From: Nonlabens xiamenensis
GTDB taxonomy: Bacteria > Bacteroidota > Bacteroidia > Flavobacteriales > Flavobacteriaceae
DNA length: 64,000 nt
Reading direction: 5' to 3'
Assembly (NCBI RefSeq): GCF_003865345.1
Contig: NZ_RMVE01000001.1
Span: 372,001-436,000 of the forward strand
A program made the position numbers and the translations under genes. Shown here one piece after another: positions 1 through 64,000 of the stretch (positions are counted from its first letter, which is position 1; every line of letters begins with the position of its first letter). The notes below the pieces were generated by a model. The model worked only from the letters and a program-made list of their open reading frames with translations. It did not search any database and was not told the DNA's origin.

Positions 1-100
1 CGCTTTTAATGTCACCTTCAATAACGGTTCCTTGACCGATTCGATTTTGGGTATTACCAGCCTCCATGGTAGATTTATTATTTTTTTTGTCGTTAAACAT
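1..100 (-). CDS. Bactofilin family protein, N-terminal part only
   Basis: The complement reads from an ATG at 100 into the window edge, giving 33 residues. They begin MFNDKKNNKS and continue NRIGQGTVIEGDIKS, the typical start of a bactofilin, a polymer-forming cytoskeletal protein built from a right-handed beta-helix. Bactofilins form filaments at the inner membrane and organise cell-shape or envelope machinery. The gene begins 14 bp after the stop of the SprE-like gene on the same strand, so the two are probably co-transcribed. Only the first turn of the helix is visible, so the call rests on the characteristic IGxGTxIEGxI pattern. Confidence 0.72.
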   Translation of the reverse strand, partial: MFNDKKNNKSTMEAGNTQNRIGQGTVIEGDIKS

Positions 101-114
101 GATTTATAGGGGAA

Positions 115-2763
115 TTATAACATCTCTTGCTCATATTTATCCAGGTTTTTATGGACCTGAATAATTTTATAGTTTTCTGTCGCCATCGGAATAAATGGAC
201 GGGTCAAATTATACTCGTTTTCTGGTTTGGCCAACAGATCGCCCAATCCCTTGGCACCCATTTTAGAGCTCAATCTGTGTACCACAACCAAAGTTTCTGT
301 CGTACTATAAACATCTTTGGACACCCTTAATCCAAGGTCTTCCGATTGAATGGCTTTTTCCAATAGGCTTACCGTATCATCCAGGGCGTCTTGTTCGGTA
401 TTTTGAAACCTGTACACCAGTTTAAAGTCGGTCAAACCGTTTTCTGGCACAAAAACCTCTGGTATCTTTAAGGCCTCAGCATCATTGACCAGCCCTTGTG
501 CACTCTTTCCTACCTCAGTATTCGGGAAATTCAAGGCTACATAATCAATGCCTTTTTTGTATTCTGCAAAACCGTACAACCTTCCGGCCGCAAAAGCTTT
601 GAGCAATTCGAGTTTGGGCACGATAGGATCGCCACTGAATACATTGGCATAATTCTCCACATTCTTGATCACATAGTCGTAATTCTCCTTTTCATATTCT
701 TTATAGAGCATATTGTACACACCAATAGGGGTCTGGCTCACATCCAATTTACTGTCCGGACTGCGCAAGAGTTGGGCATATCGGGTATCCGGATATTCAT
801 TGATGATCTGGTTTTTAATCGCTTCAGCCTTACTGGTTGTCTCAGGACCTCCATCCCGATAGATCAGATACAGGTTATACAGGGCGGGTAATTTAAGTTT
901 TTCCACCGGGTCATGGGTGAGCAACGTATCAAACCTTTGGATGGCCAGGTCATTACGTTTGAACTTCTCTTTATAAATGACCCCTAATTGATAATAGGCA
1001 AAATCCCTGGAATCGGCGATGCTATCCAGTACGATGCGTCCCTGGGGTAGATCTTTGATATAATACTCGGTAGTAAACTCTGGGCGAACTTCTTCAATCA
1101 GCTCCTCCGTATCCACCAGTTCATCTTCGGATTGTAGGTCTTCTTTTTTGTCTTTGCGCCTCCAGTTGTCCTTCAGCTCACGCTTTCCCCATTTGGCCCG
1201 AAAATCCAATTTTCCTCTTGCCACGGTTTGCTGATTATAAAAATAGAAGCTGCTGGTCGCACCCAGGTTAGATGATGCATTTCTGGGATTTGGTGGCATA
1301 TTACCGCCACTGGGCGGCCCAAAACCTGGGCCTGCAGATCCTCTTCTGGTCGTACTGTTGTTCTGGATTTTAGAAAAAGCGGTTTGAGCTTGAGCGTCTT
1401 TCGCTGCCTGTATTTCAGCTTCACGGGCAATTCGTTCTTCTTCTGCTTTTAACGCATCAATATGCGCCTGATAATAAGTCTGTTGCTGCTCAGGTGTCAT
1501 TGCCAGCACACGGAAGATGCTATCTGCACCGCGCCTCCAGCCCTCATAAAGAATCACATCATCTAGATTTCTCCGTTTTTTACTGACCAAACGGTATTCA
1601 TCCGTACGCTCCTGATATTTAGTGATTGCACTGTCATAATATTTTCCAGCATCCACAAACCTGGATTGATCAAACGAAATTTTCCCCAAGGCTGAATAAT
1701 TGTTGCCCTTCAAATACTCATCGGCTGCTTGTTTTGCCCTTAACGATTTATTGTAATACTGCTTGGCGAGCTCTATGCTATCTTCCCTTTCAAAGTAAAT
1801 GGCCTTACGGGAGTAAATGGCATCCAGCCACGGTCTGTTTTCTCTATTTTCCTCTAGGTCATTGAGCAGGGCCAATAGCTCGGTCTTGCTATCCGTGGAT
1901 TCATCAAAGAGTTTTATTTTTTCAATAAAGGCATTGAGATAATACCGTCTGGGAATCTTGCGGTGCATCTCAATGATCTGGTCGTAATGGGCAAAAGCAC
2001 TGTCCCGTTGACCAGCCTTGGCAAAAAGCTGGGCCGTGATAAATTTATATCTGGCTTGGGTTTCTCTGTTTTTGGTTTGGTTTTCGGCCCGATTCATATA
2101 GACAATCGCGCTATCTACTTGTTCTAGGTTAAGGAATGCTTGTGCCAAAGTTGCGTTGGCTATGGCCAAATCTTCTTTATCAAATTCTTCTTTGGGCGTT
2201 TCCTTAAAGAGTTTACGCAGATTCTTGATGGCGGTCTCGTTGTTGTCCAGACGCATATTGGTCTTTTCCCTCCATACTTTGGCCTGATTGATCTGATCAC
2301 TTTCTGGCATAAATCGAAGCACGTAATTAAATGCTTCGAGTGCAGGTACAAAGCGCTGGTCATAATATCTTGCCTTACCCAATAGCATATAAGCCTCATC
2401 GATCTGCGGATTATACTCCGTTTCATTGATAAGCATGGAGTGTTTTTGTACAGCTTTGACTGCTTTTTCTTCGGCACGCTCAAAATTGGGATCGGCTGCT
2501 TTTTCAGTACCTAACTTAATAGTTTCCTCTACTGTCATGCGCTCTACTGGCAGTACATCCCAGTAATTGTCGCGGTAGGATTGCTCGAGCCCGTCCAGCC
2601 CAGCCTGGAGTGCCAAGTTGCCGTTATATAGAATATTATACTCTGTTCCCACGGCATGTAGATTCCTGCTTAAAAAAGAATTTTTCTTTCGGCTACAGCC
2701 AGCGAGCATAGCCATCAGAAGAAGTAAAATTCCTGTATAGTGGAAAAATTGTTTCAAATACAA
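115..2763 (-). CDS. sprE: TPR-repeat lipoprotein, SprE/PorW-like (type IX secretion and gliding)
   Basis: 882 residues. A lipoprotein signal peptide with lipobox MLAGC (Cys23) is followed by SRKKNSFLSRN and several tetratricopeptide repeats in roughly residues 110-400. A Q/A-rich and Gly/Pro/Asn-rich linker lies at about 440-510, then a second helical region. Size, lipobox and architecture match Flavobacterium SprE and Porphyromonas PorW, outer-membrane-associated lipoproteins needed for type IX secretion and, in gliders, motility. The frame is open only back to a TAG at 2773-2775 and contains no ATG before the signal peptide, so translation must begin at TTG (2763 or 2757). A bactofilin gene follows 14 bp downstream. 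The family call is from remembered sequence features, not a search. Confidence 0.78.
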   Translation of the reverse strand: MYLKQFFHYTGILLLLMAMLAGCSRKKNSFLSRNLHAVGTEYNILYNGNLALQAGLDGLEQSYRDNYWDVLPVERMTVEETIKLGTEKAADPNFERAEEKAVKAVQKHSMLINETEYNPQIDEAYMLLGKARYYDQRFVPALEAFNYVLRFMPESDQINQAKVWREKTNMRLDNNETAIKNLRKLFKETPKEEFDKEDLAIANATLAQAFLNLEQVDSAIVYMNRAENQTKNRETQARYKFITAQLFAKAGQRDSAFAHYDQIIEMHRKIPRRYYLNAFIEKIKLFDESTDSKTELLALLNDLEENRENRPWLDAIYSRKAIYFEREDSIELAKQYYNKSLRAKQAADEYLKGNNYSALGKISFDQSRFVDAGKYYDSAITKYQERTDEYRLVSKKRRNLDDVILYEGWRRGADSIFRVLAMTPEQQQTYYQAHIDALKAEEERIAREAEIQAAKDAQAQTAFSKIQNNSTTRRGSAGPGFGPPSGGNMPPNPRNASSNLGATSSFYFYNQQTVARGKLDFRAKWGKRELKDNWRRKDKKEDLQSEDELVDTEELIEEVRPEFTTEYYIKDLPQGRIVLDSIADSRDFAYYQLGVIYKEKFKRNDLAIQRFDTLLTHDPVEKLKLPALYNLYLIYRDGGPETTSKAEAIKNQIINEYPDTRYAQLLRSPDSKLDVSQTPIGVYNMLYKEYEKENYDYVIKNVENYANVFSGDPIVPKLELLKAFAAGRLYGFAEYKKGIDYVALNFPNTEVGKSAQGLVNDAEALKIPEVFVPENGLTDFKLVYRFQNTEQDALDDTVSLLEKAIQSEDLGLRVSKDVYSTTETLVVVHRLSSKMGAKGLGDLLAKPENEYNLTRPFIPMATENYKIIQVHKNLDKYEQEML

Positions 2764-2888
2764 TGCTTTAGACTAGAGTACATAACTTCACATACCCCAT
2801 AGATATTGTGAAAGTTGGTAAAAATAAGGATTTTTTACAGGAGCGCTTTCGCCTTGAGCAAAACAAATCTGCATCCCGCTCTACCACT

Positions 2889-3122
2889 TTATTCAAACAT
2901 ATACGGTTTCTTCAGAAAGATGGACCTGAGCCCATATTTTCTTCCATCGGGTGATTCCTCGGCATAAGGTTTTGGGGCGAGGATCATCGCTGAAGCAATA
3001 GGTATAATGGTAGTCCATAATGTAGGATCGACTACCCATGAAACAGCAATGAACCTCACGATCAAAAAAATAGCAGTGAAACACAAACCGTAGATCAAAA
3101 AAGCCTTGATTTTAGGACTCAT
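2889..3122 (-). CDS. Small two-helix membrane protein of unknown function
   Basis: 77 residues with two hydrophobic segments (about residues 5-24 and 30-48) and a basic, soluble tail ending KKPYMFE. I do not recognise a family. The ATG at 3122 is chosen over an in-frame TTG at 3140 because a perfect flavobacterial -7 box (complement of 3138-3145, TACCTTTG) lies 15 nt upstream of the ATG and overlaps the TTG. It sits between the ABC transporter genes and the SprE-like gene, all on the same strand but with gaps above 100 bp, so it is probably a separate transcript. Confidence 0.6.
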   Translation of the reverse strand: MSPKIKAFLIYGLCFTAIFLIVRFIAVSWVVDPTLWTTIIPIASAMILAPKPYAEESPDGRKYGLRSIFLKKPYMFE

Positions 3123-3137
3123 AATTGGATTTTGGCC

Positions 3138-3145
3138 CAAAGGTA
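3138..3145 (-). promoter_or_regulatory. -7 promoter box (TACCTTTG)
   Basis: Exact match to the flavobacterial/Bacteroides TAnnTTTG -7 consensus on the minus strand, 15 nt upstream of the ATG at 3122. No TTG was found at the usual 17-23 nt spacing. Confidence 0.5.
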
Positions 3146-3284
3146 ATCAGAACCAACACAGCGTTCGTGGAAAAGCCATAGATTTTTGACCTTTATGTTA
3201 GAATCCATTGATACAATTGATCATTGCCTGGTTTACTTTCAACAACTCTAAACCATAACCTCTTCTAAGACAATGACGGTCTAA

Positions 3285-4022
3285 TTACTCTTCTTCTGCA
3301 GCGGCTACTTGGGCATAATTTTCAGATATGCCTTTAAAATAGGTTTCCAACTCGTTAAAAGTACCAGCTGTTTTTTCCTTGTCCAGTACTACTTTGCCCT
3401 TTTCCAACAGTACAACCCGCTGGGTGACCTCGGTTACATGCTGCAGGTCGTGACTAGAGACCAGAACGGTAGTATTGGCATCCTCGGCCAATTTTTTAAT
3501 GATGGTCTTTAACCTGATTTGGGTGGATGGATCCAGGTTGGCAAATGGCTCGTCCAATATGATCACCTCAGGATTACCGATTAGCGCGGCTACGATACCT
3601 ACTTTCTTTTGGTTACCCTTGGAGAGGTCACGCAGGTATTTTTTTTGTCCTATCGCCTCACCGTTAAAAAAGTTGGCATATTCATCCATCATGGCATCGA
3701 TATCGGCCTTGTTTTGTCCACGCAACTCACCGATAAAATAGAAATATTCCTCTGGTGTTAAATACCCGATCAGGAAGCTCTCATCCACAAAAGCACTGGT
3801 AAATGGTTTCCATTCTTCACTTTTATTCACCTGTATCTCATTATTTAAAATGTGGCCGGATGAAGGTTGGATCAGGTCCAATAACAAAGAAAACAAGGTA
3901 GTTTTACCAGCACCGTTGTTTCCTACCAGTCCGACAGCCTGTCCTTTAGGAATTTCGAGGTGCTCGATATCAAGCACTGGAACTCCATTATATTTTTTTG
4001 AGAGTTGGTTAATAGTGATCAT
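3285..4022 (-). CDS. ABC transporter ATP-binding protein
   Basis: 245 residues with all the landmarks of an ABC ATPase: Walker A GNNGAGKTT near residue 35, signature LSKGNQKKVG near 134, Walker B VIILDEPF near 154, and the switch histidine in VSSHDLQHV near 190. The class resembles export or ABC-2-type ATPases. It lies 57 bp downstream of the integral membrane gene at 4080-5564 on the same strand, which is probably its permease partner. The C-terminal tail is acidic (AAAEEE). The substrate cannot be deduced. Confidence 0.88.
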   Translation of the reverse strand: MITINQLSKKYNGVPVLDIEHLEIPKGQAVGLVGNNGAGKTTLFSLLLDLIQPSSGHILNNEIQVNKSEEWKPFTSAFVDESFLIGYLTPEEYFYFIGELRGQNKADIDAMMDEYANFFNGEAIGQKKYLRDLSKGNQKKVGIVAALIGNPEVIILDEPFANLDPSTQIRLKTIIKKLAEDANTTVLVSSHDLQHVTEVTQRVVLLEKGKVVLDKEKTAGTFNELETYFKGISENYAQVAAAEEE

Positions 4023-4079
4023 AATTGAATGTTTTTGAAATATGGAATGGTTTGAAAACCTGAATAATGCGTGTTGAAA

Positions 4080-5564
4080 TCAGTCCTTTTGTGCATAAGC
4101 GGCGATAGTGTCGTATTTCTCGTTTTTATAAATGGACTCAATCAAAGTAAATATCCGATTCCTAAACAACAAGCCCAAAAGCCCAGTAACGGCAATAGCA
4201 ATAAAGCCAGCTGCGCTATTGATGGTTAAAGCAAAGGCATAGTAAATCAATACGGGCAGTATCATCTTGGGGATGATTAACAGCAAGGTTTTGGCATTGA
4301 AGGCTTTACTATCGCCAAACGCCTTCTTATTACTGGTCAGGTCGATGGGTGTTTTGACATAAGCACCTCCCAACAACACTACCGAAGAATTAAAGCCAAT
4401 GTTGTAGACTGCACCGGCCAAAACGGCATACAGCCAATCCCATCCAAAATACACGTACCAAAGACTCAATACCGTACTGATAGCAGTCACGATCACCATC
4501 AGCCACCATTTGCTCAGTAAGAAATCGCGATAGGGAATATTCTGGCTCATCATCAATTTGTAATAACTGCTATCCCATGATGGTACTAGACCACCAAAAC
4601 TGAACAGAAACCCACCCGTACAAAATAAGGCGGCAAATATTTTCCCGAAATTGCTGTCTCCGTAAACTCCAGCAACAAAAAACAGACCATAGAAAATGAA
4701 GAGGAATCCCATGATAAAGGTTGTTCGTGCACGTTTATTTCTCTTGATAAGTTTGATATCGTTTTTGAGATAGGTAGATATATTACCGAAACGATTTAGA
4801 AAATCCAGATTTTCTGTTTTGGCTTCCTCGGCTTTGGTGCTCAGTCCAGCGTCTAGGTACAATTGGCTGAGGAAGTATCTGTAGGCGATCACTCCCAATA
4901 CCACTGCCGTGATTACTGGAATCACAAAGCTCCAGGCCTGCTCATAAAAGAAGTCAAAGATGGGTTGGGTATAAATCGTGATATCAAATAAACCGTAATA
5001 TTGAGCTACCGCCGCCATCACCACCAAAGCCGCCACAGGATAAAACACCTTATTCAGGTTATTTAAAAAGATATTGAGGAAATTGAGAGAGAGTGTGATC
5101 CCTAACATGGCCATATGCCAACTGATCACCCCCATGGGATCATAACCTTGAAATAGCAATACTACACTAAAGGGAATAAAGAAAAATCCAGGTAAGAGGT
5201 TAAAGAAAGAAATTACGGTCTTTAACAGGGCATATTGCACGATTTTACCTTTGGTAAAGGGAAGATATAGCAGTGGTTTGATATTGGCCACTGGCATTTT
5301 TTGGATCATGAATCTAAAAAACAAGTCCATGAAAAACCAGTAGATCATGAATCGATTCACGATGTCCAGCGGATTTGCCGCCTGGATTTTTCCGTCTTCG
5401 ATTAAATTTTCCAGGAGAAAAAAACTACCTGCCCCTAACCCAGCTGCTTCTACGAGCAAAAGAAAGGCAAAAAAACCAATAAATATTTTGAAGGCGATGT
5501 TTTGTTTAAAGGCCGCAGCCCTAAAAAAACTCTTCCATTCCAGATTGAAAAAATGTTTGATCAT
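4080..5564 (-). CDS. ABC-2-type integral membrane permease (DUF5687-like)
   Basis: 494 residues with about ten to twelve hydrophobic segments and a charged cytoplasmic loop at about 245-280 (KAEEAKTENLDFLNR). There is no signal peptide. The N-terminus, MIKHFFNLEWKSFFRA, resembles Bacteroidetes proteins annotated DUF5687, which are encoded next to an ABC ATPase, as here. I infer it is the membrane half of the transporter whose ATPase is encoded at 3285-4022. The DUF assignment is from memory; the membrane topology and pairing are visible in the sequence. Confidence 0.7.
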   Translation of the reverse strand: MIKHFFNLEWKSFFRAAAFKQNIAFKIFIGFFAFLLLVEAAGLGAGSFFLLENLIEDGKIQAANPLDIVNRFMIYWFFMDLFFRFMIQKMPVANIKPLLYLPFTKGKIVQYALLKTVISFFNLLPGFFFIPFSVVLLFQGYDPMGVISWHMAMLGITLSLNFLNIFLNNLNKVFYPVAALVVMAAVAQYYGLFDITIYTQPIFDFFYEQAWSFVIPVITAVVLGVIAYRYFLSQLYLDAGLSTKAEEAKTENLDFLNRFGNISTYLKNDIKLIKRNKRARTTFIMGFLFIFYGLFFVAGVYGDSNFGKIFAALFCTGGFLFSFGGLVPSWDSSYYKLMMSQNIPYRDFLLSKWWLMVIVTAISTVLSLWYVYFGWDWLYAVLAGAVYNIGFNSSVVLLGGAYVKTPIDLTSNKKAFGDSKAFNAKTLLLIIPKMILPVLIYYAFALTINSAAGFIAIAVTGLLGLLFRNRIFTLIESIYKNEKYDTIAAYAQKD

Positions 5565-5654
5565 GTTGGGTAGTTTGTCCTATGAGTAATATGTATGGAG
5601 AAAATGTTACAAGAATATTTCCTTTCTTATTTTTACCGCCCTAAAAATAGTGCA

Positions 5655-6698
5655 ATGATCTTTCATCACCTGAGCATCAAACAAGTCACAAAAGTCACTT
5701 CCCTGGCCGTAGAAATCGTCTTCGATATCCCCAATGATTTGACCGCAGATTTTTCTTATAAGGCAGGTCAATATCTGACGCTTAAAGCTACAGTAAATGG
5801 ACAAGAAGTGCGCAGGGCCTATTCTATTTCCAGCGCACCCCATGAAGCAGAGCTAAAAGTTGTAGTTAAGGCAGTGGAACACGGTCTTTTTTCCAATCAC
5901 GCCATGACACTCAGAGCTGGTGATCAGATAGAGGTGGCTACACCAGACGGGCTTTTTATACACGAAAACAGCTCCAGCCCAGCCAATTATTTGATGGTGG
6001 CTGCCGGTAGTGGAATTACTCCTATTACTTCGATGGTCAAGCATATTTTGTACACCGAGCCTGAAAGCAATGTGGCATTGATATATGGGAACCAATCAGT
6101 AGCACAGACCATATATTATGAACAATTTAATGATCTAAAAGACCAATACAATGAGCGTTTCCACCTGCAATACTGTTTTTCCAGGGAAGATCGAGATGAG
6201 GCTCTTTTTGGAAGGGTTAGTAAAGGCAACCTTAATTATTTTCTAAAGCAAAAACTGGAGGGTATCGCTTTCGCGAAAGCGTACCTATGTGGCCCTGAGG
6301 AAATGATCACAATGACGACTAACAACCTGACCGAAAAGGAAGTGCTGGCCAAAGAGGACATCAAATTTGAACTCTTTACCACTACAGACAACAAATTGGA
6401 AATCAAAGAAGATGGACATTTGAGTGAGCTGACCGTGATTTTGGATGATGAAACGCATTCTCTGACCCTCAAAAGGGATGAAAACCTACTGGATGTGATG
6501 CTTAAAAATGACATTGATGCACCATACAGTTGTCAGGGCGGAATTTGTAGTTCCTGTATTTGTCAAATTGAGGAAGGAAGTGCAGATATGGCCAAAAACT
6601 CAATTTTGACCGATAGCGAAATTGAAGAAGGACTCACCTTGGCTTGCCAGGCCTATCCGACCAGTGCCAAAATCAAAATCAATTTTGACGAGGTTTAA
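5655..6698 (+). CDS. Ferredoxin-NADP reductase-like oxidoreductase with C-terminal 2Fe-2S domain (PaaE-like)
   Basis: 347 residues. The FAD-binding motif RAYSIS is at about 54-59, the NAD(P)-binding segment AAGSGITP at about 116-122, and the distal CGPEEM motif follows. A plant-type 2Fe-2S domain ends the protein with ligands C293-x4-C298-x2-C301 and C331. This is the arrangement of phenylacetyl-CoA epoxidase reductase PaaE and related electron-transfer flavoproteins; no paa oxygenase genes are nearby, so the acceptor is unknown. An in-frame ATG at 5595 would add 20 residues. I prefer 5655 because a near-consensus -7 box (TATTTTTA, 5628-5635) lies 19 nt upstream of it. An iterated palindrome (6267-6280) encodes AFAKA just before CGPEE. 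Confidence 0.88.
   Translation: MIFHHLSIKQVTKVTSLAVEIVFDIPNDLTADFSYKAGQYLTLKATVNGQEVRRAYSISSAPHEAELKVVVKAVEHGLFSNHAMTLRAGDQIEVATPDGLFIHENSSSPANYLMVAAGSGITPITSMVKHILYTEPESNVALIYGNQSVAQTIYYEQFNDLKDQYNERFHLQYCFSREDRDEALFGRVSKGNLNYFLKQKLEGIAFAKAYLCGPEEMITMTTNNLTEKEVLAKEDIKFELFTTTDNKLEIKEDGHLSELTVILDDETHSLTLKRDENLLDVMLKNDIDAPYSCQGGICSSCICQIEEGSADMAKNSILTDSEIEEGLTLACQAYPTSAKIKINFDEV
6267..6280. repeat. Iterated palindrome GCTTTCGCGAAAGC, in reductase (AFAKA)
   Basis: Perfect copy, extended to 16 bp with flanking C/G. Codes for AFAKA. Confidence 0.95.
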
Positions 6699-6716
6699 TC
6701 GGCACGACATTTAGAT

Positions 6717-6842
6717 TCAAGCATTATTTTTCAAGAGTATCGCCATGGTGTTGCTCTTCTGGGCGATAATTGTCAATTTGTTTTGAATTTGATGGATGCT
6801 TTGTCCCTTTTGACGTACGCGTTTAATAATCAAATACACCAT
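6717..6842 (-). pseudogene. Open frame that may be the displaced 3' part of the small gene at 6893-7108
   Basis: From an ATG at 6842 the complement gives 41 residues (MVYLIIKRVRQ onward), basic and amphipathic, ending at TGA 6717-6719. The frame is open upstream to 6908. It fills the gap between the reductase stop and the small gene and looks like plausible protein, but the absence of a start near the 5' end suggests either a frameshifted gene or chance. Confidence 0.25.
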
Positions 6843-6892
6843 ATTTCTTCCCAGTAACAAGTCTAACCAACTCCTGTCTTGGTTGCGATACG

Positions 6893-7108
6893 TTATATAA
6901 CTCTTACCTCAACTAACGAGATTGTTGGCACGGCTTCTAAGACTTCTTTCAGTAACAAATCTTGATGGTTCTCAGCCTGTAAGGTAAGTTGCTCCATTTT
7001 TGCTTGGTGCAGTTCGATATAATCTTCTGGTCGACCAAAAACCTGGTGATGTTCTGGAAAGGAGGCGATCATTTCCAGTGAGCGTATCAATTGTTGGTTG
7101 GTTTTCAT
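6893..7108 (-). CDS. Small hypothetical protein, possibly the front of a frameshifted gene
   Basis: 71 residues, soluble, Glu/Gln/Leu-rich and probably helical, starting [13 protein letters not shown]. No family recognised. It is divergent from the CoA-transferase operon. A TAATTTTG box (complement of 7113-7120) sits only 4 nt from the ATG, unlike the 15-25 nt seen elsewhere. A second open frame of 63 codons without an early ATG continues on the same strand in another phase down to a TGA at 6717-6719. A single indel near 6900 would join the two into one protein of about 130 residues. Treat as a tentative gene. Confidence 0.4.
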
Positions 7109-7179
7109 ACGGCAAAATTATGGTGCTCGCACGATCTAGCTCTATTATTTGCCGTATTTTTAAGGCAAACAAGTTTTAT

Positions 7180-7881
7180 ATGATCAATAGAACCGTGAAA
7201 GACGTAGCCCAAGCTACAGAAGGAGTTCAGGATGGCATGACCTTGATGGTTGGTGGATTCGGGCTTTCGGGAATACCTGAAAATAGCATTGCCCAATTGG
7301 TGAAGTTGGGGGTGACCGATCTCACCTGCATTTCCAACAATGCTGGGGTCGATGATTTTGGATTGGGATTGTTATTGCAGAAGAAACAAATCAAGAAAAT
7401 GATTTCGTCCTATGTGGGAGAAAACGATGAATTTGAAAGACAGATGCTCAGTGGCGAGCTGGAGGTAGAACTGATTCCTCAAGGGACACTTGCCGAGCGC
7501 TGCAGGGCCGCGCAAGCCGGAATTCCTGCCTTTTATACTCCAGCAGGATACGGTACCGAGGTTGCCGAGGGAAAGGAAGAAAGAAGCTTTGACGGGAAAC
7601 CACATATTTTAGAAAAAGCCTTTAAAGCAGACTTTGCTTTTGTCAAGGCCTGGAAAGGTGACGAAGCGGGCAACCTGATTTTCAAAGGGACCGCTCGTAA
7701 TTTTAATCCAGTAATGTGCGGTGCAGCCACCATTACTGTTGCCGAAGTAGAAGAACTGGTTCCCGCTGGAGAGCTTGATCCCAATCAAATCCACATTCCT
7801 GGAATTTTTGTAAAACGTATCTTCCAGGGGGAACGCTATGAAAAACGAATAGAACAACGAACCACCAGAAAACGCGCCTAG
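7180..7881 (+). CDS. scoA: 3-oxoacid CoA-transferase subunit A
   Basis: 233 residues. The N-terminus has the family-typical [16 protein letters not shown] and later [15 protein letters not shown], both characteristic of the A subunit of succinyl-CoA:3-ketoacid CoA-transferases. With subunit B it transfers CoA between succinyl-CoA and acetoacetate-type acids in ketone-body or amino-acid catabolism. The frame extends upstream, but homologous sequence begins at [10 protein letters not shown] near-consensus -7 box (TATTTTTA, 7155-7162) lies 17 nt before this ATG. Subunit B follows after 2 bp. Confidence 0.92.
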
Positions 7882-7883
7882 AC

Positions 7884-8537
7884 ATGTTGACTAAAGAACA
7901 AATCGCACAAAGAATATCAAAAGAAGTCAAAGATGGTTACTATGTCAATTTGGGTATTGGTATCCCGACACTGGTAGCCAATTATGTACCGGAAGGTATA
8001 GACGTGGAATTCCAATCAGAAAATGGCGTTCTGGGCATGGGGCCTTTTCCTTTTGAAGGAGAAGAGGATCCAGATATTATCAATGCCGGAAAGCAGACCA
8101 TTACTACCTTACCTGGTGCCAGTTTTTTTGACAGCGCTACCAGTTTCGGTATGATCAGGGGGCAACATGTAGATCTCACCATTTTGGGCGCCATGGAAGT
8201 TGCTGAAAATGGAGATATCGCCAATTGGAAAATACCTGGAAAAATGGTCAAAGGGATGGGTGGCGCAATGGACCTGGTAGCCAGTGCAGAAAACATCATC
8301 GTTGCCATGATGCATACCAATCGCGCCGGAGCCTCCAAGCTACTCAAACAATGCACCCTACCTCTGACTGGTGTGAACTGTATTACCAAAGTTGTAACCA
8401 ATATGGCGGTTCTAGAGATTACTGACCGCGGATTCAAATTATTAGAGCGCGCACCTGGTGTGAGCGTAGAAGATATCAAAGCTGCTACAGAAGGCACCTT
8501 GATCGTGGAAGGGGAAATCCCTGAAATGAATTTTTAG
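7884..8537 (+). CDS. scoB: 3-oxoacid CoA-transferase subunit B
   Basis: 217 residues. The SENG motif (in FQSENGVLGMGP, near residue 51) carries the catalytic glutamate that forms the glutamyl-CoA thioester in family I CoA-transferases. GGAMDLV further on is also typical of subunit B. It starts 2 bp after subunit A, so the two are translationally linked, and the M23-domain gene starts 3 bp after its stop. It works as a heteromer with the A subunit in the cytoplasm. Substrate specificity (acetoacetate versus other 3-oxoacids) cannot be fixed from sequence alone. Confidence 0.93.
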   Translation: MLTKEQIAQRISKEVKDGYYVNLGIGIPTLVANYVPEGIDVEFQSENGVLGMGPFPFEGEEDPDIINAGKQTITTLPGASFFDSATSFGMIRGQHVDLTILGAMEVAENGDIANWKIPGKMVKGMGGAMDLVASAENIIVAMMHTNRAGASKLLKQCTLPLTGVNCITKVVTNMAVLEITDRGFKLLERAPGVSVEDIKAATEGTLIVEGEIPEMNF

Positions 8538-8540
8538 TAG

Positions 8541-9188
8541 ATGGCGATTACACCATTAATTGATCCCCAATACCAGAGCGAAGATTATTTCCCCATTGAC
8601 CTTTCTGTAAACAATCCGTATTGGGATGAATGTGATGTAGGCAATATTGATGTTTTTGATGCTTATCTTCAACGTAAACGACAGGAAACCGGAAGTTTTG
8701 TAGCCTATGGTGGCTATCTGGAGCAACGAGCCCTCTACCGCCAGTCAGCTAGATTCCAAGAGGGTTTGGTGAGAGATACACATCTGGGACTTGACCTGTG
8801 GGCACCGGCGGGAACAACAGTACATGCTTTAATGGATGGTGAAATTCACAGCTTTGCGGACAATAATGACCCAGGCAATTACGGTCCTACCTTGATCCTG
8901 AAACACAATTGGCGAGGCCAACCTCTTTATAGTTTGTATGGTCATTTAAGCAAAAAAGACCTTTCAAGCTGGGAAGTAGGTGCTAGCTTTCGCGAAAGCG
9001 ATATTATCGCACATCTGGGAACAGCGGAAGAAAATGGTGGTTATTCTCCTCACCTTCATTTTCAGGTAATGACAGATATGCTGGAATATCATGGTGATTT
9101 TCCTGGTGTAGCGGCTGCTTCCGAATTAAGATTCTACAAAGGTCTGGTCCTGGATCCCCTCCACTTTTTGTTTCCAGATCATGGCTAG
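8541..9188 (+). CDS. M23-family (LytM-like) peptidase domain protein
   Basis: 215 residues. The core HLGLDLWAPAGTTVHA, YGHLS and HLHFQV motifs are those of lysostaphin/LytM metallopeptidases: His and Asp ligands in HLGLD, then HxH (HLH near residue 172). There is no signal peptide and no membrane anchor, which is unusual for a cell-wall hydrolase. It may be cytoplasmic or a duplicated domain recruited elsewhere. The gene begins 3 bp after scoB and is probably in the same transcript. The iterated palindrome at 8986-8999 encodes the FRES of GASFRESD between the YGHLS and HLHFQ motifs. Confidence 0.82.
   Translation: MAITPLIDPQYQSEDYFPIDLSVNNPYWDECDVGNIDVFDAYLQRKRQETGSFVAYGGYLEQRALYRQSARFQEGLVRDTHLGLDLWAPAGTTVHALMDGEIHSFADNNDPGNYGPTLILKHNWRGQPLYSLYGHLSKKDLSSWEVGASFRESDIIAHLGTAEENGGYSPHLHFQVMTDMLEYHGDFPGVAAASELRFYKGLVLDPLHFLFPDHG
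8986..8999. repeat. Iterated palindrome, in M23 gene (FRES)
   Basis: Perfect 14-bp copy, flanked by A and G. Confidence 0.95.
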
Positions 9189-9201
9189 TGGTCATTTTGG
9201 T

Positions 9202-9209
9202 TATCTTTG
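9202..9209 (+). promoter_or_regulatory. -7 promoter box (TATCTTTG) for the UXS gene
   Basis: Exact TAnnTTTG match 18 nt upstream of the ATG at 9228. No TTG lies at the 17-23 nt spacing, so only the -7 element is supported. Confidence 0.5.
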
Positions 9210-9227
9210 GCCACAGATCATTTCCTG

Positions 9228-10217
9228 ATGAAAAAACGTGTGTTAATTACCGGAGCAGCCGGTTTTCTGGGATCACATCTATGTGACCGATTTATCAACG
9301 AAGGCTACCGCGTGGTCGCCATGGACAACTTAATTACTGGTGACCTCAAAAACATCGAGCACTTGTTCCAGTTGGAGGATTTTGAATTCTATCACCATGA
9401 TGTTTCCAATTATGTGCATGTAGCCGGAGATCTCGATTACATCTTGCATTTTGCCAGTCCAGCCAGCCCAATTGATTATCTCAAGATTCCGATCCAAACG
9501 CTGAAAGTAGGTTCCCTGGGAACCCACAACCTGCTAGGACTTGCAATGAATAAAAAAGCCAGACTCCTCATCGCCTCTACCAGTGAGGTTTACGGTGATC
9601 CACAGGTGCACCCTCAAAGCGAGGATTATTACGGCAATGTGAATACGATCGGCCCACGCGGTGTATATGACGAGGCCAAACGATTTCAGGAATCCATGAC
9701 CATGGCCTACCATAGATTTCACGGCTTGGAAACACGTATCGTCAGGATATTCAATACTTATGGACCTCGTATGAGACTGAATGACGGTAGGGTGATTCCA
9801 GCATTTATGGGCCAGGCCCTGAGAGGAGAAGACATCACCATATTTGGGGACGGTTCCCAAACCAGGTCCTTTTGTTATGTTGACGACCAGGTCGAAGGGA
9901 TTTACAGATTGCTGCTCAGCGACTATCCAGAGCCAGTGAATATCGGAAACCCCAATGAAATATCGATTGCCGACTTTGCTCAGGAAATTATCTCACTTAC
10001 CGGAACAGACCAAAAGCTTATCTTTAAAGATCTGCCGCAAGATGATCCTATGAAGCGAAAACCGGACATCAGCCTCGCCAAAAAGCTGTTGGACTGGGAA
10101 CCCAAGGTAAGCCGTGAAGAAGGTATGCGACGTACCTTTGAATACTTTAAATCCCTTTCAAAAGAAGAGCTGAACAAACGTGACCACAAGGACTTTACCA
10201 AACATATCAGAAGATAG
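9228..10217 (+). CDS. UDP-glucuronate decarboxylase (UDP-xylose synthase)
   Basis: 329 residues. An extended short-chain dehydrogenase with the NAD loop [10 protein letters not shown] at the N-terminus, [11 protein letters not shown], the STSEVYGDP segment and the catalytic YxxxK as [13 protein letters not shown] and the [17 protein letters not shown] signature are specific for UDP-glucuronic acid decarboxylase, which makes UDP-xylose for polysaccharides. An in-frame TTG at 9207 overlaps the -7 box and is rejected in favour of the ATG at 9228. The following sugar-transferase gene overlaps the end by 38 bp, marking one polysaccharide operon. Confidence 0.93.
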
Positions 10218-11571
10218 TATTGCCTATCGCAACGGGAGGTATTCTGGATTTATCAGACCTATTTCCTATGTGGTGGATCTGTTGTTGATCCTACTGGCCG
10301 CTTCCTATTTTTTTGATGGCAATTTTGATCTCCTCACCTACGGGATTTTCATAGGGATCTGTTGGGTGATCGTGTCCATGCAGCTAGAATTTTACCGGGT
10401 TGGACGCACGACAAAATTGACCAGTTTGCTGGGGAAATTATTAAAGCAAGGTGTGTTTTTTGCTTTTGTGGTGTTTGCCTTTTTTGGATATTATTATGAA
10501 ATTAATGCAGAATCTAGTTTTATCCTGCATTACCTGGGAGCTACCATACTCTCTATATCTACCTTCAAAATAGCCTTGTTTTTTATCATGAAAAACTACC
10601 GAAGTGTGTTTGGTGGGAATTTCAGAAATGTGGCGATCCTGGGTAAAAACGCAGAGACCCAAAGGCTATTTTCTTTTTTTGAAAAACATCCAGACTACGG
10701 TTACCGACCCCGATTGCTGGCTGATATAGCGGCCGGCAACCACAATATTAAATCCTTCCAGGAATATGTATTAGACAATAAAATTGATGAAATCTATTGT
10801 TCCATTCAAGAACTGACCAATGAACAATTACTTGAGCTAACCGATTTTGCCGACAACAACCTGCGCACCCTAAAATTTATTCCTGACACCGAAGACGTTC
10901 TTTCCAAACAGTTACATTACGACTTTTACGGACTCACTCCTGTTATTTCCCTTAGGGAAATTCCACTGGACGATATGGTGAACAAATTTGCCAAGCGCAG
11001 TTTTGATATCGTATTCTCGTTGCTGGTGATCATTGGCGTACTTTCTTGGCTTACCCCCATTATTGCACTGATTATTAAAATGGAGTCCAAAGGACCCGTA
11101 TTTTTTAAACAATCACGAAATGGTCTTGATTATCAAGAGTTTACTTGCTATAAGTTTCGCTCGATGGTCCCCAATAAAAATGCCCACCTCCATCAAGTCA
11201 CTCGAGGTGATTTGCGCATTACGAAAATCGGCAAGTTCCTGCGCAAGACCAGTATCGACGAGTTACCGCAGTTTTTTAATGTTCTGAAGGGAGAAATGAG
11301 TGTTGTAGGTCCCAGACCGCATATGGTTAGCCATACACATATGTATGCAGAGCGTATCGATAAGTTTATGGTGCGACACTTTGTTAAACCAGGCATCACT
11401 GGGTTAGCGCAGGTAAGCGGCTACCGCGGTGAGGTAGAAACTGAAGAAGATATTAAAGGAAGAGTGCGCAACGACATTTATTATATCGAGAATTGGAGTA
11501 TTGCCATGGATCTGGGTATTATTTTTAAAACAGTAGCTAATGTATTCCTGGGAGAAGACAAAGCCTATTAA
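10180..11571 (+). CDS. Lipid-carrier sugar-1-phosphate transferase (WcaJ/WbaP-type)
   Basis: 463 residues. Four or five N-terminal transmembrane segments (about residues 25-135) precede a Rossmann-like domain (about 145-270). The C-terminal bacterial sugar transferase domain has KRSFDIVFS, the [11 protein letters not shown] and CYKFRSM motifs, TSIDELPQ and GPRPHM. These enzymes move a sugar-1-phosphate onto undecaprenyl phosphate and start exopolysaccharide assembly at the inner membrane. The start is taken at GTG 10180, which overlaps the UXS gene by 38 bp. No ATG precedes the first membrane segment. The GT2 gene follows immediately. Confidence 0.92.
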
Positions 11572-12357
11572 ATGAATCTGGTATCGGTCATCCTACCCAG
11601 CTATAACAGCAGGGGCACCATTCAGGCAGCTCTGGACAGCATCGTGGCCCAGACCCATCGGCCCATTCAAGTCATTACAATAGATGATTGCAGTCAGGAT
11701 GACAGCTACGCTTTCGCGAAAGCGTACTCCAACAAATTTCAGGAAAAAGAACTGGAATTCATCCCATTGAAAAATGATACTAACATGGGTGCGGGATCGA
11801 CGCGCAACAAAGGTATCGAAAGGGCAACAGGTAAGTACATTGCCTTTTTGGATGCAGACGATCTCTGGAAACCCCATAAACTGACTCTTCAACTCAAAGC
11901 CATGGAAAAACATCAAGCAGACTTCTGTTATGGTGCCTACGAAATTTTTAGTCAGGATCCAGACCGGCCCAAAGAAGTACATCTGGTCAGAGAGAAATTG
12001 ACTTTCCCTCAGTTGTTAAGAGCCAATTATATTGGTCACCTGACAGGTATCTATAAAGCGTCCAGTATCGGCAAAGTAGAAATGCCATTGTTGAGAAAAA
12101 GGCAGGACTGGGCCATGTGGCTGGATGTGATGAAAAAGGCTGGTTTTGCGATCGGAGTCCAAGAGCCAATTGCTTCCTATCGTCAGGGAAATGGCTTATC
12201 GTCCAATAAGTGGGCTTTGATCCCATATAATTATGCCGTGTATCGACATCACCTGGGATACCACTGGTTCAAAAGTACGTTGTTTATGCTGGTGTTTTTT
12301 TACGAGCAATTTTTTGTCAAAGGAAGATTCAAACAAAAGATTGACGACCAAAATTAG
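11572..12357 (+). CDS. Family 2 glycosyltransferase
   Basis: 261 residues. GT-A fold with the N-terminal VSVILPSYNSRGTIQAALDS, IDDCSQDDS and the metal-binding FLDADD motif near residue 100. GTs of this type add one sugar to a lipid-linked oligosaccharide on the cytoplasmic face. The start codon abuts the sugar-transferase stop, so it is part of the same operon. The iterated palindrome (11710-11723) encodes AFAKA between strand 2 and the GAG segment. Its stop overlaps the convergent CapK-like gene: the four bases TTAG at 12354-12357 serve both stops. Confidence 0.9.
   Translation: MNLVSVILPSYNSRGTIQAALDSIVAQTHRPIQVITIDDCSQDDSYAFAKAYSNKFQEKELEFIPLKNDTNMGAGSTRNKGIERATGKYIAFLDADDLWKPHKLTLQLKAMEKHQADFCYGAYEIFSQDPDRPKEVHLVREKLTFPQLLRANYIGHLTGIYKASSIGKVEMPLLRKRQDWAMWLDVMKKAGFAIGVQEPIASYRQGNGLSSNKWALIPYNYAVYRHHLGYHWFKSTLFMLVFFYEQFFVKGRFKQKIDDQN
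11710..11723. repeat. Iterated palindrome, in GT2 (AFAKA)
   Basis: Perfect copy; the palindromic context extends to 20 bp, TACGCTTTCGCGAAAGCGTA. Confidence 0.95.
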
Positions 12358-13655
12358 GACGGCCCAACCTCTGAGGTGAATTGTTTAAGCTTGCCTCTGG
12401 TACTGCGATCCATGGAGGACAGACGTCGAAAACTCGCTTTAAGACCAGGTTCTAGATATTGATCCATCGCAGTTTTGATTTTGGATTTCATGGCGCTGGG
12501 CAATTCGCTGGTTCCCACATAACTAAACTCAAAATGGTCATGCTGCTTTTGCACCACCACAAACTCCAGGATATCTGCGGCGTCATTGATGATGGTTTTG
12601 GTCACATAGTAAAAAGTAAGACCTGGCACCACTTTCCCGCTGGGAAGCCTAGCAATATCACTGGTACGACCCTGCAAATCCTTGAGTACAGACTGATCTT
12701 CTTGGGTGGTGATAGCCGCCATATCTCCAATTTCGTATCTGATAATAGGGTGGGCTTTATTAAACAAGTCGGTAACCAATACTCGTCCTGTACTACCTTC
12801 TTCCACCGGATTCCCCAGGTTGTCCACTATCTCCAGAAAAAGTTGGCTTTCATTAATGCACATGTTCCCTCGTGGGTCTTCCATAGCGATCAAACCCACT
12901 TCACTGGCACCGTATTCGTTGATCACCGGCACACCCAGATGTTCTTGCATTAATTGGCGATCCTCGGCAAATAGCATTTCACTGGTGACAATACATAAAT
13001 TCAGGCTGGGACAGATGTCTTTGAGCACCAGATTTCGGCTCCGACAGTGTTTAGCCAATAATAATATACTGCTGGTGTATCCATTGATGTAGTCAAAGCT
13101 ATCTTTCCGGAAACGATCTAAAAAGCCATCCAACACCTCTTCGTTGAGATTAAAAATGGGAAATCTTTTTCTATAGCTGACAAAATCTTTAAAAAGCTCT
13201 AAATACCGTCCTTTACCACTCAGGGGAATCCCATAAAATCTGGCTTGTAATGAGCTGTTCAGATCAATACCATGTTGGGAATAAGCGTGATGAAACGCGG
13301 CCCAGGTCAGTGCATGTGCATGCTTATCCTTACCAAAAATGAAAGGGTGCCCGCTTGAACCACTGGTTTTTCCTTTAAATATATTCCTAACCGTGTATCC
13401 GTCGCTCAATCGCTGGTGAAGTGGTTGTTGCAAGTCGCGCTTGGTCAAAATGGGCAATTCATGCCAGTCGACTTTTTTATCTTTTACCAAGCCATTGTAA
13501 AACCGATTATAGGTGAGATGGTGCTGCAGGATATCCCAGCGCAACTCTTGTTGATCAGCTGACGAGGATTGCAGCAACTGATCATATTGCTCTTTGGCGC
13601 TTTGAATGGGAAAACCCTTTAGTTTTAATATGTTGTCAAAAAGTTTTAGCGGCAT
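12354..13655 (-). CDS. CapK/PaaK-like adenylate-forming enzyme
   Basis: 433 residues. The phosphate-binding loop GKTSGSSGHPF (around residue 95) and YGASEVGLI (around 250) place it with phenylacetate-CoA ligase/CapK proteins of the AMP-binding superfamily. Members near polysaccharide genes are thought to activate acyl groups for surface polymers; the actual substrate is unknown. The start is the ATG at 13655. The longer TTG-initiated frame reaches into the purD promoter region. It is convergent with the GT2 gene (4-bp shared stop) and divergent from purD. Confidence 0.85.
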   Translation of the reverse strand: MPLKLFDNILKLKGFPIQSAKEQYDQLLQSSSADQQELRWDILQHHLTYNRFYNGLVKDKKVDWHELPILTKRDLQQPLHQRLSDGYTVRNIFKGKTSGSSGHPFIFGKDKHAHALTWAAFHHAYSQHGIDLNSSLQARFYGIPLSGKGRYLELFKDFVSYRKRFPIFNLNEEVLDGFLDRFRKDSFDYINGYTSSILLLAKHCRSRNLVLKDICPSLNLCIVTSEMLFAEDRQLMQEHLGVPVINEYGASEVGLIAMEDPRGNMCINESQLFLEIVDNLGNPVEEGSTGRVLVTDLFNKAHPIIRYEIGDMAAITTQEDQSVLKDLQGRTSDIARLPSGKVVPGLTFYYVTKTIINDAADILEFVVVQKQHDHFEFSYVGTSELPSAMKSKIKTAMDQYLEPGLKASFRRLSSMDRSTRGKLKQFTSEVGPS

Positions 13656-13691
13656 ATGACATTTGGGGTCTGGTTCCAGCAAGGTAAAACT

Positions 13692-13699
13692 TATTTTTG
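13692..13699 (+). promoter_or_regulatory. -7 promoter box (TATTTTTG) for purD
   Basis: Exact TAnnTTTG match 17 nt upstream of the purD ATG at 13717, in the divergent gap. The nearest TTG (13663-13665) is 26 nt away, slightly beyond the normal spacing. Confidence 0.5.
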
Positions 13700-13716
13700 C
13701 AATTCAAACACCACTT

Positions 13717-14985
13717 ATGAATGTCCTTATCTTGGGAAGTGGCGGCCGTGAGCACGCTTTTGCCCTATCCATTTCAAAAAGCCCATTGTTAAAAAAATTG
13801 TTTGTGGCTCCTGGCAATGCCGGGACCTCAAGCGTAGCAACAAATGTGGATTTGTCCATCACTGACTTTGAGGCGCTGGCTGCCTGGGTATTGGAGCATG
13901 AGATCAATATGGTAGTAGTAGGTCCTGAGGCCCCACTGGTTCTGGGCATTTACGACTTTTTCCAGCGAGAAGAATTGCAACACATCAACCTGATAGGCCC
14001 TTCGCAGCAAGGCGCAGTGTTAGAAGGCTCCAAAGAATTTGCCAAAGAGTTTATGAACCGCCACGGAATTCCTACCGCGGCTTATAAGAGTTTTACCAAA
14101 GACGAACTCAAAGAAGGTATGGCCTTTATAGAAGAGCTCAACCCCCCTTATGTACTCAAAGCAGACGGTCTTGCTGGAGGAAAAGGGGTATTAATCATTA
14201 ATGAAACCGAAGAAGCCAAGGAATCTTTGGAAGAAATGCTGGTTGGAGGAAAATTTGGCGCGGCTTCCAACAAAGTTGTGATTGAAGAATTTCTGGATGG
14301 TATTGAAATGAGTGTATTTGTGATGACCGATGGAAGGTCTTACAAGGTTTTACCTACTGCCAAGGATTACAAACGTATTGGTGAAGGAGACACTGGTTTG
14401 AATACAGGAGGTATGGGAGCTATTTCCCCTGTTCCTTTTGCAGACGAGGTTTTGATGCAAAAAGTCGAGCAACGCATCATCCAGCCCACCATTGCTGGTC
14501 TTGAATCTGAGGATATCGTGTATCGCGGTTTTGTGTTTATCGGACTCATGATCGTGGACAAAGAACCGTATGTGATCGAGTACAACGTACGCATGGGAGA
14601 TCCAGAAACTGAGGTGGTGCTTCCACGTATTTCCAGCGACTTATTGTCCCATCTCAATGCTTTCGCGAAAGCGGAATTAGACAAAGAAGAAGTGAAAATT
14701 GATCCGAGAAGTGCAACGACAGTCATGTGTGTCGCCGGCGGCTATCCAGAAGCTTATGATAAAGGCATGGAAATAACTGATCTTGACAAGGTGGAAGATA
14801 GTATCGTGTTCCACGCAGGCACTACTTTAAACGGAGGAAAGGTAGTGACCAACGGAGGACGGGTAATCGCTGTTACCAGTTTTGGAAAAGATTTCAAGGA
14901 AGCACTAAAAAAATCCTACCAAAATATCGATCAAATCGATTTTGATAGGATGTATTATCGCAGGGATATAGGCTTTGATCTTTAG
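13717..14985 (+). CDS. purD: Phosphoribosylamine-glycine ligase
   Basis: 422 residues, normal for PurD. It begins with the family hallmark MNVLILGSGGREHA and has the ATP-grasp segments KADGLAGGKGV, GGMGAISP and RMGDPETEVVLP. It joins glycine to phosphoribosylamine in the second step of purine synthesis. The frame is open back to 13663, but the ATG at 13717 matches the family start. The iterated palindrome (14659-14672) encodes AFAKA where other PurD proteins have a variable helix, without an obvious length change. The stop overlaps the convergent small gene through a shared TTAG at 14982-14985. Confidence 0.96.
   Translation: MNVLILGSGGREHAFALSISKSPLLKKLFVAPGNAGTSSVATNVDLSITDFEALAAWVLEHEINMVVVGPEAPLVLGIYDFFQREELQHINLIGPSQQGAVLEGSKEFAKEFMNRHGIPTAAYKSFTKDELKEGMAFIEELNPPYVLKADGLAGGKGVLIINETEEAKESLEEMLVGGKFGAASNKVVIEEFLDGIEMSVFVMTDGRSYKVLPTAKDYKRIGEGDTGLNTGGMGAISPVPFADEVLMQKVEQRIIQPTIAGLESEDIVYRGFVFIGLMIVDKEPYVIEYNVRMGDPETEVVLPRISSDLLSHLNAFAKAELDKEEVKIDPRSATTVMCVAGGYPEAYDKGMEITDLDKVEDSIVFHAGTTLNGGKVVTNGGRVIAVTSFGKDFKEALKKSYQNIDQIDFDRMYYRRDIGFDL
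14659..14672. repeat. Iterated palindrome, in purD (AFAKA)
   Basis: Perfect 14-bp copy. Confidence 0.95.
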
Positions 14986-15206
14986 CCTAGGAAAGAATGC
15001 CCAGTTTGGGTTTTGTCCTCCTCGGCATCATACGCCTTTAACTGTTTCATCCAATATAGAACGGCGATACACAATACGAGAATGGCGATCCAGGTAACTG
15101 TATTGGCCAGCCACCAGCTTTCCAGCTCAAGCTCGCGCAACCATTCAAATGGTACCATGAGTATTTCCTCAAATAAATATGCGATTCCTTCTATAAGACT
15201 CTCCAT
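14982..15206 (-). CDS. Small membrane protein (DUF6341-like)
   Basis: 74 residues with one strong transmembrane segment (about 35-53) after an acidic amphipathic N-terminus, and an acidic C-terminal tail (AYDAEEDKTQ). Flavobacteria carry similar small proteins beside purD and a DUF6427 membrane protein, and I recall the family as DUF6341; its role is not known to me. It converges on purD with a 4-bp stop overlap. A -7 box (TAATTTTG, complement of 15232-15239) lies 25 nt upstream of the ATG. Confidence 0.68.
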   Translation of the reverse strand: MESLIEGIAYLFEEILMVPFEWLRELELESWWLANTVTWIAILVLCIAVLYWMKQLKAYDAEEDKTQTGHSFLG

Positions 15207-15231
15207 CGTTGTAAATTGCTAGTTAAAGCTG

Positions 15232-15239
15232 CAAAATTA
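15232..15239 (-). promoter_or_regulatory. -7 promoter box (TAATTTTG) for the small membrane gene
   Basis: Exact TAnnTTTG match on the minus strand, 25 nt before the ATG at 15206, in the divergent gap to the gene at 15252. No TTG partner at the usual spacing. Confidence 0.4.
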
Positions 15240-15251
15240 GTAAATTTCTTT

Positions 15252-16148
15252 ATGCTATCCCGCTTTTTTAAGACCAGAAAACCTGTCCATTATTTAATCT
15301 GCTTTATTCTTGCAGGGTTATTGGGGTTTTGGGTCACGCTTCAATCTGTGCCATTGGATGGAGAAACCGTAGCATGTTTATTTGCAGTACTATTGGGTGT
15401 AGCTTTGGTACAATATATCGCCTTAAAAAACAATCTTACTGGGAATCATTCCTATGTCCTTTGGTTGTACGCACTACTTAGTGTACTGGGTTTACTGATG
15501 ATGGAACATTCCAAACACTTGTTGGCCTTTATCTTTTTCTTATTGGCTTTACGGCGAACTTTGAGTTTGAGAAGTGGCCGGCAACCACTGAGAAAGATCT
15601 TTGACAGCTCGCTATGGATAACATTGGCTGGTTTACTTTTTCCTTGGTCGAGTTTATTTTTTGTGGTTATTTATATCGCCATTATGATGTATGCCTCCAA
15701 TAATTATCGTTACTGGATAGCCCCACTTCTGGCCATCGCTTGTGTGTTGTGCTTGTCTTTTTCACTGGACTACCTCATCGATACAGGATTCACTATAGCT
15801 GCCATCAATGGGTTTCAACCGGATTACTTTTTCAGCGATTGGGAGAATGGCCAACAGCAGCTGATTCAATTGAGCTTAATCGTTCTGGGGTGTATGAGTG
15901 CCTTGGGACTCTTCTTCCAAGTCACCAAAACCTCTCTAGACAACAGGTCTAAATTTTCATTGTTGGGAATTATCGCGCTCACAGCCGTCGTGATTGCTGT
16001 TCTCACAGGCGTGTATTGGTTCTTACTTCCTACGGCCAGTATATTTTTGGGAAGAGTAATACGAAAATCCGAATTTAAGCTGATCAAGGAAGGATTGCTT
16101 GTGTTGCCTCTAATTGTGCTACTGCTACTCCTCTTGCCTTGGTCATAG
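15252..16148 (+). CDS. Polytopic membrane protein (DUF6427-like)
   Basis: 298 residues with about eight to nine hydrophobic helices and short basic loops, starting MLSRFFKTRKPVHYL. The pattern and place next to purD and a DUF4254 gene match flavobacterial DUF6427 proteins, whose function is not established. An in-frame TTG at 15216 exists, but the N-terminus at the ATG 15252 looks like the family. It is 41 bp upstream of the DUF4254 gene, which has its own promoter box. Confidence 0.7.
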   Translation: MLSRFFKTRKPVHYLICFILAGLLGFWVTLQSVPLDGETVACLFAVLLGVALVQYIALKNNLTGNHSYVLWLYALLSVLGLLMMEHSKHLLAFIFFLLALRRTLSLRSGRQPLRKIFDSSLWITLAGLLFPWSSLFFVVIYIAIMMYASNNYRYWIAPLLAIACVLCLSFSLDYLIDTGFTIAAINGFQPDYFFSDWENGQQQLIQLSLIVLGCMSALGLFFQVTKTSLDNRSKFSLLGIIALTAVVIAVLTGVYWFLLPTASIFLGRVIRKSEFKLIKEGLLVLPLIVLLLLLLPWS

Positions 16149-16172
16149 ACCGTGGCGAAATGGCTATATTTG
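16139..16172 (+). promoter_or_regulatory. Promoter (TTG - 23 nt - TATATTTG) for the DUF4254/GT9 pair
   Basis: TTG at 16139-16141 and TATATTTG at 16165-16172, separated by 23 nt, fit the flavobacterial consensus. The -7 box ends 17 nt before the ATG at 16190. It overlaps the 3' end of the preceding gene. Confidence 0.6.
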
Positions 16173-16189
16173 CATTTTAAAAGCACGTT

Positions 16190-16798
16190 ATGTTTTCAGA
16201 AAAGGCCAATGCCATTTTTCAATCCGTTATCGACAAATACCACGTGGTTAATACTGTGGACCAGAATTTTGAAAATCCGTATGACCGTAATGCACAACTG
16301 ATCGAACACTTACTGTACCGCAAATGCTGGATCGATACTGTACAATGGCACTATGAAGACATTATTCGTGACCCCAATATAGATCCGGTGGCTGCTTTAA
16401 AACTGAAACGCCAGATAGATGCCAGTAATCAAGACCGCACCGACATGGTTGAATATATTGACAGCTATTTCCTTGAAAAATACAAGGAGGTAAATGTTAA
16501 GAATGATGCAACCATCAACACAGAAAGTCCTGCCTGGGCCGTGGACAGACTTTCCATCCTGGCCCTTAAAATATACCACATGAATGAAGAGGCTACGCGT
16601 ACTGATGCCTCGCAAGAGCATATCAACGCTTGCCAGAAAAAGCTAGATGTCTTGCTCGAGCAACGTATTGACCTATCGACGGCTTTGGACCAGCTATTAG
16701 CTGATATCGCACAGGGACGCAAGTACATGAAAGTGTACAAACAAATGAAAATGTATAACGACGACGAGCTCAACCCAGTGCTCAGGGCACGCAAATAA
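16190..16798 (+). CDS. DUF4254 family protein
   Basis: 202 residues, soluble and predominantly helical, with FENPYDRNAQLIEHLLYRKCWIDTVQWHYED at the N-terminal end in two adjoining stretches typical of DUF4254. The family is commonly encoded directly before a heptosyltransferase-like GT9, as here (1 bp between stop and start), so a role alongside that glycosyltransferase is plausible but unproven. No catalytic motif recognised. A good TTG/TATATTTG promoter precedes it. Confidence 0.8.
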   Translation: MFSEKANAIFQSVIDKYHVVNTVDQNFENPYDRNAQLIEHLLYRKCWIDTVQWHYEDIIRDPNIDPVAALKLKRQIDASNQDRTDMVEYIDSYFLEKYKEVNVKNDATINTESPAWAVDRLSILALKIYHMNEEATRTDASQEHINACQKKLDVLLEQRIDLSTALDQLLADIAQGRKYMKVYKQMKMYNDDELNPVLRARK

Positions 16799-16799
16799 A

Positions 16800-17828
16800 A
16801 TGGCAATTCCAAAACGGCTGCTGGTGATGAGACTCAGTGCCATGGGAGATGTAGCACTTTGTGTTCCCGTGCTGCTCGCGCTGCAACGCAAGTATCCAGA
16901 GACGGAATTAATAGCGCTTTCGCGAAAGCGATTTCAACCTATATTATCACAGGTACCTGGACTGACTTTCCTTACCGCTGAAGTAGAAGGGCAACATAAA
17001 GGAATTCTTGGACTCTATAAGCTGGCCAAAAAAATTAATTTACTCGAACCCGATGCGGCAGTCGATCTACACAATGTGTTGCGTACTAAATTACTGCGTA
17101 ATCTGATCAAAGCTCCCGTCAGTATCATTGACAAGGGAAGATCAGAAAAACGTCGTCTGGTCAATGATCCTAATTTTTTTCAGGCACTGCCACACACCAG
17201 TGAGCGTTACCTAGACGCCATCAACCAAATGGGTTATCATGTTCAATTAGAAGGCAACGAATTTCTACCTAAGCCTAGGATGACAGATTCATTAAAAATC
17301 CTCTCCACAGGTGATGGCAGAAGATGGGTAGGATTGGCGCCGTTTGCCGCGCATGAGACCAAAGCATTGACCCAAACTCGTATACGCGAGCTATTGACAG
17401 CCCTGGTTGAGCTTGAGAATGTTTGCTTATTGCTTTTTGGCGGTGGGAAAAAAGAAACAGCTCAACTAAAAGAGCTGGCCAAAGGCCTGGATAATGTGGT
17501 GAATATTGCAGGCACTACCAGTTTTGAAAACGAATTGGCCTTGTTGTCCAGACTGGATGTAATGATAGCCATGGACAGCGGTAATGGGCACCTGGCAGCA
17601 CTTTATGGTGTCCCAGTATTGACGATTTGGGGAAATACCCATCCGTATGCAGGGTTTGCTCCATATGCCCAACCTGCAACCCATCAATTGATTCCAAACC
17701 TTGATAATTATCCATTGGTTCCTACCTCAATTTTTGGCAACAAGGTGATAGCAGGTTATGAAAATGCAGCCGACAGTATTTCCAATGACAGCATCATCAG
17801 CAAAGTTAAAGAACTACTCCAGGGTTGA
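16800..17828 (+). CDS. Family 9 glycosyltransferase (heptosyltransferase-like)
   Basis: 342 residues. The N-terminal KRLLVMRLSAMGDVALCVPVL is the ADP-heptose transferase signature, and MDSGNGHLAALYGVPVLTIWG near residue 260 holds the donor-binding region (given here in its two parts MDSGNGHLAA and YGVPVLTIWG). These enzymes transfer heptose or similar sugars to lipid A core. It starts 1 bp after the DUF4254 gene. The iterated palindrome (16916-16929) is read in its third frame as LSRKR, the only such use in the window. The 3' end overlaps the convergent gene by 15 bp. Confidence 0.88.
   Translation: MAIPKRLLVMRLSAMGDVALCVPVLLALQRKYPETELIALSRKRFQPILSQVPGLTFLTAEVEGQHKGILGLYKLAKKINLLEPDAAVDLHNVLRTKLLRNLIKAPVSIIDKGRSEKRRLVNDPNFFQALPHTSERYLDAINQMGYHVQLEGNEFLPKPRMTDSLKILSTGDGRRWVGLAPFAAHETKALTQTRIRELLTALVELENVCLLLFGGGKKETAQLKELAKGLDNVVNIAGTTSFENELALLSRLDVMIAMDSGNGHLAALYGVPVLTIWGNTHPYAGFAPYAQPATHQLIPNLDNYPLVPTSIFGNKVIAGYENAADSISNDSIISKVKELLQG
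16916..16929. repeat. Iterated palindrome, in GT9 (LSRKR)
   Basis: Perfect copy, 16 bp with flanks. The only one read in the LSRKR frame. Confidence 0.95.
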
Positions 17829-18344
17829 TTGCTGTTGTTGAGCGTCTAATTGGGTTAAAAAATCTGACCTATTCTGGATGTTAAAGGTGAAAACGGCCTC
17901 CTTAGTATGCACTTCCACTATATTCTGCACCCATCCAAAAAAACTGTTCTTGGTTGTAGTATGAGTGATATCAGCCAGAGCAATAATTTGCGGTCCAGAC
18001 TGAATATTGAGTTGGTGAGATTGGAAGATGAGATGCTTGTCTGTCAATGCAACTTTACCACCCACAGCTTCGGCGCTTCTTTTTAAATTGGCACCGTATT
18101 CTCCCAATACCTCTTCTCCTGGCGGAATCTCAATACTGATCTTTTTAAAGCTGTATCTGGCAAAAATTACCATCATAGCAGCAAACAAAGGGCCGGCAAT
18201 ACCGATATGGGCGATCGCCATGATGATTATCATGGACCAAGAGAATCCATCGCTCAGTGTAACAAAAACACACATGATGATAAACATCGAAATGCCAAAT
18301 ATTCCTGCTGTCAACCAAAATTCCCTCGTAAAAAACTTTTGCAT
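17814..18344 (-). CDS. Membrane protein with a GRAM/PH-like domain
   Basis: 176 residues. Two transmembrane helices (about 12-34 and 40-63) are followed by a soluble domain with GEEVLGEYGANLKRS, VALTDKHLIFQSH and an LADITHTTTKNSFFGW turn. This resembles GRAM or bacterial PH domains, which bind lipids or proteins at membranes. Function unknown. It converges on the GT9 gene with a 15-bp overlap of coding ends. The ATG at 18344 is the only start before the first helix. Confidence 0.65.
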   Translation of the reverse strand: MQKFFTREFWLTAGIFGISMFIIMCVFVTLSDGFSWSMIIIMAIAHIGIAGPLFAAMMVIFARYSFKKISIEIPPGEEVLGEYGANLKRSAEAVGGKVALTDKHLIFQSHQLNIQSGPQIIALADITHTTTKNSFFGWVQNIVEVHTKEAVFTFNIQNRSDFLTQLDAQQQQSTLE

Positions 18345-18442
18345 GTTTTACTAATTATATCAGCTAAATTAGCAGATATACAACCAAAGGCAAAAGTTCA
18401 AAACCAATAATCATAGTATAAAATAATTCTACTTCCAGCTTC

Positions 18443-21400
18443 CTAGCGCACTACTTCAACCCATTGCCCTTCTTTTCTTACGAGATAATCATTATCATAC
18501 ATAGCTTCACACTGGATTCCTGGCAGGTAATAGCTTCCTTGATAGCTGGCATTCATAACCGTTTTGAATGTTTTGCTTTCTAAAGCTTCAATATCAAAAT
18601 AATAATCCACCCTATCATCTCTGATATCGGTATAATTTACATGAGCGGGCTCCTCCTGTTCCCCGTATTCCGTAAATCTAGTATTCACAATTTCCCAGCC
18701 TGATGGTAAGATTTGTGTAAGGGCCATGTGCTCAACGTTTGCTCCGGATTCGTTGGTAACTGTAGTTGTTACGATAACTTCAGTGCCTTGAGAGAGTTTA
18801 GTGACGTCAATCTCGTTGCCATCTCGATCTGTATAAGACACTATGGCCTTCAACTTGCTCGAGGTCGCTTTTTCCTTGCCCACAGGCAGTTTACCTGTTA
18901 CTGAATTGGTGATAAATAGCATGTTTTTTCCTGTATTTTCAACTGTTACAGAATTGGGTTCATGGTTGATGTCCAGATCCCTGTTTGCCAAGCTCTTTAT
19001 AGTATTTATTGTTTGAGTCTTACCATTGAAAGTATAGTGAGCATCAACACCTTCACCTCCTACAAAATCAGCATATTTACCGATCGCAACTAAGCTATAG
19101 GCCAAAGCTTGGGTATTGTAATAGCGGTCTGATTCTAGGTTCTTGGCTAAATCTTCCATTAACTCACGTGCTTTAACTGACTGCTCCATGATCGTATAAG
19201 TCTCTAGAGCCATTGCTCTATTGCGCTGTGGCGAACCATAGGTACGATAGTCGTTGCTTTGTGGCGCAAAATTGATATTGCTCTTGGAAAGAAGCTCTTG
19301 CGCTGCTTTTTTCTGACCTACCAACGCATATGCAGCGGCAAGTCTCATCTTACTATCATTGGAAAGTTCTTTATTCTCACGCAATCGGTTCATTGAAGAA
19401 AGGTCTGGAGACCCGGCAACTGCCAGCGTGTACAAACGGTAGGCTTGATATAAATCATTGCGGTCATTGTATCTCCATTCCTTGGCAGCACGCTTTTGAT
19501 AAAGGATCCAATTGGATTTAAAGGCTATAGGTACCACGTATCCGGCTTGCTCTGCCTCGATCAAGAAATGTCCTGCATAGCTAGTACCCCAATCATTGAC
19601 ACTACCGCCACTGGGCCAGTAGGAAAATCCGCCATTCGGCTTTTGATAATGACCTAATTTTTTAATGGCAGCTTTGACGTTACGACTTACATCCTTTTCC
19701 TGTTTAGTGGTGAGATCCACCACCTTAGTTAAATGTAATTGAGGGAAGGCAGCACTGGTAGTCTGTTCCACACAGCCATGCGGATAGCGTACCAGATAAT
19801 TCAAGCGCTTGCCTAGGTTCATTGGAGGTAAGCTAGACAATGTAATGGTTGATGCATTACTTCCTCGAGTGCCAAAAGGCTGAATAGGAATCGTAGCAGT
19901 CTGCCCAGGTTTTATGACAGCTTTTTCTGATATGGTGGTAAATGGATTCGGATTAACCACATCGATTTCAGTTTGAAAGCTGGCTTGCTCACCGTTTCCT
20001 CTCGCGTTCAGTTTCAATATAGCTACCCCAGTAGCATTCTTTACTTTTAGGTCAAAGTAAGCGATCTGGTCTCCGGTTTCAGTAAAACTGAGTTGTTGTT
20101 TGTTCCCATTTTGGAATTCAAAATAGGGGGAATTGGCCAGCTCTACGCTTACGTTTCTTACCTTTTTATCCATGGCAAATACGGTTACTGGAAGTTTCAC
20201 GGTTTCGCCCGGAGAAAGCTTTCGCGGAAGCGAGGCTAGCATCATCAATGGTTTTCTAACTGGTGTCGTTTCCTCTGCATTTCCATAGGCTTCCTTGTTG
20301 TTATTTCCTGCCACAACCATGGTACGCACTGACCCTACATACTGAGGAATTGAAATCTGATGTGTTTTATTTTCACCAGCAGCTAGTTCAAATGGACCGA
20401 TGTGTACGACCATTGGTTCAAATCTGTTGGCTTTCTTGGCTTTAGAAGCTGCCGCGCTGCCATCACCACCAATGGCAAAAGCCGCATCAATACGGCCTCC
20501 ATAAGCACCAATCACATCATCATACATATCCCAGGTTTTAACGCCCAATGCTTCTCTAGCAAAAAAGTCGTCCCATGCGTTAGGCGTCTTAAAATTGGTG
20601 AGATCCAATAAGCCTTCATCTACCACTGCGAGGGTATAGGTCATGGGCCTATCGTTTTTCTCGCTGACAGTTATTTTTACAGTACTGTTAGGAGCCAATT
20701 CATCGGGCATCTTGATTTGAGGCTCTAGGTGTGTAGATTTATTTTCTACCAACAATGGAATAACACCGTACATGCGCAAAGGCAAGTCATTAGCTGTTTG
20801 TGCATGTGGTTGTAGGTAGGTGATATGTATAAATACATTAGGAACGTAAGTATTGTCCAACGGGATGCTTACCGTAGTTTTCTCCTTAGAAGTTTCAGCC
20901 CACTGGGCAGCTAAGATCTCAGATCCATTTTCTACGGTAATTAATGCGCGTCCTCCAGCACTGGAGGGGAATGTTACCTTGGCCTGCTCACCTACTTTAT
21001 ACTTCTCTTTGTCGGCCGTAAAAACTAACATAGAAGCCATTTCTGGATCAACTTTTCGGCTTTTTCCAGCCCATCCAGGCCAGTCTATGAATACAATTTT
21101 TCCTGTAGCATGACCGGATTCGGGGTCGTACACCCGCACAAGGTATCTCCCCCATTCTGGGTATTTGATATTGAATTTAAATTGCGCTTTACCATTGGAC
21201 CCGGTATCCAATGTTGTATTGTAAACCTCTTCTCTGTACTCACTGGCCTCATACCTGGATAGACTTTGCGCCTGGCTTTGCCACCACCACCTCCAATTGA
21301 CCTTATATACGCTCACTTCAAGATTATCCACAGACTTGGCCTTTCCTTCTTGATCCAAGGTCACCACATCAAAGGTATGATCGGTATCGGTCAGCAACAT

Positions 21401-23956
21401 TCCCCTCTGCTTGTCTCCTGGTGGGGCATCGATACCCACGTATGTATTATAGGGAGAATAGTTTTTTGTAGTAACATTAGTACTAAAATCTCCACCATTC
21501 TCGTATACCTTGGTCAGAAAGCTCGCTTTGAGCATTCCGGGGGACTCACTATCCATATCAGCATAAAATTCGACAAGTGCCTCACCCACATCGTCAAGTT
21601 TACCCTCAAAGATTTCTTCCTCTTGCAGATCAAAATGTCTGGAAGGATCATCAAATACATAACTATCGTATTTGGCAAATTTGGTAGTGGTTGGATAGAG
21701 CTTGACCGAGGTAGTCGCTCTTAGGTTTTTGGCCGTAGCGCCATGCAACCACTTGGATTTAATCTCGGCATACCAGTCCTCTCCTGATTTGATCAAATCA
21801 TTCTTAACCTCTAAATTGATCTTGAGTCGATTCGGTTTGATGGTTTCAATTTTTAAGGTCTTATTAAAGACTGCACCGCCTACTTCCACTCGAGCGTTCC
21901 AGTTGCCAGTAGGGGATGTATCGTCTGTTTTGAGATCAAACTGGTAAAAGTTATTTAATCCCGCTTTTTGAACTTCAGAAACTACCAGCTTACCATTGGG
22001 ATTAAATAGTTCAAGTTTGACCGGGTGCTTAGCGGGTAAATTATTGTCGGCATTATTGAGAACAAAGGTGAGATAAATATGATCTCCGGGACGCCAGACG
22101 CCACGCTCGCCATAGATGTACCCCTTGATTCCCTTTTGCAATGTTCTCCCTGAGGTGTGAAATTTGCTGGTGGATAAGGTATTCCCATCATCCATTCTCA
22201 TATAGGAAACCTGATTTTTGTAGATAACCTTTACAAAAAAAGCAGGGCTCTCCAGTTGAATAGTCAACAGTCCCTGAGTGTCTGTGCGAGAAGAGGCTAT
22301 CTCCTGTTGTTGAAAGTTATAAAAAAGCACTTGAGCGCCGCCCAACGGCTTTGCAGTGATCAAATTGCTTACGGCAACAAGATATTCGCTCCCACTTCCT
22401 TTTTTAACTGTAACTCCTAAATCACTGGCCAAGATATTGAAGCTCATTGATTTGTTGCGATAAAAGGAGTGAGAGCAAGGATCGTCACTATCTCTCCAGT
22501 CATAATCATAATAGTCATCTTGATAGTAATCCTGCACATTGTCCCAACTACTGGACTCCACAGATTGGTCAAAATTGACTTCCTCAATTATGGGCTGGTT
22601 TTCAGCGGTATATTCACATTTATAGGCGCTGTAAGCCAATTGATATTTCAGTTCTACACGATAAATGGCACCTGGGTCGGCCGCGATAACTTCGGCCAAG
22701 TCGACAGAATAGGTATTCCAGCGGCTGATGTCAGTTCCAAGTCCTTTCAGGTCGACCACCTTCCGGCCAACTGGTCGTGCAACATTACGCAAGTTTCCAG
22801 TGGCGTCGAGATTATTGTTCTGTAGAAACTGCAATACATTGTTCTCATAAATTTTATAGACCCAAACATCTACCGCATTGAGATTTACCGCCATAAAATT
22901 GATCTTAGAGTTCTGGGAAGAAGGAAGTATTGTTCCAGACCGAATCAACAGAACTGATGGAGCGATTTGTTCGAAGGCGATGGATTTGCTATAAGCATTT
23001 TTAAGTTTGTAGCCATCTATGTTCTGAATTCCCTCAAAGATTTCAACTTTTTTAGACCCGTTAACCTTGATGGATGGATAAACACGTAACTCTGTCCCGG
23101 AGCGTTCGAATCTTAGTTGGTCAACACCTTGAATTTGAACAAGACCATCCAGGTTCTGATTCTTTTTTAAAGGATCTGAGAAGTTGACCAGAATATATTG
23201 ACTTTCTCCATTGACCAATTCGACATCGGTTACAGAAAAGCTGTTCTTACCTGGAATCATGATGTTGTTCGCCCCTTTCTCTTCAACACCTATGATATCG
23301 CCGTCCCAGGCCAACTCGATCTGAGCGTCGTCCGTAGGTCTTTTGATACTATCAATCCTAAAGGAAAAGTACTTTCCGAGCGGTGTGCTGTCATCAAATT
23401 TGATATTTAATGGCTTCCCCTCCATATTGGCGCTCAGGATCTTTTGGGCATTTTCAGTTTCTAGTATGTCGCTGGTTCGTATGGACCCCTCGACATACTG
23501 ATAATCCCTACTGTAAGCCCCCACAGGTTCCGTACTAACGATGAAATCCTGCGCCAAGGTTTTAAAATAAAATGAGAATTCTTCCAGATCGTCGCTGACT
23601 TCCTTGATCTTTCCCAGTTCAAAGGTTACCTCGTATTCTGTATCCTGTTGGAGAGGTTTTTCTGGCTGAAAGCTTACCGATTGAGGTCCTGTAGCCACTA
23701 ATGTACCCTTAACTCCAGGGTCAAATGAAATAAGTGAAGCATCAAGTTCCTTGCCGTCTGTCCATCCCTGTACTGGCTCAGTAAAACTTATTACAATCGG
23801 CTCCCTAGTCGATAAAATATCATCAGAAACCTGATTGACATGGGCCCTAAACTTGAACATTTCGTTCTGTTGGTCCTGTCTCTTCTCGGCATCTGTGGCA
23901 TCGTTACAAGAAATGAAAAGTAAGGTCGATAACAGAAATAAAAAAAATCTTTTCAT
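18443..23956 (-). CDS. Bacterial alpha-2-macroglobulin family lipoprotein
   Basis: 1837 residues. A lipobox signal peptide (FISCNDATD, Cys17) is followed by many macroglobulin beta-sandwich domains. The bait region and ANA/thioester domain include GCVEQTTSAAFPQLHL, whose CVEQ (Cys1395-Gln1398) is the thioester motif, and the C-terminal receptor-binding-like domain completes the fold. Such proteins trap attacking proteases covalently in the periplasm. Typical members are encoded next to penicillin-binding protein 1C, but no pbpC lies in this window. A one-mismatch copy of the iterated palindrome occurs at 20218-20231 (SLPRKLS). An Asp/Tyr-rich insert (about residues 475-490) is unusual. Confidence 0.92.
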   Translation of the reverse strand: MKRFFLFLLSTLLFISCNDATDAEKRQDQQNEMFKFRAHVNQVSDDILSTREPIVISFTEPVQGWTDGKELDASLISFDPGVKGTLVATGPQSVSFQPEKPLQQDTEYEVTFELGKIKEVSDDLEEFSFYFKTLAQDFIVSTEPVGAYSRDYQYVEGSIRTSDILETENAQKILSANMEGKPLNIKFDDSTPLGKYFSFRIDSIKRPTDDAQIELAWDGDIIGVEEKGANNIMIPGKNSFSVTDVELVNGESQYILVNFSDPLKKNQNLDGLVQIQGVDQLRFERSGTELRVYPSIKVNGSKKVEIFEGIQNIDGYKLKNAYSKSIAFEQIAPSVLLIRSGTILPSSQNSKINFMAVNLNAVDVWVYKIYENNVLQFLQNNNLDATGNLRNVARPVGRKVVDLKGLGTDISRWNTYSVDLAEVIAADPGAIYRVELKYQLAYSAYKCEYTAENQPIIEEVNFDQSVESSSWDNVQDYYQDDYYDYDWRDSDDPCSHSFYRNKSMSFNILASDLGVTVKKGSGSEYLVAVSNLITAKPLGGAQVLFYNFQQQEIASSRTDTQGLLTIQLESPAFFVKVIYKNQVSYMRMDDGNTLSTSKFHTSGRTLQKGIKGYIYGERGVWRPGDHIYLTFVLNNADNNLPAKHPVKLELFNPNGKLVVSEVQKAGLNNFYQFDLKTDDTSPTGNWNARVEVGGAVFNKTLKIETIKPNRLKINLEVKNDLIKSGEDWYAEIKSKWLHGATAKNLRATTSVKLYPTTTKFAKYDSYVFDDPSRHFDLQEEEIFEGKLDDVGEALVEFYADMDSESPGMLKASFLTKVYENGGDFSTNVTTKNYSPYNTYVGIDAPPGDKQRGMLLTDTDHTFDVVTLDQEGKAKSVDNLEVSVYKVNWRWWWQSQAQSLSRYEASEYREEVYNTTLDTGSNGKAQFKFNIKYPEWGRYLVRVYDPESGHATGKIVFIDWPGWAGKSRKVDPEMASMLVFTADKEKYKVGEQAKVTFPSSAGGRALITVENGSEILAAQWAETSKEKTTVSIPLDNTYVPNVFIHITYLQPHAQTANDLPLRMYGVIPLLVENKSTHLEPQIKMPDELAPNSTVKITVSEKNDRPMTYTLAVVDEGLLDLTNFKTPNAWDDFFAREALGVKTWDMYDDVIGAYGGRIDAAFAIGGDGSAAASKAKKANRFEPMVVHIGPFELAAGENKTHQISIPQYVGSVRTMVVAGNNNKEAYGNAEETTPVRKPLMMLASLPRKLSPGETVKLPVTVFAMDKKVRNVSVELANSPYFEFQNGNKQQLSFTETGDQIAYFDLKVKNATGVAILKLNARGNGEQASFQTEIDVVNPNPFTTISEKAVIKPGQTATIPIQPFGTRGSNASTITLSSLPPMNLGKRLNYLVRYPHGCVEQTTSAAFPQLHLTKVVDLTTKQEKDVSRNVKAAIKKLGHYQKPNGGFSYWPSGGSVNDWGTSYAGHFLIEAEQAGYVVPIAFKSNWILYQKRAAKEWRYNDRNDLYQAYRLYTLAVAGSPDLSSMNRLRENKELSNDSKMRLAAAYALVGQKKAAQELLSKSNINFAPQSNDYRTYGSPQRNRAMALETYTIMEQSVKARELMEDLAKNLESDRYYNTQALAYSLVAIGKYADFVGGEGVDAHYTFNGKTQTINTIKSLANRDLDINHEPNSVTVENTGKNMLFITNSVTGKLPVGKEKATSSKLKAIVSYTDRDGNEIDVTKLSQGTEVIVTTTVTNESGANVEHMALTQILPSGWEIVNTRFTEYGEQEEPAHVNYTDIRDDRVDYYFDIEALESKTFKTVMNASYQGSYYLPGIQCEAMYDNDYLVRKEGQWVEVVR
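20218..20231. repeat. Degenerate iterated palindrome, in macroglobulin gene
   Basis: GCTTTCGCGGAAGC, one mismatch to the perfect sequence. Confidence 0.6.
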
Positions 23957-24218
23957 GATTGGTTCTGGTTGGAAAAGGTTGATAAGGTATTGAAGGATAA
24001 ATGTATAGAATCTAAAGAGCCTCTAGTAAAAAAAACCGATTATTTATTAAAAAATATGTGAAAATGATGATTTAAGTTGTTATTGATCGGATTTAACAGC
24101 AGTCATTCTGTCGGTGATGCTACCTTAACGCTTAACAAGTTCTTGTTGAGATTTTTGATCAGTAACTTATTTCTGCTTTGCTTAATTCAGTAACTTCACC
24201 GCTATAAATCTCTTGTCA

Positions 24219-24902
24219 ATGTATCAAAATACATCGGATAAAGCTTTGCTTGATCTACTGGAAAAACATCAAAGGCTCACTTTTGAATCACAGTTGAGCT
24301 TACTGAATTCGTTGAAGAATAGATCCATTTCATGTGACACCTCAGCACTTAAAGAAAGTATTTCAAATAAAAAGGATAAAATCAAGGAGTTATTTTATCT
24401 GAAGAATTTAGGTTTTCAGTACGAGTATTTAACAGATGATGCGGTAAAGGTATCTCGGACGGGATGGTCAATATTTACAGATGCTTGTGCCATTTTCTTT
24501 GGTCTGGTGCTTTGTTTTATCTCTATATATGGCATTTTCGCCTTGATCAATACCTTTCAAGCTGATGCAGATATCAGTGTTTTCCAGATTTTGGTTAATG
24601 GAGGTTTGATCGCACTAGGTGTATTGGGAATACAGTTCTTGAGTGGAGCCAATCGTTTAATCGACTATATCGGTTTTGAAATCCTAAGCATCAATAACGA
24701 AGTCACGCTTAGAAAACGTTTGGACTTAAAGCGCATCGAAAAACAAGCGGATGTGAGTGACATACAGTTCGATAATGATGGCTCGGTAATGGGAATCAGT
24801 ATAGGCGGGACTGAGGTGATAACAGTTCCCAGTGGGACACTGATTCATGAATTGACACTACGAGAATTGGTAAAAAAACTGCAGCACCCTAGTGGTAATT
24901 GA
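24219..24902 (+). CDS. Hypothetical membrane protein, two helices
   Basis: 227 residues. A charged, helical N-terminal region (about 1-75) is followed by two transmembrane segments (about 88-112 and 125-147) and a soluble C-terminal domain with an internal VSDIQFDNDGSVMG stretch. No family recognised. A TTG at 24213 could add two residues; the ATG at 24219 is preferred. It is divergent from the macroglobulin gene (262-bp gap without a recognised box) and converges on the TPR-like gene. Confidence 0.6.
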   Translation: MYQNTSDKALLDLLEKHQRLTFESQLSLLNSLKNRSISCDTSALKESISNKKDKIKELFYLKNLGFQYEYLTDDAVKVSRTGWSIFTDACAIFFGLVLCFISIYGIFALINTFQADADISVFQILVNGGLIALGVLGIQFLSGANRLIDYIGFEILSINNEVTLRKRLDLKRIEKQADVSDIQFDNDGSVMGISIGGTEVITVPSGTLIHELTLRELVKKLQHPSGN

Positions 24903-24914
24903 TGCTGCAGTGGA

Positions 24915-24937
24915 ATCCTATACTTAGGATCGTTTAT
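24915..24937 (+). terminator. Possible terminator between convergent genes
   Basis: ATCCTA-TACT-TAGGAT hairpin (24915-24930) followed by CGTTTATTTTTTG. A second, larger inverted repeat of 9 bp (24878-24886 with 24903-24911) spans the stop codon just upstream. The stem is short, so the call is tentative. Confidence 0.4.
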
Positions 24938-25560
24938 TTTTTGTATTGCTCACATTCCTTTTGTACTTCCTGGGCAGATTCCAGTCCCCAACTGGGATCA
25001 AATCCACTAGACTCTTCTTTTTGCAACAAGGTGATGGCCCTTTCTACCTCACCGCAGTAGGGTGTAAAATCTTTCCCGAAAAAACGCGCGCTTCCCATTA
25101 ACCATCTGGCCCGATTCAGTACAACTCTTGGATTTTCTGGATCTATAGCCAAGGCCTTTTCATAGATGGCTGTTGTGGCAGCCGAAAGTTTCATTCCGTA
25201 AGTTTTGCTGTCGTAAGTAATCCAACAAGTATTGAGCATTCCTTGTAATACCATGATTTCTGGGTTGTCAGGAGATATGACGCTGGCTTCATCAATAAAT
25301 TGCTGAGCTTTTTCCATGGATTGCAGGGTTTGTTCTTTAGAAAATTGTCCCCAAGAGCTTTCAACCTGACAAAATGCAGCATAGTAAGGGGGCAACCAAT
25401 TGTCTTTTTCCACGCGGCATATACGCTCAAATTGTTGTGATGCCGCGAGTTTATCGGTAGCGATGAGCTCGAGACCTTTTTGCATAGCCTTTTCATAGGC
25501 AGATTGTCCCGAAAGACTCAAGGTTAAAAGAAGTAAGATGATGGTAGTGAAGGTTTTCAT
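24934..25560 (-). CDS. Secreted TPR-like protein of unknown function
   Basis: 208 residues. An N-terminal signal peptide (MKTFTTIILLLLTLSLSGQSA) gives a mature start near Gln19-Ser20. The remainder has TPR-like helices with ALAIDPENPRVVLNRARW and ISPDNPEIMVLQGML repeats. The family is not recognised; similar small TPR proteins are common Bacteroidetes periplasmic proteins. The frame is open for 24 more codons upstream, but the signal peptide fixes the start at 25560. The upstream extension would include an iterated palindrome (25606-25619), which I treat as intergenic. Confidence 0.65.
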   Translation of the reverse strand: MKTFTTIILLLLTLSLSGQSAYEKAMQKGLELIATDKLAASQQFERICRVEKDNWLPPYYAAFCQVESSWGQFSKEQTLQSMEKAQQFIDEASVISPDNPEIMVLQGMLNTCWITYDSKTYGMKLSAATTAIYEKALAIDPENPRVVLNRARWLMGSARFFGKDFTPYCGEVERAITLLQKEESSGFDPSWGLESAQEVQKECEQYKK

Positions 25561-25605
25561 GGTAATAGGCTTATTGATTTGTGATACAATAATACTGGCG
25601 GTATC

Positions 25606-25619
25606 GCTTTCGCGAAAGC
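25606..25619. repeat. Iterated palindrome, intergenic
   Basis: Perfect 14-bp copy 46 bp upstream of the TPR-like gene's start. Confidence 0.95.
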
Positions 25620-25750
25620 AGTAATTCCTCAACTGTCAAAACCGGTTACTGAATTGTCTTTCCAACCCATCATTGAGTCAAATAGGAAGAATTTTTATAC
25701 GGATTAACTCTATATTCACCTTCAATTATCCATTGCTTGTTTTCTGCAAT

Positions 25751-25836
25751 AGGGATAGCAACGGCATCCTGCTTGAGGGGCGAGAGCAGATATAGTGGAT
25801 AGCCCGGTCGCTGGCAAGCGCCAGGGAATTGCCCAG
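25751..25836. ncRNA. Structured intergenic element, copy 1 of 2
   Basis: Blocks shared with the copy at 52681-52825: AGGGATAnCAnCGGCATCCT (25751-25770), AGATATAGT (25788-25796), TAGCCCG (25800-25806) and GCCCAG (25831-25836). Between blocks are copy-specific hairpins: GCTT/GAGC closing 25771-25787, and CTGGC-AAGC-GCCAG at 25811-25824. GGGATA can pair with TAGCCC to enclose the first half. It lies 40 nt downstream of the trpS stop if read on the minus strand, so it may be a 3' element; orientation is not certain. A Flavobacteria-specific RNA motif such as Flavo-1 is a candidate family that I could not test. Confidence 0.55.
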
Positions 25837-25876
25837 AACAAACGAGGTCTTAGCTATTGAAATGCTAGTAAGTGTA

Positions 25877-26845
25877 TTAATACCCCACTTTGGACCTGAC
25901 GCGTTTTAGAACATCATTGGCAATATGGCGGGCCTTGAAAGCTCCTTCCTCCAGCGCCATGTCGAGCTCGTGACGATTGTCCATCAAATGATTGTAACGC
26001 TCCCTGGCCGATTTAAACCTGGTGGTCAGCGCTTCAAACAAAGCTTGTTTAGCATGGCCATACCCATAATTTCCAGCCGCATAGTTATTGCGCATTTCCT
26101 GCACCTTATTTTCTGGAGCTACCAGTCGGTATAAGGCAAATACGTTACAGGTATCTGGATCTTTGGGATCTTCCATGGGTGTGCTGTCTGTCGCAATAGA
26201 CATGCATTGTTTTCTCAATTTTTTATCGCTCAGGAATATATCGATAATATTACCTCGGGACTTGCTCATCTTTTCACCGTCTGTTCCTGGGATCAACATG
26301 GAGTCTTCTTGTAATTTGGCTTGAGGCTCAATAAAGGTGGCTCCCATCTGATGGTTAAATCTACCGGCCACATCTCTGGTGATCTCCAGGTGTTGTTCCT
26401 GATCCTTTCCAACAGGAACTACCTCGGCGTCATAGAGCAGGATATCGGCAGCCATGAGCATGGGGTAAGTAAAAAGTCCGGCGTTGACATCTCCTAAACG
26501 GTCTGATTTGTCCTTAAAACTATGTGCCAGTGTAAGGCGCTGGTAGGGATAAAAACAATTCAGGTACCAATTCAATTCGGTTACTTGTGGGATATCGCTT
26601 TGACGGTAAAAAACAGTTTTTGAGATATCCAGACCACAAGCCAACCAGGCCGCTGCGGTAGAATATGTGTTTTCGCGCAATTGCTGACCATCCTTGATCT
26701 GGGTCAGGGAATGTAGGTCTGCGATAAAAAGAAAGGAATCATTTTTATCATCTGAAGACATTTCAATTGCCGGAAGAATGGCCCCCAGTAGATTTCCTAA
26801 ATGAGGAGTTCCGGTGGATTGCACGCCTGTAAGTATTCTAGCCAT
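25877..26845 (-). CDS. trpS: Tryptophanyl-tRNA synthetase
   Basis: 322 residues, the normal bacterial length. The class I signatures are TPHLGNLLGA near residue 17 (HIGH equivalent) and GEKMSKSRGN near 190 (KMSKS). It charges tRNA-Trp with tryptophan in the cytoplasm. A TATTTTTG box on the minus strand (26867-26874) lies 21 nt before the ATG. The upstream GT4 gene is on the same strand 70 bp away, so trpS may have its own promoter. Confidence 0.96.
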   Translation of the reverse strand: MARILTGVQSTGTPHLGNLLGAILPAIEMSSDDKNDSFLFIADLHSLTQIKDGQQLRENTYSTAAAWLACGLDISKTVFYRQSDIPQVTELNWYLNCFYPYQRLTLAHSFKDKSDRLGDVNAGLFTYPMLMAADILLYDAEVVPVGKDQEQHLEITRDVAGRFNHQMGATFIEPQAKLQEDSMLIPGTDGEKMSKSRGNIIDIFLSDKKLRKQCMSIATDSTPMEDPKDPDTCNVFALYRLVAPENKVQEMRNNYAAGNYGYGHAKQALFEALTTRFKSARERYNHLMDNRHELDMALEEGAFKARHIANDVLKRVRSKVGY

Positions 26846-26866
26846 GGCTTAAAGAGTTTTGAGAAA

Positions 26867-26874
26867 CAAAAATA
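26867..26874 (-). promoter_or_regulatory. -7 promoter box (TATTTTTG) for trpS
   Basis: Exact TAnnTTTG match on the minus strand, 21 nt upstream of the trpS ATG. No TTG partner at 17-23 nt. Confidence 0.45.
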
Positions 26875-26915
26875 GTGTTTATTGAATGATCATCTCCTAT
26901 GCAGAGGGAGTATCA

Positions 26916-28139
26916 TTAAGAGGATAGGAGTTGATGCAATTGGTTGATCCAACGATCCAGGATTTCCTTTCTGGAGTAATGATGGAGAACGTATTCACGT
27001 GCCTTGCTTCCAATTTCTTCCCTGAGTTTGGGCTGCAAGCGCCATTGCTCAAGTTGGCGGACTGCCAAATCTAGATCAGGGGAAGCCATATACATTCCTG
27101 CTTGTGCCTTTTCTACTACAGTTTTGACCTCACTGCTACTATTGCCCATGATGAGGGACGGCTTTGCACTGGCCATCATACCCAGTAATTTTGACGGCAT
27201 AACGGTGTCCAATACATTCGTTTTTTGGAATAGAAAGTGAGCATCTGCGCTGCATAACAAATCCGACAACTCTTCCAACGGGACAGGTTCATAAAAATGG
27301 ATGTTAGATTGATTTAATCCAGATTTTAAAGCTTGGTATTTGGAACCAGCTCCAACTATGATTATATCGTAATGTTGAATGGGTAGGGCTTTCGCGAAAG
27401 CGATAAAAAACTCCCAATCCTGCTTGTCACCAATATTTCCGCTGTAGAGCAACTTAAATTTTTCACCGCCAAGGTAGGGATGAACATTGGCGGTTTGAGG
27501 ATTGATCTGGTAGGCATCAATCCAGTTGGGGAGGTAGATCCTCTGACTGTTTGTTTTAGTGTTTAATTTGGCCAGCATATGATGACTGATGGTGCTGCAA
27601 ATATTTGCCCTATTTAAAATCCTGGTTTCTAAACTATATAAGAATTTGAATATCAAATTACTAGCGCCGTTTGAAACACCGGATTGCAGGGCCGCATCAA
27701 ACTCAAAGTCCTGGATATGAATCCAACTTTTGGCTTTGTGTTTTCTTGCATGGTAACCCGCCAACCAAGCACTTGTAGTAAACGGAATGATGGATATCAC
27801 CAGATCGGCATCCTTGATTTTGCGCAGGTTAAAAAAACTGCCTTTGGTAAAGCTGAGTATGTGCAGCACACGTTTTAAAAAGGTAGGCTTTTTAGGCACA
27901 TAAAGTTTGTAGCGATAAACAGAAGCGTTGTTGTACTCGTCCTGGACGTAATTGGGATGGTTTTGGTAGGTCTGTGCAATTTTCCATTGCGGATAATAGG
28001 GGAATGCGGTAACCACGTTGACACTAGCCCCAGCATCAAGGAGTTGATCTACCATTTGCGTAGAATATAATCCAATGGCCGTATCCTCTGGATAGAAATT
28101 CAAACTGATAAAGGTGATTTTTTTATTAACCAATGTCAT
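26916..28139 (-). CDS. Family 4 glycosyltransferase (WbuB-like)
   Basis: 407 residues, GT-B fold. The N-terminal half contains FYPEDTAIGLYSTQMVDQLL, typical of WbuB/colanic-acid GT4 enzymes, and the C-terminal half has LLYSGNIGDKQ and an MPSKLLGMMASAKPSLIMG donor-binding region (EX7E-like area). It likely adds a sugar in surface polysaccharide synthesis. A well-spaced promoter precedes it. The iterated palindrome (27388-27401) encodes the AFAKA of FFIAFAKALPI. Confidence 0.88.
   Translation of the reverse strand: MTLVNKKITFISLNFYPEDTAIGLYSTQMVDQLLDAGASVNVVTAFPYYPQWKIAQTYQNHPNYVQDEYNNASVYRYKLYVPKKPTFLKRVLHILSFTKGSFFNLRKIKDADLVISIIPFTTSAWLAGYHARKHKAKSWIHIQDFEFDAALQSGVSNGASNLIFKFLYSLETRILNRANICSTISHHMLAKLNTKTNSQRIYLPNWIDAYQINPQTANVHPYLGGEKFKLLYSGNIGDKQDWEFFIAFAKALPIQHYDIIIVGAGSKYQALKSGLNQSNIHFYEPVPLEELSDLLCSADAHFLFQKTNVLDTVMPSKLLGMMASAKPSLIMGNSSSEVKTVVEKAQAGMYMASPDLDLAVRQLEQWRLQPKLREEIGSKAREYVLHHYSRKEILDRWINQLHQLLSS
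27388..27401. repeat. Iterated palindrome, in GT4 (AFAKA)
   Basis: Perfect 14-bp copy. Confidence 0.95.
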
Positions 28140-28162
28140 TGTTGGCCGGTGTTTTCTTTGTG

Positions 28163-28194
28163 CAAAAGTAATTCATTAGGATCTGGCTCTACAA
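28163..28194 (-). promoter_or_regulatory. Promoter (TTG - 21 nt - TACTTTTG) for the GT4 gene
   Basis: On the minus strand TTG (28194-28192) and TACTTTTG (28170-28163) are 21 nt apart, within the flavobacterial range. The box lies 23 nt before the ATG at 28139. Confidence 0.65.
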
Positions 28195-28203
28195 TGACAA
28201 GTC

Positions 28204-28236
28204 TTGCTAACCAAATATATTTAAATCTTATATTTC
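28204..28236 (+). promoter_or_regulatory. Near-consensus promoter (TTG - 22 nt - TATATTTC) for the SGNH gene
   Basis: TTG at 28204-28206 and TATATTTC at 28229-28236 (one mismatch to TAnnTTTG), 23 nt before the TTG start at 28260. It is back to back with the GT4 promoter. Confidence 0.45.
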
Positions 28237-28259
28237 GTTTAAATTTAAAATTTCAGTGA

Positions 28260-29189
28260 TTGCAAACAGGTTTGAAATTTCTTTACTTTCTTATTATCGT
28301 CTTTGCGGTTTGTGATGGCTCAAGGGCCCAACAATATTCCGATGCAAATAAAGTGTTGATTGACATTGGAGACTCCCTGACGTATGGCGCAGGTGGTAAT
28401 GGTGTGTCCATGTCCACCGTGACACAGGATTTGTTGGGAAATCAGTGGACAGTTATCAATATGGGAGTGGGCGGTGAAAACACATTGACGATAGCTGCAC
28501 GATCTGGCGCCATACCCATGTACGTCAAGGAATCTCTTACAATTCCCGCTGACGGTTCACAAGTTGAGATACCTTCAGGGCTATATAGTCGTTTCAATGG
28601 TGAAGAAGTATTCCCTTTAAAACAAGGGTCAGCAGGAATCAACCCTTGTTATATAGATCAAGTCAAATGTAAATTATCAAGAATAGAAGACAAGTATTTT
28701 TTGCAAAGGATGGATACCGTTGCTACAAATTTTACTACACAGCCTAATTCTGACATCATTACCTCTCTGACCCAACAAACCTGCGATGTTGCCACTATTT
28801 TTATCGGTCAAAATGGAGGTTACGACTCCCCAGAAGAATTTCTAGAGCAGATTAATTTGTTTGTAGAACACAAAGACGATCAAAATATCATCATTATTAC
28901 CTCGCATGGTAGTAGCACCGCCTCCATGATACAACCTATAAAGGATAGATACGGCAGAAAACTAATTGACCTTAAGACATATATGTCGTCCCAAGCCATT
29001 TATGACGCTATAGAATTAGGCTTATTGCCAGATGACGGAAGTTATCCAACCAGCGAGGATCTTGAAATGATGAATAACAACCTGGCGCCTGCTTCACTTC
29101 TTATAGATCACATTCATTTCAACCAGATCGGTTATGAACTGTTGGGCAGAATAAGATATGAAAGAGGGGTTGAACTGGGATACTGGTAG
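28260..29189 (+). CDS. Secreted SGNH/GDSL-type hydrolase
   Basis: 309 residues. A signal peptide (FLYFLIIVFAVCDGSRAQ) precedes block I GDSLTYGAG near residue 37. IGQNGGYDS gives a likely block III Asn, and DHIHFNQIGYELLG near 290 gives the catalytic Asp/His. SGNH enzymes hydrolyse esters, often O-acetyl groups on carbohydrates, and this one opens the second polysaccharide locus. An in-frame TGA just upstream (28257-28259) and no internal ATG before the signal peptide mean translation starts at TTG, 28260 or 28272. Confidence 0.75.
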   Translation: MQTGLKFLYFLIIVFAVCDGSRAQQYSDANKVLIDIGDSLTYGAGGNGVSMSTVTQDLLGNQWTVINMGVGGENTLTIAARSGAIPMYVKESLTIPADGSQVEIPSGLYSRFNGEEVFPLKQGSAGINPCYIDQVKCKLSRIEDKYFLQRMDTVATNFTTQPNSDIITSLTQQTCDVATIFIGQNGGYDSPEEFLEQINLFVEHKDDQNIIIITSHGSSTASMIQPIKDRYGRKLIDLKTYMSSQAIYDAIELGLLPDDGSYPTSEDLEMMNNNLAPASLLIDHIHFNQIGYELLGRIRYERGVELGYW

Positions 29190-29203
29190 TTCCAATCGGT
29201 TTT

Positions 29204-29746
29204 TTATCGATCCTTTACGACTCGTGCCGGACTGCCTAAACATATTTTGCCTGCCGGAAGCGACTTGAAAACACTACTACGCGCACCGACAAGTGTTCCC
29301 TTGCCTATAGTTACACCTGGCGCCACATAGACATCCGTTGCGATCCAACATTCATCTTCCAACGTGATTTTTTGTGCGTAAATATCAAATGTTGAGGATT
29401 GGGGATCATGTGTTCCTGTGCATAGATAAGATTTTTGGGATACTACCACATGGGCACCTATTTCAATTTCTCCTAAACTATATAAAACCACATCATCTCC
29501 AATCCAGCTATGATCCCCTATAGACACTTTCCAGGGAAATTGAGTACGCACAGAAGGACGCAATAGGACCTTTTTACCAATACTAGCGCCAAAAGACCTT
29601 AACAAAAATCTGCGCCAACCGTACATAAATTGAGGAGACCAGGCAAATAGCGTGCTTTGAACCAACCACCACAATTGCACTGTAATGGCGCCGCGACCAC
29701 GAAAATTGGGTGGTAACTCAAATTGATTCAGTTGCTGATACGGCAT
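29204..29746 (-). CDS. WcaF-like hexapeptide-repeat acetyltransferase
   Basis: 180 residues. A left-handed beta-helix (hexapeptide I/V-G-x repeats, for example [12 protein letters not shown] and [13 protein letters not shown]) follows a short N-terminal region containing [15 protein letters not shown]. The catalytic His is in TGTHDP. The layout matches WcaF colanic-acid acetyltransferases, which O-acetylate sugars or oligosaccharide units. The ATG at 29746 is used; a TTG at 29752 would add two residues. It is on the opposite strand to its neighbours. Confidence 0.85.
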
Positions 29747-29813
29747 TAGCAATAAATTAAAAATTACTTTTATTTGTACAGGAAAGCCTTATTTTCACCA
29801 TTTTTCAGACTTC

Positions 29814-30536
29814 ATGGAGCTTAACAAACTGTCTATTATCATTCCAGCATATAATGAAGCTGCGACAATTCATCTTATTCTCGACAAGGTCAAGGAGGTA
29901 AAAATAATTAATGAAATTGAAAAGGAAGTGATTATTGTCAATGATTACTCAACCGATTCGACCAAAGAGGCAGTTCAAGAATACATCAATAAAAACCCTG
30001 AACTTCCTATTGCCTATTTTGAGCACGAGGTAAATAAAGGAAAAGGTGCTGCACTTCATACGGGTATATCAAAAGCTACGGGTGAATATTTAATTATTCA
30101 GGATGCAGATTTGGAATACGATCCTAATGAATACAATCAACTTTTAAAACCCGTGGTCAATGGATTTGCAGATGTGGTTTATGGATCTAGATTTATGGGA
30201 AGTAACCCACATAGAATTCTCTTTTTTTGGCATACTATAGGAAACAAATTCCTGACGACACTTTCTAACATGTCTACAAATCTCAATCTTACGGATATGG
30301 AAACATGCTATAAATTGTTCAAAACCTCTATGATCCAAGGGTTGACCTTAAAAGAAAACAGATTTGGCTTTGAACCTGAAGTCACCGCTAAAATTTCTAG
30401 AATTCCAAAAATCCGAATCTATGAGGTAGGGATCTCTTATTATGGAAGAACTTACGAAGAAGGGAAAAAGATCAATTGGAAGGATGGATTTAGAGCCATC
30501 TATTGCATATTGAAATACGGTATTTTTAAACTATGA
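29814..30536 (+). CDS. GT2 glycosyltransferase, polyprenyl-phosphate sugar synthase-like
   Basis: 240 residues. N-terminal [31 protein letters not shown]-type donor loop ([12 protein letters not shown]), [11 protein letters not shown] metal motif and DMETCYKLF follow the pattern of dolichyl/polyprenyl-phosphate mannose or glucose synthases. Unlike some relatives it has no C-terminal membrane helices. It probably charges a polyprenyl phosphate with a single sugar for use by the GT-C protein encoded two genes downstream. The next gene overlaps by four bases (ATGA). Confidence 0.85.
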
Positions 30537-30913
30537 TTGCCAAGCGTTTAATTTTCATCATCATATTACTTCTTTGTTTCTACTCTATATACGATCATAT
30601 TGAGGAAGAAACAGAAAAAACGGTCCAAATAGACGAAATCGAAAAAGGGGTAAAAGACTTAAGACCGCTTTTAAAGGGTGAAGACAAAATCTCATTCCTG
30701 GCTAATTCTCCAGAAGAAAGGAAAATTCATTTTGAAGCCCAATATATTTTGGCACCACTCATCGTCCATAGAGGAAATCAAGGGGATAAATATGCCTTGA
30801 TTATAGAAAACTTCAATTATCCGTTGGATTCTACTTTCCGAATGGAAGAATTTAAGGAAGTCAAACGTGTAGAAGAAAAGAGGTTCAATTTTATACTTAT
30901 GGAAAGAAAATGA
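30533..30913 (+). CDS. Small membrane-anchored protein between sugar-donor synthase and GT-C
   Basis: 126 residues. One N-terminal transmembrane helix (about 5-22) is followed by a charged, mostly acidic periplasmic or extracytoplasmic domain. No family recognised. It overlaps both neighbours by four bases (ATGA at each junction), so its expression is tightly coupled to the synthase and the GT-C protein. An accessory subunit of that pair is possible. The C-terminal [11 protein letters not shown] is basic. Confidence 0.6.
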
Positions 30914-32202
30914 TAGGAACAATTTTATTAGTTGTATCGATCACTTTGTATGCTGTTATTTTCAACAATGTACTTGGTGCTAGATATTCGACGGCACTAA
31001 ACACCATTCTATTCAGTATTTTAAGTGTGGTCTTACACGGCTTCTTGTTTATCCTATCAACTTATTTGGGGATTGGCTGGCTAACAGTTATTTCGGCCTT
31101 ATTGATCATGGCAATTGTGTTTTTTATAATAAACAGACATACCATCAAAGATTTCTTCAGGTTTGACTACAAAGTATCCTATGCACAAATAGTATTTGCG
31201 TTTATGTCGTTTTGCGGGCTGCATATTTTTGAAACCAATTCTATAAAATACGGCCGTTGGGATGCTTATGCCATTTGGAATGTGCATGCCAAATTTTTGT
31301 ACGAGCCGGTACTTTGGGAGCGATTACTCGATGAACGTATGACATGGGGCCATAGTGATTATCCTTTATTGTTCCCTTCTGTATCTGCTATGTTTTGGCG
31401 TATCATGGAGAGCACAAGTCCTGTTATTCCACTTATAGTTTCGTTTTTGATTTATCTCTCGATTCTTTTTGTGATGTACAGTTCCTTTAGTACTCAAAAG
31501 GGAAAAATACTAGCCTTGGTAGGGGTTGGATGTCTATCGGTGAATGCAGATTTTATAACTAAAACGGCTACCCAATATGCAGATAGCGCGGTAGCCTTAT
31601 TTTATCTTATTACCATACTCTTACTGTATAAAGTGAAGGATGGTGGTAAAAAAAGTTATGTGTTGTTAGGGATTTTTGCCTCAATCAATTGTTGGATCAA
31701 AAATGAAGGATTCGTGTTTTTTCTAATCGTTTCGGCAGTAGTATTTTTGTACAATCTGAAAAACATCAAGAATTTGTTGTTTTACTTATACGGACTCGCT
31801 ATACTATTCCTGACACATATTTCTTATCGAGTATTCCTCTCTCCTAAGAATGACCTGACGTCCCACTCCTATGATAAGATATTAGAGGATATCCTGAACA
31901 TTACCCGATATGAAATGGTTTACGACAAACTTATTTCGCTTTTGTATTTTGAATTTCCGCTGATACTGATTGGATTCTTCATTTCTATTTTACTTTTGGG
32001 AAAAAGGTTTTTTAAAGAGTTGCCACTGGTCGTTTTACTCATCACTTTTGTTGCCTACTGTGCGTTTTTTATCATCACACCTTTAAATCTGCAATGGCAT
32101 TTAGATACAGCTCTGGATCGACTCTTACTGCAGCTTTATCCCAGTATCATACTCGTCACCTTGACTGTTGTTTATCATCAATTTCAACACAAACTCGCCT
32201 GA
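30910..32202 (+). CDS. GT-C-type membrane glycosyltransferase-like protein
   Basis: 430 residues with about ten to twelve transmembrane helices. The first large loop carries IKYGRWDAYAIWN and further on WGHSDYPLLFPS, placing acidic residues in the loops where polyprenyl-phosphate-sugar-dependent GT-C enzymes have their catalytic Asp. The upstream Dol-P-Man-synthase-like gene fits such a donor. I infer it transfers a sugar on the outer face of the inner membrane. The family number (GT39/GT83 or other) cannot be fixed here. The start overlaps the preceding stop (ATGA). Confidence 0.6.
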   Translation: MIGTILLVVSITLYAVIFNNVLGARYSTALNTILFSILSVVLHGFLFILSTYLGIGWLTVISALLIMAIVFFIINRHTIKDFFRFDYKVSYAQIVFAFMSFCGLHIFETNSIKYGRWDAYAIWNVHAKFLYEPVLWERLLDERMTWGHSDYPLLFPSVSAMFWRIMESTSPVIPLIVSFLIYLSILFVMYSSFSTQKGKILALVGVGCLSVNADFITKTATQYADSAVALFYLITILLLYKVKDGGKKSYVLLGIFASINCWIKNEGFVFFLIVSAVVFLYNLKNIKNLLFYLYGLAILFLTHISYRVFLSPKNDLTSHSYDKILEDILNITRYEMVYDKLISLLYFEFPLILIGFFISILLLGKRFFKELPLVVLLITFVAYCAFFIITPLNLQWHLDTALDRLLLQLYPSIILVTLTVVYHQFQHKLA

Positions 32203-32220
32203 TTGCACTATTCTCAGTTG

Positions 32221-33315
32221 CTATGAGTGAGCAGCATTAAAGATGGCCTCTAGGTTATCAGCAAATTGCGGAATTCTGTATTTTTCTCTGGCCTCTTTAA
32301 CATTGTGCAGGCCGTAATTCCTGATCATAGACGGTTGAGCAGCGACTTTTTTCAGTTGTGAGGTAATACTGTCAGCGTTTTGTTTTTCGACATATACACC
32401 GTTGATTTGATCTCTAAATATATCAGGTATACCTGCATGTGGAGTGGTAATAATCATATTTCCTGTGGCCATAGCTTCCAAAATAGCAAAAGGTTGTGCC
32501 TCCATCGTATAAAAAGTGGGCAGAATAAAAATGTTGGACCAAGTCAGCAGGTCCGTCTTTTCTTTGACGTCTACCGTGCCCAGGTATTCTGTATGTTCTA
32601 GTCTCTCCAGTAATTGCATCACACGGTCGCTATTTTCTGGGGCAATATTACCAGCGATACGCGCTTGATAAGGAACATTTTCCTCCTCTAAACTCAGTAA
32701 AGCCTCGAGCAATTCAAAAATTCCTTTTTCTAACATTAGATTGCTGAGGTAAGTAATATGAAGTCGGTCATATTTTTTGGCGTGAACTACCTCGTCAGAG
32801 ACAAACAATTCGTCTAGCGTAAAATTCTTGAGGCTGAAAATTTGATCTTCAGGTATAAATGGACGAAAATTATCTTTAAGTGAATCTGAAGAAACAATTC
32901 CTTGATTTGTTCTAGACATGATGAAATGAAACAATCTTTTTTTAATCCCGGTCAACTCACTGTACTGCTTACCTAAATAATTTCCATGAATATGAATAAC
33001 TATTTGCTTGTTTGCCACGCTCGCTGATAATATATATAATGCATATTTGAGGACACCGTAGAAAGTCTGACCGATGGTTATATATATAATATCGTTCCTA
33101 AAAACCTTATAGAAAAAGATCTGCAACTTCAGATAAAACCAGGCCTTGTGCAGACTTAATTTGCCGATTTTTTCATCAAATCTAGAGTAACTGGTATTGA
33201 CCATTTGGACTTGATAATTGTCTTTCTTTTTAAACTCATCATAAACAATTTGGGTTCCTAGGCTTACTCCTGTTATAGGTAAAGGAAATGGACCAGTGAT
33301 CAATAGCTTTTTCAA
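32221..33315 (-). CDS. Family 4 glycosyltransferase
   Basis: 364 residues, GT-B fold. HIHGNYLGKQYSEL lies mid-N-terminal domain, LHITYLSNLMLEKGIFELLEAL begins the donor domain (given here as ITYLSNLMLEKGIFELL), and PFAILEAMATGNMIITTPHAGIPDIF contains the donor-binding EAMATG segment with its conserved Glu. No ATG is available before KKLLITGPFP; the likely start is TTG 33315, 10 bp after the upstream gene's stop. It is the last gene of the minus-strand polysaccharide run from 39.9 kb. Confidence 0.85.
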   Translation of the reverse strand: MKKLLITGPFPLPITGVSLGTQIVYDEFKKKDNYQVQMVNTSYSRFDEKIGKLSLHKAWFYLKLQIFFYKVFRNDIIYITIGQTFYGVLKYALYILSASVANKQIVIHIHGNYLGKQYSELTGIKKRLFHFIMSRTNQGIVSSDSLKDNFRPFIPEDQIFSLKNFTLDELFVSDEVVHAKKYDRLHITYLSNLMLEKGIFELLEALLSLEEENVPYQARIAGNIAPENSDRVMQLLERLEHTEYLGTVDVKEKTDLLTWSNIFILPTFYTMEAQPFAILEAMATGNMIITTPHAGIPDIFRDQINGVYVEKQNADSITSQLKKVAAQPSMIRNYGLHNVKEAREKYRIPQFADNLEAIFNAAHS

Positions 33316-33325
33316 ATGGTATAGA

Positions 33326-34588
33326 TTAAGATTGTGATTCTAGGTATTGGATCTCAGATATAGATGTGTCAACTTGTATTTCCTTATCCTTTGTAGACTT
33401 AAACGAGTAGGTGAAGATGAATAGATTGACAAAAAATGAGAAAAACAATACACCGTTTTCTCTTTCCAGAATGTTTTCGGCCAACATGACCAAAGCATAA
33501 AATAATATGAGCGCTACCAATATATAGTTCTTTTTTCTAAAGGCATCCACCAAATAATAAATCAGAAAAAGCGCAAAGAAAAATAATCCTAGGTATCCGA
33601 CCTTCAGCAACAAACCTAGATATTGATTATGCGAATTATACTTGTTTTCGGCCAGAAATTCCATCTCTTCCTCAAAACAGTTGATCAATTCAGATTTACC
33701 ATCACCAATGCCAAAACCAAAAAATCCAGCTTCTGGGATGATCTCTTCGGCGCATTGGAAAATTGAATATCTGATCGACGTCGAAGTCAAATTTTTGGAC
33801 TGCGCATCTTGTACCTGCAGTAACTCAGTAAATCTTTTATTTACTTTTGGGTTAAGGGTTATCGTCCCAATGACTATGGCCGAAAACAAACCAAAAACTA
33901 TATACAGTTTGTTGTTGTTGAATAAGAAAACAAGTAAAAAGCCAACCAAGATCAAGGCAATGATAGGACCCTTTTTGATCATAATCATCAGGAAAAACAA
34001 CAATATCAAGCTGATGAGTATAAGGGCGAACCATCGCAGTATGCCCAACCCTTTACGTACAATAAACAACGCCATAATCAAGGATACAGCGATATGCATG
34101 CTCAAGTAGATGGGATGAATTTTCCATCCGTAAATCCTGCTTCTGATGATGTTTACATAATGCAGAATGCTATCGCTAAAACTGTAGTCAAAATTGAACG
34201 TGATGAAGGCCCCTACACAGAGCACAGTGGTGGCAATAATATAGCACCACATCAGTCTGTATTTACGATCTAGAATGTACCTGATACTTGCTTTACTCAT
34301 AAAAGCAAACGCCAAGGGAAATAGCAGCAGAGGTATAGCCGTGCCTATTTTTTTAAGTCCATATTCTAGGTCTGAGGTATAGGTCAGGCTAAGTAAATAG
34401 AAAACGTAAAGCGATGAAGCCATGAGGAAATAACTCCATTTAAATTTATCATTACTCTTTAGGCCATCAATGATAGACAGCAACAGAAAAACACCTAAGA
34501 ATATTGGTCTTACCCCTCTAGGAATGGCGGGCATGAAAGCAATAATCATAGATACCAGCCCGAGCGCTTTTCTCAGTTTTGTTTGCAT
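33326..34588 (-). CDS. O-antigen ligase/polymerase-like membrane protein (WaaL/Wzy_C type)
   Basis: 420 residues with about ten to twelve transmembrane segments and a long extracytoplasmic loop (about 240-310) containing RYSIFQCAEEIIPEAGFFGFGIGDG and NSHNQYLGLLLKVG. The H-x-x-Y/L pattern in SHNQYLGLL is typical of the O-antigen ligase/polymerase superfamily. It links or polymerises oligosaccharide repeats at the inner membrane. The start is the ATG at 34588, joined to the previous stop as TGATG, rather than the GTG at 34606. Confidence 0.8.
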   Translation of the reverse strand: MQTKLRKALGLVSMIIAFMPAIPRGVRPIFLGVFLLLSIIDGLKSNDKFKWSYFLMASSLYVFYLLSLTYTSDLEYGLKKIGTAIPLLLFPLAFAFMSKASIRYILDRKYRLMWCYIIATTVLCVGAFITFNFDYSFSDSILHYVNIIRSRIYGWKIHPIYLSMHIAVSLIMALFIVRKGLGILRWFALILISLILLFFLMIMIKKGPIIALILVGFLLVFLFNNNKLYIVFGLFSAIVIGTITLNPKVNKRFTELLQVQDAQSKNLTSTSIRYSIFQCAEEIIPEAGFFGFGIGDGKSELINCFEEEMEFLAENKYNSHNQYLGLLLKVGYLGLFFFALFLIYYLVDAFRKKNYILVALILFYALVMLAENILERENGVLFFSFFVNLFIFTYSFKSTKDKEIQVDTSISEIQYLESQS

Positions 34589-36027
34589 CAGTTTGTATTT
34601 ACCCACACCTTTTTATCTAAAATAGTCCCTGTCATTTTGATAATTAGCTTTGGTATCACATAGATACCAATAAACACGCCCACAAAGTAACTATAACCAT
34701 TTGTAAAATCTCCCCTCAAGAGGAAGAGAAGGTGAATCGCAAAGTAAAATGCTGTTGCTTTTTTCAAATAATCATTACTGTTAAGCCAGGTGAGAAAAAA
34801 CAAACAAGTTAAGGCAAGTGCAAAAGCCATAATGGCCACTCCAGGAATACCAAAATTCATGTAACCTTCAGAAACCAATGGATTTGAAAGGTTGGCAAAA
34901 TTGAATCCGTATTCCTCAATTACGTGATTTCCCAGTACCAATCCAGAGGCGTCAGGTTTAGCAGCCCAAATGCTTCTGGGCACAAAAAATAAAAAGGCAC
35001 TCAATAATTGAAATCCATAAGAAAACCCGTTTAGTTCTGTGGCTTCTATTGCAATACCAATGTTGACAAAAGCATCGTAATTTAACGACATAAAACCTTT
35101 ACTTAGATCACCCCGATCAATTACTGCAGATAATAAAGAAGGATTTTCGATTAATTCTGTGATTCCATATTGCAAGTGTGTCAGTGCCTGAGTAAGCGGA
35201 AACACGATAATCATGGCTACAAATAATAATAAACAAGTCTTTAAGTTACTATTGACAAGCTTGGGATAGAATAAAAATATAAGTAGCAAGTAAACTGGAC
35301 CCAAGGCGTTTCTCTTTTCGACCAATGGATTTTTAAGAATAAAAAGAAAAAATATGATTGCTCCGCATACCAAACAATTGATTATCCAAGTCTGGGTGGA
35401 AATAGATTTTTTATCAAAAATCAATTTACAAAGTACTATCGCTGCAATGGGAATTGAAAAAACAATTTTTTTAAAAACCAATTGGTAGCCCGGGCTGAAA
35501 GATGAAGGTGTCCAGTTATGTCTAACGTATTCATCGATAAGAAACGGCAAACCAATGCCGACTAGAATTAGGCTTATCACAGTGATGTAAAAAACGTCAC
35601 GGAAAACAACTTGGGTAGACCTACTTTTTGTAAGCAAGACGGGCTTCTTAATGGTCTTAATATATCCCTTTACGCCGATGTACGTCAGGAAAAAAATGAT
35701 GTGAAAGAGAGAGATAAGTAGATTGGTTTTGATAAAAAGGTCCTCCTTATAAGGGAACTTATGGTCAAAAACAGGAGAGTCTAAAGGCATGAAGTTTTTA
35801 GACTGTATTATGGGCGCAACGATAAAAAACAAATAATTGAAAACAATATAAGTACTCAGAAAAGGACTGTACTTTTTTTCAATAAAAATGTGGTAGTAGG
35901 TGATAAAAGTGAGGAGCAAGGCACTCAAGAAAAAGGAAGACCATAATTGCCAGGGTGCCTCATATGAACCAAAAAGAACTACCAGAATGATTAGATAGAT
36001 AAAAATGAAGAGGTTTCTTAAAAACAT
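34588..36027 (-). CDS. O-antigen polymerase-like membrane protein (Wzy)
   Basis: 479 residues with about twelve transmembrane helices. The large loop near residues 300-380 has LPSLLSAV-type sequence, DRGDLSKGFMSLNYD and a FVPRSIWAAKPD motif seen in oligosaccharide repeat-unit polymerases. Together with the next gene this gives two polymerase/ligase-like proteins in tandem, so one probably polymerises and the other ligates or acts on a different polymer. The stop and next start overlap as TGATG. Confidence 0.75.
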   Translation of the reverse strand: MFLRNLFIFIYLIILVVLFGSYEAPWQLWSSFFLSALLLTFITYYHIFIEKKYSPFLSTYIVFNYLFFIVAPIIQSKNFMPLDSPVFDHKFPYKEDLFIKTNLLISLFHIIFFLTYIGVKGYIKTIKKPVLLTKSRSTQVVFRDVFYITVISLILVGIGLPFLIDEYVRHNWTPSSFSPGYQLVFKKIVFSIPIAAIVLCKLIFDKKSISTQTWIINCLVCGAIIFFLFILKNPLVEKRNALGPVYLLLIFLFYPKLVNSNLKTCLLLFVAMIIVFPLTQALTHLQYGITELIENPSLLSAVIDRGDLSKGFMSLNYDAFVNIGIAIEATELNGFSYGFQLLSAFLFFVPRSIWAAKPDASGLVLGNHVIEEYGFNFANLSNPLVSEGYMNFGIPGVAIMAFALALTCLFFLTWLNSNDYLKKATAFYFAIHLLFLLRGDFTNGYSYFVGVFIGIYVIPKLIIKMTGTILDKKVWVNTN

Positions 36028-36068
36028 AGATGATGAGAACTCATTTTTATATAATCTGATTTCAATAT

Positions 36069-37493
36069 CTATTCTACTCGATTTGATGTCCTGACTTGAC
36101 CTACAAAAACATGCCTATTCACTTCCAACTGCTCGTCTAGAATAAGATCAAAATTGTTTTTAAAATTCTTTGTAAACCACTCTAAATTATAAAAATCAGG
36201 GATTTCTGGAATCGTGTTTAGATCCCCTGAATACAAGCCTAAAGGCATAAATTCTACCACCACATATTTTTTAGTCAGAGAGGAAAGCACATTAAAAATA
36301 TGTTGCAAACCTACATCTTGCGTCAAAATCAAATGATGTGTAACAGCCAATGCCATGACTACATCAGCATTCAGTCGATCGAGAACGTTTGTAGTATTAC
36401 TTCTATTGTTAGGACGTACAAAATCAAAAACCAAAGGTAAAATATCAGATCGCCCTTGATTTCTTAGATATATGTGATCTAGGGCATTTCTATCATAATC
36501 TGTGGCTATGATCTCATCGATTTGTGAGTTTTCAAGAATAAAATTGGCAAACTTACCCTGATTACTGGCCAGTTCGATCAATGATGAGGCGTCTTTGAGC
36601 TCAGTATTGATAATCTCATTGATCCTGATAAATCGAGGGTCCTGACCAGGGTTTTTATCATTGTGATAGTCTTTCCAGTATGAATCTGCTTTACTCTTAG
36701 AGACACTACCTATTAATTTTCTCGCCTTGCTGGCCGAGTAAAATCCTTGCAGGTTTTTTTTCAGTTGGAGGACTTGATTAATCCTTTGATGTTTACCATA
36801 TTTCTCTATAACCCGCGTGTATCTAGCAGCAGATAAGCGTCGCATGGCGGTATGCGCTTTGAAGAGCTGGTTGCTGAGATAAGAACCAAGAATTGTCGAA
36901 TATTTATGACGCAGTAAAAAAAGGTCCTTATCACTAAAGAGTCCATTGTATAAATGTATACTATTCGGCAAATCCGAATAGCCTCTGTTGTACAAATACA
37001 GCGGCATATAAAAGGAGTTATAGAAATTGTTATAACCCGACCAGGAACTACCGTCCCGTTCGTCCGTTTTAATAAAGCTACCAAAATCCACATATACTGG
37101 CTTTGACATATCAAACACCACATTAAAAGCGTGCACATCAAATAATTCAAAGCCATACTTATTAGCTACCTCATTACAATCCAACACTATGTTGGCGGCG
37201 GCATGCAACATAGAAAATGACCATTCATATGGATAATTCCAATAAGGAATCTTTTTATGTTCTATCACTAAATCATGCCCTTCAATTTCCAGTTCACTGA
37301 TCCAGGTTTGAACAAAGAGACCTTTCTCCACCAGCTCATCGATCATTCCATTGCTCATCATTTCTTTGACCTGTTCTACATATTGATCATGAACACCCCT
37401 GATCACACGGTCACCATAGAAATATAGGGTACATACCTGGTCGATTGAAAATTCAACCGTTTGTAAATCCTCTTTGTTTATTTTATTACTCAT
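36069..37493 (-). CDS. Kinase-like domain fused to SAM-dependent methyltransferase (NoeA-like)
   Basis: 474 residues in two parts. The N-terminal half holds a kinase-like catalytic segment, LFDVHAFN (Asp119, His121, Asn124) and DFGS (Asp136), as in aminoglycoside- or LPS-kinase folds. The C-terminal half is a class I methyltransferase with SLIELASNQGKFANFIL (motif I), IATDYD and a VTHHL segment. NoeA-type nodulation proteins have a related layout. It probably modifies a polysaccharide unit by methylation, and the first domain could phosphorylate. The start overlaps the wzx stop (ATGA). Confidence 0.7.
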   Translation of the reverse strand: MSNKINKEDLQTVEFSIDQVCTLYFYGDRVIRGVHDQYVEQVKEMMSNGMIDELVEKGLFVQTWISELEIEGHDLVIEHKKIPYWNYPYEWSFSMLHAAANIVLDCNEVANKYGFELFDVHAFNVVFDMSKPVYVDFGSFIKTDERDGSSWSGYNNFYNSFYMPLYLYNRGYSDLPNSIHLYNGLFSDKDLFLLRHKYSTILGSYLSNQLFKAHTAMRRLSAARYTRVIEKYGKHQRINQVLQLKKNLQGFYSASKARKLIGSVSKSKADSYWKDYHNDKNPGQDPRFIRINEIINTELKDASSLIELASNQGKFANFILENSQIDEIIATDYDRNALDHIYLRNQGRSDILPLVFDFVRPNNRSNTTNVLDRLNADVVMALAVTHHLILTQDVGLQHIFNVLSSLTKKYVVVEFMPLGLYSGDLNTIPEIPDFYNLEWFTKNFKNNFDLILDEQLEVNRHVFVGQVRTSNRVE

Positions 37494-38806
37494 AATGGTT
37501 TGATCCAGGTTTTGGGGCTCAAGATATTAATAATGGATTTAGTCTGTAGATAAAAATTTTCTCTCGTGTCCTTAAAACAGCCGTTGATGAGATATCCAGA
37601 TAAAGCATAAGAAATTAAAGTAGCGTAAGCAGCGCCTTCCAGTCCGTACAGTCGAATCAAAATAATATTTAATGAGATATTGACCACAGCTCCAACCACC
37701 AGCCTGATACTCGCCAATTTCTCTAAACCTTCATTCAGATAAAATCCCCAAGAAGCATTGCTTAGAAACAAGAATACGATGGACCAAATGTAAATGACGA
37801 CCAGCTGACTGCTTTCTGCATATGCCAAACCAAAAAAAGTATCCACCATCCAAGGGCCTAAAAAAGTATATGAAATACAGGCAAAAACAGCTACTTTCAT
37901 TAAAATGTCATAGAGTTTTTGCAAGCGCTCTATGAATTTGGCTCGACTTTCCTTCCGAGTGGCCACAAGCGAGGGAAATATGGATTGGTTGATAGCGACC
38001 GTCACAAATATCCAAACACTGGTAAGCTTGACTGCCACACTGTATATACCAACCTCATATTCTCCCAAAAAGTCCCGAATCATCACCTGATCAATTTTCA
38101 TATACAAAGCGGCCGCTACTGAACCCAGCACCAAAAGCCTGCCCTTTTTAATAAATTTCTTGGCTAAGGCCTTGTCAAATCGCCATGCAAACAGATTCAA
38201 TCGCTGCCTTCTATAAACTAGCAGATAAGTCAGCGATAGTAGCAACCATTCCAGGAAAATTGCAAATCCAAACCACAATAGGGAATACTCAAAACTAATC
38301 AGATATACCTTGAACACAGCAAGCGAACCAACGACTAAAATATTACAAATGGCAGTGTGCCTGCTCTGAACCTGACTCTGAAAGTAAAAATCAATAATTT
38401 TAAATCCCTGCAAAGCAACAGCCATGGATAAAAAGAAAATTAGATAAATGGTAACACGATCTAGTCCCTGCAGCCAGATGATAGGAATCATAACCAAAAT
38501 CATTAATCCAAAACCTAAAAACCGAAGAGATAATGCAGTACCCATTATGGAATCCCTTTTTTCGGGATGAGCCACGAGTTCCTTAACGATAATCTGATCT
38601 AAGCCTAAGGCCGCGATAGCTGTAAATAAATAAACAAAAGACTCAGAATAACTCAGTACTCCATATTCAGTCGGCCCCAGATAATTGGCAATCCATATAC
38701 CTATAAAAAAGGCATCGATCAGCCTCACGCCCTTCTCCATTAGAAGCCATAGGGTGTTATTGAAATATCTTGATATTCCTACTGAATTAAAGAGTTTAGG
38801 TAACAA
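37490..38806 (-). CDS. Oligosaccharide flippase (Wzx)
   Basis: 438 residues with about twelve to fourteen transmembrane helices. NTLWLLMEKGVRLIDAFF near residue 17 and YGVLSYSESFVYLF are typical of polysaccharide-transport (PST) flippases. It moves lipid-linked repeat units across the inner membrane. The best start is a TTG at 38806, 3 bp after the fcl stop; the first in-frame ATG (38740) would cut into the first helix. Its stop overlaps the methyltransferase-fusion start. Confidence 0.88.
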   Translation of the reverse strand: MLPKLFNSVGISRYFNNTLWLLMEKGVRLIDAFFIGIWIANYLGPTEYGVLSYSESFVYLFTAIAALGLDQIIVKELVAHPEKRDSIMGTALSLRFLGFGLMILVMIPIIWLQGLDRVTIYLIFFLSMAVALQGFKIIDFYFQSQVQSRHTAICNILVVGSLAVFKVYLISFEYSLLWFGFAIFLEWLLLSLTYLLVYRRQRLNLFAWRFDKALAKKFIKKGRLLVLGSVAAALYMKIDQVMIRDFLGEYEVGIYSVAVKLTSVWIFVTVAINQSIFPSLVATRKESRAKFIERLQKLYDILMKVAVFACISYTFLGPWMVDTFFGLAYAESSQLVVIYIWSIVFLFLSNASWGFYLNEGLEKLASIRLVVGAVVNISLNIILIRLYGLEGAAYATLISYALSGYLINGCFKDTRENFYLQTKSIINILSPKTWIKPL

Positions 38807-38809
38807 GTT

Positions 38810-39856
38810 TTAATTTTCAGTGTAATGGTGATACATCATCTCAAGGCCTACTTCAAGTTGGATTTTATGTTTCCAGCCCAATTGGTGAAGCTTGGTTACA
38901 TCGGTGAGCTTGCGAGGTGTACCATCGGGCTTACTTTCATCCCAGCATAATTGCCCCTGATATCCGACAACCGTTTTGATCATTTCAGCCAGCTGGTTGA
39001 TCGCTACATCTTCTCCCGTGCCAATATTGATGTGGGTGTTACGTACCTCATCCATCTCCTGGCTTAAGTCCTTAAAACCTACCTTATTCATCAAAAAAAC
39101 ACAGGCACTGGCCATGTCCTCAGACCACAAGAACTCTCGTTTTGGATTCCCTGTTCCCCACAGGTGTATGCGGTCTTCAAAGATGCCGTGTTGGTGTAAT
39201 TCCGCTTTCGCGAAAGCGTAATCCTCTACACCTAAATCTTCTAAAATCGCCTTTTTATCGCCCTTCATCAACAATTTCCCCAGGTGCATCTTCCTGATTA
39301 AAGCAGGTAAAACATGGGATTTTTCCAAATCAAAATTATCATTAGGCCCGTATAGATTGGTGGGCATGACCGATATAAAGTTCGTCCCGTATTGGAGATT
39401 ATAACTCTCACACATTTTAATACCAGCTATCTTAGCGATGGCATATGGCTCATTGGTATATTCCAGCGGACCAGTGAGTAAACTGTCCTCAGGCATGGGC
39501 TGGGGAGCCATTTTTGGATAAATACACGTACTGCCCAAAAATAGAAGCTTCTTAACACCAGCAACATAACTCTGATGGATCACATTATTTTGTATCATCA
39601 GGTTCTGATAGATAAAATCTGCCCGATAAGTGTTATTGGCTACAATACCACCCACGGAAGCCGCAGCCAAAAAAACGTAATCCGGTTTTTCCTGTTCAAA
39701 AAATCTGGCGGTGGCCATTTGGTCAGTGAGATCCAACTGAGCTCGGGTACGCATAATGATATGCTTAAAACCTTGTTTTTTCAGTTGATTTACAATCGCA
39801 CTGCCTACTAGTCCGCGATGTCCAGCAACGAATATTCTTGCGTTGAGATCCATCAT
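38810..39856 (-). CDS. fcl: GDP-L-fucose synthase
   Basis: 348 residues. The NADP loop is [12 protein letters not shown], followed by SCIYP-type [11 protein letters not shown] and the catalytic Tyr/Lys in YAIAKIAG. Homologues reduce and epimerise GDP-4-keto-6-deoxymannose to GDP-L-fucose. It overlaps gmd by four bases (ATGA), forming a GDP-fucose cassette. Two adjacent ATGs (39856 and 39853) exist. The iterated palindrome (39204-39217) encodes AFAKA in the region between catalytic helix and sugar-binding loop. Confidence 0.94.
39204..39217. repeat. Iterated palindrome, in fcl (AFAKA)
   Basis: Perfect copy, 16 bp with flanks. Confidence 0.95.
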
Positions 39857-40980
39857 TCAAAATAATTGTTGATGCGATATCCACCAGATTTGAGGTATTC
39901 TTCTCTGGACATCAAATGTAGATCGCTCTGCATCATATCATTGATCAATTCCTGGAGATTGATTTCAGGTACCCAGCCTAATTTTTCCTTGGCTTTGGTG
40001 GGGTCGCCGATCAGCAAGTCCACCTCGGTAGGTCTGAAATATCTCGGGTCGACAGCGACTACTTCTTTGCCTAAATCTAGTTGGTATTCTGGATGGGAAC
40101 AAGACTTCACCAGACCCTTCTCCTCAACTCCTTCTCCTTTGAATTCTAATTCAATTCCTACATACTGAAATGCCATGCGTACGAAATCCCGAACACTAGT
40201 GGTAGTCCCAGTAGCAATTACCCAATCCTCAGGTTCATCGTGTTGTAGAATCATCCACATCATACGCACGTAGTCCTTGGCGTGCCCCCAATCTCTTTTG
40301 GCATCCAGATTACCTAAATAAACTTTCTCTTGAAGTCGCTTTACGATTTTGGCAGTTGCCCTGGTGATCTTTCTGGTAACAAAAGTCTCCCCACGTACTG
40401 GAGACTCATGGTTAAAAAGAATTCCATTACACGCAAACATACCGTAAGCTTCTCTATAATTTACAGTGGCCCAGTAAGCATACATTTTGGCTACTGCATA
40501 AGGACTACGAGGGTAAAAAGGAGTTGTTTCTGATTGTGGTACTTCCTGAACCTTACCGTACAACTCTGAGGTTGAAGCCTGATAAACCTTTGTTTTCTTT
40601 TCCATCCCCAGCAAACGTACCGACTCTAGAATACGCAGTGCTCCGATACCGTCGGCATTCGCAGTATATTCGGGCATTTCAAATGAAACCTGAACATGAG
40701 ACATAGCGGCCAGGTTATAAATTTCATCTGGCTGGGTTTCCTTGATAATTCGAGTCAGATTAGTGGTGTCAGTCAAATCTCCATAATGCAGTTTAAATCT
40801 GACATTTTTTTCATGTGGATCTTGGTAAAGATGGTCTATTCGATCTGTATTAAACAATGAGGCCCGGCGTTTGATACCGTGAACCTCATATCCTTTTTTC
40901 AATAGAAATTCGCTTAAATAAGCTCCGTCTTGACCGGTGACTCCTGTAATCAGGGCTACTTTGTTAAGTTGTTGGGACAT
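39853..40980 (-). CDS. gmd: GDP-mannose 4,6-dehydratase
   Basis: 375 residues. [20 protein letters not shown] at the N-terminus and [30 protein letters not shown] (cited here in parts, TSELYGKV and [10 protein letters not shown]) are the NADP loop and catalytic Thr/Tyr/Lys signature of Gmd. It converts GDP-mannose to GDP-4-keto-6-deoxymannose for fcl. A TATTTTTG box lies 17 nt upstream of the ATG, so gmd probably begins the transcript that runs down to 32.2 kb. Confidence 0.96.
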
Positions 40981-40997
40981 ATCCTTGAATGTAAAGA

Positions 40998-41005
40998 CAA
41001 AAATA
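40998..41005 (-). promoter_or_regulatory. -7 promoter box (TATTTTTG) for gmd
   Basis: Exact TAnnTTTG match on the minus strand, 17 nt before the gmd ATG. No TTG partner at 17-23 nt. Confidence 0.5.
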
Positions 41006-41063
41006 GGCTTTTGGAATTAGAATCGGCTCTCTGCTCCTGGTTGTTGTTCAGACTAAAAGATGG

Positions 41064-41915
41064 CTATAATTGACCCCCATCACTAATTTTATCGGCCACC
41101 GTTTTCAAACTAACTGTAACCTCAGGAATCGTATAACCAAATGTTTTTTCTGTTGCTTTGGTGTCCATTACACTATACTTTGGTCGCTTTGCAGCGGTCT
41201 TAAATTCTGCAACAGGACTAATGTTTCTTTTAAGTTGAAGTTCTTTATTGATAGCTACGGCAAAATCATACCAAGTCATCACTCCTTTGTTAGCAAAGTG
41301 ATATGTACCATAAGCTTCTGGATCCTGATTGATCACATGACCGATAAAATCAGCCACATCCAATGCACTGGTAGGGCAACCAGTTTGGGTATTAACCACC
41401 TTGAGGTCAGTCTGATCCGTGGTGGCCACCCATTTAAAGAAATTCTTGCCATGCGGCGCATATAACCACGATATCCTAAAGATATAGTATTTCCCATTGG
41501 TCTTTCTCATGGATTGCTCACCCCTTAACTTGCTGGCTCCATACACATTTATAGGAGCGGTTTCATCATCCGGTCGATATGGATTAGACGCTTTCCCATC
41601 GAATACATAATCCGTGGAAAAATGAATCAATGTAGCACTCAATTGCTGGCTGATCTGGGCCAATTTTTCTACAGCGAGACCATTGAGCATAAATGCTTTC
41701 TCAATTTCCTCCTCTGCGAGATCTACTGCGGTGTAGGCAGCACAGTTTATAATGTAATCAGGTTGTAACTGGAACAGCTTTGTGTGCAATTGATCAGCAC
41801 AAGAGATATCCAAGTCTGATCTTGAAAAAACCGACAAGTCAAATGCATTCAACCTTTCAGCAATAGCCTGACCCAACATACCCTGGCCACCTAGAACAAC
41901 TACTTTTTTTGTCAT
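41064..41915 (-). CDS. rfbD: dTDP-4-dehydrorhamnose reductase
   Basis: 283 residues. The NADP-binding loop GGQGMLGQAI, STDYVFDG and catalytic YGASKLRGE are diagnostic of RmlD/RfbD. It performs the last step of dTDP-L-rhamnose synthesis. rfbA, rfbB and rfbC are not in this window, so the rest of the pathway must lie elsewhere. It follows the wzz-like gene by 50 bp. Confidence 0.93.
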   Translation of the reverse strand: MTKKVVVLGGQGMLGQAIAERLNAFDLSVFSRSDLDISCADQLHTKLFQLQPDYIINCAAYTAVDLAEEEIEKAFMLNGLAVEKLAQISQQLSATLIHFSTDYVFDGKASNPYRPDDETAPINVYGASKLRGEQSMRKTNGKYYIFRISWLYAPHGKNFFKWVATTDQTDLKVVNTQTGCPTSALDVADFIGHVINQDPEAYGTYHFANKGVMTWYDFAVAINKELQLKRNISPVAEFKTAAKRPKYSVMDTKATEKTFGYTIPEVTVSLKTVADKISDGGQL

Positions 41916-41965
41916 GGTATTATTTTGATACCTATATACCTGTTATCCTATAGCAAAAACGCTTA

Positions 41966-43000
41966 TTATACCTTTTTTTCGTAATCGTTTAAGAACCTCC
42001 AGAGCAATGGAATCAGGGCAACCAATAACCCAAGACCTAAGAATGCAAATGCAAATTTAACCGTGAGGTGTTGTTTTTCTAAAGTTCCTTTGGTGACCAA
42101 AAAGGAGACCATATTCACTGTTTTATCATAAGAATATTTTTCTAACCTTTCTTCCTTAAGCATCTTCAGTAAGTTGGCTTTTTGGTAAAAAACATCTCTG
42201 AAAACCGAATTCTGATCCTTATTATTCAAGTAAATGTTATTGCCTCCATCGTCCTTATTGTCAGATTTTCTAATCGCTTCCTGATAGGAACTGATCAAAG
42301 AATCCAATTCTTGTAATTGGTATTCCAATTTCTCAATATTGAATTGAGACGATTCTCTGGCCGCCAGTCGTTCAGCCATGATTTTTGAATTCTCCTCGAT
42401 CTCAACTAATTTAGGTGCATACTCCTGTAATACCTGGCGATCTGTAGCACTGACAATTACGTGATAATATTGATAGTCAATATTTCTTTTGGCTGCTTTA
42501 AACCCTTCAAAAGTAAAGTTCTCTAAGGCCATCGTATCTGACTTTCTAGCCAGTTCATCGTATTCCTCCAGCAGTTCGGTGTCGTTAAAATCTGCCTCTA
42601 TTTCAACACTTTTCAACTGACTGACTACTTGTTCAGGTATCTCTAATTGATTACTCAACCTTTCATAATCCCCCTGATCCAGCAGCGAGTTGTAATAGTT
42701 AATGTTGCTGATCAATTGACCTGCACTTTCAAAATTGGGTTGCACCCTCATTTTGGCTGTAAATATCTTTTTGGATTCCTGCCTCAAATAAAAGCCCAAT
42801 GCCGCACCTACAATAAAAAACAGGCTTAAAAGCATGAGGTTTTTTTTGATAAAAATCAGGAATAGAATAAGAAAATGTCCGATACCCTTCAAGGCATTTC
42901 CAATAGCATTGAATAGATTTTTAAATCCGTTGCCTATCCATACAAATACAGGTACCAGGTCTACTTCCTGTTCCTGCTGCTTCTCTGGTTGATGATCCAT
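41966..43000 (-). CDS. Wzz-type chain-length determinant-like protein
   Basis: 344 residues. Two transmembrane segments flank a large periplasmic coiled-coil region (first at about 44-66, second at about 318-338), the architecture of polysaccharide co-polymerases. The N-terminus is charged (PEKQQEQEVDLVPV) and the C-terminal end lacks a tyrosine-kinase domain. It probably controls polymer length for the Wzy proteins at 33-36 kb. A -7 box lies 22 nt upstream. Confidence 0.72.
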   Translation of the reverse strand: MDHQPEKQQEQEVDLVPVFVWIGNGFKNLFNAIGNALKGIGHFLILFLIFIKKNLMLLSLFFIVGAALGFYLRQESKKIFTAKMRVQPNFESAGQLISNINYYNSLLDQGDYERLSNQLEIPEQVVSQLKSVEIEADFNDTELLEEYDELARKSDTMALENFTFEGFKAAKRNIDYQYYHVIVSATDRQVLQEYAPKLVEIEENSKIMAERLAARESSQFNIEKLEYQLQELDSLISSYQEAIRKSDNKDDGGNNIYLNNKDQNSVFRDVFYQKANLLKMLKEERLEKYSYDKTVNMVSFLVTKGTLEKQHLTVKFAFAFLGLGLLVALIPLLWRFLNDYEKKV

Positions 43001-43022
43001 AATTAGGTGGTATTGTGCGGTT

Positions 43023-43030
43023 CAAATATA
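43023..43030 (-). promoter_or_regulatory. -7 promoter box (TATATTTG) for the wzz-like gene
   Basis: Exact TAnnTTTG match on the minus strand, 22 nt before the ATG at 43000. No TTG partner at 17-23 nt. Confidence 0.5.
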
Positions 43031-43073
43031 AACCAACTCTTGTAAAGCCTAAACGCCGTATATGGGGACTTAA

Positions 43074-44789
43074 TTATTCTTGCTGCTTTAAAAATCGATC
43101 GACAATTTGCTCCAGGATCTTTTCGGTAATCACGTATACTGGTTTTACACCAATCAGACCTAAACCTCCACTGGCCAAAGTGTGTCCGGTTTTCAAAGGA
43201 TTATCACTGGCATAATAAGCATACCTAAGCTTTACTTTTTTATGGATACTACGACGCACACGGGAGGCTGCTTGAATGGCTTTCTGGTAGTGTGCTCCTT
43301 CCATCTCAAGACCGATGACATTCCAACTCGAGTGATAGAAAAACTCCAGCAGGTCTTTGTTTTGTAGTGATGTGCCTAACACAGTAACCATAGACCCAGA
43401 AACCACATTGATATCTTCACAAGCCAAGTCCTTTTTGGTAAGTTGGTTTTTAAACGGATAATTATCTGCTGTTCCTTCAAATACGTGGGCATCAGGTATC
43501 ATAATGTCCCCTTTGTCACCTTCCAATATTCCGGCTTTACCCATGATATTGATAGACTTAACATTCATGGAGATATTGAAGTGTTCCTCGTCTGTAAAAG
43601 GTTTCAGCAACTCATCCATAGTTTCATAGGCTTGTTCACCAAAAGCATAATCCATCACGATCAGTACGGGTTTTTTACTGTTCTCGCTTTCGCGAAAGCG
43701 GTCATCCACAAAGTCCACTTGTTGAAAGTCACTGGCACCCGTATCAAAAATCTGTACATCAATGTTTGTCCCGCTTTGATCCGGCAACTCGTACATGCCA
43801 TGAGATAACGCATACTTTTTAATCAGGTCCCGGTTCCTTTTACCACTGTCATTACTCAACTCGGCAAAAACCTCCATCCTGCTTTTTTTGGCCATTTGAG
43901 ATGCCAAGGCTTTGGGACCGTATAGCGAATTCATCACACTGTGTAGGTTGGCACTGATGATATGTAGTGGACGATCCAGCAAATCTTTTTCACTCAGGAA
44001 TTTTTTGATGCGTAGAGCCCAACGGTCACCGTGGATGTGATGCCCCAGACGCTCCCTTAAAACCGGTGAAAAAGTGACCAATCGTTTTTGTTCGTCCATG
44101 ATTTCCCGACGTGCCAATCTTCCCAAGTGGTAAATGATACTGAGAAACCTGTTGGGATTGGCTGATGTGGCAAATTTTGGATACACCGACTTGACTTCAT
44201 CAAAGGTTCTTCCCAAGATATTGGCCACATGGGTAATGGCTACTTCTTTTTCTTCCTGGCTTAATTTCTTTTTGGAAACAGCATCTTCCAGACATTTCCA
44301 ATCTCTGGTGGTATTGCCATTGTCTCCCACAATCACATTTTTCATGATTTTATGGGACTCGATCATCAGGAAGGTCAGATGGGTGAGAATGTCGTAAATT
44401 TCTGAACGACCTCTGGTAACCTCAATATTCATTTGCTCTTCGTCAATACGATAGCAGTTGCGGCGGCGCTTGGATGGTATAATAGGTTTAAAATGGGATC
44501 CTTCATAGCCCTCATCACTGGTCAGATTGATATAGGTACATTCTTCAATTCCCACCGGCAGACGATCCATGATATAAAGCAACCCGTTTAATTCGGTTTT
44601 ATTCTCCCCAATACTTCCATAAATTTCAGGTCGCAAGGTCAACAGGGATTCCCTCAATGACTCACCGCTTACTCCCATAGGTTTATAAAAACCACGGTTA
44701 AATAAGTGTCGCATGGTAATATACATGCGCTCAATGGCATTGGTACTTTCCTGGGCTCTTGTGCGAGGCGCTACGTTGATAATGGGCAT
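43074..44789 (-). CDS. DUF6909-like protein with nucleoside phosphorylase-like C-terminus
   Basis: 571 residues. The N-terminal part is rich in RRNCYRIDEEQMNIE-type sequence of unknown fold. The C-terminal part has INIMGKAGILEGDKGDIMIP and GLEMEGAHYQKAI; the EMEGAH segment and the GDIMIPDAHVFEG stretch recall nucleosidases and phosphorylases (MTA/AMP nucleosidase family), whose EMEG or EMEA motif contacts the ribose. I infer a nucleoside- or nucleotide-processing activity. The family name is from memory. The start is the ATG at 44789 (a TTG at 44795 is also possible). Palindrome copy at 43686-43699 (FRES). Confidence 0.6.
   Translation of the reverse strand: MPIINVAPRTRAQESTNAIERMYITMRHLFNRGFYKPMGVSGESLRESLLTLRPEIYGSIGENKTELNGLLYIMDRLPVGIEECTYINLTSDEGYEGSHFKPIIPSKRRRNCYRIDEEQMNIEVTRGRSEIYDILTHLTFLMIESHKIMKNVIVGDNGNTTRDWKCLEDAVSKKKLSQEEKEVAITHVANILGRTFDEVKSVYPKFATSANPNRFLSIIYHLGRLARREIMDEQKRLVTFSPVLRERLGHHIHGDRWALRIKKFLSEKDLLDRPLHIISANLHSVMNSLYGPKALASQMAKKSRMEVFAELSNDSGKRNRDLIKKYALSHGMYELPDQSGTNIDVQIFDTGASDFQQVDFVDDRFRESENSKKPVLIVMDYAFGEQAYETMDELLKPFTDEEHFNISMNVKSINIMGKAGILEGDKGDIMIPDAHVFEGTADNYPFKNQLTKKDLACEDINVVSGSMVTVLGTSLQNKDLLEFFYHSSWNVIGLEMEGAHYQKAIQAASRVRRSIHKKVKLRYAYYASDNPLKTGHTLASGGLGLIGVKPVYVITEKILEQIVDRFLKQQE
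43686..43699. repeat. Iterated palindrome, in DUF6909-like gene (FRES)
   Basis: Perfect copy, 16 bp with flanks. Confidence 0.95.
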
Positions 44790-44805
44790 AGGCAATTTTT
44801 CCCCA

Positions 44806-44813
44806 CAAAGATA
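44806..44813 (-). promoter_or_regulatory. -7 promoter box (TATCTTTG)
   Basis: Exact TAnnTTTG match on the minus strand, 16 nt before the ATG at 44789. Confidence 0.5.
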
Positions 44814-44834
44814 GCAATTATGCAGGCTGGAATA

Positions 44835-46349
44835 CTAGAAGTTACTCTGTTGGGTCAATTGTTCCAATACCTCAGCAATCTTACGGTCATTGGAAAGTCT
44901 GGGCAACTTATTTTGGCCACCCAGTTTGCCGATGGTCTTCATATATTTTTGGAAACTCCCAGCTGGTAACACCCGCAATTTTAAAGGTTGGAGCACTTTA
45001 CCGGTGATCAGGTCGTCGTAATACGCATTTTGCTGTCGCATTTCTAGATCAAGGCTGGAACTGAATTGGGCCAATTTATCCTGAGCAACTTCTTCCATTT
45101 CCACAAACCATTCATGGAAAGGGAGTTCGCCAACTGCTGGCTCTAGTTGTGGCGCCACAGTGAATTCATTAATCACTAACCCATGGGCAGAAGCGGCGGC
45201 TTTCATGGCTTCTTCTACCTCCTTACCGATCACGTGTTCGCCACTGGCACTGATATAGTGTTTGATCCTACCAGTAACTACAACCCGATAGGGCTCAAGA
45301 CTTGTAAAAGCAATAGTATCGCCGATATTATAAGCCCAAAGTCCGGCATTGGTGGAGATAATCATGACATAATTCTTCCCCAACTCTACCTCTCCGATAC
45401 TCAATCTGGGCGGGTCTTCCTCATAAAACCGATCAGCCGGAATAAACTCATAAAAGATGCCCGCATCTAATAAAAGCAACATGCCTTTTTCATCCTGACG
45501 ATCCTGATAGGCAAAAAAGCCTTCACTGGCAGGGAACAATTCTATACTGTCCACTTCCCGACCAATCAATTGCCGAAATTTGGAACGATAAGGCTCAAAA
45601 TTTACGCCGCCATAAATGAACAATTCAAAATCTGGAAAAACCTCACCCACCTTTTTTCCTGTGCGCTGAACAATACGTTCAAAGTACATCTGGACCCAAC
45701 TCGGAATTCCAGAGATCACCGTCATGCGCTCTGGTAGTGTCTCATCAATCACCGCCTCTACTTTTGTTTCCCAGTCCTCAATACAATTGGTTTGCCAAGA
45801 GGGCATTCTGTTTTTCTGCAGATAGTTAGGTACGTAATGCGCTACTATTCCACTGAGTCTACCCAATTTGATTCCGTTCTTTTCAGACATTTCGGGACTT
45901 CCCTGGAGAAATATCATCTTTCCATCTACAAAAGCACTATTCCCAGTCTCGTGAATATAGCTTAAGATCGCATTGCGAGCTGCTTTAACATGCTCTGGCA
46001 TGGATGCCTTGGTGATAGGAATATATTTTGCACCACTTGTCGTCCCAGATGTTTTGGCAAAGTAGAGCGGTTGTCCTGGCCATAAGATATCAGACTCCCC
46101 AGCCACTACCCGATCCACATAGGGCCGCAGCTCTTCATAGTCGCGGATGGGCACTCTTTGCACAAAATCTTGGTGGCTTTTAATGTTGGCAAAATCATGC
46201 GCTTTCGCGAAAGCGGTATTACCTGCCGTTTGCACCAGTTCCCGAAATACCTTTTGTTGGGTCTGAACAGGTCGATTCGCCCATTTGGCCGTCTTTTTGG
46301 CGACTATGGCTGCAAATATTTTGGCACCAATGGATTTTAGAGAAGTCAT
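44835..46349 (-). CDS. GH3 auxin-responsive promoter family protein
   Basis: 504 residues. FAKTSGTTSGAKYIPITKASM near residue 95 and IYGGVNFEPYRSKF around 247 are typical of GH3-family acyl-acid amido synthetases, a branch of the adenylate-forming enzymes. Bacterial members' substrates are unknown. The start overlaps the M23 stop (ATGA). The iterated palindrome (46201-46214) encodes AFAKA in NTAFAKAHDF, at the place where relatives have a TxFGxxHxF segment. This suggests the palindrome replaces aligned residues rather than inserting extra ones. Confidence 0.9.
   Translation of the reverse strand: MTSLKSIGAKIFAAIVAKKTAKWANRPVQTQQKVFRELVQTAGNTAFAKAHDFANIKSHQDFVQRVPIRDYEELRPYVDRVVAGESDILWPGQPLYFAKTSGTTSGAKYIPITKASMPEHVKAARNAILSYIHETGNSAFVDGKMIFLQGSPEMSEKNGIKLGRLSGIVAHYVPNYLQKNRMPSWQTNCIEDWETKVEAVIDETLPERMTVISGIPSWVQMYFERIVQRTGKKVGEVFPDFELFIYGGVNFEPYRSKFRQLIGREVDSIELFPASEGFFAYQDRQDEKGMLLLLDAGIFYEFIPADRFYEEDPPRLSIGEVELGKNYVMIISTNAGLWAYNIGDTIAFTSLEPYRVVVTGRIKHYISASGEHVIGKEVEEAMKAAASAHGLVINEFTVAPQLEPAVGELPFHEWFVEMEEVAQDKLAQFSSSLDLEMRQQNAYYDDLITGKVLQPLKLRVLPAGSFQKYMKTIGKLGGQNKLPRLSNDRKIAEVLEQLTQQSNF
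46201..46214. repeat. Iterated palindrome, in GH3 gene (AFAKA)
   Basis: Perfect copy, 16 bp with flanks. Confidence 0.95.
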
Positions 46350-47212
46350 TGGAACTGGATAAAATTCGTAGGATCCAAGGGGTAACCATCACTCCACAAT
46401 TCAAAGTGTAAATGTGGACCTGTAGTCAGCTCTCCTGTATTGCCTACACTGGCGATTACCTCACCTGCCAAGACCTGGTCATTCTGCTCCTTTAACAGTG
46501 ATCCACAATGTTTGTACACAGTAATTAGACCATAAGCATGCTCGATCAACATGGTATAACCAGTTTCCGCACTCCAACTGGCAAAAACCACGGTTCCGTC
46601 GGCAGCTGCCTTGATTGGAGTACCAGTTTTTGCCACTACATCGACGGCAAAATGCTTGTCTTCGGCATTATAGTTTTCTGAAATATCCCCTTGAAGAGGT
46701 GGGAAGAATACAAAATTCGTTCGTGCCTTTGCTCCTGCAATCAAGCTATAGCGATCTTCTCTGGATACCTCTTTACGCAGGAGACTGTCCTCTGGAATGG
46801 GCGTTAAATCTGGGGTAGCCTCACTTGTTTCAATTTTGGCCACGCTGTCGATACGGGCATATTCCTCTGGAGTAATATCTCCACTTAAAACCATTTTTAT
46901 ACGTTGGTAATGAGTTTCATTGGCTGCCAGTTGCTGTTTTAGGGAATCTGTTTCCTGCTCGAGTTGTATGGTTTGCTTTCTCAAGCCTACGTCAGAATAA
47001 CCTGGGATATATTCTCTGATCGGAGTAAAGGCGATAAGGATGGTTGTGGCTGCAATTAATAAAATTGCGCTTACAAATGTGACAATAAATACGTTCAGGC
47101 GGGTCAATTTGAGGCTAAACCGCTCTTCAAAGGTATCGTCATTTAATACCACCATGCGATAATGGTGGGTCCATTTACTGGGTTGTTTACGCTGCTTTTT
47201 CTTCTTGGCCAT
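46346..47212 (-). CDS. M23-family metallopeptidase with membrane anchor
   Basis: 288 residues. A basic start (AKKKKQRKQPSKW), one transmembrane segment (about 41-65) and a coiled-coil region precede an M23 domain with the HFAVDVVAKTGTPIKA ligand segment and HLHFELWSDG. It is a periplasmic or extracytoplasmic peptidoglycan endopeptidase or regulator of one. The ATG at 47212 is used (a TTG at 47218 would add two residues). A TATATTTG box lies 18 nt upstream. The gene is followed by the GH3 gene with a 4-bp overlap. Confidence 0.9.
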   Translation of the reverse strand: MAKKKKQRKQPSKWTHHYRMVVLNDDTFEERFSLKLTRLNVFIVTFVSAILLIAATTILIAFTPIREYIPGYSDVGLRKQTIQLEQETDSLKQQLAANETHYQRIKMVLSGDITPEEYARIDSVAKIETSEATPDLTPIPEDSLLRKEVSREDRYSLIAGAKARTNFVFFPPLQGDISENYNAEDKHFAVDVVAKTGTPIKAAADGTVVFASWSAETGYTMLIEHAYGLITVYKHCGSLLKEQNDQVLAGEVIASVGNTGELTTGPHLHFELWSDGYPLDPTNFIQFQ

Positions 47213-47230
47213 ATACAATTAGAAGGTTCA

Positions 47231-47238
47231 CAAATATA
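47231..47238 (-). promoter_or_regulatory. -7 promoter box (TATATTTG) for the M23/GH3 operon
   Basis: Exact TAnnTTTG match on the minus strand, 18 nt before the ATG at 47212. Confidence 0.5.
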
Positions 47239-47371
47239 AATAGTTTGTGACGTTACACATAGTAAGTGAGCATTCAGGTGTTTACTGGTTCTAGGTTTAA
47301 CCAGTATACTGCTGATTTTCAAAGTGATGAAAGATTAACACCTATTGATCGCCTGGTTGAAAGGCAAATCG

Positions 47372-47379
47372 TATCTTTG
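47372..47379 (+). promoter_or_regulatory. -7 promoter box (TATCTTTG) for tatA
   Basis: Exact TAnnTTTG match 20 nt before the ATG at 47400. The nearest upstream TTG (47345-47347) is 24 nt away, one more than the usual range. Confidence 0.55.
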
Positions 47380-47399
47380 TATCCTCTTAAAATAAGTAA

Positions 47400-47606
47400 A
47401 TGATGTTTGCAAATATTGGTTTGGCCATGCCTGGCGCTTTGAGCATTACGTTGATCGTAGTGGTGGTATTGCTGCTTTTTGGAGGAAAAAAGATTCCAGA
47501 ATTGATGCGCGGCCTGGGTGGTGGTATCAAAGAATTCAAGGATGCTTCTAAAGACGATGATAATTCATCCAAAAATTCAGAAGATAAAAAAGGCTTGGAT
47601 TCTTAG
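47400..47606 (+). CDS. tatA: Sec-independent protein translocase TatA/E
   Basis: 68 residues. A short N-terminal transmembrane helix (about 12-27) ends in the FGGKKIPEL motif, followed by an amphipathic helix and an acidic, serine-rich tail ([14 protein letters not shown]). It forms the pore-type oligomer of twin-arginine translocation. It stands alone, without tatB or tatC, with its own promoter and a strong terminator. A second ATG at 47403 is available. Confidence 0.93.
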
Positions 47607-47627
47607 CGCTTTAATTGACAAGACTAC

Positions 47628-47659
47628 AAAACCCGATTCTAATAGAATCGGGTTTTTTT
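47628..47659 (+). terminator. Terminator of tatA, probably bidirectional
   Basis: ACCCGATTC and GAATCGGGT form a perfect stem around a five-base loop, followed by seven T. The complement also ends in TTTT, so it can serve the convergent gene at 47718 as well. Confidence 0.88.
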
Positions 47660-47717
47660 GTTTCTTAAAGAAAGTTCCATCGTAAATTATGGTTCTCCAA
47701 TGACGATAAATACCCGT

Positions 47718-50700
47718 CTATTCCTTTGAAAGCCCTTTCTGTAAGACCTGCTTAATGCCTTCCAGATGATCGGTAAATTCCATTATTTGCCCTAGCATTT
47801 GTGCCATTTGATTTTGGCCACCCATACTGTTCAACTTGTTATTTTTAGCAAAAATCTCTTTCATTTCTGTCCATCGCTTTTGTTCTGACGGACTGATCAC
47901 CCCCAATATCTCCTTGAACTTTAATAAATTGGCCTCAGCAGCACTGGTCAAGGTTTGGGATTCGCTTTCATAATGTGCCAACAGCAAAATTTGCAATTCA
48001 GCATCATCCATGATAGGTACAACCTTGGCCACCAGCTTGTTCATATCTCGATAAGAACCTTGTAGTTTAAAGCTGGGCTCGGTTCGATAGGCATCCTCCA
48101 TACCTGCACTTTGAATATAGGCCTGATTCACTTTCAACACCGTATCTCTCACCTTAATGACTTTTTGTAATACAGCCATATAGTCTGCTATCTCTTGTGT
48201 GCTGTGATTCCCTTTCAATTGAGTGTCCTCCAACGGAACAGCTTTTTGGTCTACTCCGGATCGCTGTACCCGATCAATCAAGGTATAAACATCATCAAAA
48301 TGTTTATTGGACAGCTCCTGCAATACAGGATTGCTGGTCAATGCGTTCTCGATTAAGCTAAGTTCAAACAAATGTGACGTATCGCCAATGATGTCCCCCA
48401 GGTTATAAATATCGGCACGGTTGGCCAACATGTCCGGAATCTGGAATTTCTCTCCGCTTTCCGTGTAGGGGTTTCCAGCCATAATAACGCAAAATTTCTT
48501 ACTGCGCAGGTCATAAGTTTTTGGCTTACCGTTGAACACACCTTCAATTTTTCTGGTTCCATCAGACAGGCTGATAAATTTTTGTAGGAACTCTGGATGG
48601 CAATGCTGTATATCATCCAGGTACAACATCACATTGTCTCCCATCTCAAAGGCCAAGTTCAATTTTTTAAGCTCTTCACGGGTGGCTGCATTTCCCGCTG
48701 CTTCGGGATCTACCGAAGTGATATCATGCCCAATGGCCGGACCATTAATCTTCATAAATATAAGACCCAAACGGTTGGCCACATACTCCATCAAAGTCGT
48801 TTTACCGTATCCTGGCGGAGAAATCAGCAAGAGCAATCCCATGCGGTCGGTGCGTTTGTTATCTCCCACAGTACCTAATTGCTTGGCCAGGTTATCTCCA
48901 ATCAAAGGGAAGTACACTTGATCAATCAATTTATTGCGAACGAATGAGCTGAGCACTCTCGGCTTGAACTCTTCCAGTCGCAATTGTTCCTTCAAATCTT
49001 CCGTGACTTGGTGCTTGGCTTTCCTGAAGCTTTCATACGCAGGAACCTGCACGCGAGCAAAATCACCCAATCGATTCATAAATTCATGGTAATCAAAATG
49101 ATATACACCATCTTCGATCAAGGCGTGGGATCCTTTACAGCCATCTATCTTTTCATACGGTTGGATAGCAAGGACATCGGTGGCAATAAGTTCAGCGTAA
49201 AGGATAATGGCAACGGCCTCATCAATGTACTCTTGTGTGATGCCAGTAGCATTGGCTTTCGCGAAAGCGGCCACCCATTGACGAGCCAGTTCTACCTTTC
49301 CAGCTTCTGTATCACAGGCTTCCAGGCCATGTTTGAATTTAAGATCAGCGTTTTGTTCCTTCATCTTTCTCTCAAAGGCATCTTTGAGTTCAAGGGCAGG
49401 TCCGCTGACAGTAAAATGGTTATTGTCCTTCAGTTCTTCCAGCAAATAGGTCGCCATATTCCGAGCCGCTTCTTCTCTCATTTGTGGCTTCCAATCCAAC
49501 ATTTCCTGCTGCAATTCATCAATGATCACATGGTACTCGCTACTGTTGGGAAAAACTTCCAACACCTCTCCAGCATTTTTTATCAAACGGTCCAAGGACT
49601 TTTGCTGATTGGCATTGATGGCGTTCCAGAAAAATTGCGCCTGGGCCCGTATGGTGGCAGTATACACCAATAATCCCAGATCCTGGTGCTTATGCAACAA
49701 CGCAGATAGTATCAAGGCCGCATCGTGGTCATGAACACCTTTGACATAACCACCAGAATAATTTCCGCTGGCAACCTCCCGTACTTTTTCCAGCAAGGAC
49801 TCCTGACTTAATTTGATCAGGTCTTCCCGTCCAGTCGATTCAAACAGGGAATAGGCCAAATATTCAGCGCGATAAACCTGAGCATTTTCTGATACCAATT
49901 CCTGGTCCCAAAGCGGTTTTGACTGCAACAGCAATTCGTGTTGTAGCTCTTGGTAGAAATCAGTTCCGGTCAAATGGTAAAAAAGTTGGTCGCTCTTATT
50001 GACGATGGTCAAGTCCAGTTGTTGTTTGTTGACTCCAAACCTGTGTTTTCCTAGTTTGATGACGCTGTCGCCGTCTTCGTAGAGTTCGTTTTTATCTTTG
50101 AGTTTGCGCAAAGCATCCTCACGAGCCACCTTCATGGCCGTTTCAATGGATTCTGCCTTACCTCCATCACCTAGTTCCTTGAGAGATTTGATGATATCAC
50201 GTACCTTATTGATCATCAAATCACTGGCAAAATAGGCGTTGATCTCGGTGATACTGCCCAATGATTGCGAGCGTTTTTGCGCACCTTTCAGAATACGTTG
50301 GGCGGCATTCTGCAAGGCAATAGCCTTTTTGTTGCGCGCCTCTACCAGGTTGTTTTTCCTGTTGTCAAATGCGGCGTAAACCTCCTCCCGTTTTTCAATA
50401 ATTTCGGTGATATAGGTTTCATAATCAGCAAATTTCCCCTCCAGTTCTTCCAGTTGGATAGAGATCTTGGTCAGGTATTCATCGCATTTTTCTGGTGTAT
50501 CCGCAATATCCAGATAGTTGATGATACTTTGGTCGATCAGTTTGAGCTGTGCGGCAAAATCAGCTTGTGCCTCCTTCTTTCCAACGCTCTTGATCTTGTT
50601 TTTGATGGCGGCTTTGACCTGATTAATCGTAGCAAAGATCAAAGAAATGCTTTCTATGATTTTGGTAGAATGTGAGGTGTCTTCAATGTCCAGATTGGAA

Positions 50701-52628
50701 ACAATTTCAATCAGCAATTCAAGATCTTCGGCGATCTGGTTGACCTCTTTTTCCAATGCCTTAATCTCGATGACTTTACCCGTGTTTTCTAAGGCCGCTT
50801 TCTTTTCTTCAACTAAGTCTTGATAGGGCGCCAAGGCCTTATCATCCAGTAAAAAAGTAACCGCACGCCGAGAAATAGTTTCATTTTGGGTGACGATTTG
50901 CTCCTCCAGGTCTTTGATGAAATCATCGTTGACATAACGGATCTCATAAAGACCTATGACTTCCCCACGTAGACTGCGCAACTGGGTCAATAACTGTACA
51001 AAATCGTTGATGCTTTTAAAAGAAGTACTCTTGACCTTATCAAAAAGTGCTTTGGCTTTCGCAGCAATGTCTTTGGTTTGCTTTTCTGCCTGGCGGCGCA
51101 ATTGTTTTACCTTTTCAAACTCGTCAATAGCAGCATTGGCGGCTTTATTGATTTCTTTTAAAGGTAAATTGAGTTCTTGCGCCTCTTTTTCTGGTATCCA
51201 GTAATAGGCGTCTAGGATGTCTTTGGAAGATTTAGCGATATCATCGTACAAACCTTCATAACTATCTTCTTTATTGAGCAGGGTAATTAACTCGTTGGCC
51301 TCTGCCATGGCTTTGACGATATCCTTGTTCCCAATCTTATAGAGCAAGGTATCCTGATGTTCAGAAGGCATGATGTCTCCCTTTAAATAGGGGGTCTGCC
51401 AGATCTGAATCATATGGTGTTTGGTTTGCTCATCCTCTGTTCTGAAATAGCAGAGTTCGCCCTTGTCCAAAATGGTAAAACCATTACATACAATCGGGGT
51501 CTTGACCTCTTGGTCAATCACATTGTAGGACATCAACACGTATAAACCTTCTTCAGGGTTATAAAATATATACATGTGGTCTTCACCATTGGGCGAAGCA
51601 ATCTTTTGCTGGTATTTCAACGTACCTACATCCGTAGGAAATACATTGTAAGCGCCGGTTTGCAGGTAATACCCACTGGGAAAGATAATTCCCTGGTCGT
51701 CAGGTAACAGGACTGCTGCTTGAGACAGGCTATCGATTTTTTCTACTTGCTTGATCTTGTGGTTATAAACAAAATACCTGGTATTTTCCTGAAAAGGTTT
51801 GATCTCCATGATCACCAAGTTCCCTAGATCGGCATAGCGGTATTGCCCATCGTCAAGTGTTTGGTCCCGGTGCTCCACATCTTCCCGGTAGATCCCTTGT
51901 CCGTCTTCCGTATTGTCTTCTACCTTGATGGTCAGATCACCGCCGATGGTTTCAACAAAAACTTTGTCCAAAATTGACACATGGGCATGCGTCCCGTAGC
52001 GCTGATTATCGCGGCCTGCTTCCTTCCACTCAAACCCGTATTGCGATGGAAACCTAAATTCGTGCTCGCTTCTATTGTCCACATAATTGAGCTTGCCATC
52101 GTTGATCAGCCATTTAAAAGTCTTGATATCGGTTACCGAATCGCTGAGCTGAAACACCATGTGCAAATAATTGCCCATAACCGCAAATTTTGAAAAAATG
52201 GTGTTGCGGTAATATTTGTAAAGGTTCTGGAAATCCGTCAAAAAGAGGGGATCCTGAATCAAGTCAAGGCCACTCTCGCTTTCGCGAAAGCGCAATTCAC
52301 CAGCTTCACCTTCTGATCGATCAAATTCATACACACTAAACACATCGCTGAGTTGGATCTCTGTGCGCAAACCAAAATGCACGTTATAACCAAATAAGCT
52401 CGTCTTTCCAAAGGATACGATATCTCTGGCAATGCAATTGTTCTCTGTATTGACACGATCATTGGCAATCAAGCGTGTTTCCAGCGAACCAAATACCTTT
52501 GTACGCTCCGCATTGAGCACTGACAAACGTTGCTGTAGATCATTTTTCTGCTTGAGCAAACGGCTCTGGATGATCTCGTAAGTTCCTGAGTCTAGTTGAG
52601 TAGTGTCTTTATGTTGGTTTTCTGCCAT
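47718..52628 (-). CDS. Giant AAA ATPase with coiled-coil N-terminal region (DUF3686-like)
   Basis: 1636 residues. The long N-terminal part has an all-beta/DUF3686-like region followed by coiled coils (about 500-850). The C-terminal third is an AAA domain with Walker A SPPGYGKTT near residue 1270 and Walker B MLYLDDIQH. Homologues are often labelled DNA-repair ATPases, but the neighbours (flotillin, YqiJ-like, PspA, YjfI-like) point to membrane-stress biology. The start is ATG 52628 (MAENQHKD); the frame runs 23 codons further into the structured element without an ATG. Palindrome copies at 49255-49268 (AFAKA) and 52278-52291 (FRES). Confidence 0.82.
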   Translation of the reverse strand: MAENQHKDTTQLDSGTYEIIQSRLLKQKNDLQQRLSVLNAERTKVFGSLETRLIANDRVNTENNCIARDIVSFGKTSLFGYNVHFGLRTEIQLSDVFSVYEFDRSEGEAGELRFRESESGLDLIQDPLFLTDFQNLYKYYRNTIFSKFAVMGNYLHMVFQLSDSVTDIKTFKWLINDGKLNYVDNRSEHEFRFPSQYGFEWKEAGRDNQRYGTHAHVSILDKVFVETIGGDLTIKVEDNTEDGQGIYREDVEHRDQTLDDGQYRYADLGNLVIMEIKPFQENTRYFVYNHKIKQVEKIDSLSQAAVLLPDDQGIIFPSGYYLQTGAYNVFPTDVGTLKYQQKIASPNGEDHMYIFYNPEEGLYVLMSYNVIDQEVKTPIVCNGFTILDKGELCYFRTEDEQTKHHMIQIWQTPYLKGDIMPSEHQDTLLYKIGNKDIVKAMAEANELITLLNKEDSYEGLYDDIAKSSKDILDAYYWIPEKEAQELNLPLKEINKAANAAIDEFEKVKQLRRQAEKQTKDIAAKAKALFDKVKSTSFKSINDFVQLLTQLRSLRGEVIGLYEIRYVNDDFIKDLEEQIVTQNETISRRAVTFLLDDKALAPYQDLVEEKKAALENTGKVIEIKALEKEVNQIAEDLELLIEIVSNLDIEDTSHSTKIIESISLIFATINQVKAAIKNKIKSVGKKEAQADFAAQLKLIDQSIINYLDIADTPEKCDEYLTKISIQLEELEGKFADYETYITEIIEKREEVYAAFDNRKNNLVEARNKKAIALQNAAQRILKGAQKRSQSLGSITEINAYFASDLMINKVRDIIKSLKELGDGGKAESIETAMKVAREDALRKLKDKNELYEDGDSVIKLGKHRFGVNKQQLDLTIVNKSDQLFYHLTGTDFYQELQHELLLQSKPLWDQELVSENAQVYRAEYLAYSLFESTGREDLIKLSQESLLEKVREVASGNYSGGYVKGVHDHDAALILSALLHKHQDLGLLVYTATIRAQAQFFWNAINANQQKSLDRLIKNAGEVLEVFPNSSEYHVIIDELQQEMLDWKPQMREEAARNMATYLLEELKDNNHFTVSGPALELKDAFERKMKEQNADLKFKHGLEACDTEAGKVELARQWVAAFAKANATGITQEYIDEAVAIILYAELIATDVLAIQPYEKIDGCKGSHALIEDGVYHFDYHEFMNRLGDFARVQVPAYESFRKAKHQVTEDLKEQLRLEEFKPRVLSSFVRNKLIDQVYFPLIGDNLAKQLGTVGDNKRTDRMGLLLLISPPGYGKTTLMEYVANRLGLIFMKINGPAIGHDITSVDPEAAGNAATREELKKLNLAFEMGDNVMLYLDDIQHCHPEFLQKFISLSDGTRKIEGVFNGKPKTYDLRSKKFCVIMAGNPYTESGEKFQIPDMLANRADIYNLGDIIGDTSHLFELSLIENALTSNPVLQELSNKHFDDVYTLIDRVQRSGVDQKAVPLEDTQLKGNHSTQEIADYMAVLQKVIKVRDTVLKVNQAYIQSAGMEDAYRTEPSFKLQGSYRDMNKLVAKVVPIMDDAELQILLLAHYESESQTLTSAAEANLLKFKEILGVISPSEQKRWTEMKEIFAKNNKLNSMGGQNQMAQMLGQIMEFTDHLEGIKQVLQKGLSKE
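49255..49268. repeat. Iterated palindrome, in AAA ATPase gene (AFAKA)
   Basis: Perfect 14-bp copy. Confidence 0.95.
52278..52291. repeat. Iterated palindrome, in AAA ATPase gene (FRES)
   Basis: Perfect copy, 16 bp with flanks. Confidence 0.95.
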
Positions 52629-52680
52629 TGAAAGTAGAATCGTAGTTGATGGTATGTAGTTTATAAAGTTCGCGCGCTCT

Positions 52681-52825
52681 AGGGATAACAGCGGCATCCT
52701 TTTGAGACCTCACAGGTGGTTGAAACCTGTGAGGTATTCAAAAGATATAGTACGTCGTCTATGCTCAGCATAAACTCCTAGCCCGACACTTTTCTTTCCT
52801 GGGAAAGAAGAGTGGAGCGCCCCAG
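52681..52825. ncRNA. Structured intergenic element, copy 2 of 2
   Basis: Same blocks as 25751-25836: AGGGATAnCAnCGGCATCCT (52681-52700), AGATATAGT (52743-52751), TAGCCCG (52779-52785) and CGCCCCAG (52818-52825). The variable parts are again hairpins but of different sequence: TTTTGA/TCAAAA around an 11-bp ACCTCACAGGT stem (52700-52743) and a CTTTCC/GGAAAG hairpin (52787-52813). Between copies the hairpin sequences differ while complementarity is kept. It follows the flotillin stop by 9 nt on the minus strand, the same relative place as copy 1. Confidence 0.55.
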
Positions 52826-52833
52826 AAATGGTG

Positions 52834-54903
52834 CTATATATTCCCCAACTTCTTATTACTCAATCCCATTCCCTTGGCCAAGTTCATCAAGTTGCTCAGC
52901 ATATTTTGCTCATCGCCGTCATTAGACTTATTCTGTAGATTGCTCAACAGATTGGCGATGGTGAGGTTCTTAATATCCTCAGAGCTGATGTTATACTTGT
53001 CTGTAAACTCCTTTACTTTGTCCAGTAAATTACCCTTGACATCTTCGCTGCCTAAAATGGCATCCTTTACTTCAGTCACTGTTTCAGAATGGCTTACAAG
53101 TCTATCATAGCCTTTGGCTTTAGTGATTTGACCGATTATTTGTTCAAAGAACATGGTCTCACCACCCACGATATCAATCTTGGCAGCTTTCAAAGCATCA
53201 CCTATCACCTGTGCTTGTGCATCGGCAATATCTTTTTGGATGTTGATTTGAGCCAAATCTACTTGAAGTTCTTTGTCCAGACGTAGCTTGAACTCTTCGT
53301 GGTCTTTACCAACTCCGTCAAGTTTCTTCATCGCTTCAGCCTTCTCTTCAATTCCTGCAGCATCTGCAAGGGCTTTTTCTTTGATTACTTCAGCTTCAGC
53401 CAATCCGTCTTTGCGTTTGGCTTCTGCTTTGGCACTAATACCACTGGCCTCAGCCTCGGCCTTTTTCTGGATAATTAAGGCATCTACTATTCCCTGACGC
53501 TCGCTGGCCTCAGCTTTGGCATGCATTACTTGTGCTTCAGAAAGTCCTACGGTAGCTTCTTCCTTGGCTTGTGCCTCGGCCAGGATTTTACGTGCTTCTG
53601 CCTCTTTTTCACTGGCTTCTTTATGCGCCAATGCTTCTATATTGATCTCTTCTGCTTTTTGAATGGCAGCTTGTTTGGAGGCCTCGGCAGCTTTGGTAAC
53701 CTTGATCAAGTCGTCCTGTGCTTTTGCTTCTGCATTGGTAATCGCTACCTGCTTGGCACGATCTGCAGTTTTGAAAGCCTCAATATCCTTCATGTTTTCC
53801 TGCTCCTCAACCACTCCTTTTTCAAGCACTACTCGATCTCTGATGACGTCCTGAATATTCTTTTTCTCGACTTCAACTACCTTTTCCTTCTCGATCTGAG
53901 CTAGGGTTACTACTCTTTCACGTTCGGTCATTTCGAGCAATCGATCCTTTTCTACCCTTTCGGTCTCAACGGCATCGGTACGTTGCTTGTTCTTTTCGGC
54001 CACGATGATTTGGCGTTGCATATTTTCTTCAGCTACCTTCACTTTTTCTTCGGTAGCAATACGGGCCGTTTCTGATTTAAGGCGCTCTTCTTCGGCTACC
54101 TTCAGTGTTTCTGCCTCTTCACGGGATTTAATGTTAGAGATCTCGCGTTTTTGCTGTTCTTCTTTTTCGGCCAGTTGCTTGTCCAGTTCCAAAATAGCTT
54201 CACGGGCCTCAACATCCTGTTTGCGGATGGTCTTTTCTTCATCGCGCTTGATCAGATTGGCTTTGATATTTTGTGCTGCAGTGAGGTCGGTGATTTTCTT
54301 GATACCCTCTGCATCCAAAATATTATCTGGCTTAAGGTGCTCCACGCTGGTTTGCTCCAAAAAGTCAATTGCACAATCCTCCAGGGTATAACCGTTCAGA
54401 TCGGTTCCGATGATGTCTACAATCTCATCGCGGAATTCTCGACGGGCTTCATAAAGATCAATGAATTGAAACTTTTTCCCCACGGTCTTGAGTGCTTCAG
54501 AAAACTTGGCTTCAAACAGGTCTTCCAGGGTCTCAATGCGCGAAGCTCTCTGTACGCCAATGGTCTGGGCAACTTTTTTAATGAATTCGACCTCATTATT
54601 GACGCGCACAAAGAAGGCTACCTTGATATCAGCCCGCATATTGTCCTTACAGATCAGTCCTTCCACACCCATACGCTCGATCTGAATCTTTTTGACTGAT
54701 ATGTCCATGGTTTCTACCCGATGGAAGACAGGAACTACATAAAGTCCTTTGTCGGTGGCGACTTTGGTCCCGCCAAAACCAGTACGCACCAGTGCTTGTC
54801 CCTGGTGGACTTTTTTGTAGAACATTGCGATAATCGCAAAGTAAACGATGATAAGGAACAGAAGTATGCCGACTCCTGTAACGATAATTGATAAAATATC
54901 CAT
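52834..54903 (-). CDS. Flotillin family protein (YqiK-like)
   Basis: 689 residues. One N-terminal transmembrane segment (about 3-26), an SPFH/band-7 domain (about 30-230) and a very long coiled coil (about 210-560) with Ala/Glu repeats (AEAKRKDGLAEAEV) typical of flotillins. It scaffolds membrane microdomains. It is encoded next to a YqiJ-like protein, PspA and a giant AAA ATPase on the same strand, matching the yqiJK arrangement known from other bacteria. The ATG at 54903 is 72 bp after the YqiJ-like stop. Confidence 0.9.
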   Translation of the reverse strand: MDILSIIVTGVGILLFLIIVYFAIIAMFYKKVHQGQALVRTGFGGTKVATDKGLYVVPVFHRVETMDISVKKIQIERMGVEGLICKDNMRADIKVAFFVRVNNEVEFIKKVAQTIGVQRASRIETLEDLFEAKFSEALKTVGKKFQFIDLYEARREFRDEIVDIIGTDLNGYTLEDCAIDFLEQTSVEHLKPDNILDAEGIKKITDLTAAQNIKANLIKRDEEKTIRKQDVEAREAILELDKQLAEKEEQQKREISNIKSREEAETLKVAEEERLKSETARIATEEKVKVAEENMQRQIIVAEKNKQRTDAVETERVEKDRLLEMTERERVVTLAQIEKEKVVEVEKKNIQDVIRDRVVLEKGVVEEQENMKDIEAFKTADRAKQVAITNAEAKAQDDLIKVTKAAEASKQAAIQKAEEINIEALAHKEASEKEAEARKILAEAQAKEEATVGLSEAQVMHAKAEASERQGIVDALIIQKKAEAEASGISAKAEAKRKDGLAEAEVIKEKALADAAGIEEKAEAMKKLDGVGKDHEEFKLRLDKELQVDLAQINIQKDIADAQAQVIGDALKAAKIDIVGGETMFFEQIIGQITKAKGYDRLVSHSETVTEVKDAILGSEDVKGNLLDKVKEFTDKYNISSEDIKNLTIANLLSNLQNKSNDGDEQNMLSNLMNLAKGMGLSNKKLGNI

Positions 54904-54975
54904 GCTTGTTGTTTATTTGTTTTAAGGTTGATTTATTTAATTGATAAGTGCGTCCCAAAATTGGGAACCACAATT

Positions 54976-55686
54976 TTAGATCTTACTGACATAATAATAG
55001 CTCTTGTCATCTGCGGCCTTGATGATAAGTACGCTTTCGCGAAAGCGCAATTCTGATCCGTCCAAAGATTTGACATAAATGCTCATACTATTCCCATCAG
55101 CCATCACTTCGGCATTGCCCAATTTCGTTCCTGAAATAGTGGACAAGAGTAAGGCTTCCCTACCGATAAAATCTACAGCACGATCGCCGTCCTTATTCAA
55201 GTGTTTAAAAAAGGATTTGAAGGGCGTTGTACAGATCTTGGTTAAAATCAGGGAGGGGATCAAACTGATCAGCACTATGGCATAACCGATGCTCAGGTCA
55301 TAAGTACCTGTAACAGTAGTGGTAATGACACTGATGAACCACCATAGGAATATCCAAAAGGTAAAGGTGAACATAAATGGCAGCCCTACAAAGTTGAAGT
55401 AGATCAATACGATCTGCCACCATTTGAGTTTTCTGGTGCCTTTATTGACTACGTGTTCCCGGTCTACTTCAGCATTGGCCACATCCTGAAAGTCAAGATT
55501 ACCCCCTTCTATACCTGAATCCAGATCAACATCTGCATCCACATCCACATCGATATCTACATCTACATCCAGATCAAAATCAATCCCACTGATCATGGTA
55601 AATATCCAGTACAGGATAAGAATGATCAACAAGACCGTTAGGGTCAGGTTGACTTCAGAAAATAATATGTTGAGGTAGTTGTCCAA
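54976..55686 (-). CDS. YqiJ-like membrane protein with acidic tandem repeat
   Basis: 236 residues. Three or four transmembrane helices and a C-terminal beta-rich (OB/NfeD-like) domain (about 165-236) resemble YqiJ, the partner of YqiK flotillins. A run of alternating Asp and hydrophobic residues (Asp36 to Asp56: DFDLDVDVDIDVDVDADVDL) is encoded by hexanucleotide repeats and is odd next to a membrane helix. The only available start is TTG at 55686, because an in-frame TAA lies 15 nt upstream and the first ATG (residue 31) is too late. Palindrome at 55033-55046 (ELRFRES). Confidence 0.78.
   Translation of the reverse strand: MDNYLNILFSEVNLTLTVLLIILILYWIFTMISGIDFDLDVDVDIDVDVDADVDLDSGIEGGNLDFQDVANAEVDREHVVNKGTRKLKWWQIVLIYFNFVGLPFMFTFTFWIFLWWFISVITTTVTGTYDLSIGYAIVLISLIPSLILTKICTTPFKSFFKHLNKDGDRAVDFIGREALLLSTISGTKLGNAEVMADGNSMSIYVKSLDGSELRFRESVLIIKAADDKSYYYVSKI
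55033..55046. repeat. Iterated palindrome, in YqiJ-like gene (FRES)
   Basis: Perfect copy, 16 bp with flanks. Confidence 0.95.
55517..55580 (-). repeat. Hexanucleotide repeat tract within the YqiJ-like gene
   Basis: Imperfect repeats of GATGTG/GATATC-type hexamers on the coding strand encode alternating Asp and Val/Ile/Leu. The period of 6 keeps the reading frame if copies are gained or lost. Confidence 0.6.
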
Positions 55687-55726
55687 TGGAGGTTGGTGTT
55701 ATAGGTTATAGTTTGTGGGCAATATA

Positions 55727-55768
55727 CATCCCGCTGGAAATACTGTTCCCATCGGGATGCTTTTTTTT
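55727..55768 (+). terminator. Hairpin with T-tract, possible terminator
   Basis: CATCCCG (55727-55733) pairs with CGGGATG (55753-55759) and is followed by C and eight T. It would terminate plus-strand transcription, although both flanking genes are on the minus strand; the loop of 19 nt is long. Weak support. Confidence 0.3.
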
Positions 55769-55829
55769 GATTGAATAGGAGAAGCAAGCTTTACACAAAC
55801 ATGAAAAGGCTGCTGAAACCTACAGATTT

Positions 55830-56543
55830 TTAGGCGTCGTTTTTATCAATGCCTAGTTTTTCTTTGAGTGCAGCAAGATCGTCCTCGACTTTGGCTTCTT
55901 GGGTATCTGCTGCTGCATCAATTTCTTCGTCAATACTGGTCTTGTTTTTGGCAAGATCACCATAAGCTTCGGCCAGGGCTTCATCCTGGGCGACTTTTTC
56001 CTTCATACGCTCCAGCATACTCACAGTACCGGCACTGTCCAATTCTGCCATTTGTTTGTTGACGTTTTTAGTAGCGTCACTTACTTTAACCCTGGCTTTG
56101 AGTGTTTTCAACTCATTTTCCCAATTGGATATATTGGCTTTGATACGTTCGATGGTGGATTTGAGTTGTTCCACATTGGCTTCAAACTTTTGGGTTTCAT
56201 CCTGAGCGCGTTGCCTATTCTTTTCGGCCGTCTCTTTCTTGGCCAAAGCTTCCTTGGCCAAACGATCAGCTTCGGCAGATTCCATATCACCAGAATGCGC
56301 CTTTTTCAGGATCAAAATGGCTTTGCTTTCATAGTCTTTGGCTTTAGCCTCAAACTCATCTCGATCATTTTTTGATCGGATGGCCAATGCTTTGACCTGG
56401 GCCATGGCCTCGACACTTTTATTAAGGTCTTCTTTCATGTCACGGATGCCCTGTTCAGTCATTTTGATGGGGTCTTCCATATTATCTACAGCGGCATTGG
56501 CCTCAGCCTGTCCGATTTTAAAAAGTCGTTTAAATATATTCAT
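55830..56543 (-). CDS. PspA/IM30 family protein
   Basis: 237 residues, entirely helical coiled coil, beginning MNIFKRLFKIGQAEANAAVDNMEDPIKM, where the DNMEDPIKM segment is typical of PspA/IM30 and YjfJ. These ESCRT-III-like proteins bind damaged inner membrane and preserve its integrity. It follows the YjfI-like gene by 11 bp and precedes the YqiJ/YqiK pair. The four-gene grouping suggests one membrane-maintenance module. Confidence 0.9.
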   Translation of the reverse strand: MNIFKRLFKIGQAEANAAVDNMEDPIKMTEQGIRDMKEDLNKSVEAMAQVKALAIRSKNDRDEFEAKAKDYESKAILILKKAHSGDMESAEADRLAKEALAKKETAEKNRQRAQDETQKFEANVEQLKSTIERIKANISNWENELKTLKARVKVSDATKNVNKQMAELDSAGTVSMLERMKEKVAQDEALAEAYGDLAKNKTSIDEEIDAAADTQEAKVEDDLAALKEKLGIDKNDA

Positions 56544-56554
56544 GGTGTTGGTAT

Positions 56555-56950
56555 TTAATATTTTGAAAATTTGATGATTTGATCTGAATACTCACTGAGC
56601 AGCAAGCTCAGGCTATTCAATGTGCCTTCCAATTCGTTGAGGTCGATATTCTCAATTTGCAAAGTATCCCTAAAGATCACTTTGGAACCACTTTCATCCA
56701 GCACAAATGCACCGTGGATGATGTCTCGGTTCTTTTGGAGTAAGCTTTTGAAAACCTCCTCGTTCTTATTGTTGATCTTAAAGATATACTGCTCCATAAT
56801 CAATATGGGCGGTGCAATTCCTAAGATGAGGTTTTTGACTCCGGCCGACTCTTTTTCTATCACGAGAATCCCGTTGGTTGGGTTTTCACGGGTGATGTCA
56901 TAGTTGAGTTCCTGAAGAAAATCCTTGATCGTATTAAAGTAGTTATTCAT
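56555..56950 (-). CDS. YjfI-like protein (DUF2170)
   Basis: 131 residues, alpha/beta, close to the size of Escherichia coli YjfI (133). KNRDIIHGAFVLDESGSKVIFRDTLQIENIDLNELEG (parts: IIHGAFVLDESG, FRDTLQIENIDLNELEG) matches what I recall of YjfI/DUF2170, encoded directly upstream of the PspA homologue YjfJ. The role is not established; the gene order suggests a PspA partner. It is the first gene of the minus-strand cluster and is divergent from the XRE regulator gene. Confidence 0.72.
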   Translation of the reverse strand: MNNYFNTIKDFLQELNYDITRENPTNGILVIEKESAGVKNLILGIAPPILIMEQYIFKINNKNEEVFKSLLQKNRDIIHGAFVLDESGSKVIFRDTLQIENIDLNELEGTLNSLSLLLSEYSDQIIKFSKY

Positions 56951-57246
56951 AGGCAGTTTTTGATCGGTTTAATATTACGAAAAAATGAAGGCTATCCCAC
57001 CATGATATGGATCATGGTTTCTACGATATAAATAATTGCTGGTGTCATAGTTTTTTGGTTTAGGTTCAACATAAGATGGGAGGTCAACCCATACATTAAG
57101 TAATTATGTCAATGGCCCTTTGACGTAATTTAAAAAGCGATGAAAATCAGAAGTCTGTCATAGGCTGCTGATATCATTTCTTCCAAGCTTTGAGACAAAA
57201 CTTTCCCGAATGGTTGGTTGGCTAATCGGGAAAGATTGCTCAACAA

Positions 57247-57275
57247 ATTAGTCTAATCCAATTGAATTAGCTAAT
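57247..57275. promoter_or_regulatory. Paired palindromic operator candidates
   Basis: ATTAG-T-CTAAT (57247-57257) and ATTAGCTAAT (57266-57275), both perfect inverted repeats of the same half-site, centred about 18 bp apart. They lie just upstream of the presumed -33 TTG (57277-57279) of the XRE gene, so autoregulation is plausible. Confidence 0.5.
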
Positions 57276-57276
57276 A

Positions 57277-57305
57277 TTGTTAGTGTAAAGATACACATAT
57301 TTTTT
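57277..57305 (+). promoter_or_regulatory. Near-consensus promoter of the XRE gene
   Basis: TTG (57277-57279), 18 nt, then TATTTTTT (57298-57305), one mismatch to TAnnTTTG, 26 nt before the ATG at 57332. Confidence 0.4.
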
Positions 57306-57331
57306 AATTCTGCAAATTTTATTAGCAATTT

Positions 57332-58087
57332 ATGTCGTTTTTTGGAAAAAATATCAAAAAGATAAGGGGTGTAAAGAACCTCAGCCAACAAGCATTTGCC
57401 GACCTATTTGACTTAAAACGAGGGACTTTGGGCGCTTATGAAGAAGGTCGTAGCGAACCTAAAATTGATACGATAATCAAGATTGCTAATTATTTTAGCA
57501 TTGCGATCGATGACATCCTCACCGCCGAACTGACCGTGAACCAACTCCTCAGATTCAATGATCGGCTCACCTTGACCCCAGAAGATCTGGAACGCGAGGA
57601 ATTTGCTGAAATTCCTTGTATTACAGAAAAGACAAGCGCAGATTACCTGGAGTATTTTAATAATCCAGCCTTTTTGGAGGACCTCCCTAAACTACAGCTC
57701 CCTTTAAATACGGAGAAAAAATTCATGGGATATACGGTGACCAATTTAGAAATGACCTCTCATGACAAAGGCTTGTACCCCAAAGATGTGGTCGTGGGCG
57801 AGTGGGTACCTTCCCCAGTGATCAAAAAACTAAACAATGGGACCATCGTATTGGTGTTAACTGGAGATGCCTTGATTCTCAGACGACTCTATGTGACCGA
57901 CAAGGGATTGATCCTGCGTGCAGATCACAAAAACATCGAAGACATTTGCGTTCAAAAAAAGGAAGTTAGGGAAATGTGGCGTATACGTTATGTATTCTTT
58001 AGACGTATTCCTGAGTATACTGATCAATTTGAAGATAAATTGGCTATCCTAGAACGACAGATGCGCGAACTGAGGGAGCAGATGTGA
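57332..58087 (+). CDS. XRE-family transcriptional regulator with S24-like C-terminal domain
   Basis: 251 residues. An N-terminal helix-turn-helix (about 8-65: NLSQQAFADLF, KRGTLGAYEEGRSEPK) is joined by a linker to a LexA/CI-like S24 domain (about 120-215, KDVVVGEWVP and ILRADHKNIE). A basic residue and Ser pair for autocleavage is not obvious, so it may be a non-cleaving repressor. The C-terminus ends in a short coiled coil. The paired operators upstream may be its own sites; it may also control the divergent membrane-stress cluster. Confidence 0.82.
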   Translation: MSFFGKNIKKIRGVKNLSQQAFADLFDLKRGTLGAYEEGRSEPKIDTIIKIANYFSIAIDDILTAELTVNQLLRFNDRLTLTPEDLEREEFAEIPCITEKTSADYLEYFNNPAFLEDLPKLQLPLNTEKKFMGYTVTNLEMTSHDKGLYPKDVVVGEWVPSPVIKKLNNGTIVLVLTGDALILRRLYVTDKGLILRADHKNIEDICVQKKEVREMWRIRYVFFRRIPEYTDQFEDKLAILERQMRELREQM

Positions 58088-58243
58088 GTAGGTCTTAGGC
58101 ATTGACTCCTATAATTAGCATTCCTCAATAAATTCTAAAATTAAGAACCTTGGCATCCACATAATTCTTGTTGCAAGCCCACATCAATATAAATCATGCG
58201 ATGCCTTGATTTACCTCAACAGCTGAAAAAAAGGTAATTTCTG

Positions 58244-58261
58244 TCCCGATAGCTATCGGGA
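58244..58261. repeat. 18-bp perfect palindrome TCCCGATAGCTATCGGGA
   Basis: Perfect inverted repeat in the 283-bp gap 58088-58370, near the change to AT-rich accessory sequence. Could be a hairpin, a protein-binding site or an attachment remnant; nothing else in the gap is recognised. Confidence 0.55.
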
Positions 58262-58370
58262 GAGTCAGATAGAATTGGTTCGTGGTATTTCTAACCAAAG
58301 AGGTATAGGATTGTTACACGGCTAAGAATATAATAGAGGTGGTTAAGATTTTGTAGCCACCTCAATTAAA

Positions 58371-58757
58371 CTAAACCCATAAAACCTTACCATCCTTAAT
58401 CCAAAAATGACTTTTACAATTATTAGTTCTCCAAATAGAAGGATATATAGAGAAGCTAGTTTTATCCTTATTAATCGTTAAGCTCCATGAAGGACTTACA
58501 TCCTCCAATAAATTGAGCATAATTCTTTCCTCACACCCGCAAGGGCAAATAAAATGAGCATACCAATTGTTCCCAAGTATTTTAGAGTTGCCTTCCACAT
58601 ATATAATTTTAGGGTCGATATCTAGAGGGATTTCATTAGAGCTTAATAGCTGATAACCATTATCAACTATTTCTTTCGTATCTGGTTTGCCCTTATAACC
58701 AAATGAACTAATCCATGAAAAAAACAGACCTATGAGAGTCTTGAGCAATCTAAACAT
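58371..58757 (-). CDS. DUF6527-like Cys-rich protein of a ubiquitin-like operon
   Basis: 128 residues. A hydrophobic N-terminal segment (RLLKTLIGLFFSWISSFG) is followed by a domain with CPCGC and, further on, NNCKSHFW, a likely zinc-binding set of Cys and His. Small proteins of this type (DUF6527, from memory) accompany bacterial Ubl/E2/E1/JAB operons. An adaptor or E3-like role is possible but unproven. It overlaps the E1 gene by 8 bp. The N-terminal hydrophobic stretch suggests a membrane association. Confidence 0.6.
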   Translation of the reverse strand: MFRLLKTLIGLFFSWISSFGYKGKPDTKEIVDNGYQLLSSNEIPLDIDPKIIYVEGNSKILGNNWYAHFICPCGCEERIMLNLLEDVSPSWSLTINKDKTSFSIYPSIWRTNNCKSHFWIKDGKVLWV

Positions 58758-60102
58758 TACCTACGTGAATTTTAGCCAAATCCCCTAAACCTATCAATTT
58801 TAACAAATGATTTAAGTTGGAGTTACCAACTTTGGTTGATGAAATATTAAATTCAGACAGATTAATTACTGTTGCATCAAAATGTTTATTATTGCGATTT
58901 CTATAAGGATGTAGACGAGACAAAAACTCATTGACCCCATAAGAGGAACACAAAGTATTTACACTTATTACAGCTGGACTAGGCTCATCAGCATTTTTAA
59001 AATAACGTTGACGTTCTTTATATTCTTCGGGAGATTGTTTTTCAATAGATTCTGACTCTAAAAGTTCACTAGTGTAGACCCCTCTTTCTAATAAAGAGAA
59101 AGAGCCTGGATATAAATAATGAATGTTTCCAGTTATAGAATCAATTTCACCTTTGCCATCTGAAATTAAACTTACCCCAATGTCTATAAAAGGTATTAGA
59201 TATGCATTGCAAAATAAATTAAGAGAATGCCTACCTAAAACAGAATCCATGCATCCAAATATGAAATCACAGGATTTTAATTCTGTCCAAGCGTTTTTAT
59301 CATTTTGAAACTCTGATTTGAAGACCGAAATTTTGGTATTTAAACCTATCGCAGCTATATGCTTTTTTAGGACTTCAACTTTAGGTTTTCCAGAAACGGC
59401 ATCATCCAACTTTGAACCATAGATTCTATTCATATTTTCAACACCTAAATCATCTGGATCAACCAGTATTAACTCTTCTACTCCTAATCTAACTAGTTGT
59501 TCTATCGTAGGACTTCCTGTCCCTGAGCATCCTATCACACCAATCTTCAAATTATTGAGTAGACTTGTTGTCTTTTTACCAAAAGCTTTGACATTTCTGT
59601 CAAAAGCTAAAGTTTTGTTAATAAACAATTCAGGATCTTGTATAACCACATCAGAACCTATAATTGAGAATTTCTTTACACTCTTAAACTCAAGGTCTGG
59701 AGAAATAACTCTTCCTTTCATTTTACCTGAAGGATACATAATCACACTAGCGTGTTTATCTAACTTTAAATTCCATCCAAAAGCTGATTCACAAAAGTTT
59801 TTATCTGAAATATCATCGTATTCTGAAAACTTTGAGTCCTCAATAAAATGAGAATGAAATTTGATAATGCTAAAGTCTTCTTCTTTACACTTTACTAATA
59901 TCTCTTCTATATCTGATGTTTTCCAGTGAACCCTATCCTCTGTGCGCTTACATTTTTCATAATCAATATTATAGATTTGATGAACTAAAAAAACGTCATC
60001 TGCTCTTCCGCATAATGCAAATGAAATAGCTTCCAAACCATCTCCACCATGGAGATGGTTCCAAAGCTCTTCATGCATATTTTCTGTAATTTTAATATGC
60101 AT
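58750..60102 (-). CDS. JAB protease fused to E1-like (ThiF) enzyme
   Basis: 450 residues. The N-terminal JAB/MPN domain has the complete JAMM set: Glu24, then His83-Ser-His85, seven residues, Ser93, two residues, Asp96. The C-terminal ThiF/E1 domain has the glycine loop GCSGTGS (191-197), LVDPDDLGVENMNR with Asp215 and Arg226, and CMDSVLG. The E1 catalytic Cys is probably Cys385 (in VNTLCSSYG) or another Cys, not certain. It would adenylate the Ubl C-terminus, while the JAB domain could mature or remove the Ubl. It lies 7 bp after the Ubl-E2 gene. Confidence 0.88.
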   Translation of the reverse strand: MHIKITENMHEELWNHLHGGDGLEAISFALCGRADDVFLVHQIYNIDYEKCKRTEDRVHWKTSDIEEILVKCKEEDFSIIKFHSHFIEDSKFSEYDDISDKNFCESAFGWNLKLDKHASVIMYPSGKMKGRVISPDLEFKSVKKFSIIGSDVVIQDPELFINKTLAFDRNVKAFGKKTTSLLNNLKIGVIGCSGTGSPTIEQLVRLGVEELILVDPDDLGVENMNRIYGSKLDDAVSGKPKVEVLKKHIAAIGLNTKISVFKSEFQNDKNAWTELKSCDFIFGCMDSVLGRHSLNLFCNAYLIPFIDIGVSLISDGKGEIDSITGNIHYLYPGSFSLLERGVYTSELLESESIEKQSPEEYKERQRYFKNADEPSPAVISVNTLCSSYGVNEFLSRLHPYRNRNNKHFDATVINLSEFNISSTKVGNSNLNHLLKLIGLGDLAKIHVGNV

Positions 60103-60109
60103 AACCTTA

Positions 60110-61075
60110 CTACCTTTTTTTAAATTCTAATTCAAGATTAGCCATCATTAAGTCTAAGTGAGACTCAACATTATCAACGTTAGGATCCCACTTATTTGCA
60201 GCGTTACGATGCCTTGACCATTGTTGATAAGTCTTACCTTCCAAAGAGCGATTAGTCAAAGCTCCGATGTGTTTACCATCGGCTCTTTGCAAGCAAGGAG
60301 AAAAGTAAATCATGTCTAATTGACTTACGGGATATTGCGGGTGAATCATTATTGCTACGTCTGCAACTTTATGATTATACCCATCGGGTAACTCAAAATT
60401 GCGTAAAATAACCCAGTCCAGATTACGCTCACTGATAAAATCTACCTTATTAGGCAGATGGTTCAGGAAGAGTTCATCTTCATGAGTTAATCGATGCAGA
60501 CAATCCTTCGCGACAAATCCCTCAGTACAGTCTAGTGGTTCAAGAATAAATCTCTCAACACCTTTTTCTGTTAGGTCAATGATTTCACCTTTCTCTACAA
60601 TAGTAGGTTTACCATTTTTAACAATTCTCAACCTGCTTTTGGCAGGGTCCTTACCTGTGAACTCAATAATCTGCTCTCTGGTTAATTTTTCCAGAAGTGT
60701 TTCATACTTAATTCTGTTAACCTTGAATCGATACTTGAATGTAATATAAGGCTGTGAACCTTCGCAATAGCAATCTTCAATATCTAAAACCTCTTGTTCA
60801 AAGGGAAGAATTATAAACCTTTCTATACCACATTCGGTAAGATTGATTTTGGTCTTTGGTCCGACTTGGACTTTCCCTATTTCGATAACCTTATAAATAA
60901 AGTGAGTATCTGAACTACTTCCATTCATAGAATGTAAAGTTTCACCCAATATAACTTGGTCTCTAGTTTTGAACTCTTTGTCATTGATATTAAAGGTATA
61001 CTCAAAAGCAATTATAGGCTTCTCTCCTTTATAGTAGCAATCTTTTAAATTGCAATTGTTATTTAGCTTTGTCAT
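60110..61075 (-). CDS. Two ubiquitin-like domains fused to an E2-like (family E) conjugating enzyme
   Basis: 321 residues. Two tandem multiubiquitin-like domains (about 12-92 and 98-183) share DCYxxGxxP, xFxYxFxxN and IxLTExGxERFI. The C-terminal E2-like domain (about 190-321) carries the presumed catalytic Cys261 in IYFSPCLQRADG and a QWSRHR segment seen in prokaryotic E2 family E. Together with the next gene (JAB-E1) it forms a bacterial ubiquitin-like conjugation operon. No Gly-Gly lies at the end of either Ubl domain. The ATG at 61075 has no recognised -7 box. Confidence 0.85.
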   Translation of the reverse strand: MTKLNNNCNLKDCYYKGEKPIIAFEYTFNINDKEFKTRDQVILGETLHSMNGSSSDTHFIYKVIEIGKVQVGPKTKINLTECGIERFIILPFEQEVLDIEDCYCEGSQPYITFKYRFKVNRIKYETLLEKLTREQIIEFTGKDPAKSRLRIVKNGKPTIVEKGEIIDLTEKGVERFILEPLDCTEGFVAKDCLHRLTHEDELFLNHLPNKVDFISERNLDWVILRNFELPDGYNHKVADVAIMIHPQYPVSQLDMIYFSPCLQRADGKHIGALTNRSLEGKTYQQWSRHRNAANKWDPNVDNVESHLDLMMANLELEFKKR

Positions 61076-61103
61076 AATATTATTTTTTTGACGTTAATAG
61101 CTT

Positions 61104-61122
61104 ATGCTTCAAAAAGAAGCAT
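61104..61122. repeat. Short hairpin upstream of the Ubl operon
   Basis: ATGCTTC-AAAAA-GAAGCAT, perfect 7-bp stem, about 29 nt upstream of the Ubl-E2 ATG on the minus strand. Could be an operator or leader hairpin. Confidence 0.35.
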
Positions 61123-61224
61123 TTTGTTAATGTGCTCTGTTCACGACCCTTAACCGTGGATTGTAAGGAGAAAAAGCTAAAAATTAAAGCAGTTTGGTTC
61201 CGTTTTTGACCATTAGAGCAACGC

Positions 61225-61255
61225 TTGCATGATTTACAGGAGAGTAGTATCTTTG
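61225..61255 (+). promoter_or_regulatory. Consensus promoter (TTG - 20 nt - TATCTTTG) without a downstream gene start
   Basis: TTG 61225-61227 and TATCTTTG 61248-61255, 20 nt apart, is the best-fitting flavobacterial promoter in the window. It is followed only by the short stretch ending in the terminator at 61298-61324. Confidence 0.6.
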
Positions 61256-61261
61256 CAGAGA

Positions 61262-61324
61262 CTAAAAAGCAGTAATAATACTGTCCTACAAATAAATGCT
61301 CGACCCAGGTCGGGCTTTTTCTTT
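61262..61324 (+). ncRNA. Candidate small RNA of about 60 nt
   Basis: The consensus promoter would start transcription near 61262, and a hairpin GCTCGAC-CCAG-GTCGGGC followed by TTTTT (61298-61320) would end it. No start codon followed by a useful frame lies between. It may be a regulatory RNA or a leftover of an older gene. The whole 390-bp gap 61076-61465 contains no coding frame. Confidence 0.4.
61298..61324 (+). terminator. Rho-independent terminator
   Basis: Stem GCTCGAC/GTCGGGC with a CCAG loop (one G-T pair), followed by TTTTTCTTTT. Confidence 0.75.
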
Positions 61325-61465
61325 TATATACCTATTACATATTTTCATTTTTAATTATCGGTGTAAAGATAGGTAAAAATACAATAGTTGAAAAATTTTA
61401 TATCAACATGTAAAATAAATGAAAATTATTATCGTTATAACAAAAAAAATCGTATTTTTATACAT

Positions 61466-61816
61466 ATGAATGAGTTAAGCCACATTGATAAAGATCAGTT
61501 TTTCAGCATATTATCAGAAAAACTATACGAAAGCAGATTGAAGTCTGGATTAAGTCAAGAAGAGGTAGCAAACAAAATAGGTCTTACAAGAGCTTCAGTT
61601 ATTAACATCGAAAAAGGTAGACAAAAAGTAAATATTTATCTTCTATGGAAATTTGCCGAACTTTACTCAAAGGGAATACAGGAATTACTACCTCCAACAA
61701 ATGAACCTAAAAAAATGAGTTCAAAATTTGAGAGGACAGTTCAATTCAATGCTTCGAGACATAATTTAAGTTCTGAATCAGTTGAGCGTTTGAGATTATT
61801 TACAACCTTAAAATAA
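61466..61816 (+). CDS. XRE-family helix-turn-helix protein
   Basis: 116 residues. A canonical HTH (about 14-70: LKSGLSQEEVANKIGLTRASVINIEKGRQ, cited here in parts LSQEEVANKIG and ASVINIEKG) is followed by a short basic tail. Paired with the ImmA-like gene 6 bp downstream it forms the classic repressor/anti-repressor module of mobile elements and stress loci. The ATG at 61466 is used; a TTG at 61388 also lies in frame but reaches back to AT-rich noncoding sequence. Confidence 0.85.
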   Translation: MNELSHIDKDQFFSILSEKLYESRLKSGLSQEEVANKIGLTRASVINIEKGRQKVNIYLLWKFAELYSKGIQELLPPTNEPKKMSSKFERTVQFNASRHNLSSESVERLRLFTTLK

Positions 61817-61822
61817 GAAATC

Positions 61823-62356
61823 ATGCGTAGAGTTTACAATGCAGCATATGCTCTGCTTGAGGAGCAGGGTATTAATTCTATACCTATAAAAGTTAGAGAA
61901 ATCGCGGAAAAACTAGGTATTAAGGTCAAGGTGACTGATTTAGGTAGTGAAGTTTCTGGCGTTCTATTGTTAGATGATAATGACCCAATTATTGGGGTAA
62001 GTAATCTAGAAGGTCCTGAAAGACAACGCTTTAGTATAGCTCATGAAATAGCTCATTATCGCCTTCATTCTAAAGATGTAGATGTTGACCAAAAAATGTT
62101 CGTGGACAAAAAAAATATGAAAGTAATGTTCAGAAAGCAAGATTTCTCTCAAAGAGAATTTAGAAGAGAACGTGAAGCAAATGCATTTGCGGCTGCTTTG
62201 TTAATGCCAGAACAAAATCTATTTGAAGACGTGAAAGCCGTTTACAATGATAACCCTAATTTAACTGACGAAAAATTAATTTATGAACTTGCATCGCTTT
62301 ATGAAGTTAGTGGTTTAGCAATGAGTTATCGTTTAAGTAATCTTGGATTTGTTTAA
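61823..62356 (+). CDS. ImmA/IrrE family metallopeptidase
   Basis: 177 residues. The zinc-binding motif HEIAHYRLH (His74, Glu75, His78) and the downstream REREANAFAAALLMP give the usual third ligand region. ImmA/IrrE proteases cleave their partner XRE repressor in response to stress. It follows the XRE gene by 6 bp and converges on the dCTP-deaminase-like gene. Confidence 0.9.
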   Translation: MRRVYNAAYALLEEQGINSIPIKVREIAEKLGIKVKVTDLGSEVSGVLLLDDNDPIIGVSNLEGPERQRFSIAHEIAHYRLHSKDVDVDQKMFVDKKNMKVMFRKQDFSQREFRREREANAFAAALLMPEQNLFEDVKAVYNDNPNLTDEKLIYELASLYEVSGLAMSYRLSNLGFV

Positions 62357-62637
62357 AATCCACTCCTTTCGAGGTGGGCATCATCTATCTTAAAAACCAA
62401 TGTTAATCTAAGTCAAAATGAATGGCTTTATAGATAATATCTAGAAAAGCGGAGGCACTCAATTCCTGTATTAGGGATAATCGATGTAAGATGAATTATT
62501 GGCTTAAGTAGATAGATTAAACAAGATACTTGAAATACAAAAATATTTCCAGAATCATAATTACGAAATCTCTCATACTATGATTGACTTTTAATTTGAT
62601 TAAAGAGAAGATATATAAGGAGCCATTTTAGTATGTA

Positions 62638-63252
62638 CTACTTGGACTTCATACTTTTTAGCTTTACCAATTCACTATCTTCATTAGCTTTTGATGGTAC
62701 AGGTCTTACTTGGCAAGTATATTTTCTTACTTTATTAAAATACTCTGAATTTGAATCCAATTTATAAAACCTTATTTGTACCATTCTGGTTCCTGACAAA
62801 ACTCTAATTGGTGTATTACCTCTGTTTGTTATTTCTACTGAAGCACAACCACAATAACCCGGTTGGATAATAGTGCTTAAACCTAAACCTAATCTTCCAA
62901 AGGAACTTCTTAGATTCAAATCCGCGTAAATATTAGGAGGTAGCTTTAAATATTCCAAAGTGGAAAATAACACAGGTTGATTAGGGTGAAACAAAAAATA
63001 CTCTCCTATTTTTCTTCTAGTTTGGGTATAATGACTCTTTATTGGCCTTGATTTAATATTATTTGTAGTTGTGTCTATAAATGCATTTCTACCTTGTTGT
63101 AAAGACAAAAAATCTGTACCTATTCTTAAATCTACCGTTATTTCTCCTACTTGGTCTATTTCAAGTAGGGGCTCAATGATGAGTTCTTTTTTTTCAAGTA
63201 AATCTAAAATTTCATCTTTAATTAGTAACCCTGTTTTTGAATTACTATTCAT
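62638..63252 (-). CDS. dCTP deaminase/dUTPase-family protein
   Basis: 204 residues. LRSSFGRLGLG (Arg115, Ser116-Ser117, Arg120) and QPGYCGCASVEITN with Glu140, which matches the catalytic glutamate of Escherichia coli Dcd, identify the family. Dcd proteins make dUMP precursors, and some relatives deplete dCTP as anti-phage defence. The start is the ATG at 63252, overlapping the upstream gene by 8 bp; an ATG at 63282 is an alternative. The neighbourhood (ImmA, Ubl operon, metalloprotease) is consistent with a defence role, but this is inference. Confidence 0.8.
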   Translation of the reverse strand: MNSNSKTGLLIKDEILDLLEKKELIIEPLLEIDQVGEITVDLRIGTDFLSLQQGRNAFIDTTTNNIKSRPIKSHYTQTRRKIGEYFLFHPNQPVLFSTLEYLKLPPNIYADLNLRSSFGRLGLGLSTIIQPGYCGCASVEITNRGNTPIRVLSGTRMVQIRFYKLDSNSEYFNKVRKYTCQVRPVPSKANEDSELVKLKSMKSK

Positions 63253-64000
63253 TTGCGTCTTCCCAGTTTTTCTGAACCACATAATTTGAAATAGATTTTT
63301 CAATGAGATTATTTACTATGTTATATCGTTGTCGTGAAGAAAACTCTTTAAGAAAATTATTTTCTGCATCTTCCCAAATATCCCACCCCAATTGAAATAT
63401 GTAGTGCAGTTCTGAAACATCTTCGAAATTTTGGGGATATAGTTTTGTTAAATTACAATAACTGATATCGATTTTTGAATGCCTTATTTCCAATAGAGGT
63501 AAAGAGGATAAATGTAAAAGCTTGTTAAATTCGTCTACAATCTCTATGCTTTTTGAATTTAAAAAATCTAATGACACATTAATACGACTTCTGGTCGCTG
63601 GATGTGTTTGCGAATCAGGATGTTCAGGAGCTATATAACCCAAATAAGTGTTAGATGAATTATTAACATATTGAGCAGCAAATAAATCTGCAAAATATTC
63701 CATTGTATGATTCAAGTATCTACTTGTTTCATCATCATTAGGTTGATTGATAGAGTATTTTTTAAGGAGCATTTTTTTGCTAATATTAAGTTGATTATCA
63801 ACAAAATGTCCAAGCTCATGATATAAGACAACACTAGATAAATAATCTCGAGACAAGATTTTTGGGAGAGATATTTGAATGAGTTTCTTTGAAATTTTTA
63901 ATCCATACTTATTGTTGATGAATTGGTTTAATAATTCAAAAGACTCTTCACTCAAAGTAGTCTCAAGATAAAAATCAGTTTTTTTATTTGATAGCGAGGT
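63245..64000 (-). CDS. HExxH zinc metalloprotease, incomplete at the window edge
   Basis: At least 251 residues visible, open to the edge. The motif YHELGHFVD near 45 residues from the first visible in-frame TTG (63955) and HTMEYFADLFAAQY about 35 residues further give a typical gluzincin pair of His ligands and a third Glu. No membrane segment is seen. The frame remains open beyond 63955, so the true start lies outside the window. The 3' end overlaps the dCTP-deaminase-like gene by 8 bp, suggesting co-expression. Confidence 0.65.
   Translation of the reverse strand, partial: TSLSNKKTDFYLETTLSEESFELLNQFINNKYGLKISKKLIQISLPKILSRDYLSSVVLYHELGHFVDNQLNISKKMLLKKYSINQPNDDETSRYLNHTMEYFADLFAAQYVNNSSNTYLGYIAPEHPDSQTHPATRSRINVSLDFLNSKSIEIVDEFNKLLHLSSLPLLEIRHSKIDISYCNLTKLYPQNFEDVSELHYIFQLGWDIWEDAENNFLKEFSSRQRYNIVNNLIEKSISNYVVQKNWEDANE

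What the first reader, a model, noticed from the sequence alone, without database searches (positions are those of the whole stretch)
6267..55046. A 14-bp perfect palindrome, GCTTTCGCGAAAGC, iterated 13 times
Seen directly: 13 exact copies (6267, 8986, 11710, 14659, 16916, 25606, 27388, 39204, 43686, 46201, 49255, 52278, 55033) and one copy with a mismatch (20218). Chance expectation for a given 14-mer in 64 kb is about 0.0002. Nine copies extend to 16 bp as CGCTTTCGCGAAAGCG or better. Copies are spread roughly every 5 kb and mostly lie inside genes, like the cyanobacterial HIP1 octamer rather than like REP elements or parS clusters. Possible roles are a nucleoid-protein or methylase site, a chromosome-organisation mark, or a self-spreading motif. 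I do not know of a described function.
Basis: partly seen in the sequence, partly recalled or inferred. Interest (0 to 1): 0.85.

Follow-up and report, generated by a model that had tools for sequence, protein, structure and literature searches.

The report
Evenly spaced 14-base palindrome across genomes
Marine bacteria of the genus Nonlabens and of the Dokdonia group carry several hundred exact, evenly spaced and strictly preserved copies of one 14-letter palindrome that even dictates parts of their proteins; it looks like a genome-wide self-DNA tag read by an unknown protein.

Summary
In detail: 13 exact copies and one 1-mismatch copy. One search counts 553 in the 3.68 Mb Nonlabens genome. 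All 23 genus members searched have 288-857, a Dokdonia genome 905, and two further genomes 408 and 857. Other Flavobacteriaceae searched have 0-19, and 294 other Bacteroidia genomes 0-4. Synonymous-codon shuffling predicts 0.6 genic copies where 66 are seen; all 110 AFAKA pentapeptides in three samples are written by the word.

Sites are over-dispersed: 0 of 99 gaps under 1.5 kb, 21.7 expected. They stay exact between species while surrounding DNA diverges, arose by substitution at the sites that align well, and sit in dyad-symmetric, strand-biased flanks of about 20 bp. They are sparse in species-specific DNA, absent from one plasmid and two Nonlabens phages, but present in some temperate-like phages.

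RecC, a second ParB and two methyltransferase families are excluded as universal partners. Best reading: a self-DNA tag read by a dimeric protein, most like a palindromic DNA uptake sequence. A chromosome-organising site is the main rival. The reader protein was not found.

The parts
6267..6280 (.). exact motif copy, in ORF 5595-6698 (oxidoreductase with FAD-, NAD- and 2Fe-2S-binding domains)
8986..8999 (.). exact motif copy, in ORF 8541-9188 (peptidase M23)
11710..11723 (.). exact motif copy, in ORF 11572-12357 (glycosyltransferase 2)
14659..14672 (.). exact motif copy, in ORF 13663-14985 (phosphoribosylglycinamide synthetase)
16916..16929 (.). exact motif copy, in ORF 16800-17828 (glycosyltransferase 9)
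20218..20231 (.). copy with one mismatch (GCTTTCGCGGAAGC), in ORF 18443-23956 (alpha-2-macroglobulin)
25606..25619 (.). exact motif copy, at the extreme start of ORF 24934-25632 (TTG start; possibly intergenic)
27388..27401 (.). exact motif copy, in ORF 26916-28139 (glycosyltransferase)
39204..39217 (.). exact motif copy, in ORF 38810-39856 (NAD-dependent epimerase)
43686..43699 (.). exact motif copy, in ORF 43074-44795 (DUF6909)
46201..46214 (.). exact motif copy, in ORF 44835-46349 (GH3 family)
49255..49268 (.). exact motif copy, in ORF 47718-52697 (DUF3686/AAA); exact at the same place in G002, G003, G005 and G008, and in G004 by way of its alignment to G008
52278..52291 (.). exact motif copy, in ORF 47718-52697; exact in G002, G003 and G008, one mismatch in G005; the G004 counterpart (aligned to G008) is interrupted by a 20-bp palindrome
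55033..55046 (.). exact motif copy near the end of ORF 54976-55686; encodes RFRES; same site in 4 named Nonlabens loci and Dokdonia, replaced without a length change in 75 loci of other genera

Best explanation
The 14-mer, with its near-invariant +1 G and a G-poor 3' flank (C-poor 5' flank) of about 20 bp on each side, is the recognition site of a dimeric DNA-binding protein shared by Nonlabens and the Dokdonia group. It most likely tags self DNA for natural transformation, as a DNA uptake sequence (DUS). Fragments carrying one site would be taken up or recombined preferentially, so the word spreads and is repaired by biased recombination. A second site on the same fragment adds nothing, hence the exclusion zone of 1.3-2 kb. 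Shown: abundance, strictness, spacing, positional conservation within Nonlabens, substitution origin at the sites that align well, depletion in species-specific DNA of one genome pair, absence from one plasmid and two phages. Inferred: the reader protein, that it acts in uptake, and that these bacteria are competent.
For: The profile matches hallmarks described for Neisseria DUS and Haemophilus USS in PMC2397512, PMC7811141 and PMC1939737 (passages; for PMC1939737 also one section). (1) Even spacing: CV 0.57, 0.69 and 0.35 in three Nonlabens genomes against about 1 if random (listed places only); G234, 0 of 99 gaps under 1300 against 15.9 expected; G008, CV 0.55. (2) Words more conserved than their surroundings: 76 of 78 aligned sites exact between G008 and G004 against 56.6% of all aligned 14-mers; 174 of 203 directed comparisons exact over six Nonlabens genomes. 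(3) Depletion in species-specific DNA: 0.85 against 3.19 per 10 kb. (4) Non-coding enrichment without convergent or divergent bias. (5) Lineage-specific flank dialect: +2 is T in 66% of Dokdonia but A or G in 76% of Nonlabens half-sites. (6) 0 copies in a 29 kb mobilisable plasmid and in Nonlabens phages P12024S/L. (7) ComEC in 20 of 20 genomes searched; two Riemerella species of the same family are competent and R. columbina prefers its own DNA (PMC7965970 passages). (8) The word sits in two lineages that are not sisters, mostly at different places (few sites), as expected if a transferable reader or drive creates sites anew.
Against: No report of transformation in Nonlabens or Dokdonia turned up in three searches, and no uptake receptor was found. 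ComEC is equally present in genera without the word, so it does not discriminate. Known uptake words are not palindromes (PMC1939737). In G000 the mismatch spectrum is sharper than for a known DUS: 76 exact, 13 one-mismatch, 4 two-mismatch, against 438 and 947 for the A. pleuropneumoniae word (Table 6); Dokdonia is less sharp (41, 5, 13). The DUS hallmark of lying in more divergent regions is not met: flank identity equals random positions. Spacing exclusion is not absolute in Dokdonia (closest pair 126 bp) or G004 (270 bp). Phages carrying the word also fit an intracellular role. Depletion in new DNA is expected under any slow-gain model.
Confidence: 0.42

Rival explanations
1. The word is the binding site of a clade-specific nucleoid protein that organises the chromosome (anchors, loops, topology), one site serving a few kilobases.
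For: Even spacing with an exclusion zone; no strong regional bias in 20 stretches round the G002 chromosome, 0-7 per 20 kb; dyad-symmetric 50-60 bp site without arm covariation, as for a protein dimer; strict sequence and deep positional conservation; present in some phages, absent from one plasmid.
Against: The Noc/ParB route is disfavoured: each of the 8 motif genomes searched has exactly one ParB_N protein, as do 12 of the 18 others. No known nucleoid protein with such a site is known to me (recalled). Avoidance of G but not C in the 3' flank is odd for minor-groove or wrapping contacts. The same word in two non-sister lineages at mostly different positions is harder to explain for a core chromosome protein.
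Confidence: 0.28
2. A Chi-like recombination hotspot: the palindrome halts a recombination nuclease from either side, and the C-poor 5' flank on each strand becomes the single-stranded tail for RecA.
For: Spacing of 4-6 kb in most samples, like E. coli Chi (1008 per 4.64 Mb); the rule 'C-poor 5' flank on each strand'; the motif-free phages P12024S/L are annotated with their own ERF and YqaJ recombination genes; absent from a plasmid.
Against: RecC is absent from all 26 genomes searched, so only an AddAB-type enzyme could act, and that was not tested. Known Chi words are 5-8 nt and not palindromic (recalled); a 16-18 bp dyad with flanks does not suit a single-strand scanner. Chi has many near-matches (8855 one-mismatch); this word has few.
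Confidence: 0.12
3. A HIP1-like word created and kept by an orphan DNA methyltransferase and methylation-directed repair.
For: Palindromic, iterated, genic and intergenic, like HIP1 (PMC4390886 abstract and outline); TCGCGA in the window lies mostly in the word (13 of 15).
Against: C5 methyltransferase PF00145 is absent from 5 of 12 motif genomes and PF01555 from 7 of 12; three lack both. Spacing repulsion and 20-bp flanks are not explained. Other methyltransferase families were not tested.
Confidence: 0.06
4. A self-copying micro-element that inserts itself.
For: Near-exact copies and few intermediates in G000. Near two of the four sites examined, orthologues of other genera have length differences (19 of 73 and 37 of 73).
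Against: At the other two sites 0 of 75 and 0 of 73 orthologues of other genera have a gap: the change is substitution in place. Arms do not covary. Copies avoid one another.
Confidence: 0.03
5. A transcription signal such as a bidirectional terminator or regulator site.
For: The 16-mer can fold as a 6-bp hairpin.
Against: Most copies are inside genes, and intergenic copies show no consistent preference for convergent, divergent or tandem spacers. The 3' flank is A-rich, not T-rich. No Rfam family reaches its threshold in the window.
Confidence: 0.03

Closest known systems
DNA uptake sequences (Neisseria DUS, Pasteurellaceae USS)
   Same: Hundreds of lineage-specific copies, even spacing, conserved in place, non-coding enrichment, sparse in species-specific DNA, flank information and dialects (PMC2397512 and PMC7811141 passages; PMC3630211 listing and start of abstract only)
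   Different: Perfect palindrome, longer, few near-matches in Nonlabens, not in more divergent regions, in Bacteroidota; uptake role untested and receptor unknown
HIP1 and alternate HIPs of cyanobacteria
   Same: Iterated palindrome in genes and spacers
   Different: 14-18 bp plus flanks instead of 8 bp, about one per 4-7 kb, repulsion between copies, no universal methyltransferase of the two families tested
Chi sites
   Same: Spacing of about 5 kb; polar flank
   Different: Palindromic, at least 14 bp, no RecC; few near-matches
Noc/ParB/SlmA/MatP sites (recalled)
   Same: Palindromic protein-type sites of 12-16 bp
   Different: Many more copies, no regional restriction seen in the sample, no second ParB

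Membership tests
DNA uptake sequence (DUS/USS) | Raises uptake or transformation of DNA that carries it | not testable with these tools
   Needs a competent strain; no report of competence in Nonlabens or Dokdonia found
DNA uptake sequence (DUS/USS) | Over-represented and evenly spaced | tested here: met
   weaker but present in Dokdonia
DNA uptake sequence (DUS/USS) | More conserved than surrounding DNA | tested here: met
   76 of 78 aligned sites exact against 56.6% of aligned 14-mers
DNA uptake sequence (DUS/USS) | Sparse in species-specific DNA | tested here: met
   3 copies in 35.4 kb unaligned against 78 in 244.6 kb aligned, one genome pair
DNA uptake sequence (DUS/USS) | Lies in locally more divergent, permissive regions | tested here: not met
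   Flank identity equals random positions, one genome pair
DNA uptake sequence (DUS/USS) | Competence machinery present | tested here: inconclusive
   ComEC PF03772 in 20 of 20 genomes, those without the word included; no other competence gene was searched
HIP1-type word | Methyltransferase specific for the core accompanies the word | tested here: inconclusive
   PF00145 absent from 5 of 12 and PF01555 from 7 of 12 motif genomes; other families untested
Chi site | RecBCD or AddAB recognition | tested here: inconclusive
   RecC absent in 26 of 26; AddAB not tested
Noc/ParB site | Dedicated ParB-family reader besides the canonical ParB | tested here: not met
   One ParB_N protein in each of 8 motif genomes
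Mobile micro-repeat (REP/MITE) | Gain by insertion | tested here: not met
   Two of four sites: 0 of 75 and 0 of 73 orthologues gapped; the other two lie near variable-length stretches (19 of 73, 37 of 73)

The most novel reading that the evidence does not exclude
A previously undescribed genome-wide marking code: an unknown dimeric protein reads a dyad site of 50-60 bp placed every few kilobases, with a repulsion zone of 1.3-2 kb, to label or organise resident DNA. The code has arisen largely separately in two lineages of marine Flavobacteriaceae, overrides protein sequence (AFAKA, RFRES), and has been adopted by some phages, while at least one plasmid and two phages of the genus lack it.
Probability: 0.35. 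Interest if true: 0.93.

Novelty: new variant of a known kind. Interest (0 to 1): 0.8.

Why it matters
Few bacterial words of this length are known to me to be iterated hundreds of times, kept exact, and strong enough to write pentapeptides into dozens of proteins. If it is an uptake code, it would be the first well-marked one in Bacteroidota that I could find (PMC7965970 lists only untested short candidate k-mers for Riemerella) and a palindromic one, would make self/non-self DNA exchange testable in marine bacteria, and would give a handle on the unusual transformation machinery of Flavobacteriaceae. If it is an organising site, it gives a direct map of chromosome units of a few kilobases.

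Tried and rejected
Chance or codon usage: rejected by shuffles. RecBCD Chi: RecC absent. Noc-like ParB: single ParB only. C5 and N6/N4 methyltransferases as universal partner: patchy. Long cruciform or extended hairpin: arms do not covary. Terminator or promoter role: no consistent spacer-type bias. Family-wide palindromic dialects in other Flavobacteriaceae: none seen in loci of up to about 18 kb; the commonest long palindromes there occur about once per locus, so they look like single conserved sites. Plasmid test: of the small extra contigs only G008:C2 showed a plasmid gene among the proteins scanned; L219 carries chromosomal-type genes and the others were left undecided, so the plasmid result rests on one plasmid. 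Naming G234 and G250: not achieved; a first try with one protein found no match in them, a second with genes near parB groups them with Dokdonia. No structure prediction was run, because no candidate reader emerged.
Full report
OBSERVATION. The 14-mer GCTTTCGCGAAAGC occurs 13 times exactly and once with a mismatch at the stated places; 100 dinucleotide shuffles give 0.01 on average. Eight copies, not nine, extend to the 16-bp palindrome. GCGATCGC (HIP1) occurs once in the window. In one search the whole genome (3,684,258 bases, 13 contigs) holds 553 copies and none of the reversed control. The genus is taken to be Nonlabens from the named loci (N. dokdonensis 96%, N. ulvanivorans 95% protein identity).

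DISTRIBUTION. One search covered 59 genomes: 23 of 23 of the genus (own included) have 288-857 copies, and 1 of the other 36 has 6. One search covered 397 genomes of the family: besides four of the genus, G234 has 408 and G250 857; 74 others have 1-19 and 317 none; the reversed control gave one hit in all. One search covered 39 genomes (40 asked; one not held): the Dokdonia genome has 905, N. ulvanivorans 566, three Leeuwenhoekiella 10, 7 and 6, Thermobacterium 4. One search covered 295 genomes of the class: apart from G000 none exceeds 4. Low-copy genomes often carry copies in clusters; proteins scanned from one such island (L132) are an AcrB-type RND pump, an outer-membrane efflux protein, a multicopper oxidase and two P-type ATPases, so these copies are probably transferred DNA. 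A four-protein tree (978 columns, 20 genomes, one neighbourhood) places Dokdonia, G250 and G234 with Leeuwenhoekiella (support 1.000) and Nonlabens elsewhere. Of the genic Dokdonia sites tested (25, doubles included), 8 had a Nonlabens orthologue in the sequence held, 5 distinct after removing doubles; 1 of these is shared. For G234/G250, 2 of 13 had a Nonlabens orthologue (0 shared) and 2 of 13 a Dokdonia one (1 shared). The word is thus the same but its places seem to have arisen largely separately, on few sites.

STRICTNESS. A 464 kb sample of G000 has 76 exact, 13 one-mismatch and 4 two-mismatch copies, where an order-3 Markov model (5 simulations) gives 0, 0 and 0.6. A 160 kb Dokdonia sample has 41, 5 and 13, less sharp. 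For comparison, Table 6 of PMC1939737 (section read) lists 438 and 947 for the A. pleuropneumoniae uptake word, 1008 and 8855 for Chi, and 5648 and 1830 for a HIP1 decamer. The word is the commonest palindromic 14-mer in each of four samples and, with its own one-base-shifted forms, the commonest 14-mer of any kind.

IT WRITES PROTEIN. In coding sequence of the G000, G002 and G008 samples there are 66, 64 and 55 copies; synonymous shuffles give 0.63, 0.53 and 0.37 (30 shuffles each). The pentapeptide AFAKA occurs 35, 41 and 34 times against 0.1-0.2 expected from amino-acid frequencies, and every one of the 110 is encoded by the word; 1.12 Mb of coding sequence of other genera has 5. Frame 0 is used in 113 of 194 genic sites. 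At the end of the gene at 54976-55686, the window, four named Nonlabens loci and Dokdonia read RFRES where other genera read, for example, TYGST or KFHEK. At protein level this site has no gap in 75 of 75 loci of other genera, a second Dokdonia site none in 73 of 73, while near two further sites 19 of 73 and 37 of 73 orthologues differ in length. Winogradskyella already has AFAKA at one site without the DNA word, so sites can settle where the peptide is tolerated.

CONSERVATION. Over six Nonlabens genomes, 203 directed site comparisons in aligned segments gave 174 exact, 7 one-mismatch, 11 with two or more mismatches and 11 with gaps. Without the close pair G004-G008 (40 of 41) this is 134 of 162, where mean segment identity per pair is 72-89%. 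Comparisons run both ways and are not independent, and only alignable segments count. Between G008 and G004 over 280 kb, 76 of 78 aligned sites are exact against 56.6% of all aligned 14-mers. Shared DNA has 3.19 copies per 10 kb and unaligned DNA 0.85 (3 copies in 35.4 kb). Flank identity equals random positions.

SPACING. Gaps are more even than random: G000 (99 gaps, mean 6.0 kb) CV 0.57 with 0 gaps under 1.5 kb against 21.7 expected; G004 CV 0.69, 4 against 20.4, closest pair 270 bp; G018 CV 0.35, 0 against 7.7 (these use the places that the searches listed). G234 has 0 of 99 gaps under 1.3 kb against 15.9, and G250 0 of 23 against 5.4. G008 has 2 of 80 under 1 kb against 19.8. Dokdonia has CV 0.64, 3 of 40 under 1 kb against 8.8, and a closest pair of 126 bp, so the exclusion is not absolute. 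In the window the long gaps (27.4-39.2 kb and beyond 55 kb) fall on low-GC stretches. Twenty 20-kb stretches round the G002 chromosome hold 0-7 copies each.

ANATOMY. With 183 sites of G000 and G002 read from both strands, +1 is G in 89%, and G stays at 3-15% through +4 to +20. In 56 strictly intergenic sites of six genomes (some orthologous) +1 is G 91%, +4 A 71%, +10 A 76%, and G is 1-12% from +4 to +18. The rule reads the same on both strands (5' flank poor in C). The arms do not covary (largest z 2.6 of 30 positions), which speaks for two half-sites read separately and against a long hairpin. Dokdonia prefers T at +2 (66%) where Nonlabens has A or G (76%): a flank dialect. Intergenic copies are enriched (10 of 76, 42 of 106, 25 of 81 and 17 of 39, with 8.6-13% non-coding by simple ORF calling) but show no consistent preference for one spacer type.

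OTHER REPLICONS. A scan of viral contigs with the 16-mer found 41 stretches on 30 contigs. Eighteen contigs hold two or more copies in the stretches held, up to six, several being the same phage type; 12 hold one, several of these GC-rich and possibly chance. Proteins scanned from some of them include portal, major head, tape-measure and tail-sheath proteins; one type has an integrase and one has a head/portal protein related to that of Peternella, whose record lists transposases. Hosts are unknown. The isolated Nonlabens phages P12024S and P12024L, which resemble each other closely in gene order, have none, nor any TCGCGA; three phages of other hosts have none. The 29 kb mobilisable plasmid of G008 has none.

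CANDIDATE READERS. RecC 0 of 26. ParB_N: one per motif genome, 8 of 8. PF00145 absent from 5 of 12 and PF01555 from 7 of 12 motif genomes. ComEC 20 of 20, genera without the word included. No reader was identified.

READING. Passages of PMC2397512, PMC7811141 and PMC1939737 give for uptake sequences: even spacing, spacing that matches conversion fragments, conservation above the surroundings, scarcity in strain-specific DNA, even distribution as an expected result of drive, and a preference for permissive regions. Even spacing, conservation and scarcity are met here; permissive regions are not; conversion fragments were not tested. Riemerella columbina, in the same family, prefers its own DNA, and that paper lists short candidate k-mers without a test (PMC7965970, passages); the R. 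anatipestifer transformation proteins of unknown function are widespread in Flavobacteriaceae (PMC8459023, abstract and one section). I therefore commit to a self-DNA tag of the uptake-sequence type at 0.42, with a chromosome-organising site at 0.28. Membership in the uptake-sequence family is not claimed: its defining test, uptake, cannot be run here.

IN PRINT. No paper of the open library held the 14-mer or the inner 12-mer (ten hold the inner 10-mer, unrelated by title and abstract start), and searches on the genera, palindromes, uptake sequences in Bacteroidetes and Chi/AddAB gave no description in the rows listed. Subscription journals are mostly outside that library.

Noticed in passing
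L132 1086-16605 (G122); motif neighbourhoods of like layout in L138, L144, L129, L134, L135: Metal-transport and efflux genes (RND pump, outer-membrane efflux protein, multicopper oxidase, P-type ATPases; scanned in L132 only) in another Flavobacteriaceae genus carry the motif; pairs exactly 933 bp apart occur in four genomes (G122, G131, G145, G259). It looks like DNA transferred from a motif-bearing lineage.
   Followed up: partly
L217 and L257 (G008:C2, 29,179 bp): Mobilisable plasmid (Mob_Pre) without a single motif copy in a host genome with 752.
   Followed up: yes
L215, L216: Nonlabens phages P12024S and P12024L have no motif and no TCGCGA, and are annotated with ERF and YqaJ recombination genes.
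   Followed up: partly
G004 counterpart of the G008 site at region position 66691 (reversed region coordinates): The site is interrupted in G004 by the palindrome CCTGCCTGCCGGCAGGCAGG, whose core is also seen three times in L075; possibly a small inserting element.
   Followed up: no
L020 1687, L023 1778, L024 1770: Three Leeuwenhoekiella species share a TTTCGCGAAA at one conserved place; their genomes have 6-10 exact motifs, above most of the family.
   Followed up: no
window 28000-39000 and 56000-64000: The two long motif gaps coincide with low-GC stretches (0.32-0.39), probably newer DNA.
   Followed up: partly
window 47718-55686: Neighbouring genes for a DUF3686/AAA ATPase, a Band_7 protein and a 236-aa protein; three motifs lie in the first and the last. 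The Band_7 protein is 79-96% identical in the 80 best loci.
   Followed up: no
L109-L112 and L149-L168 (G002 sample): An AGAGTTAAGAGT-type repeat is the commonest 12-mer unrelated to the motif in the G002 sample.
   Followed up: no
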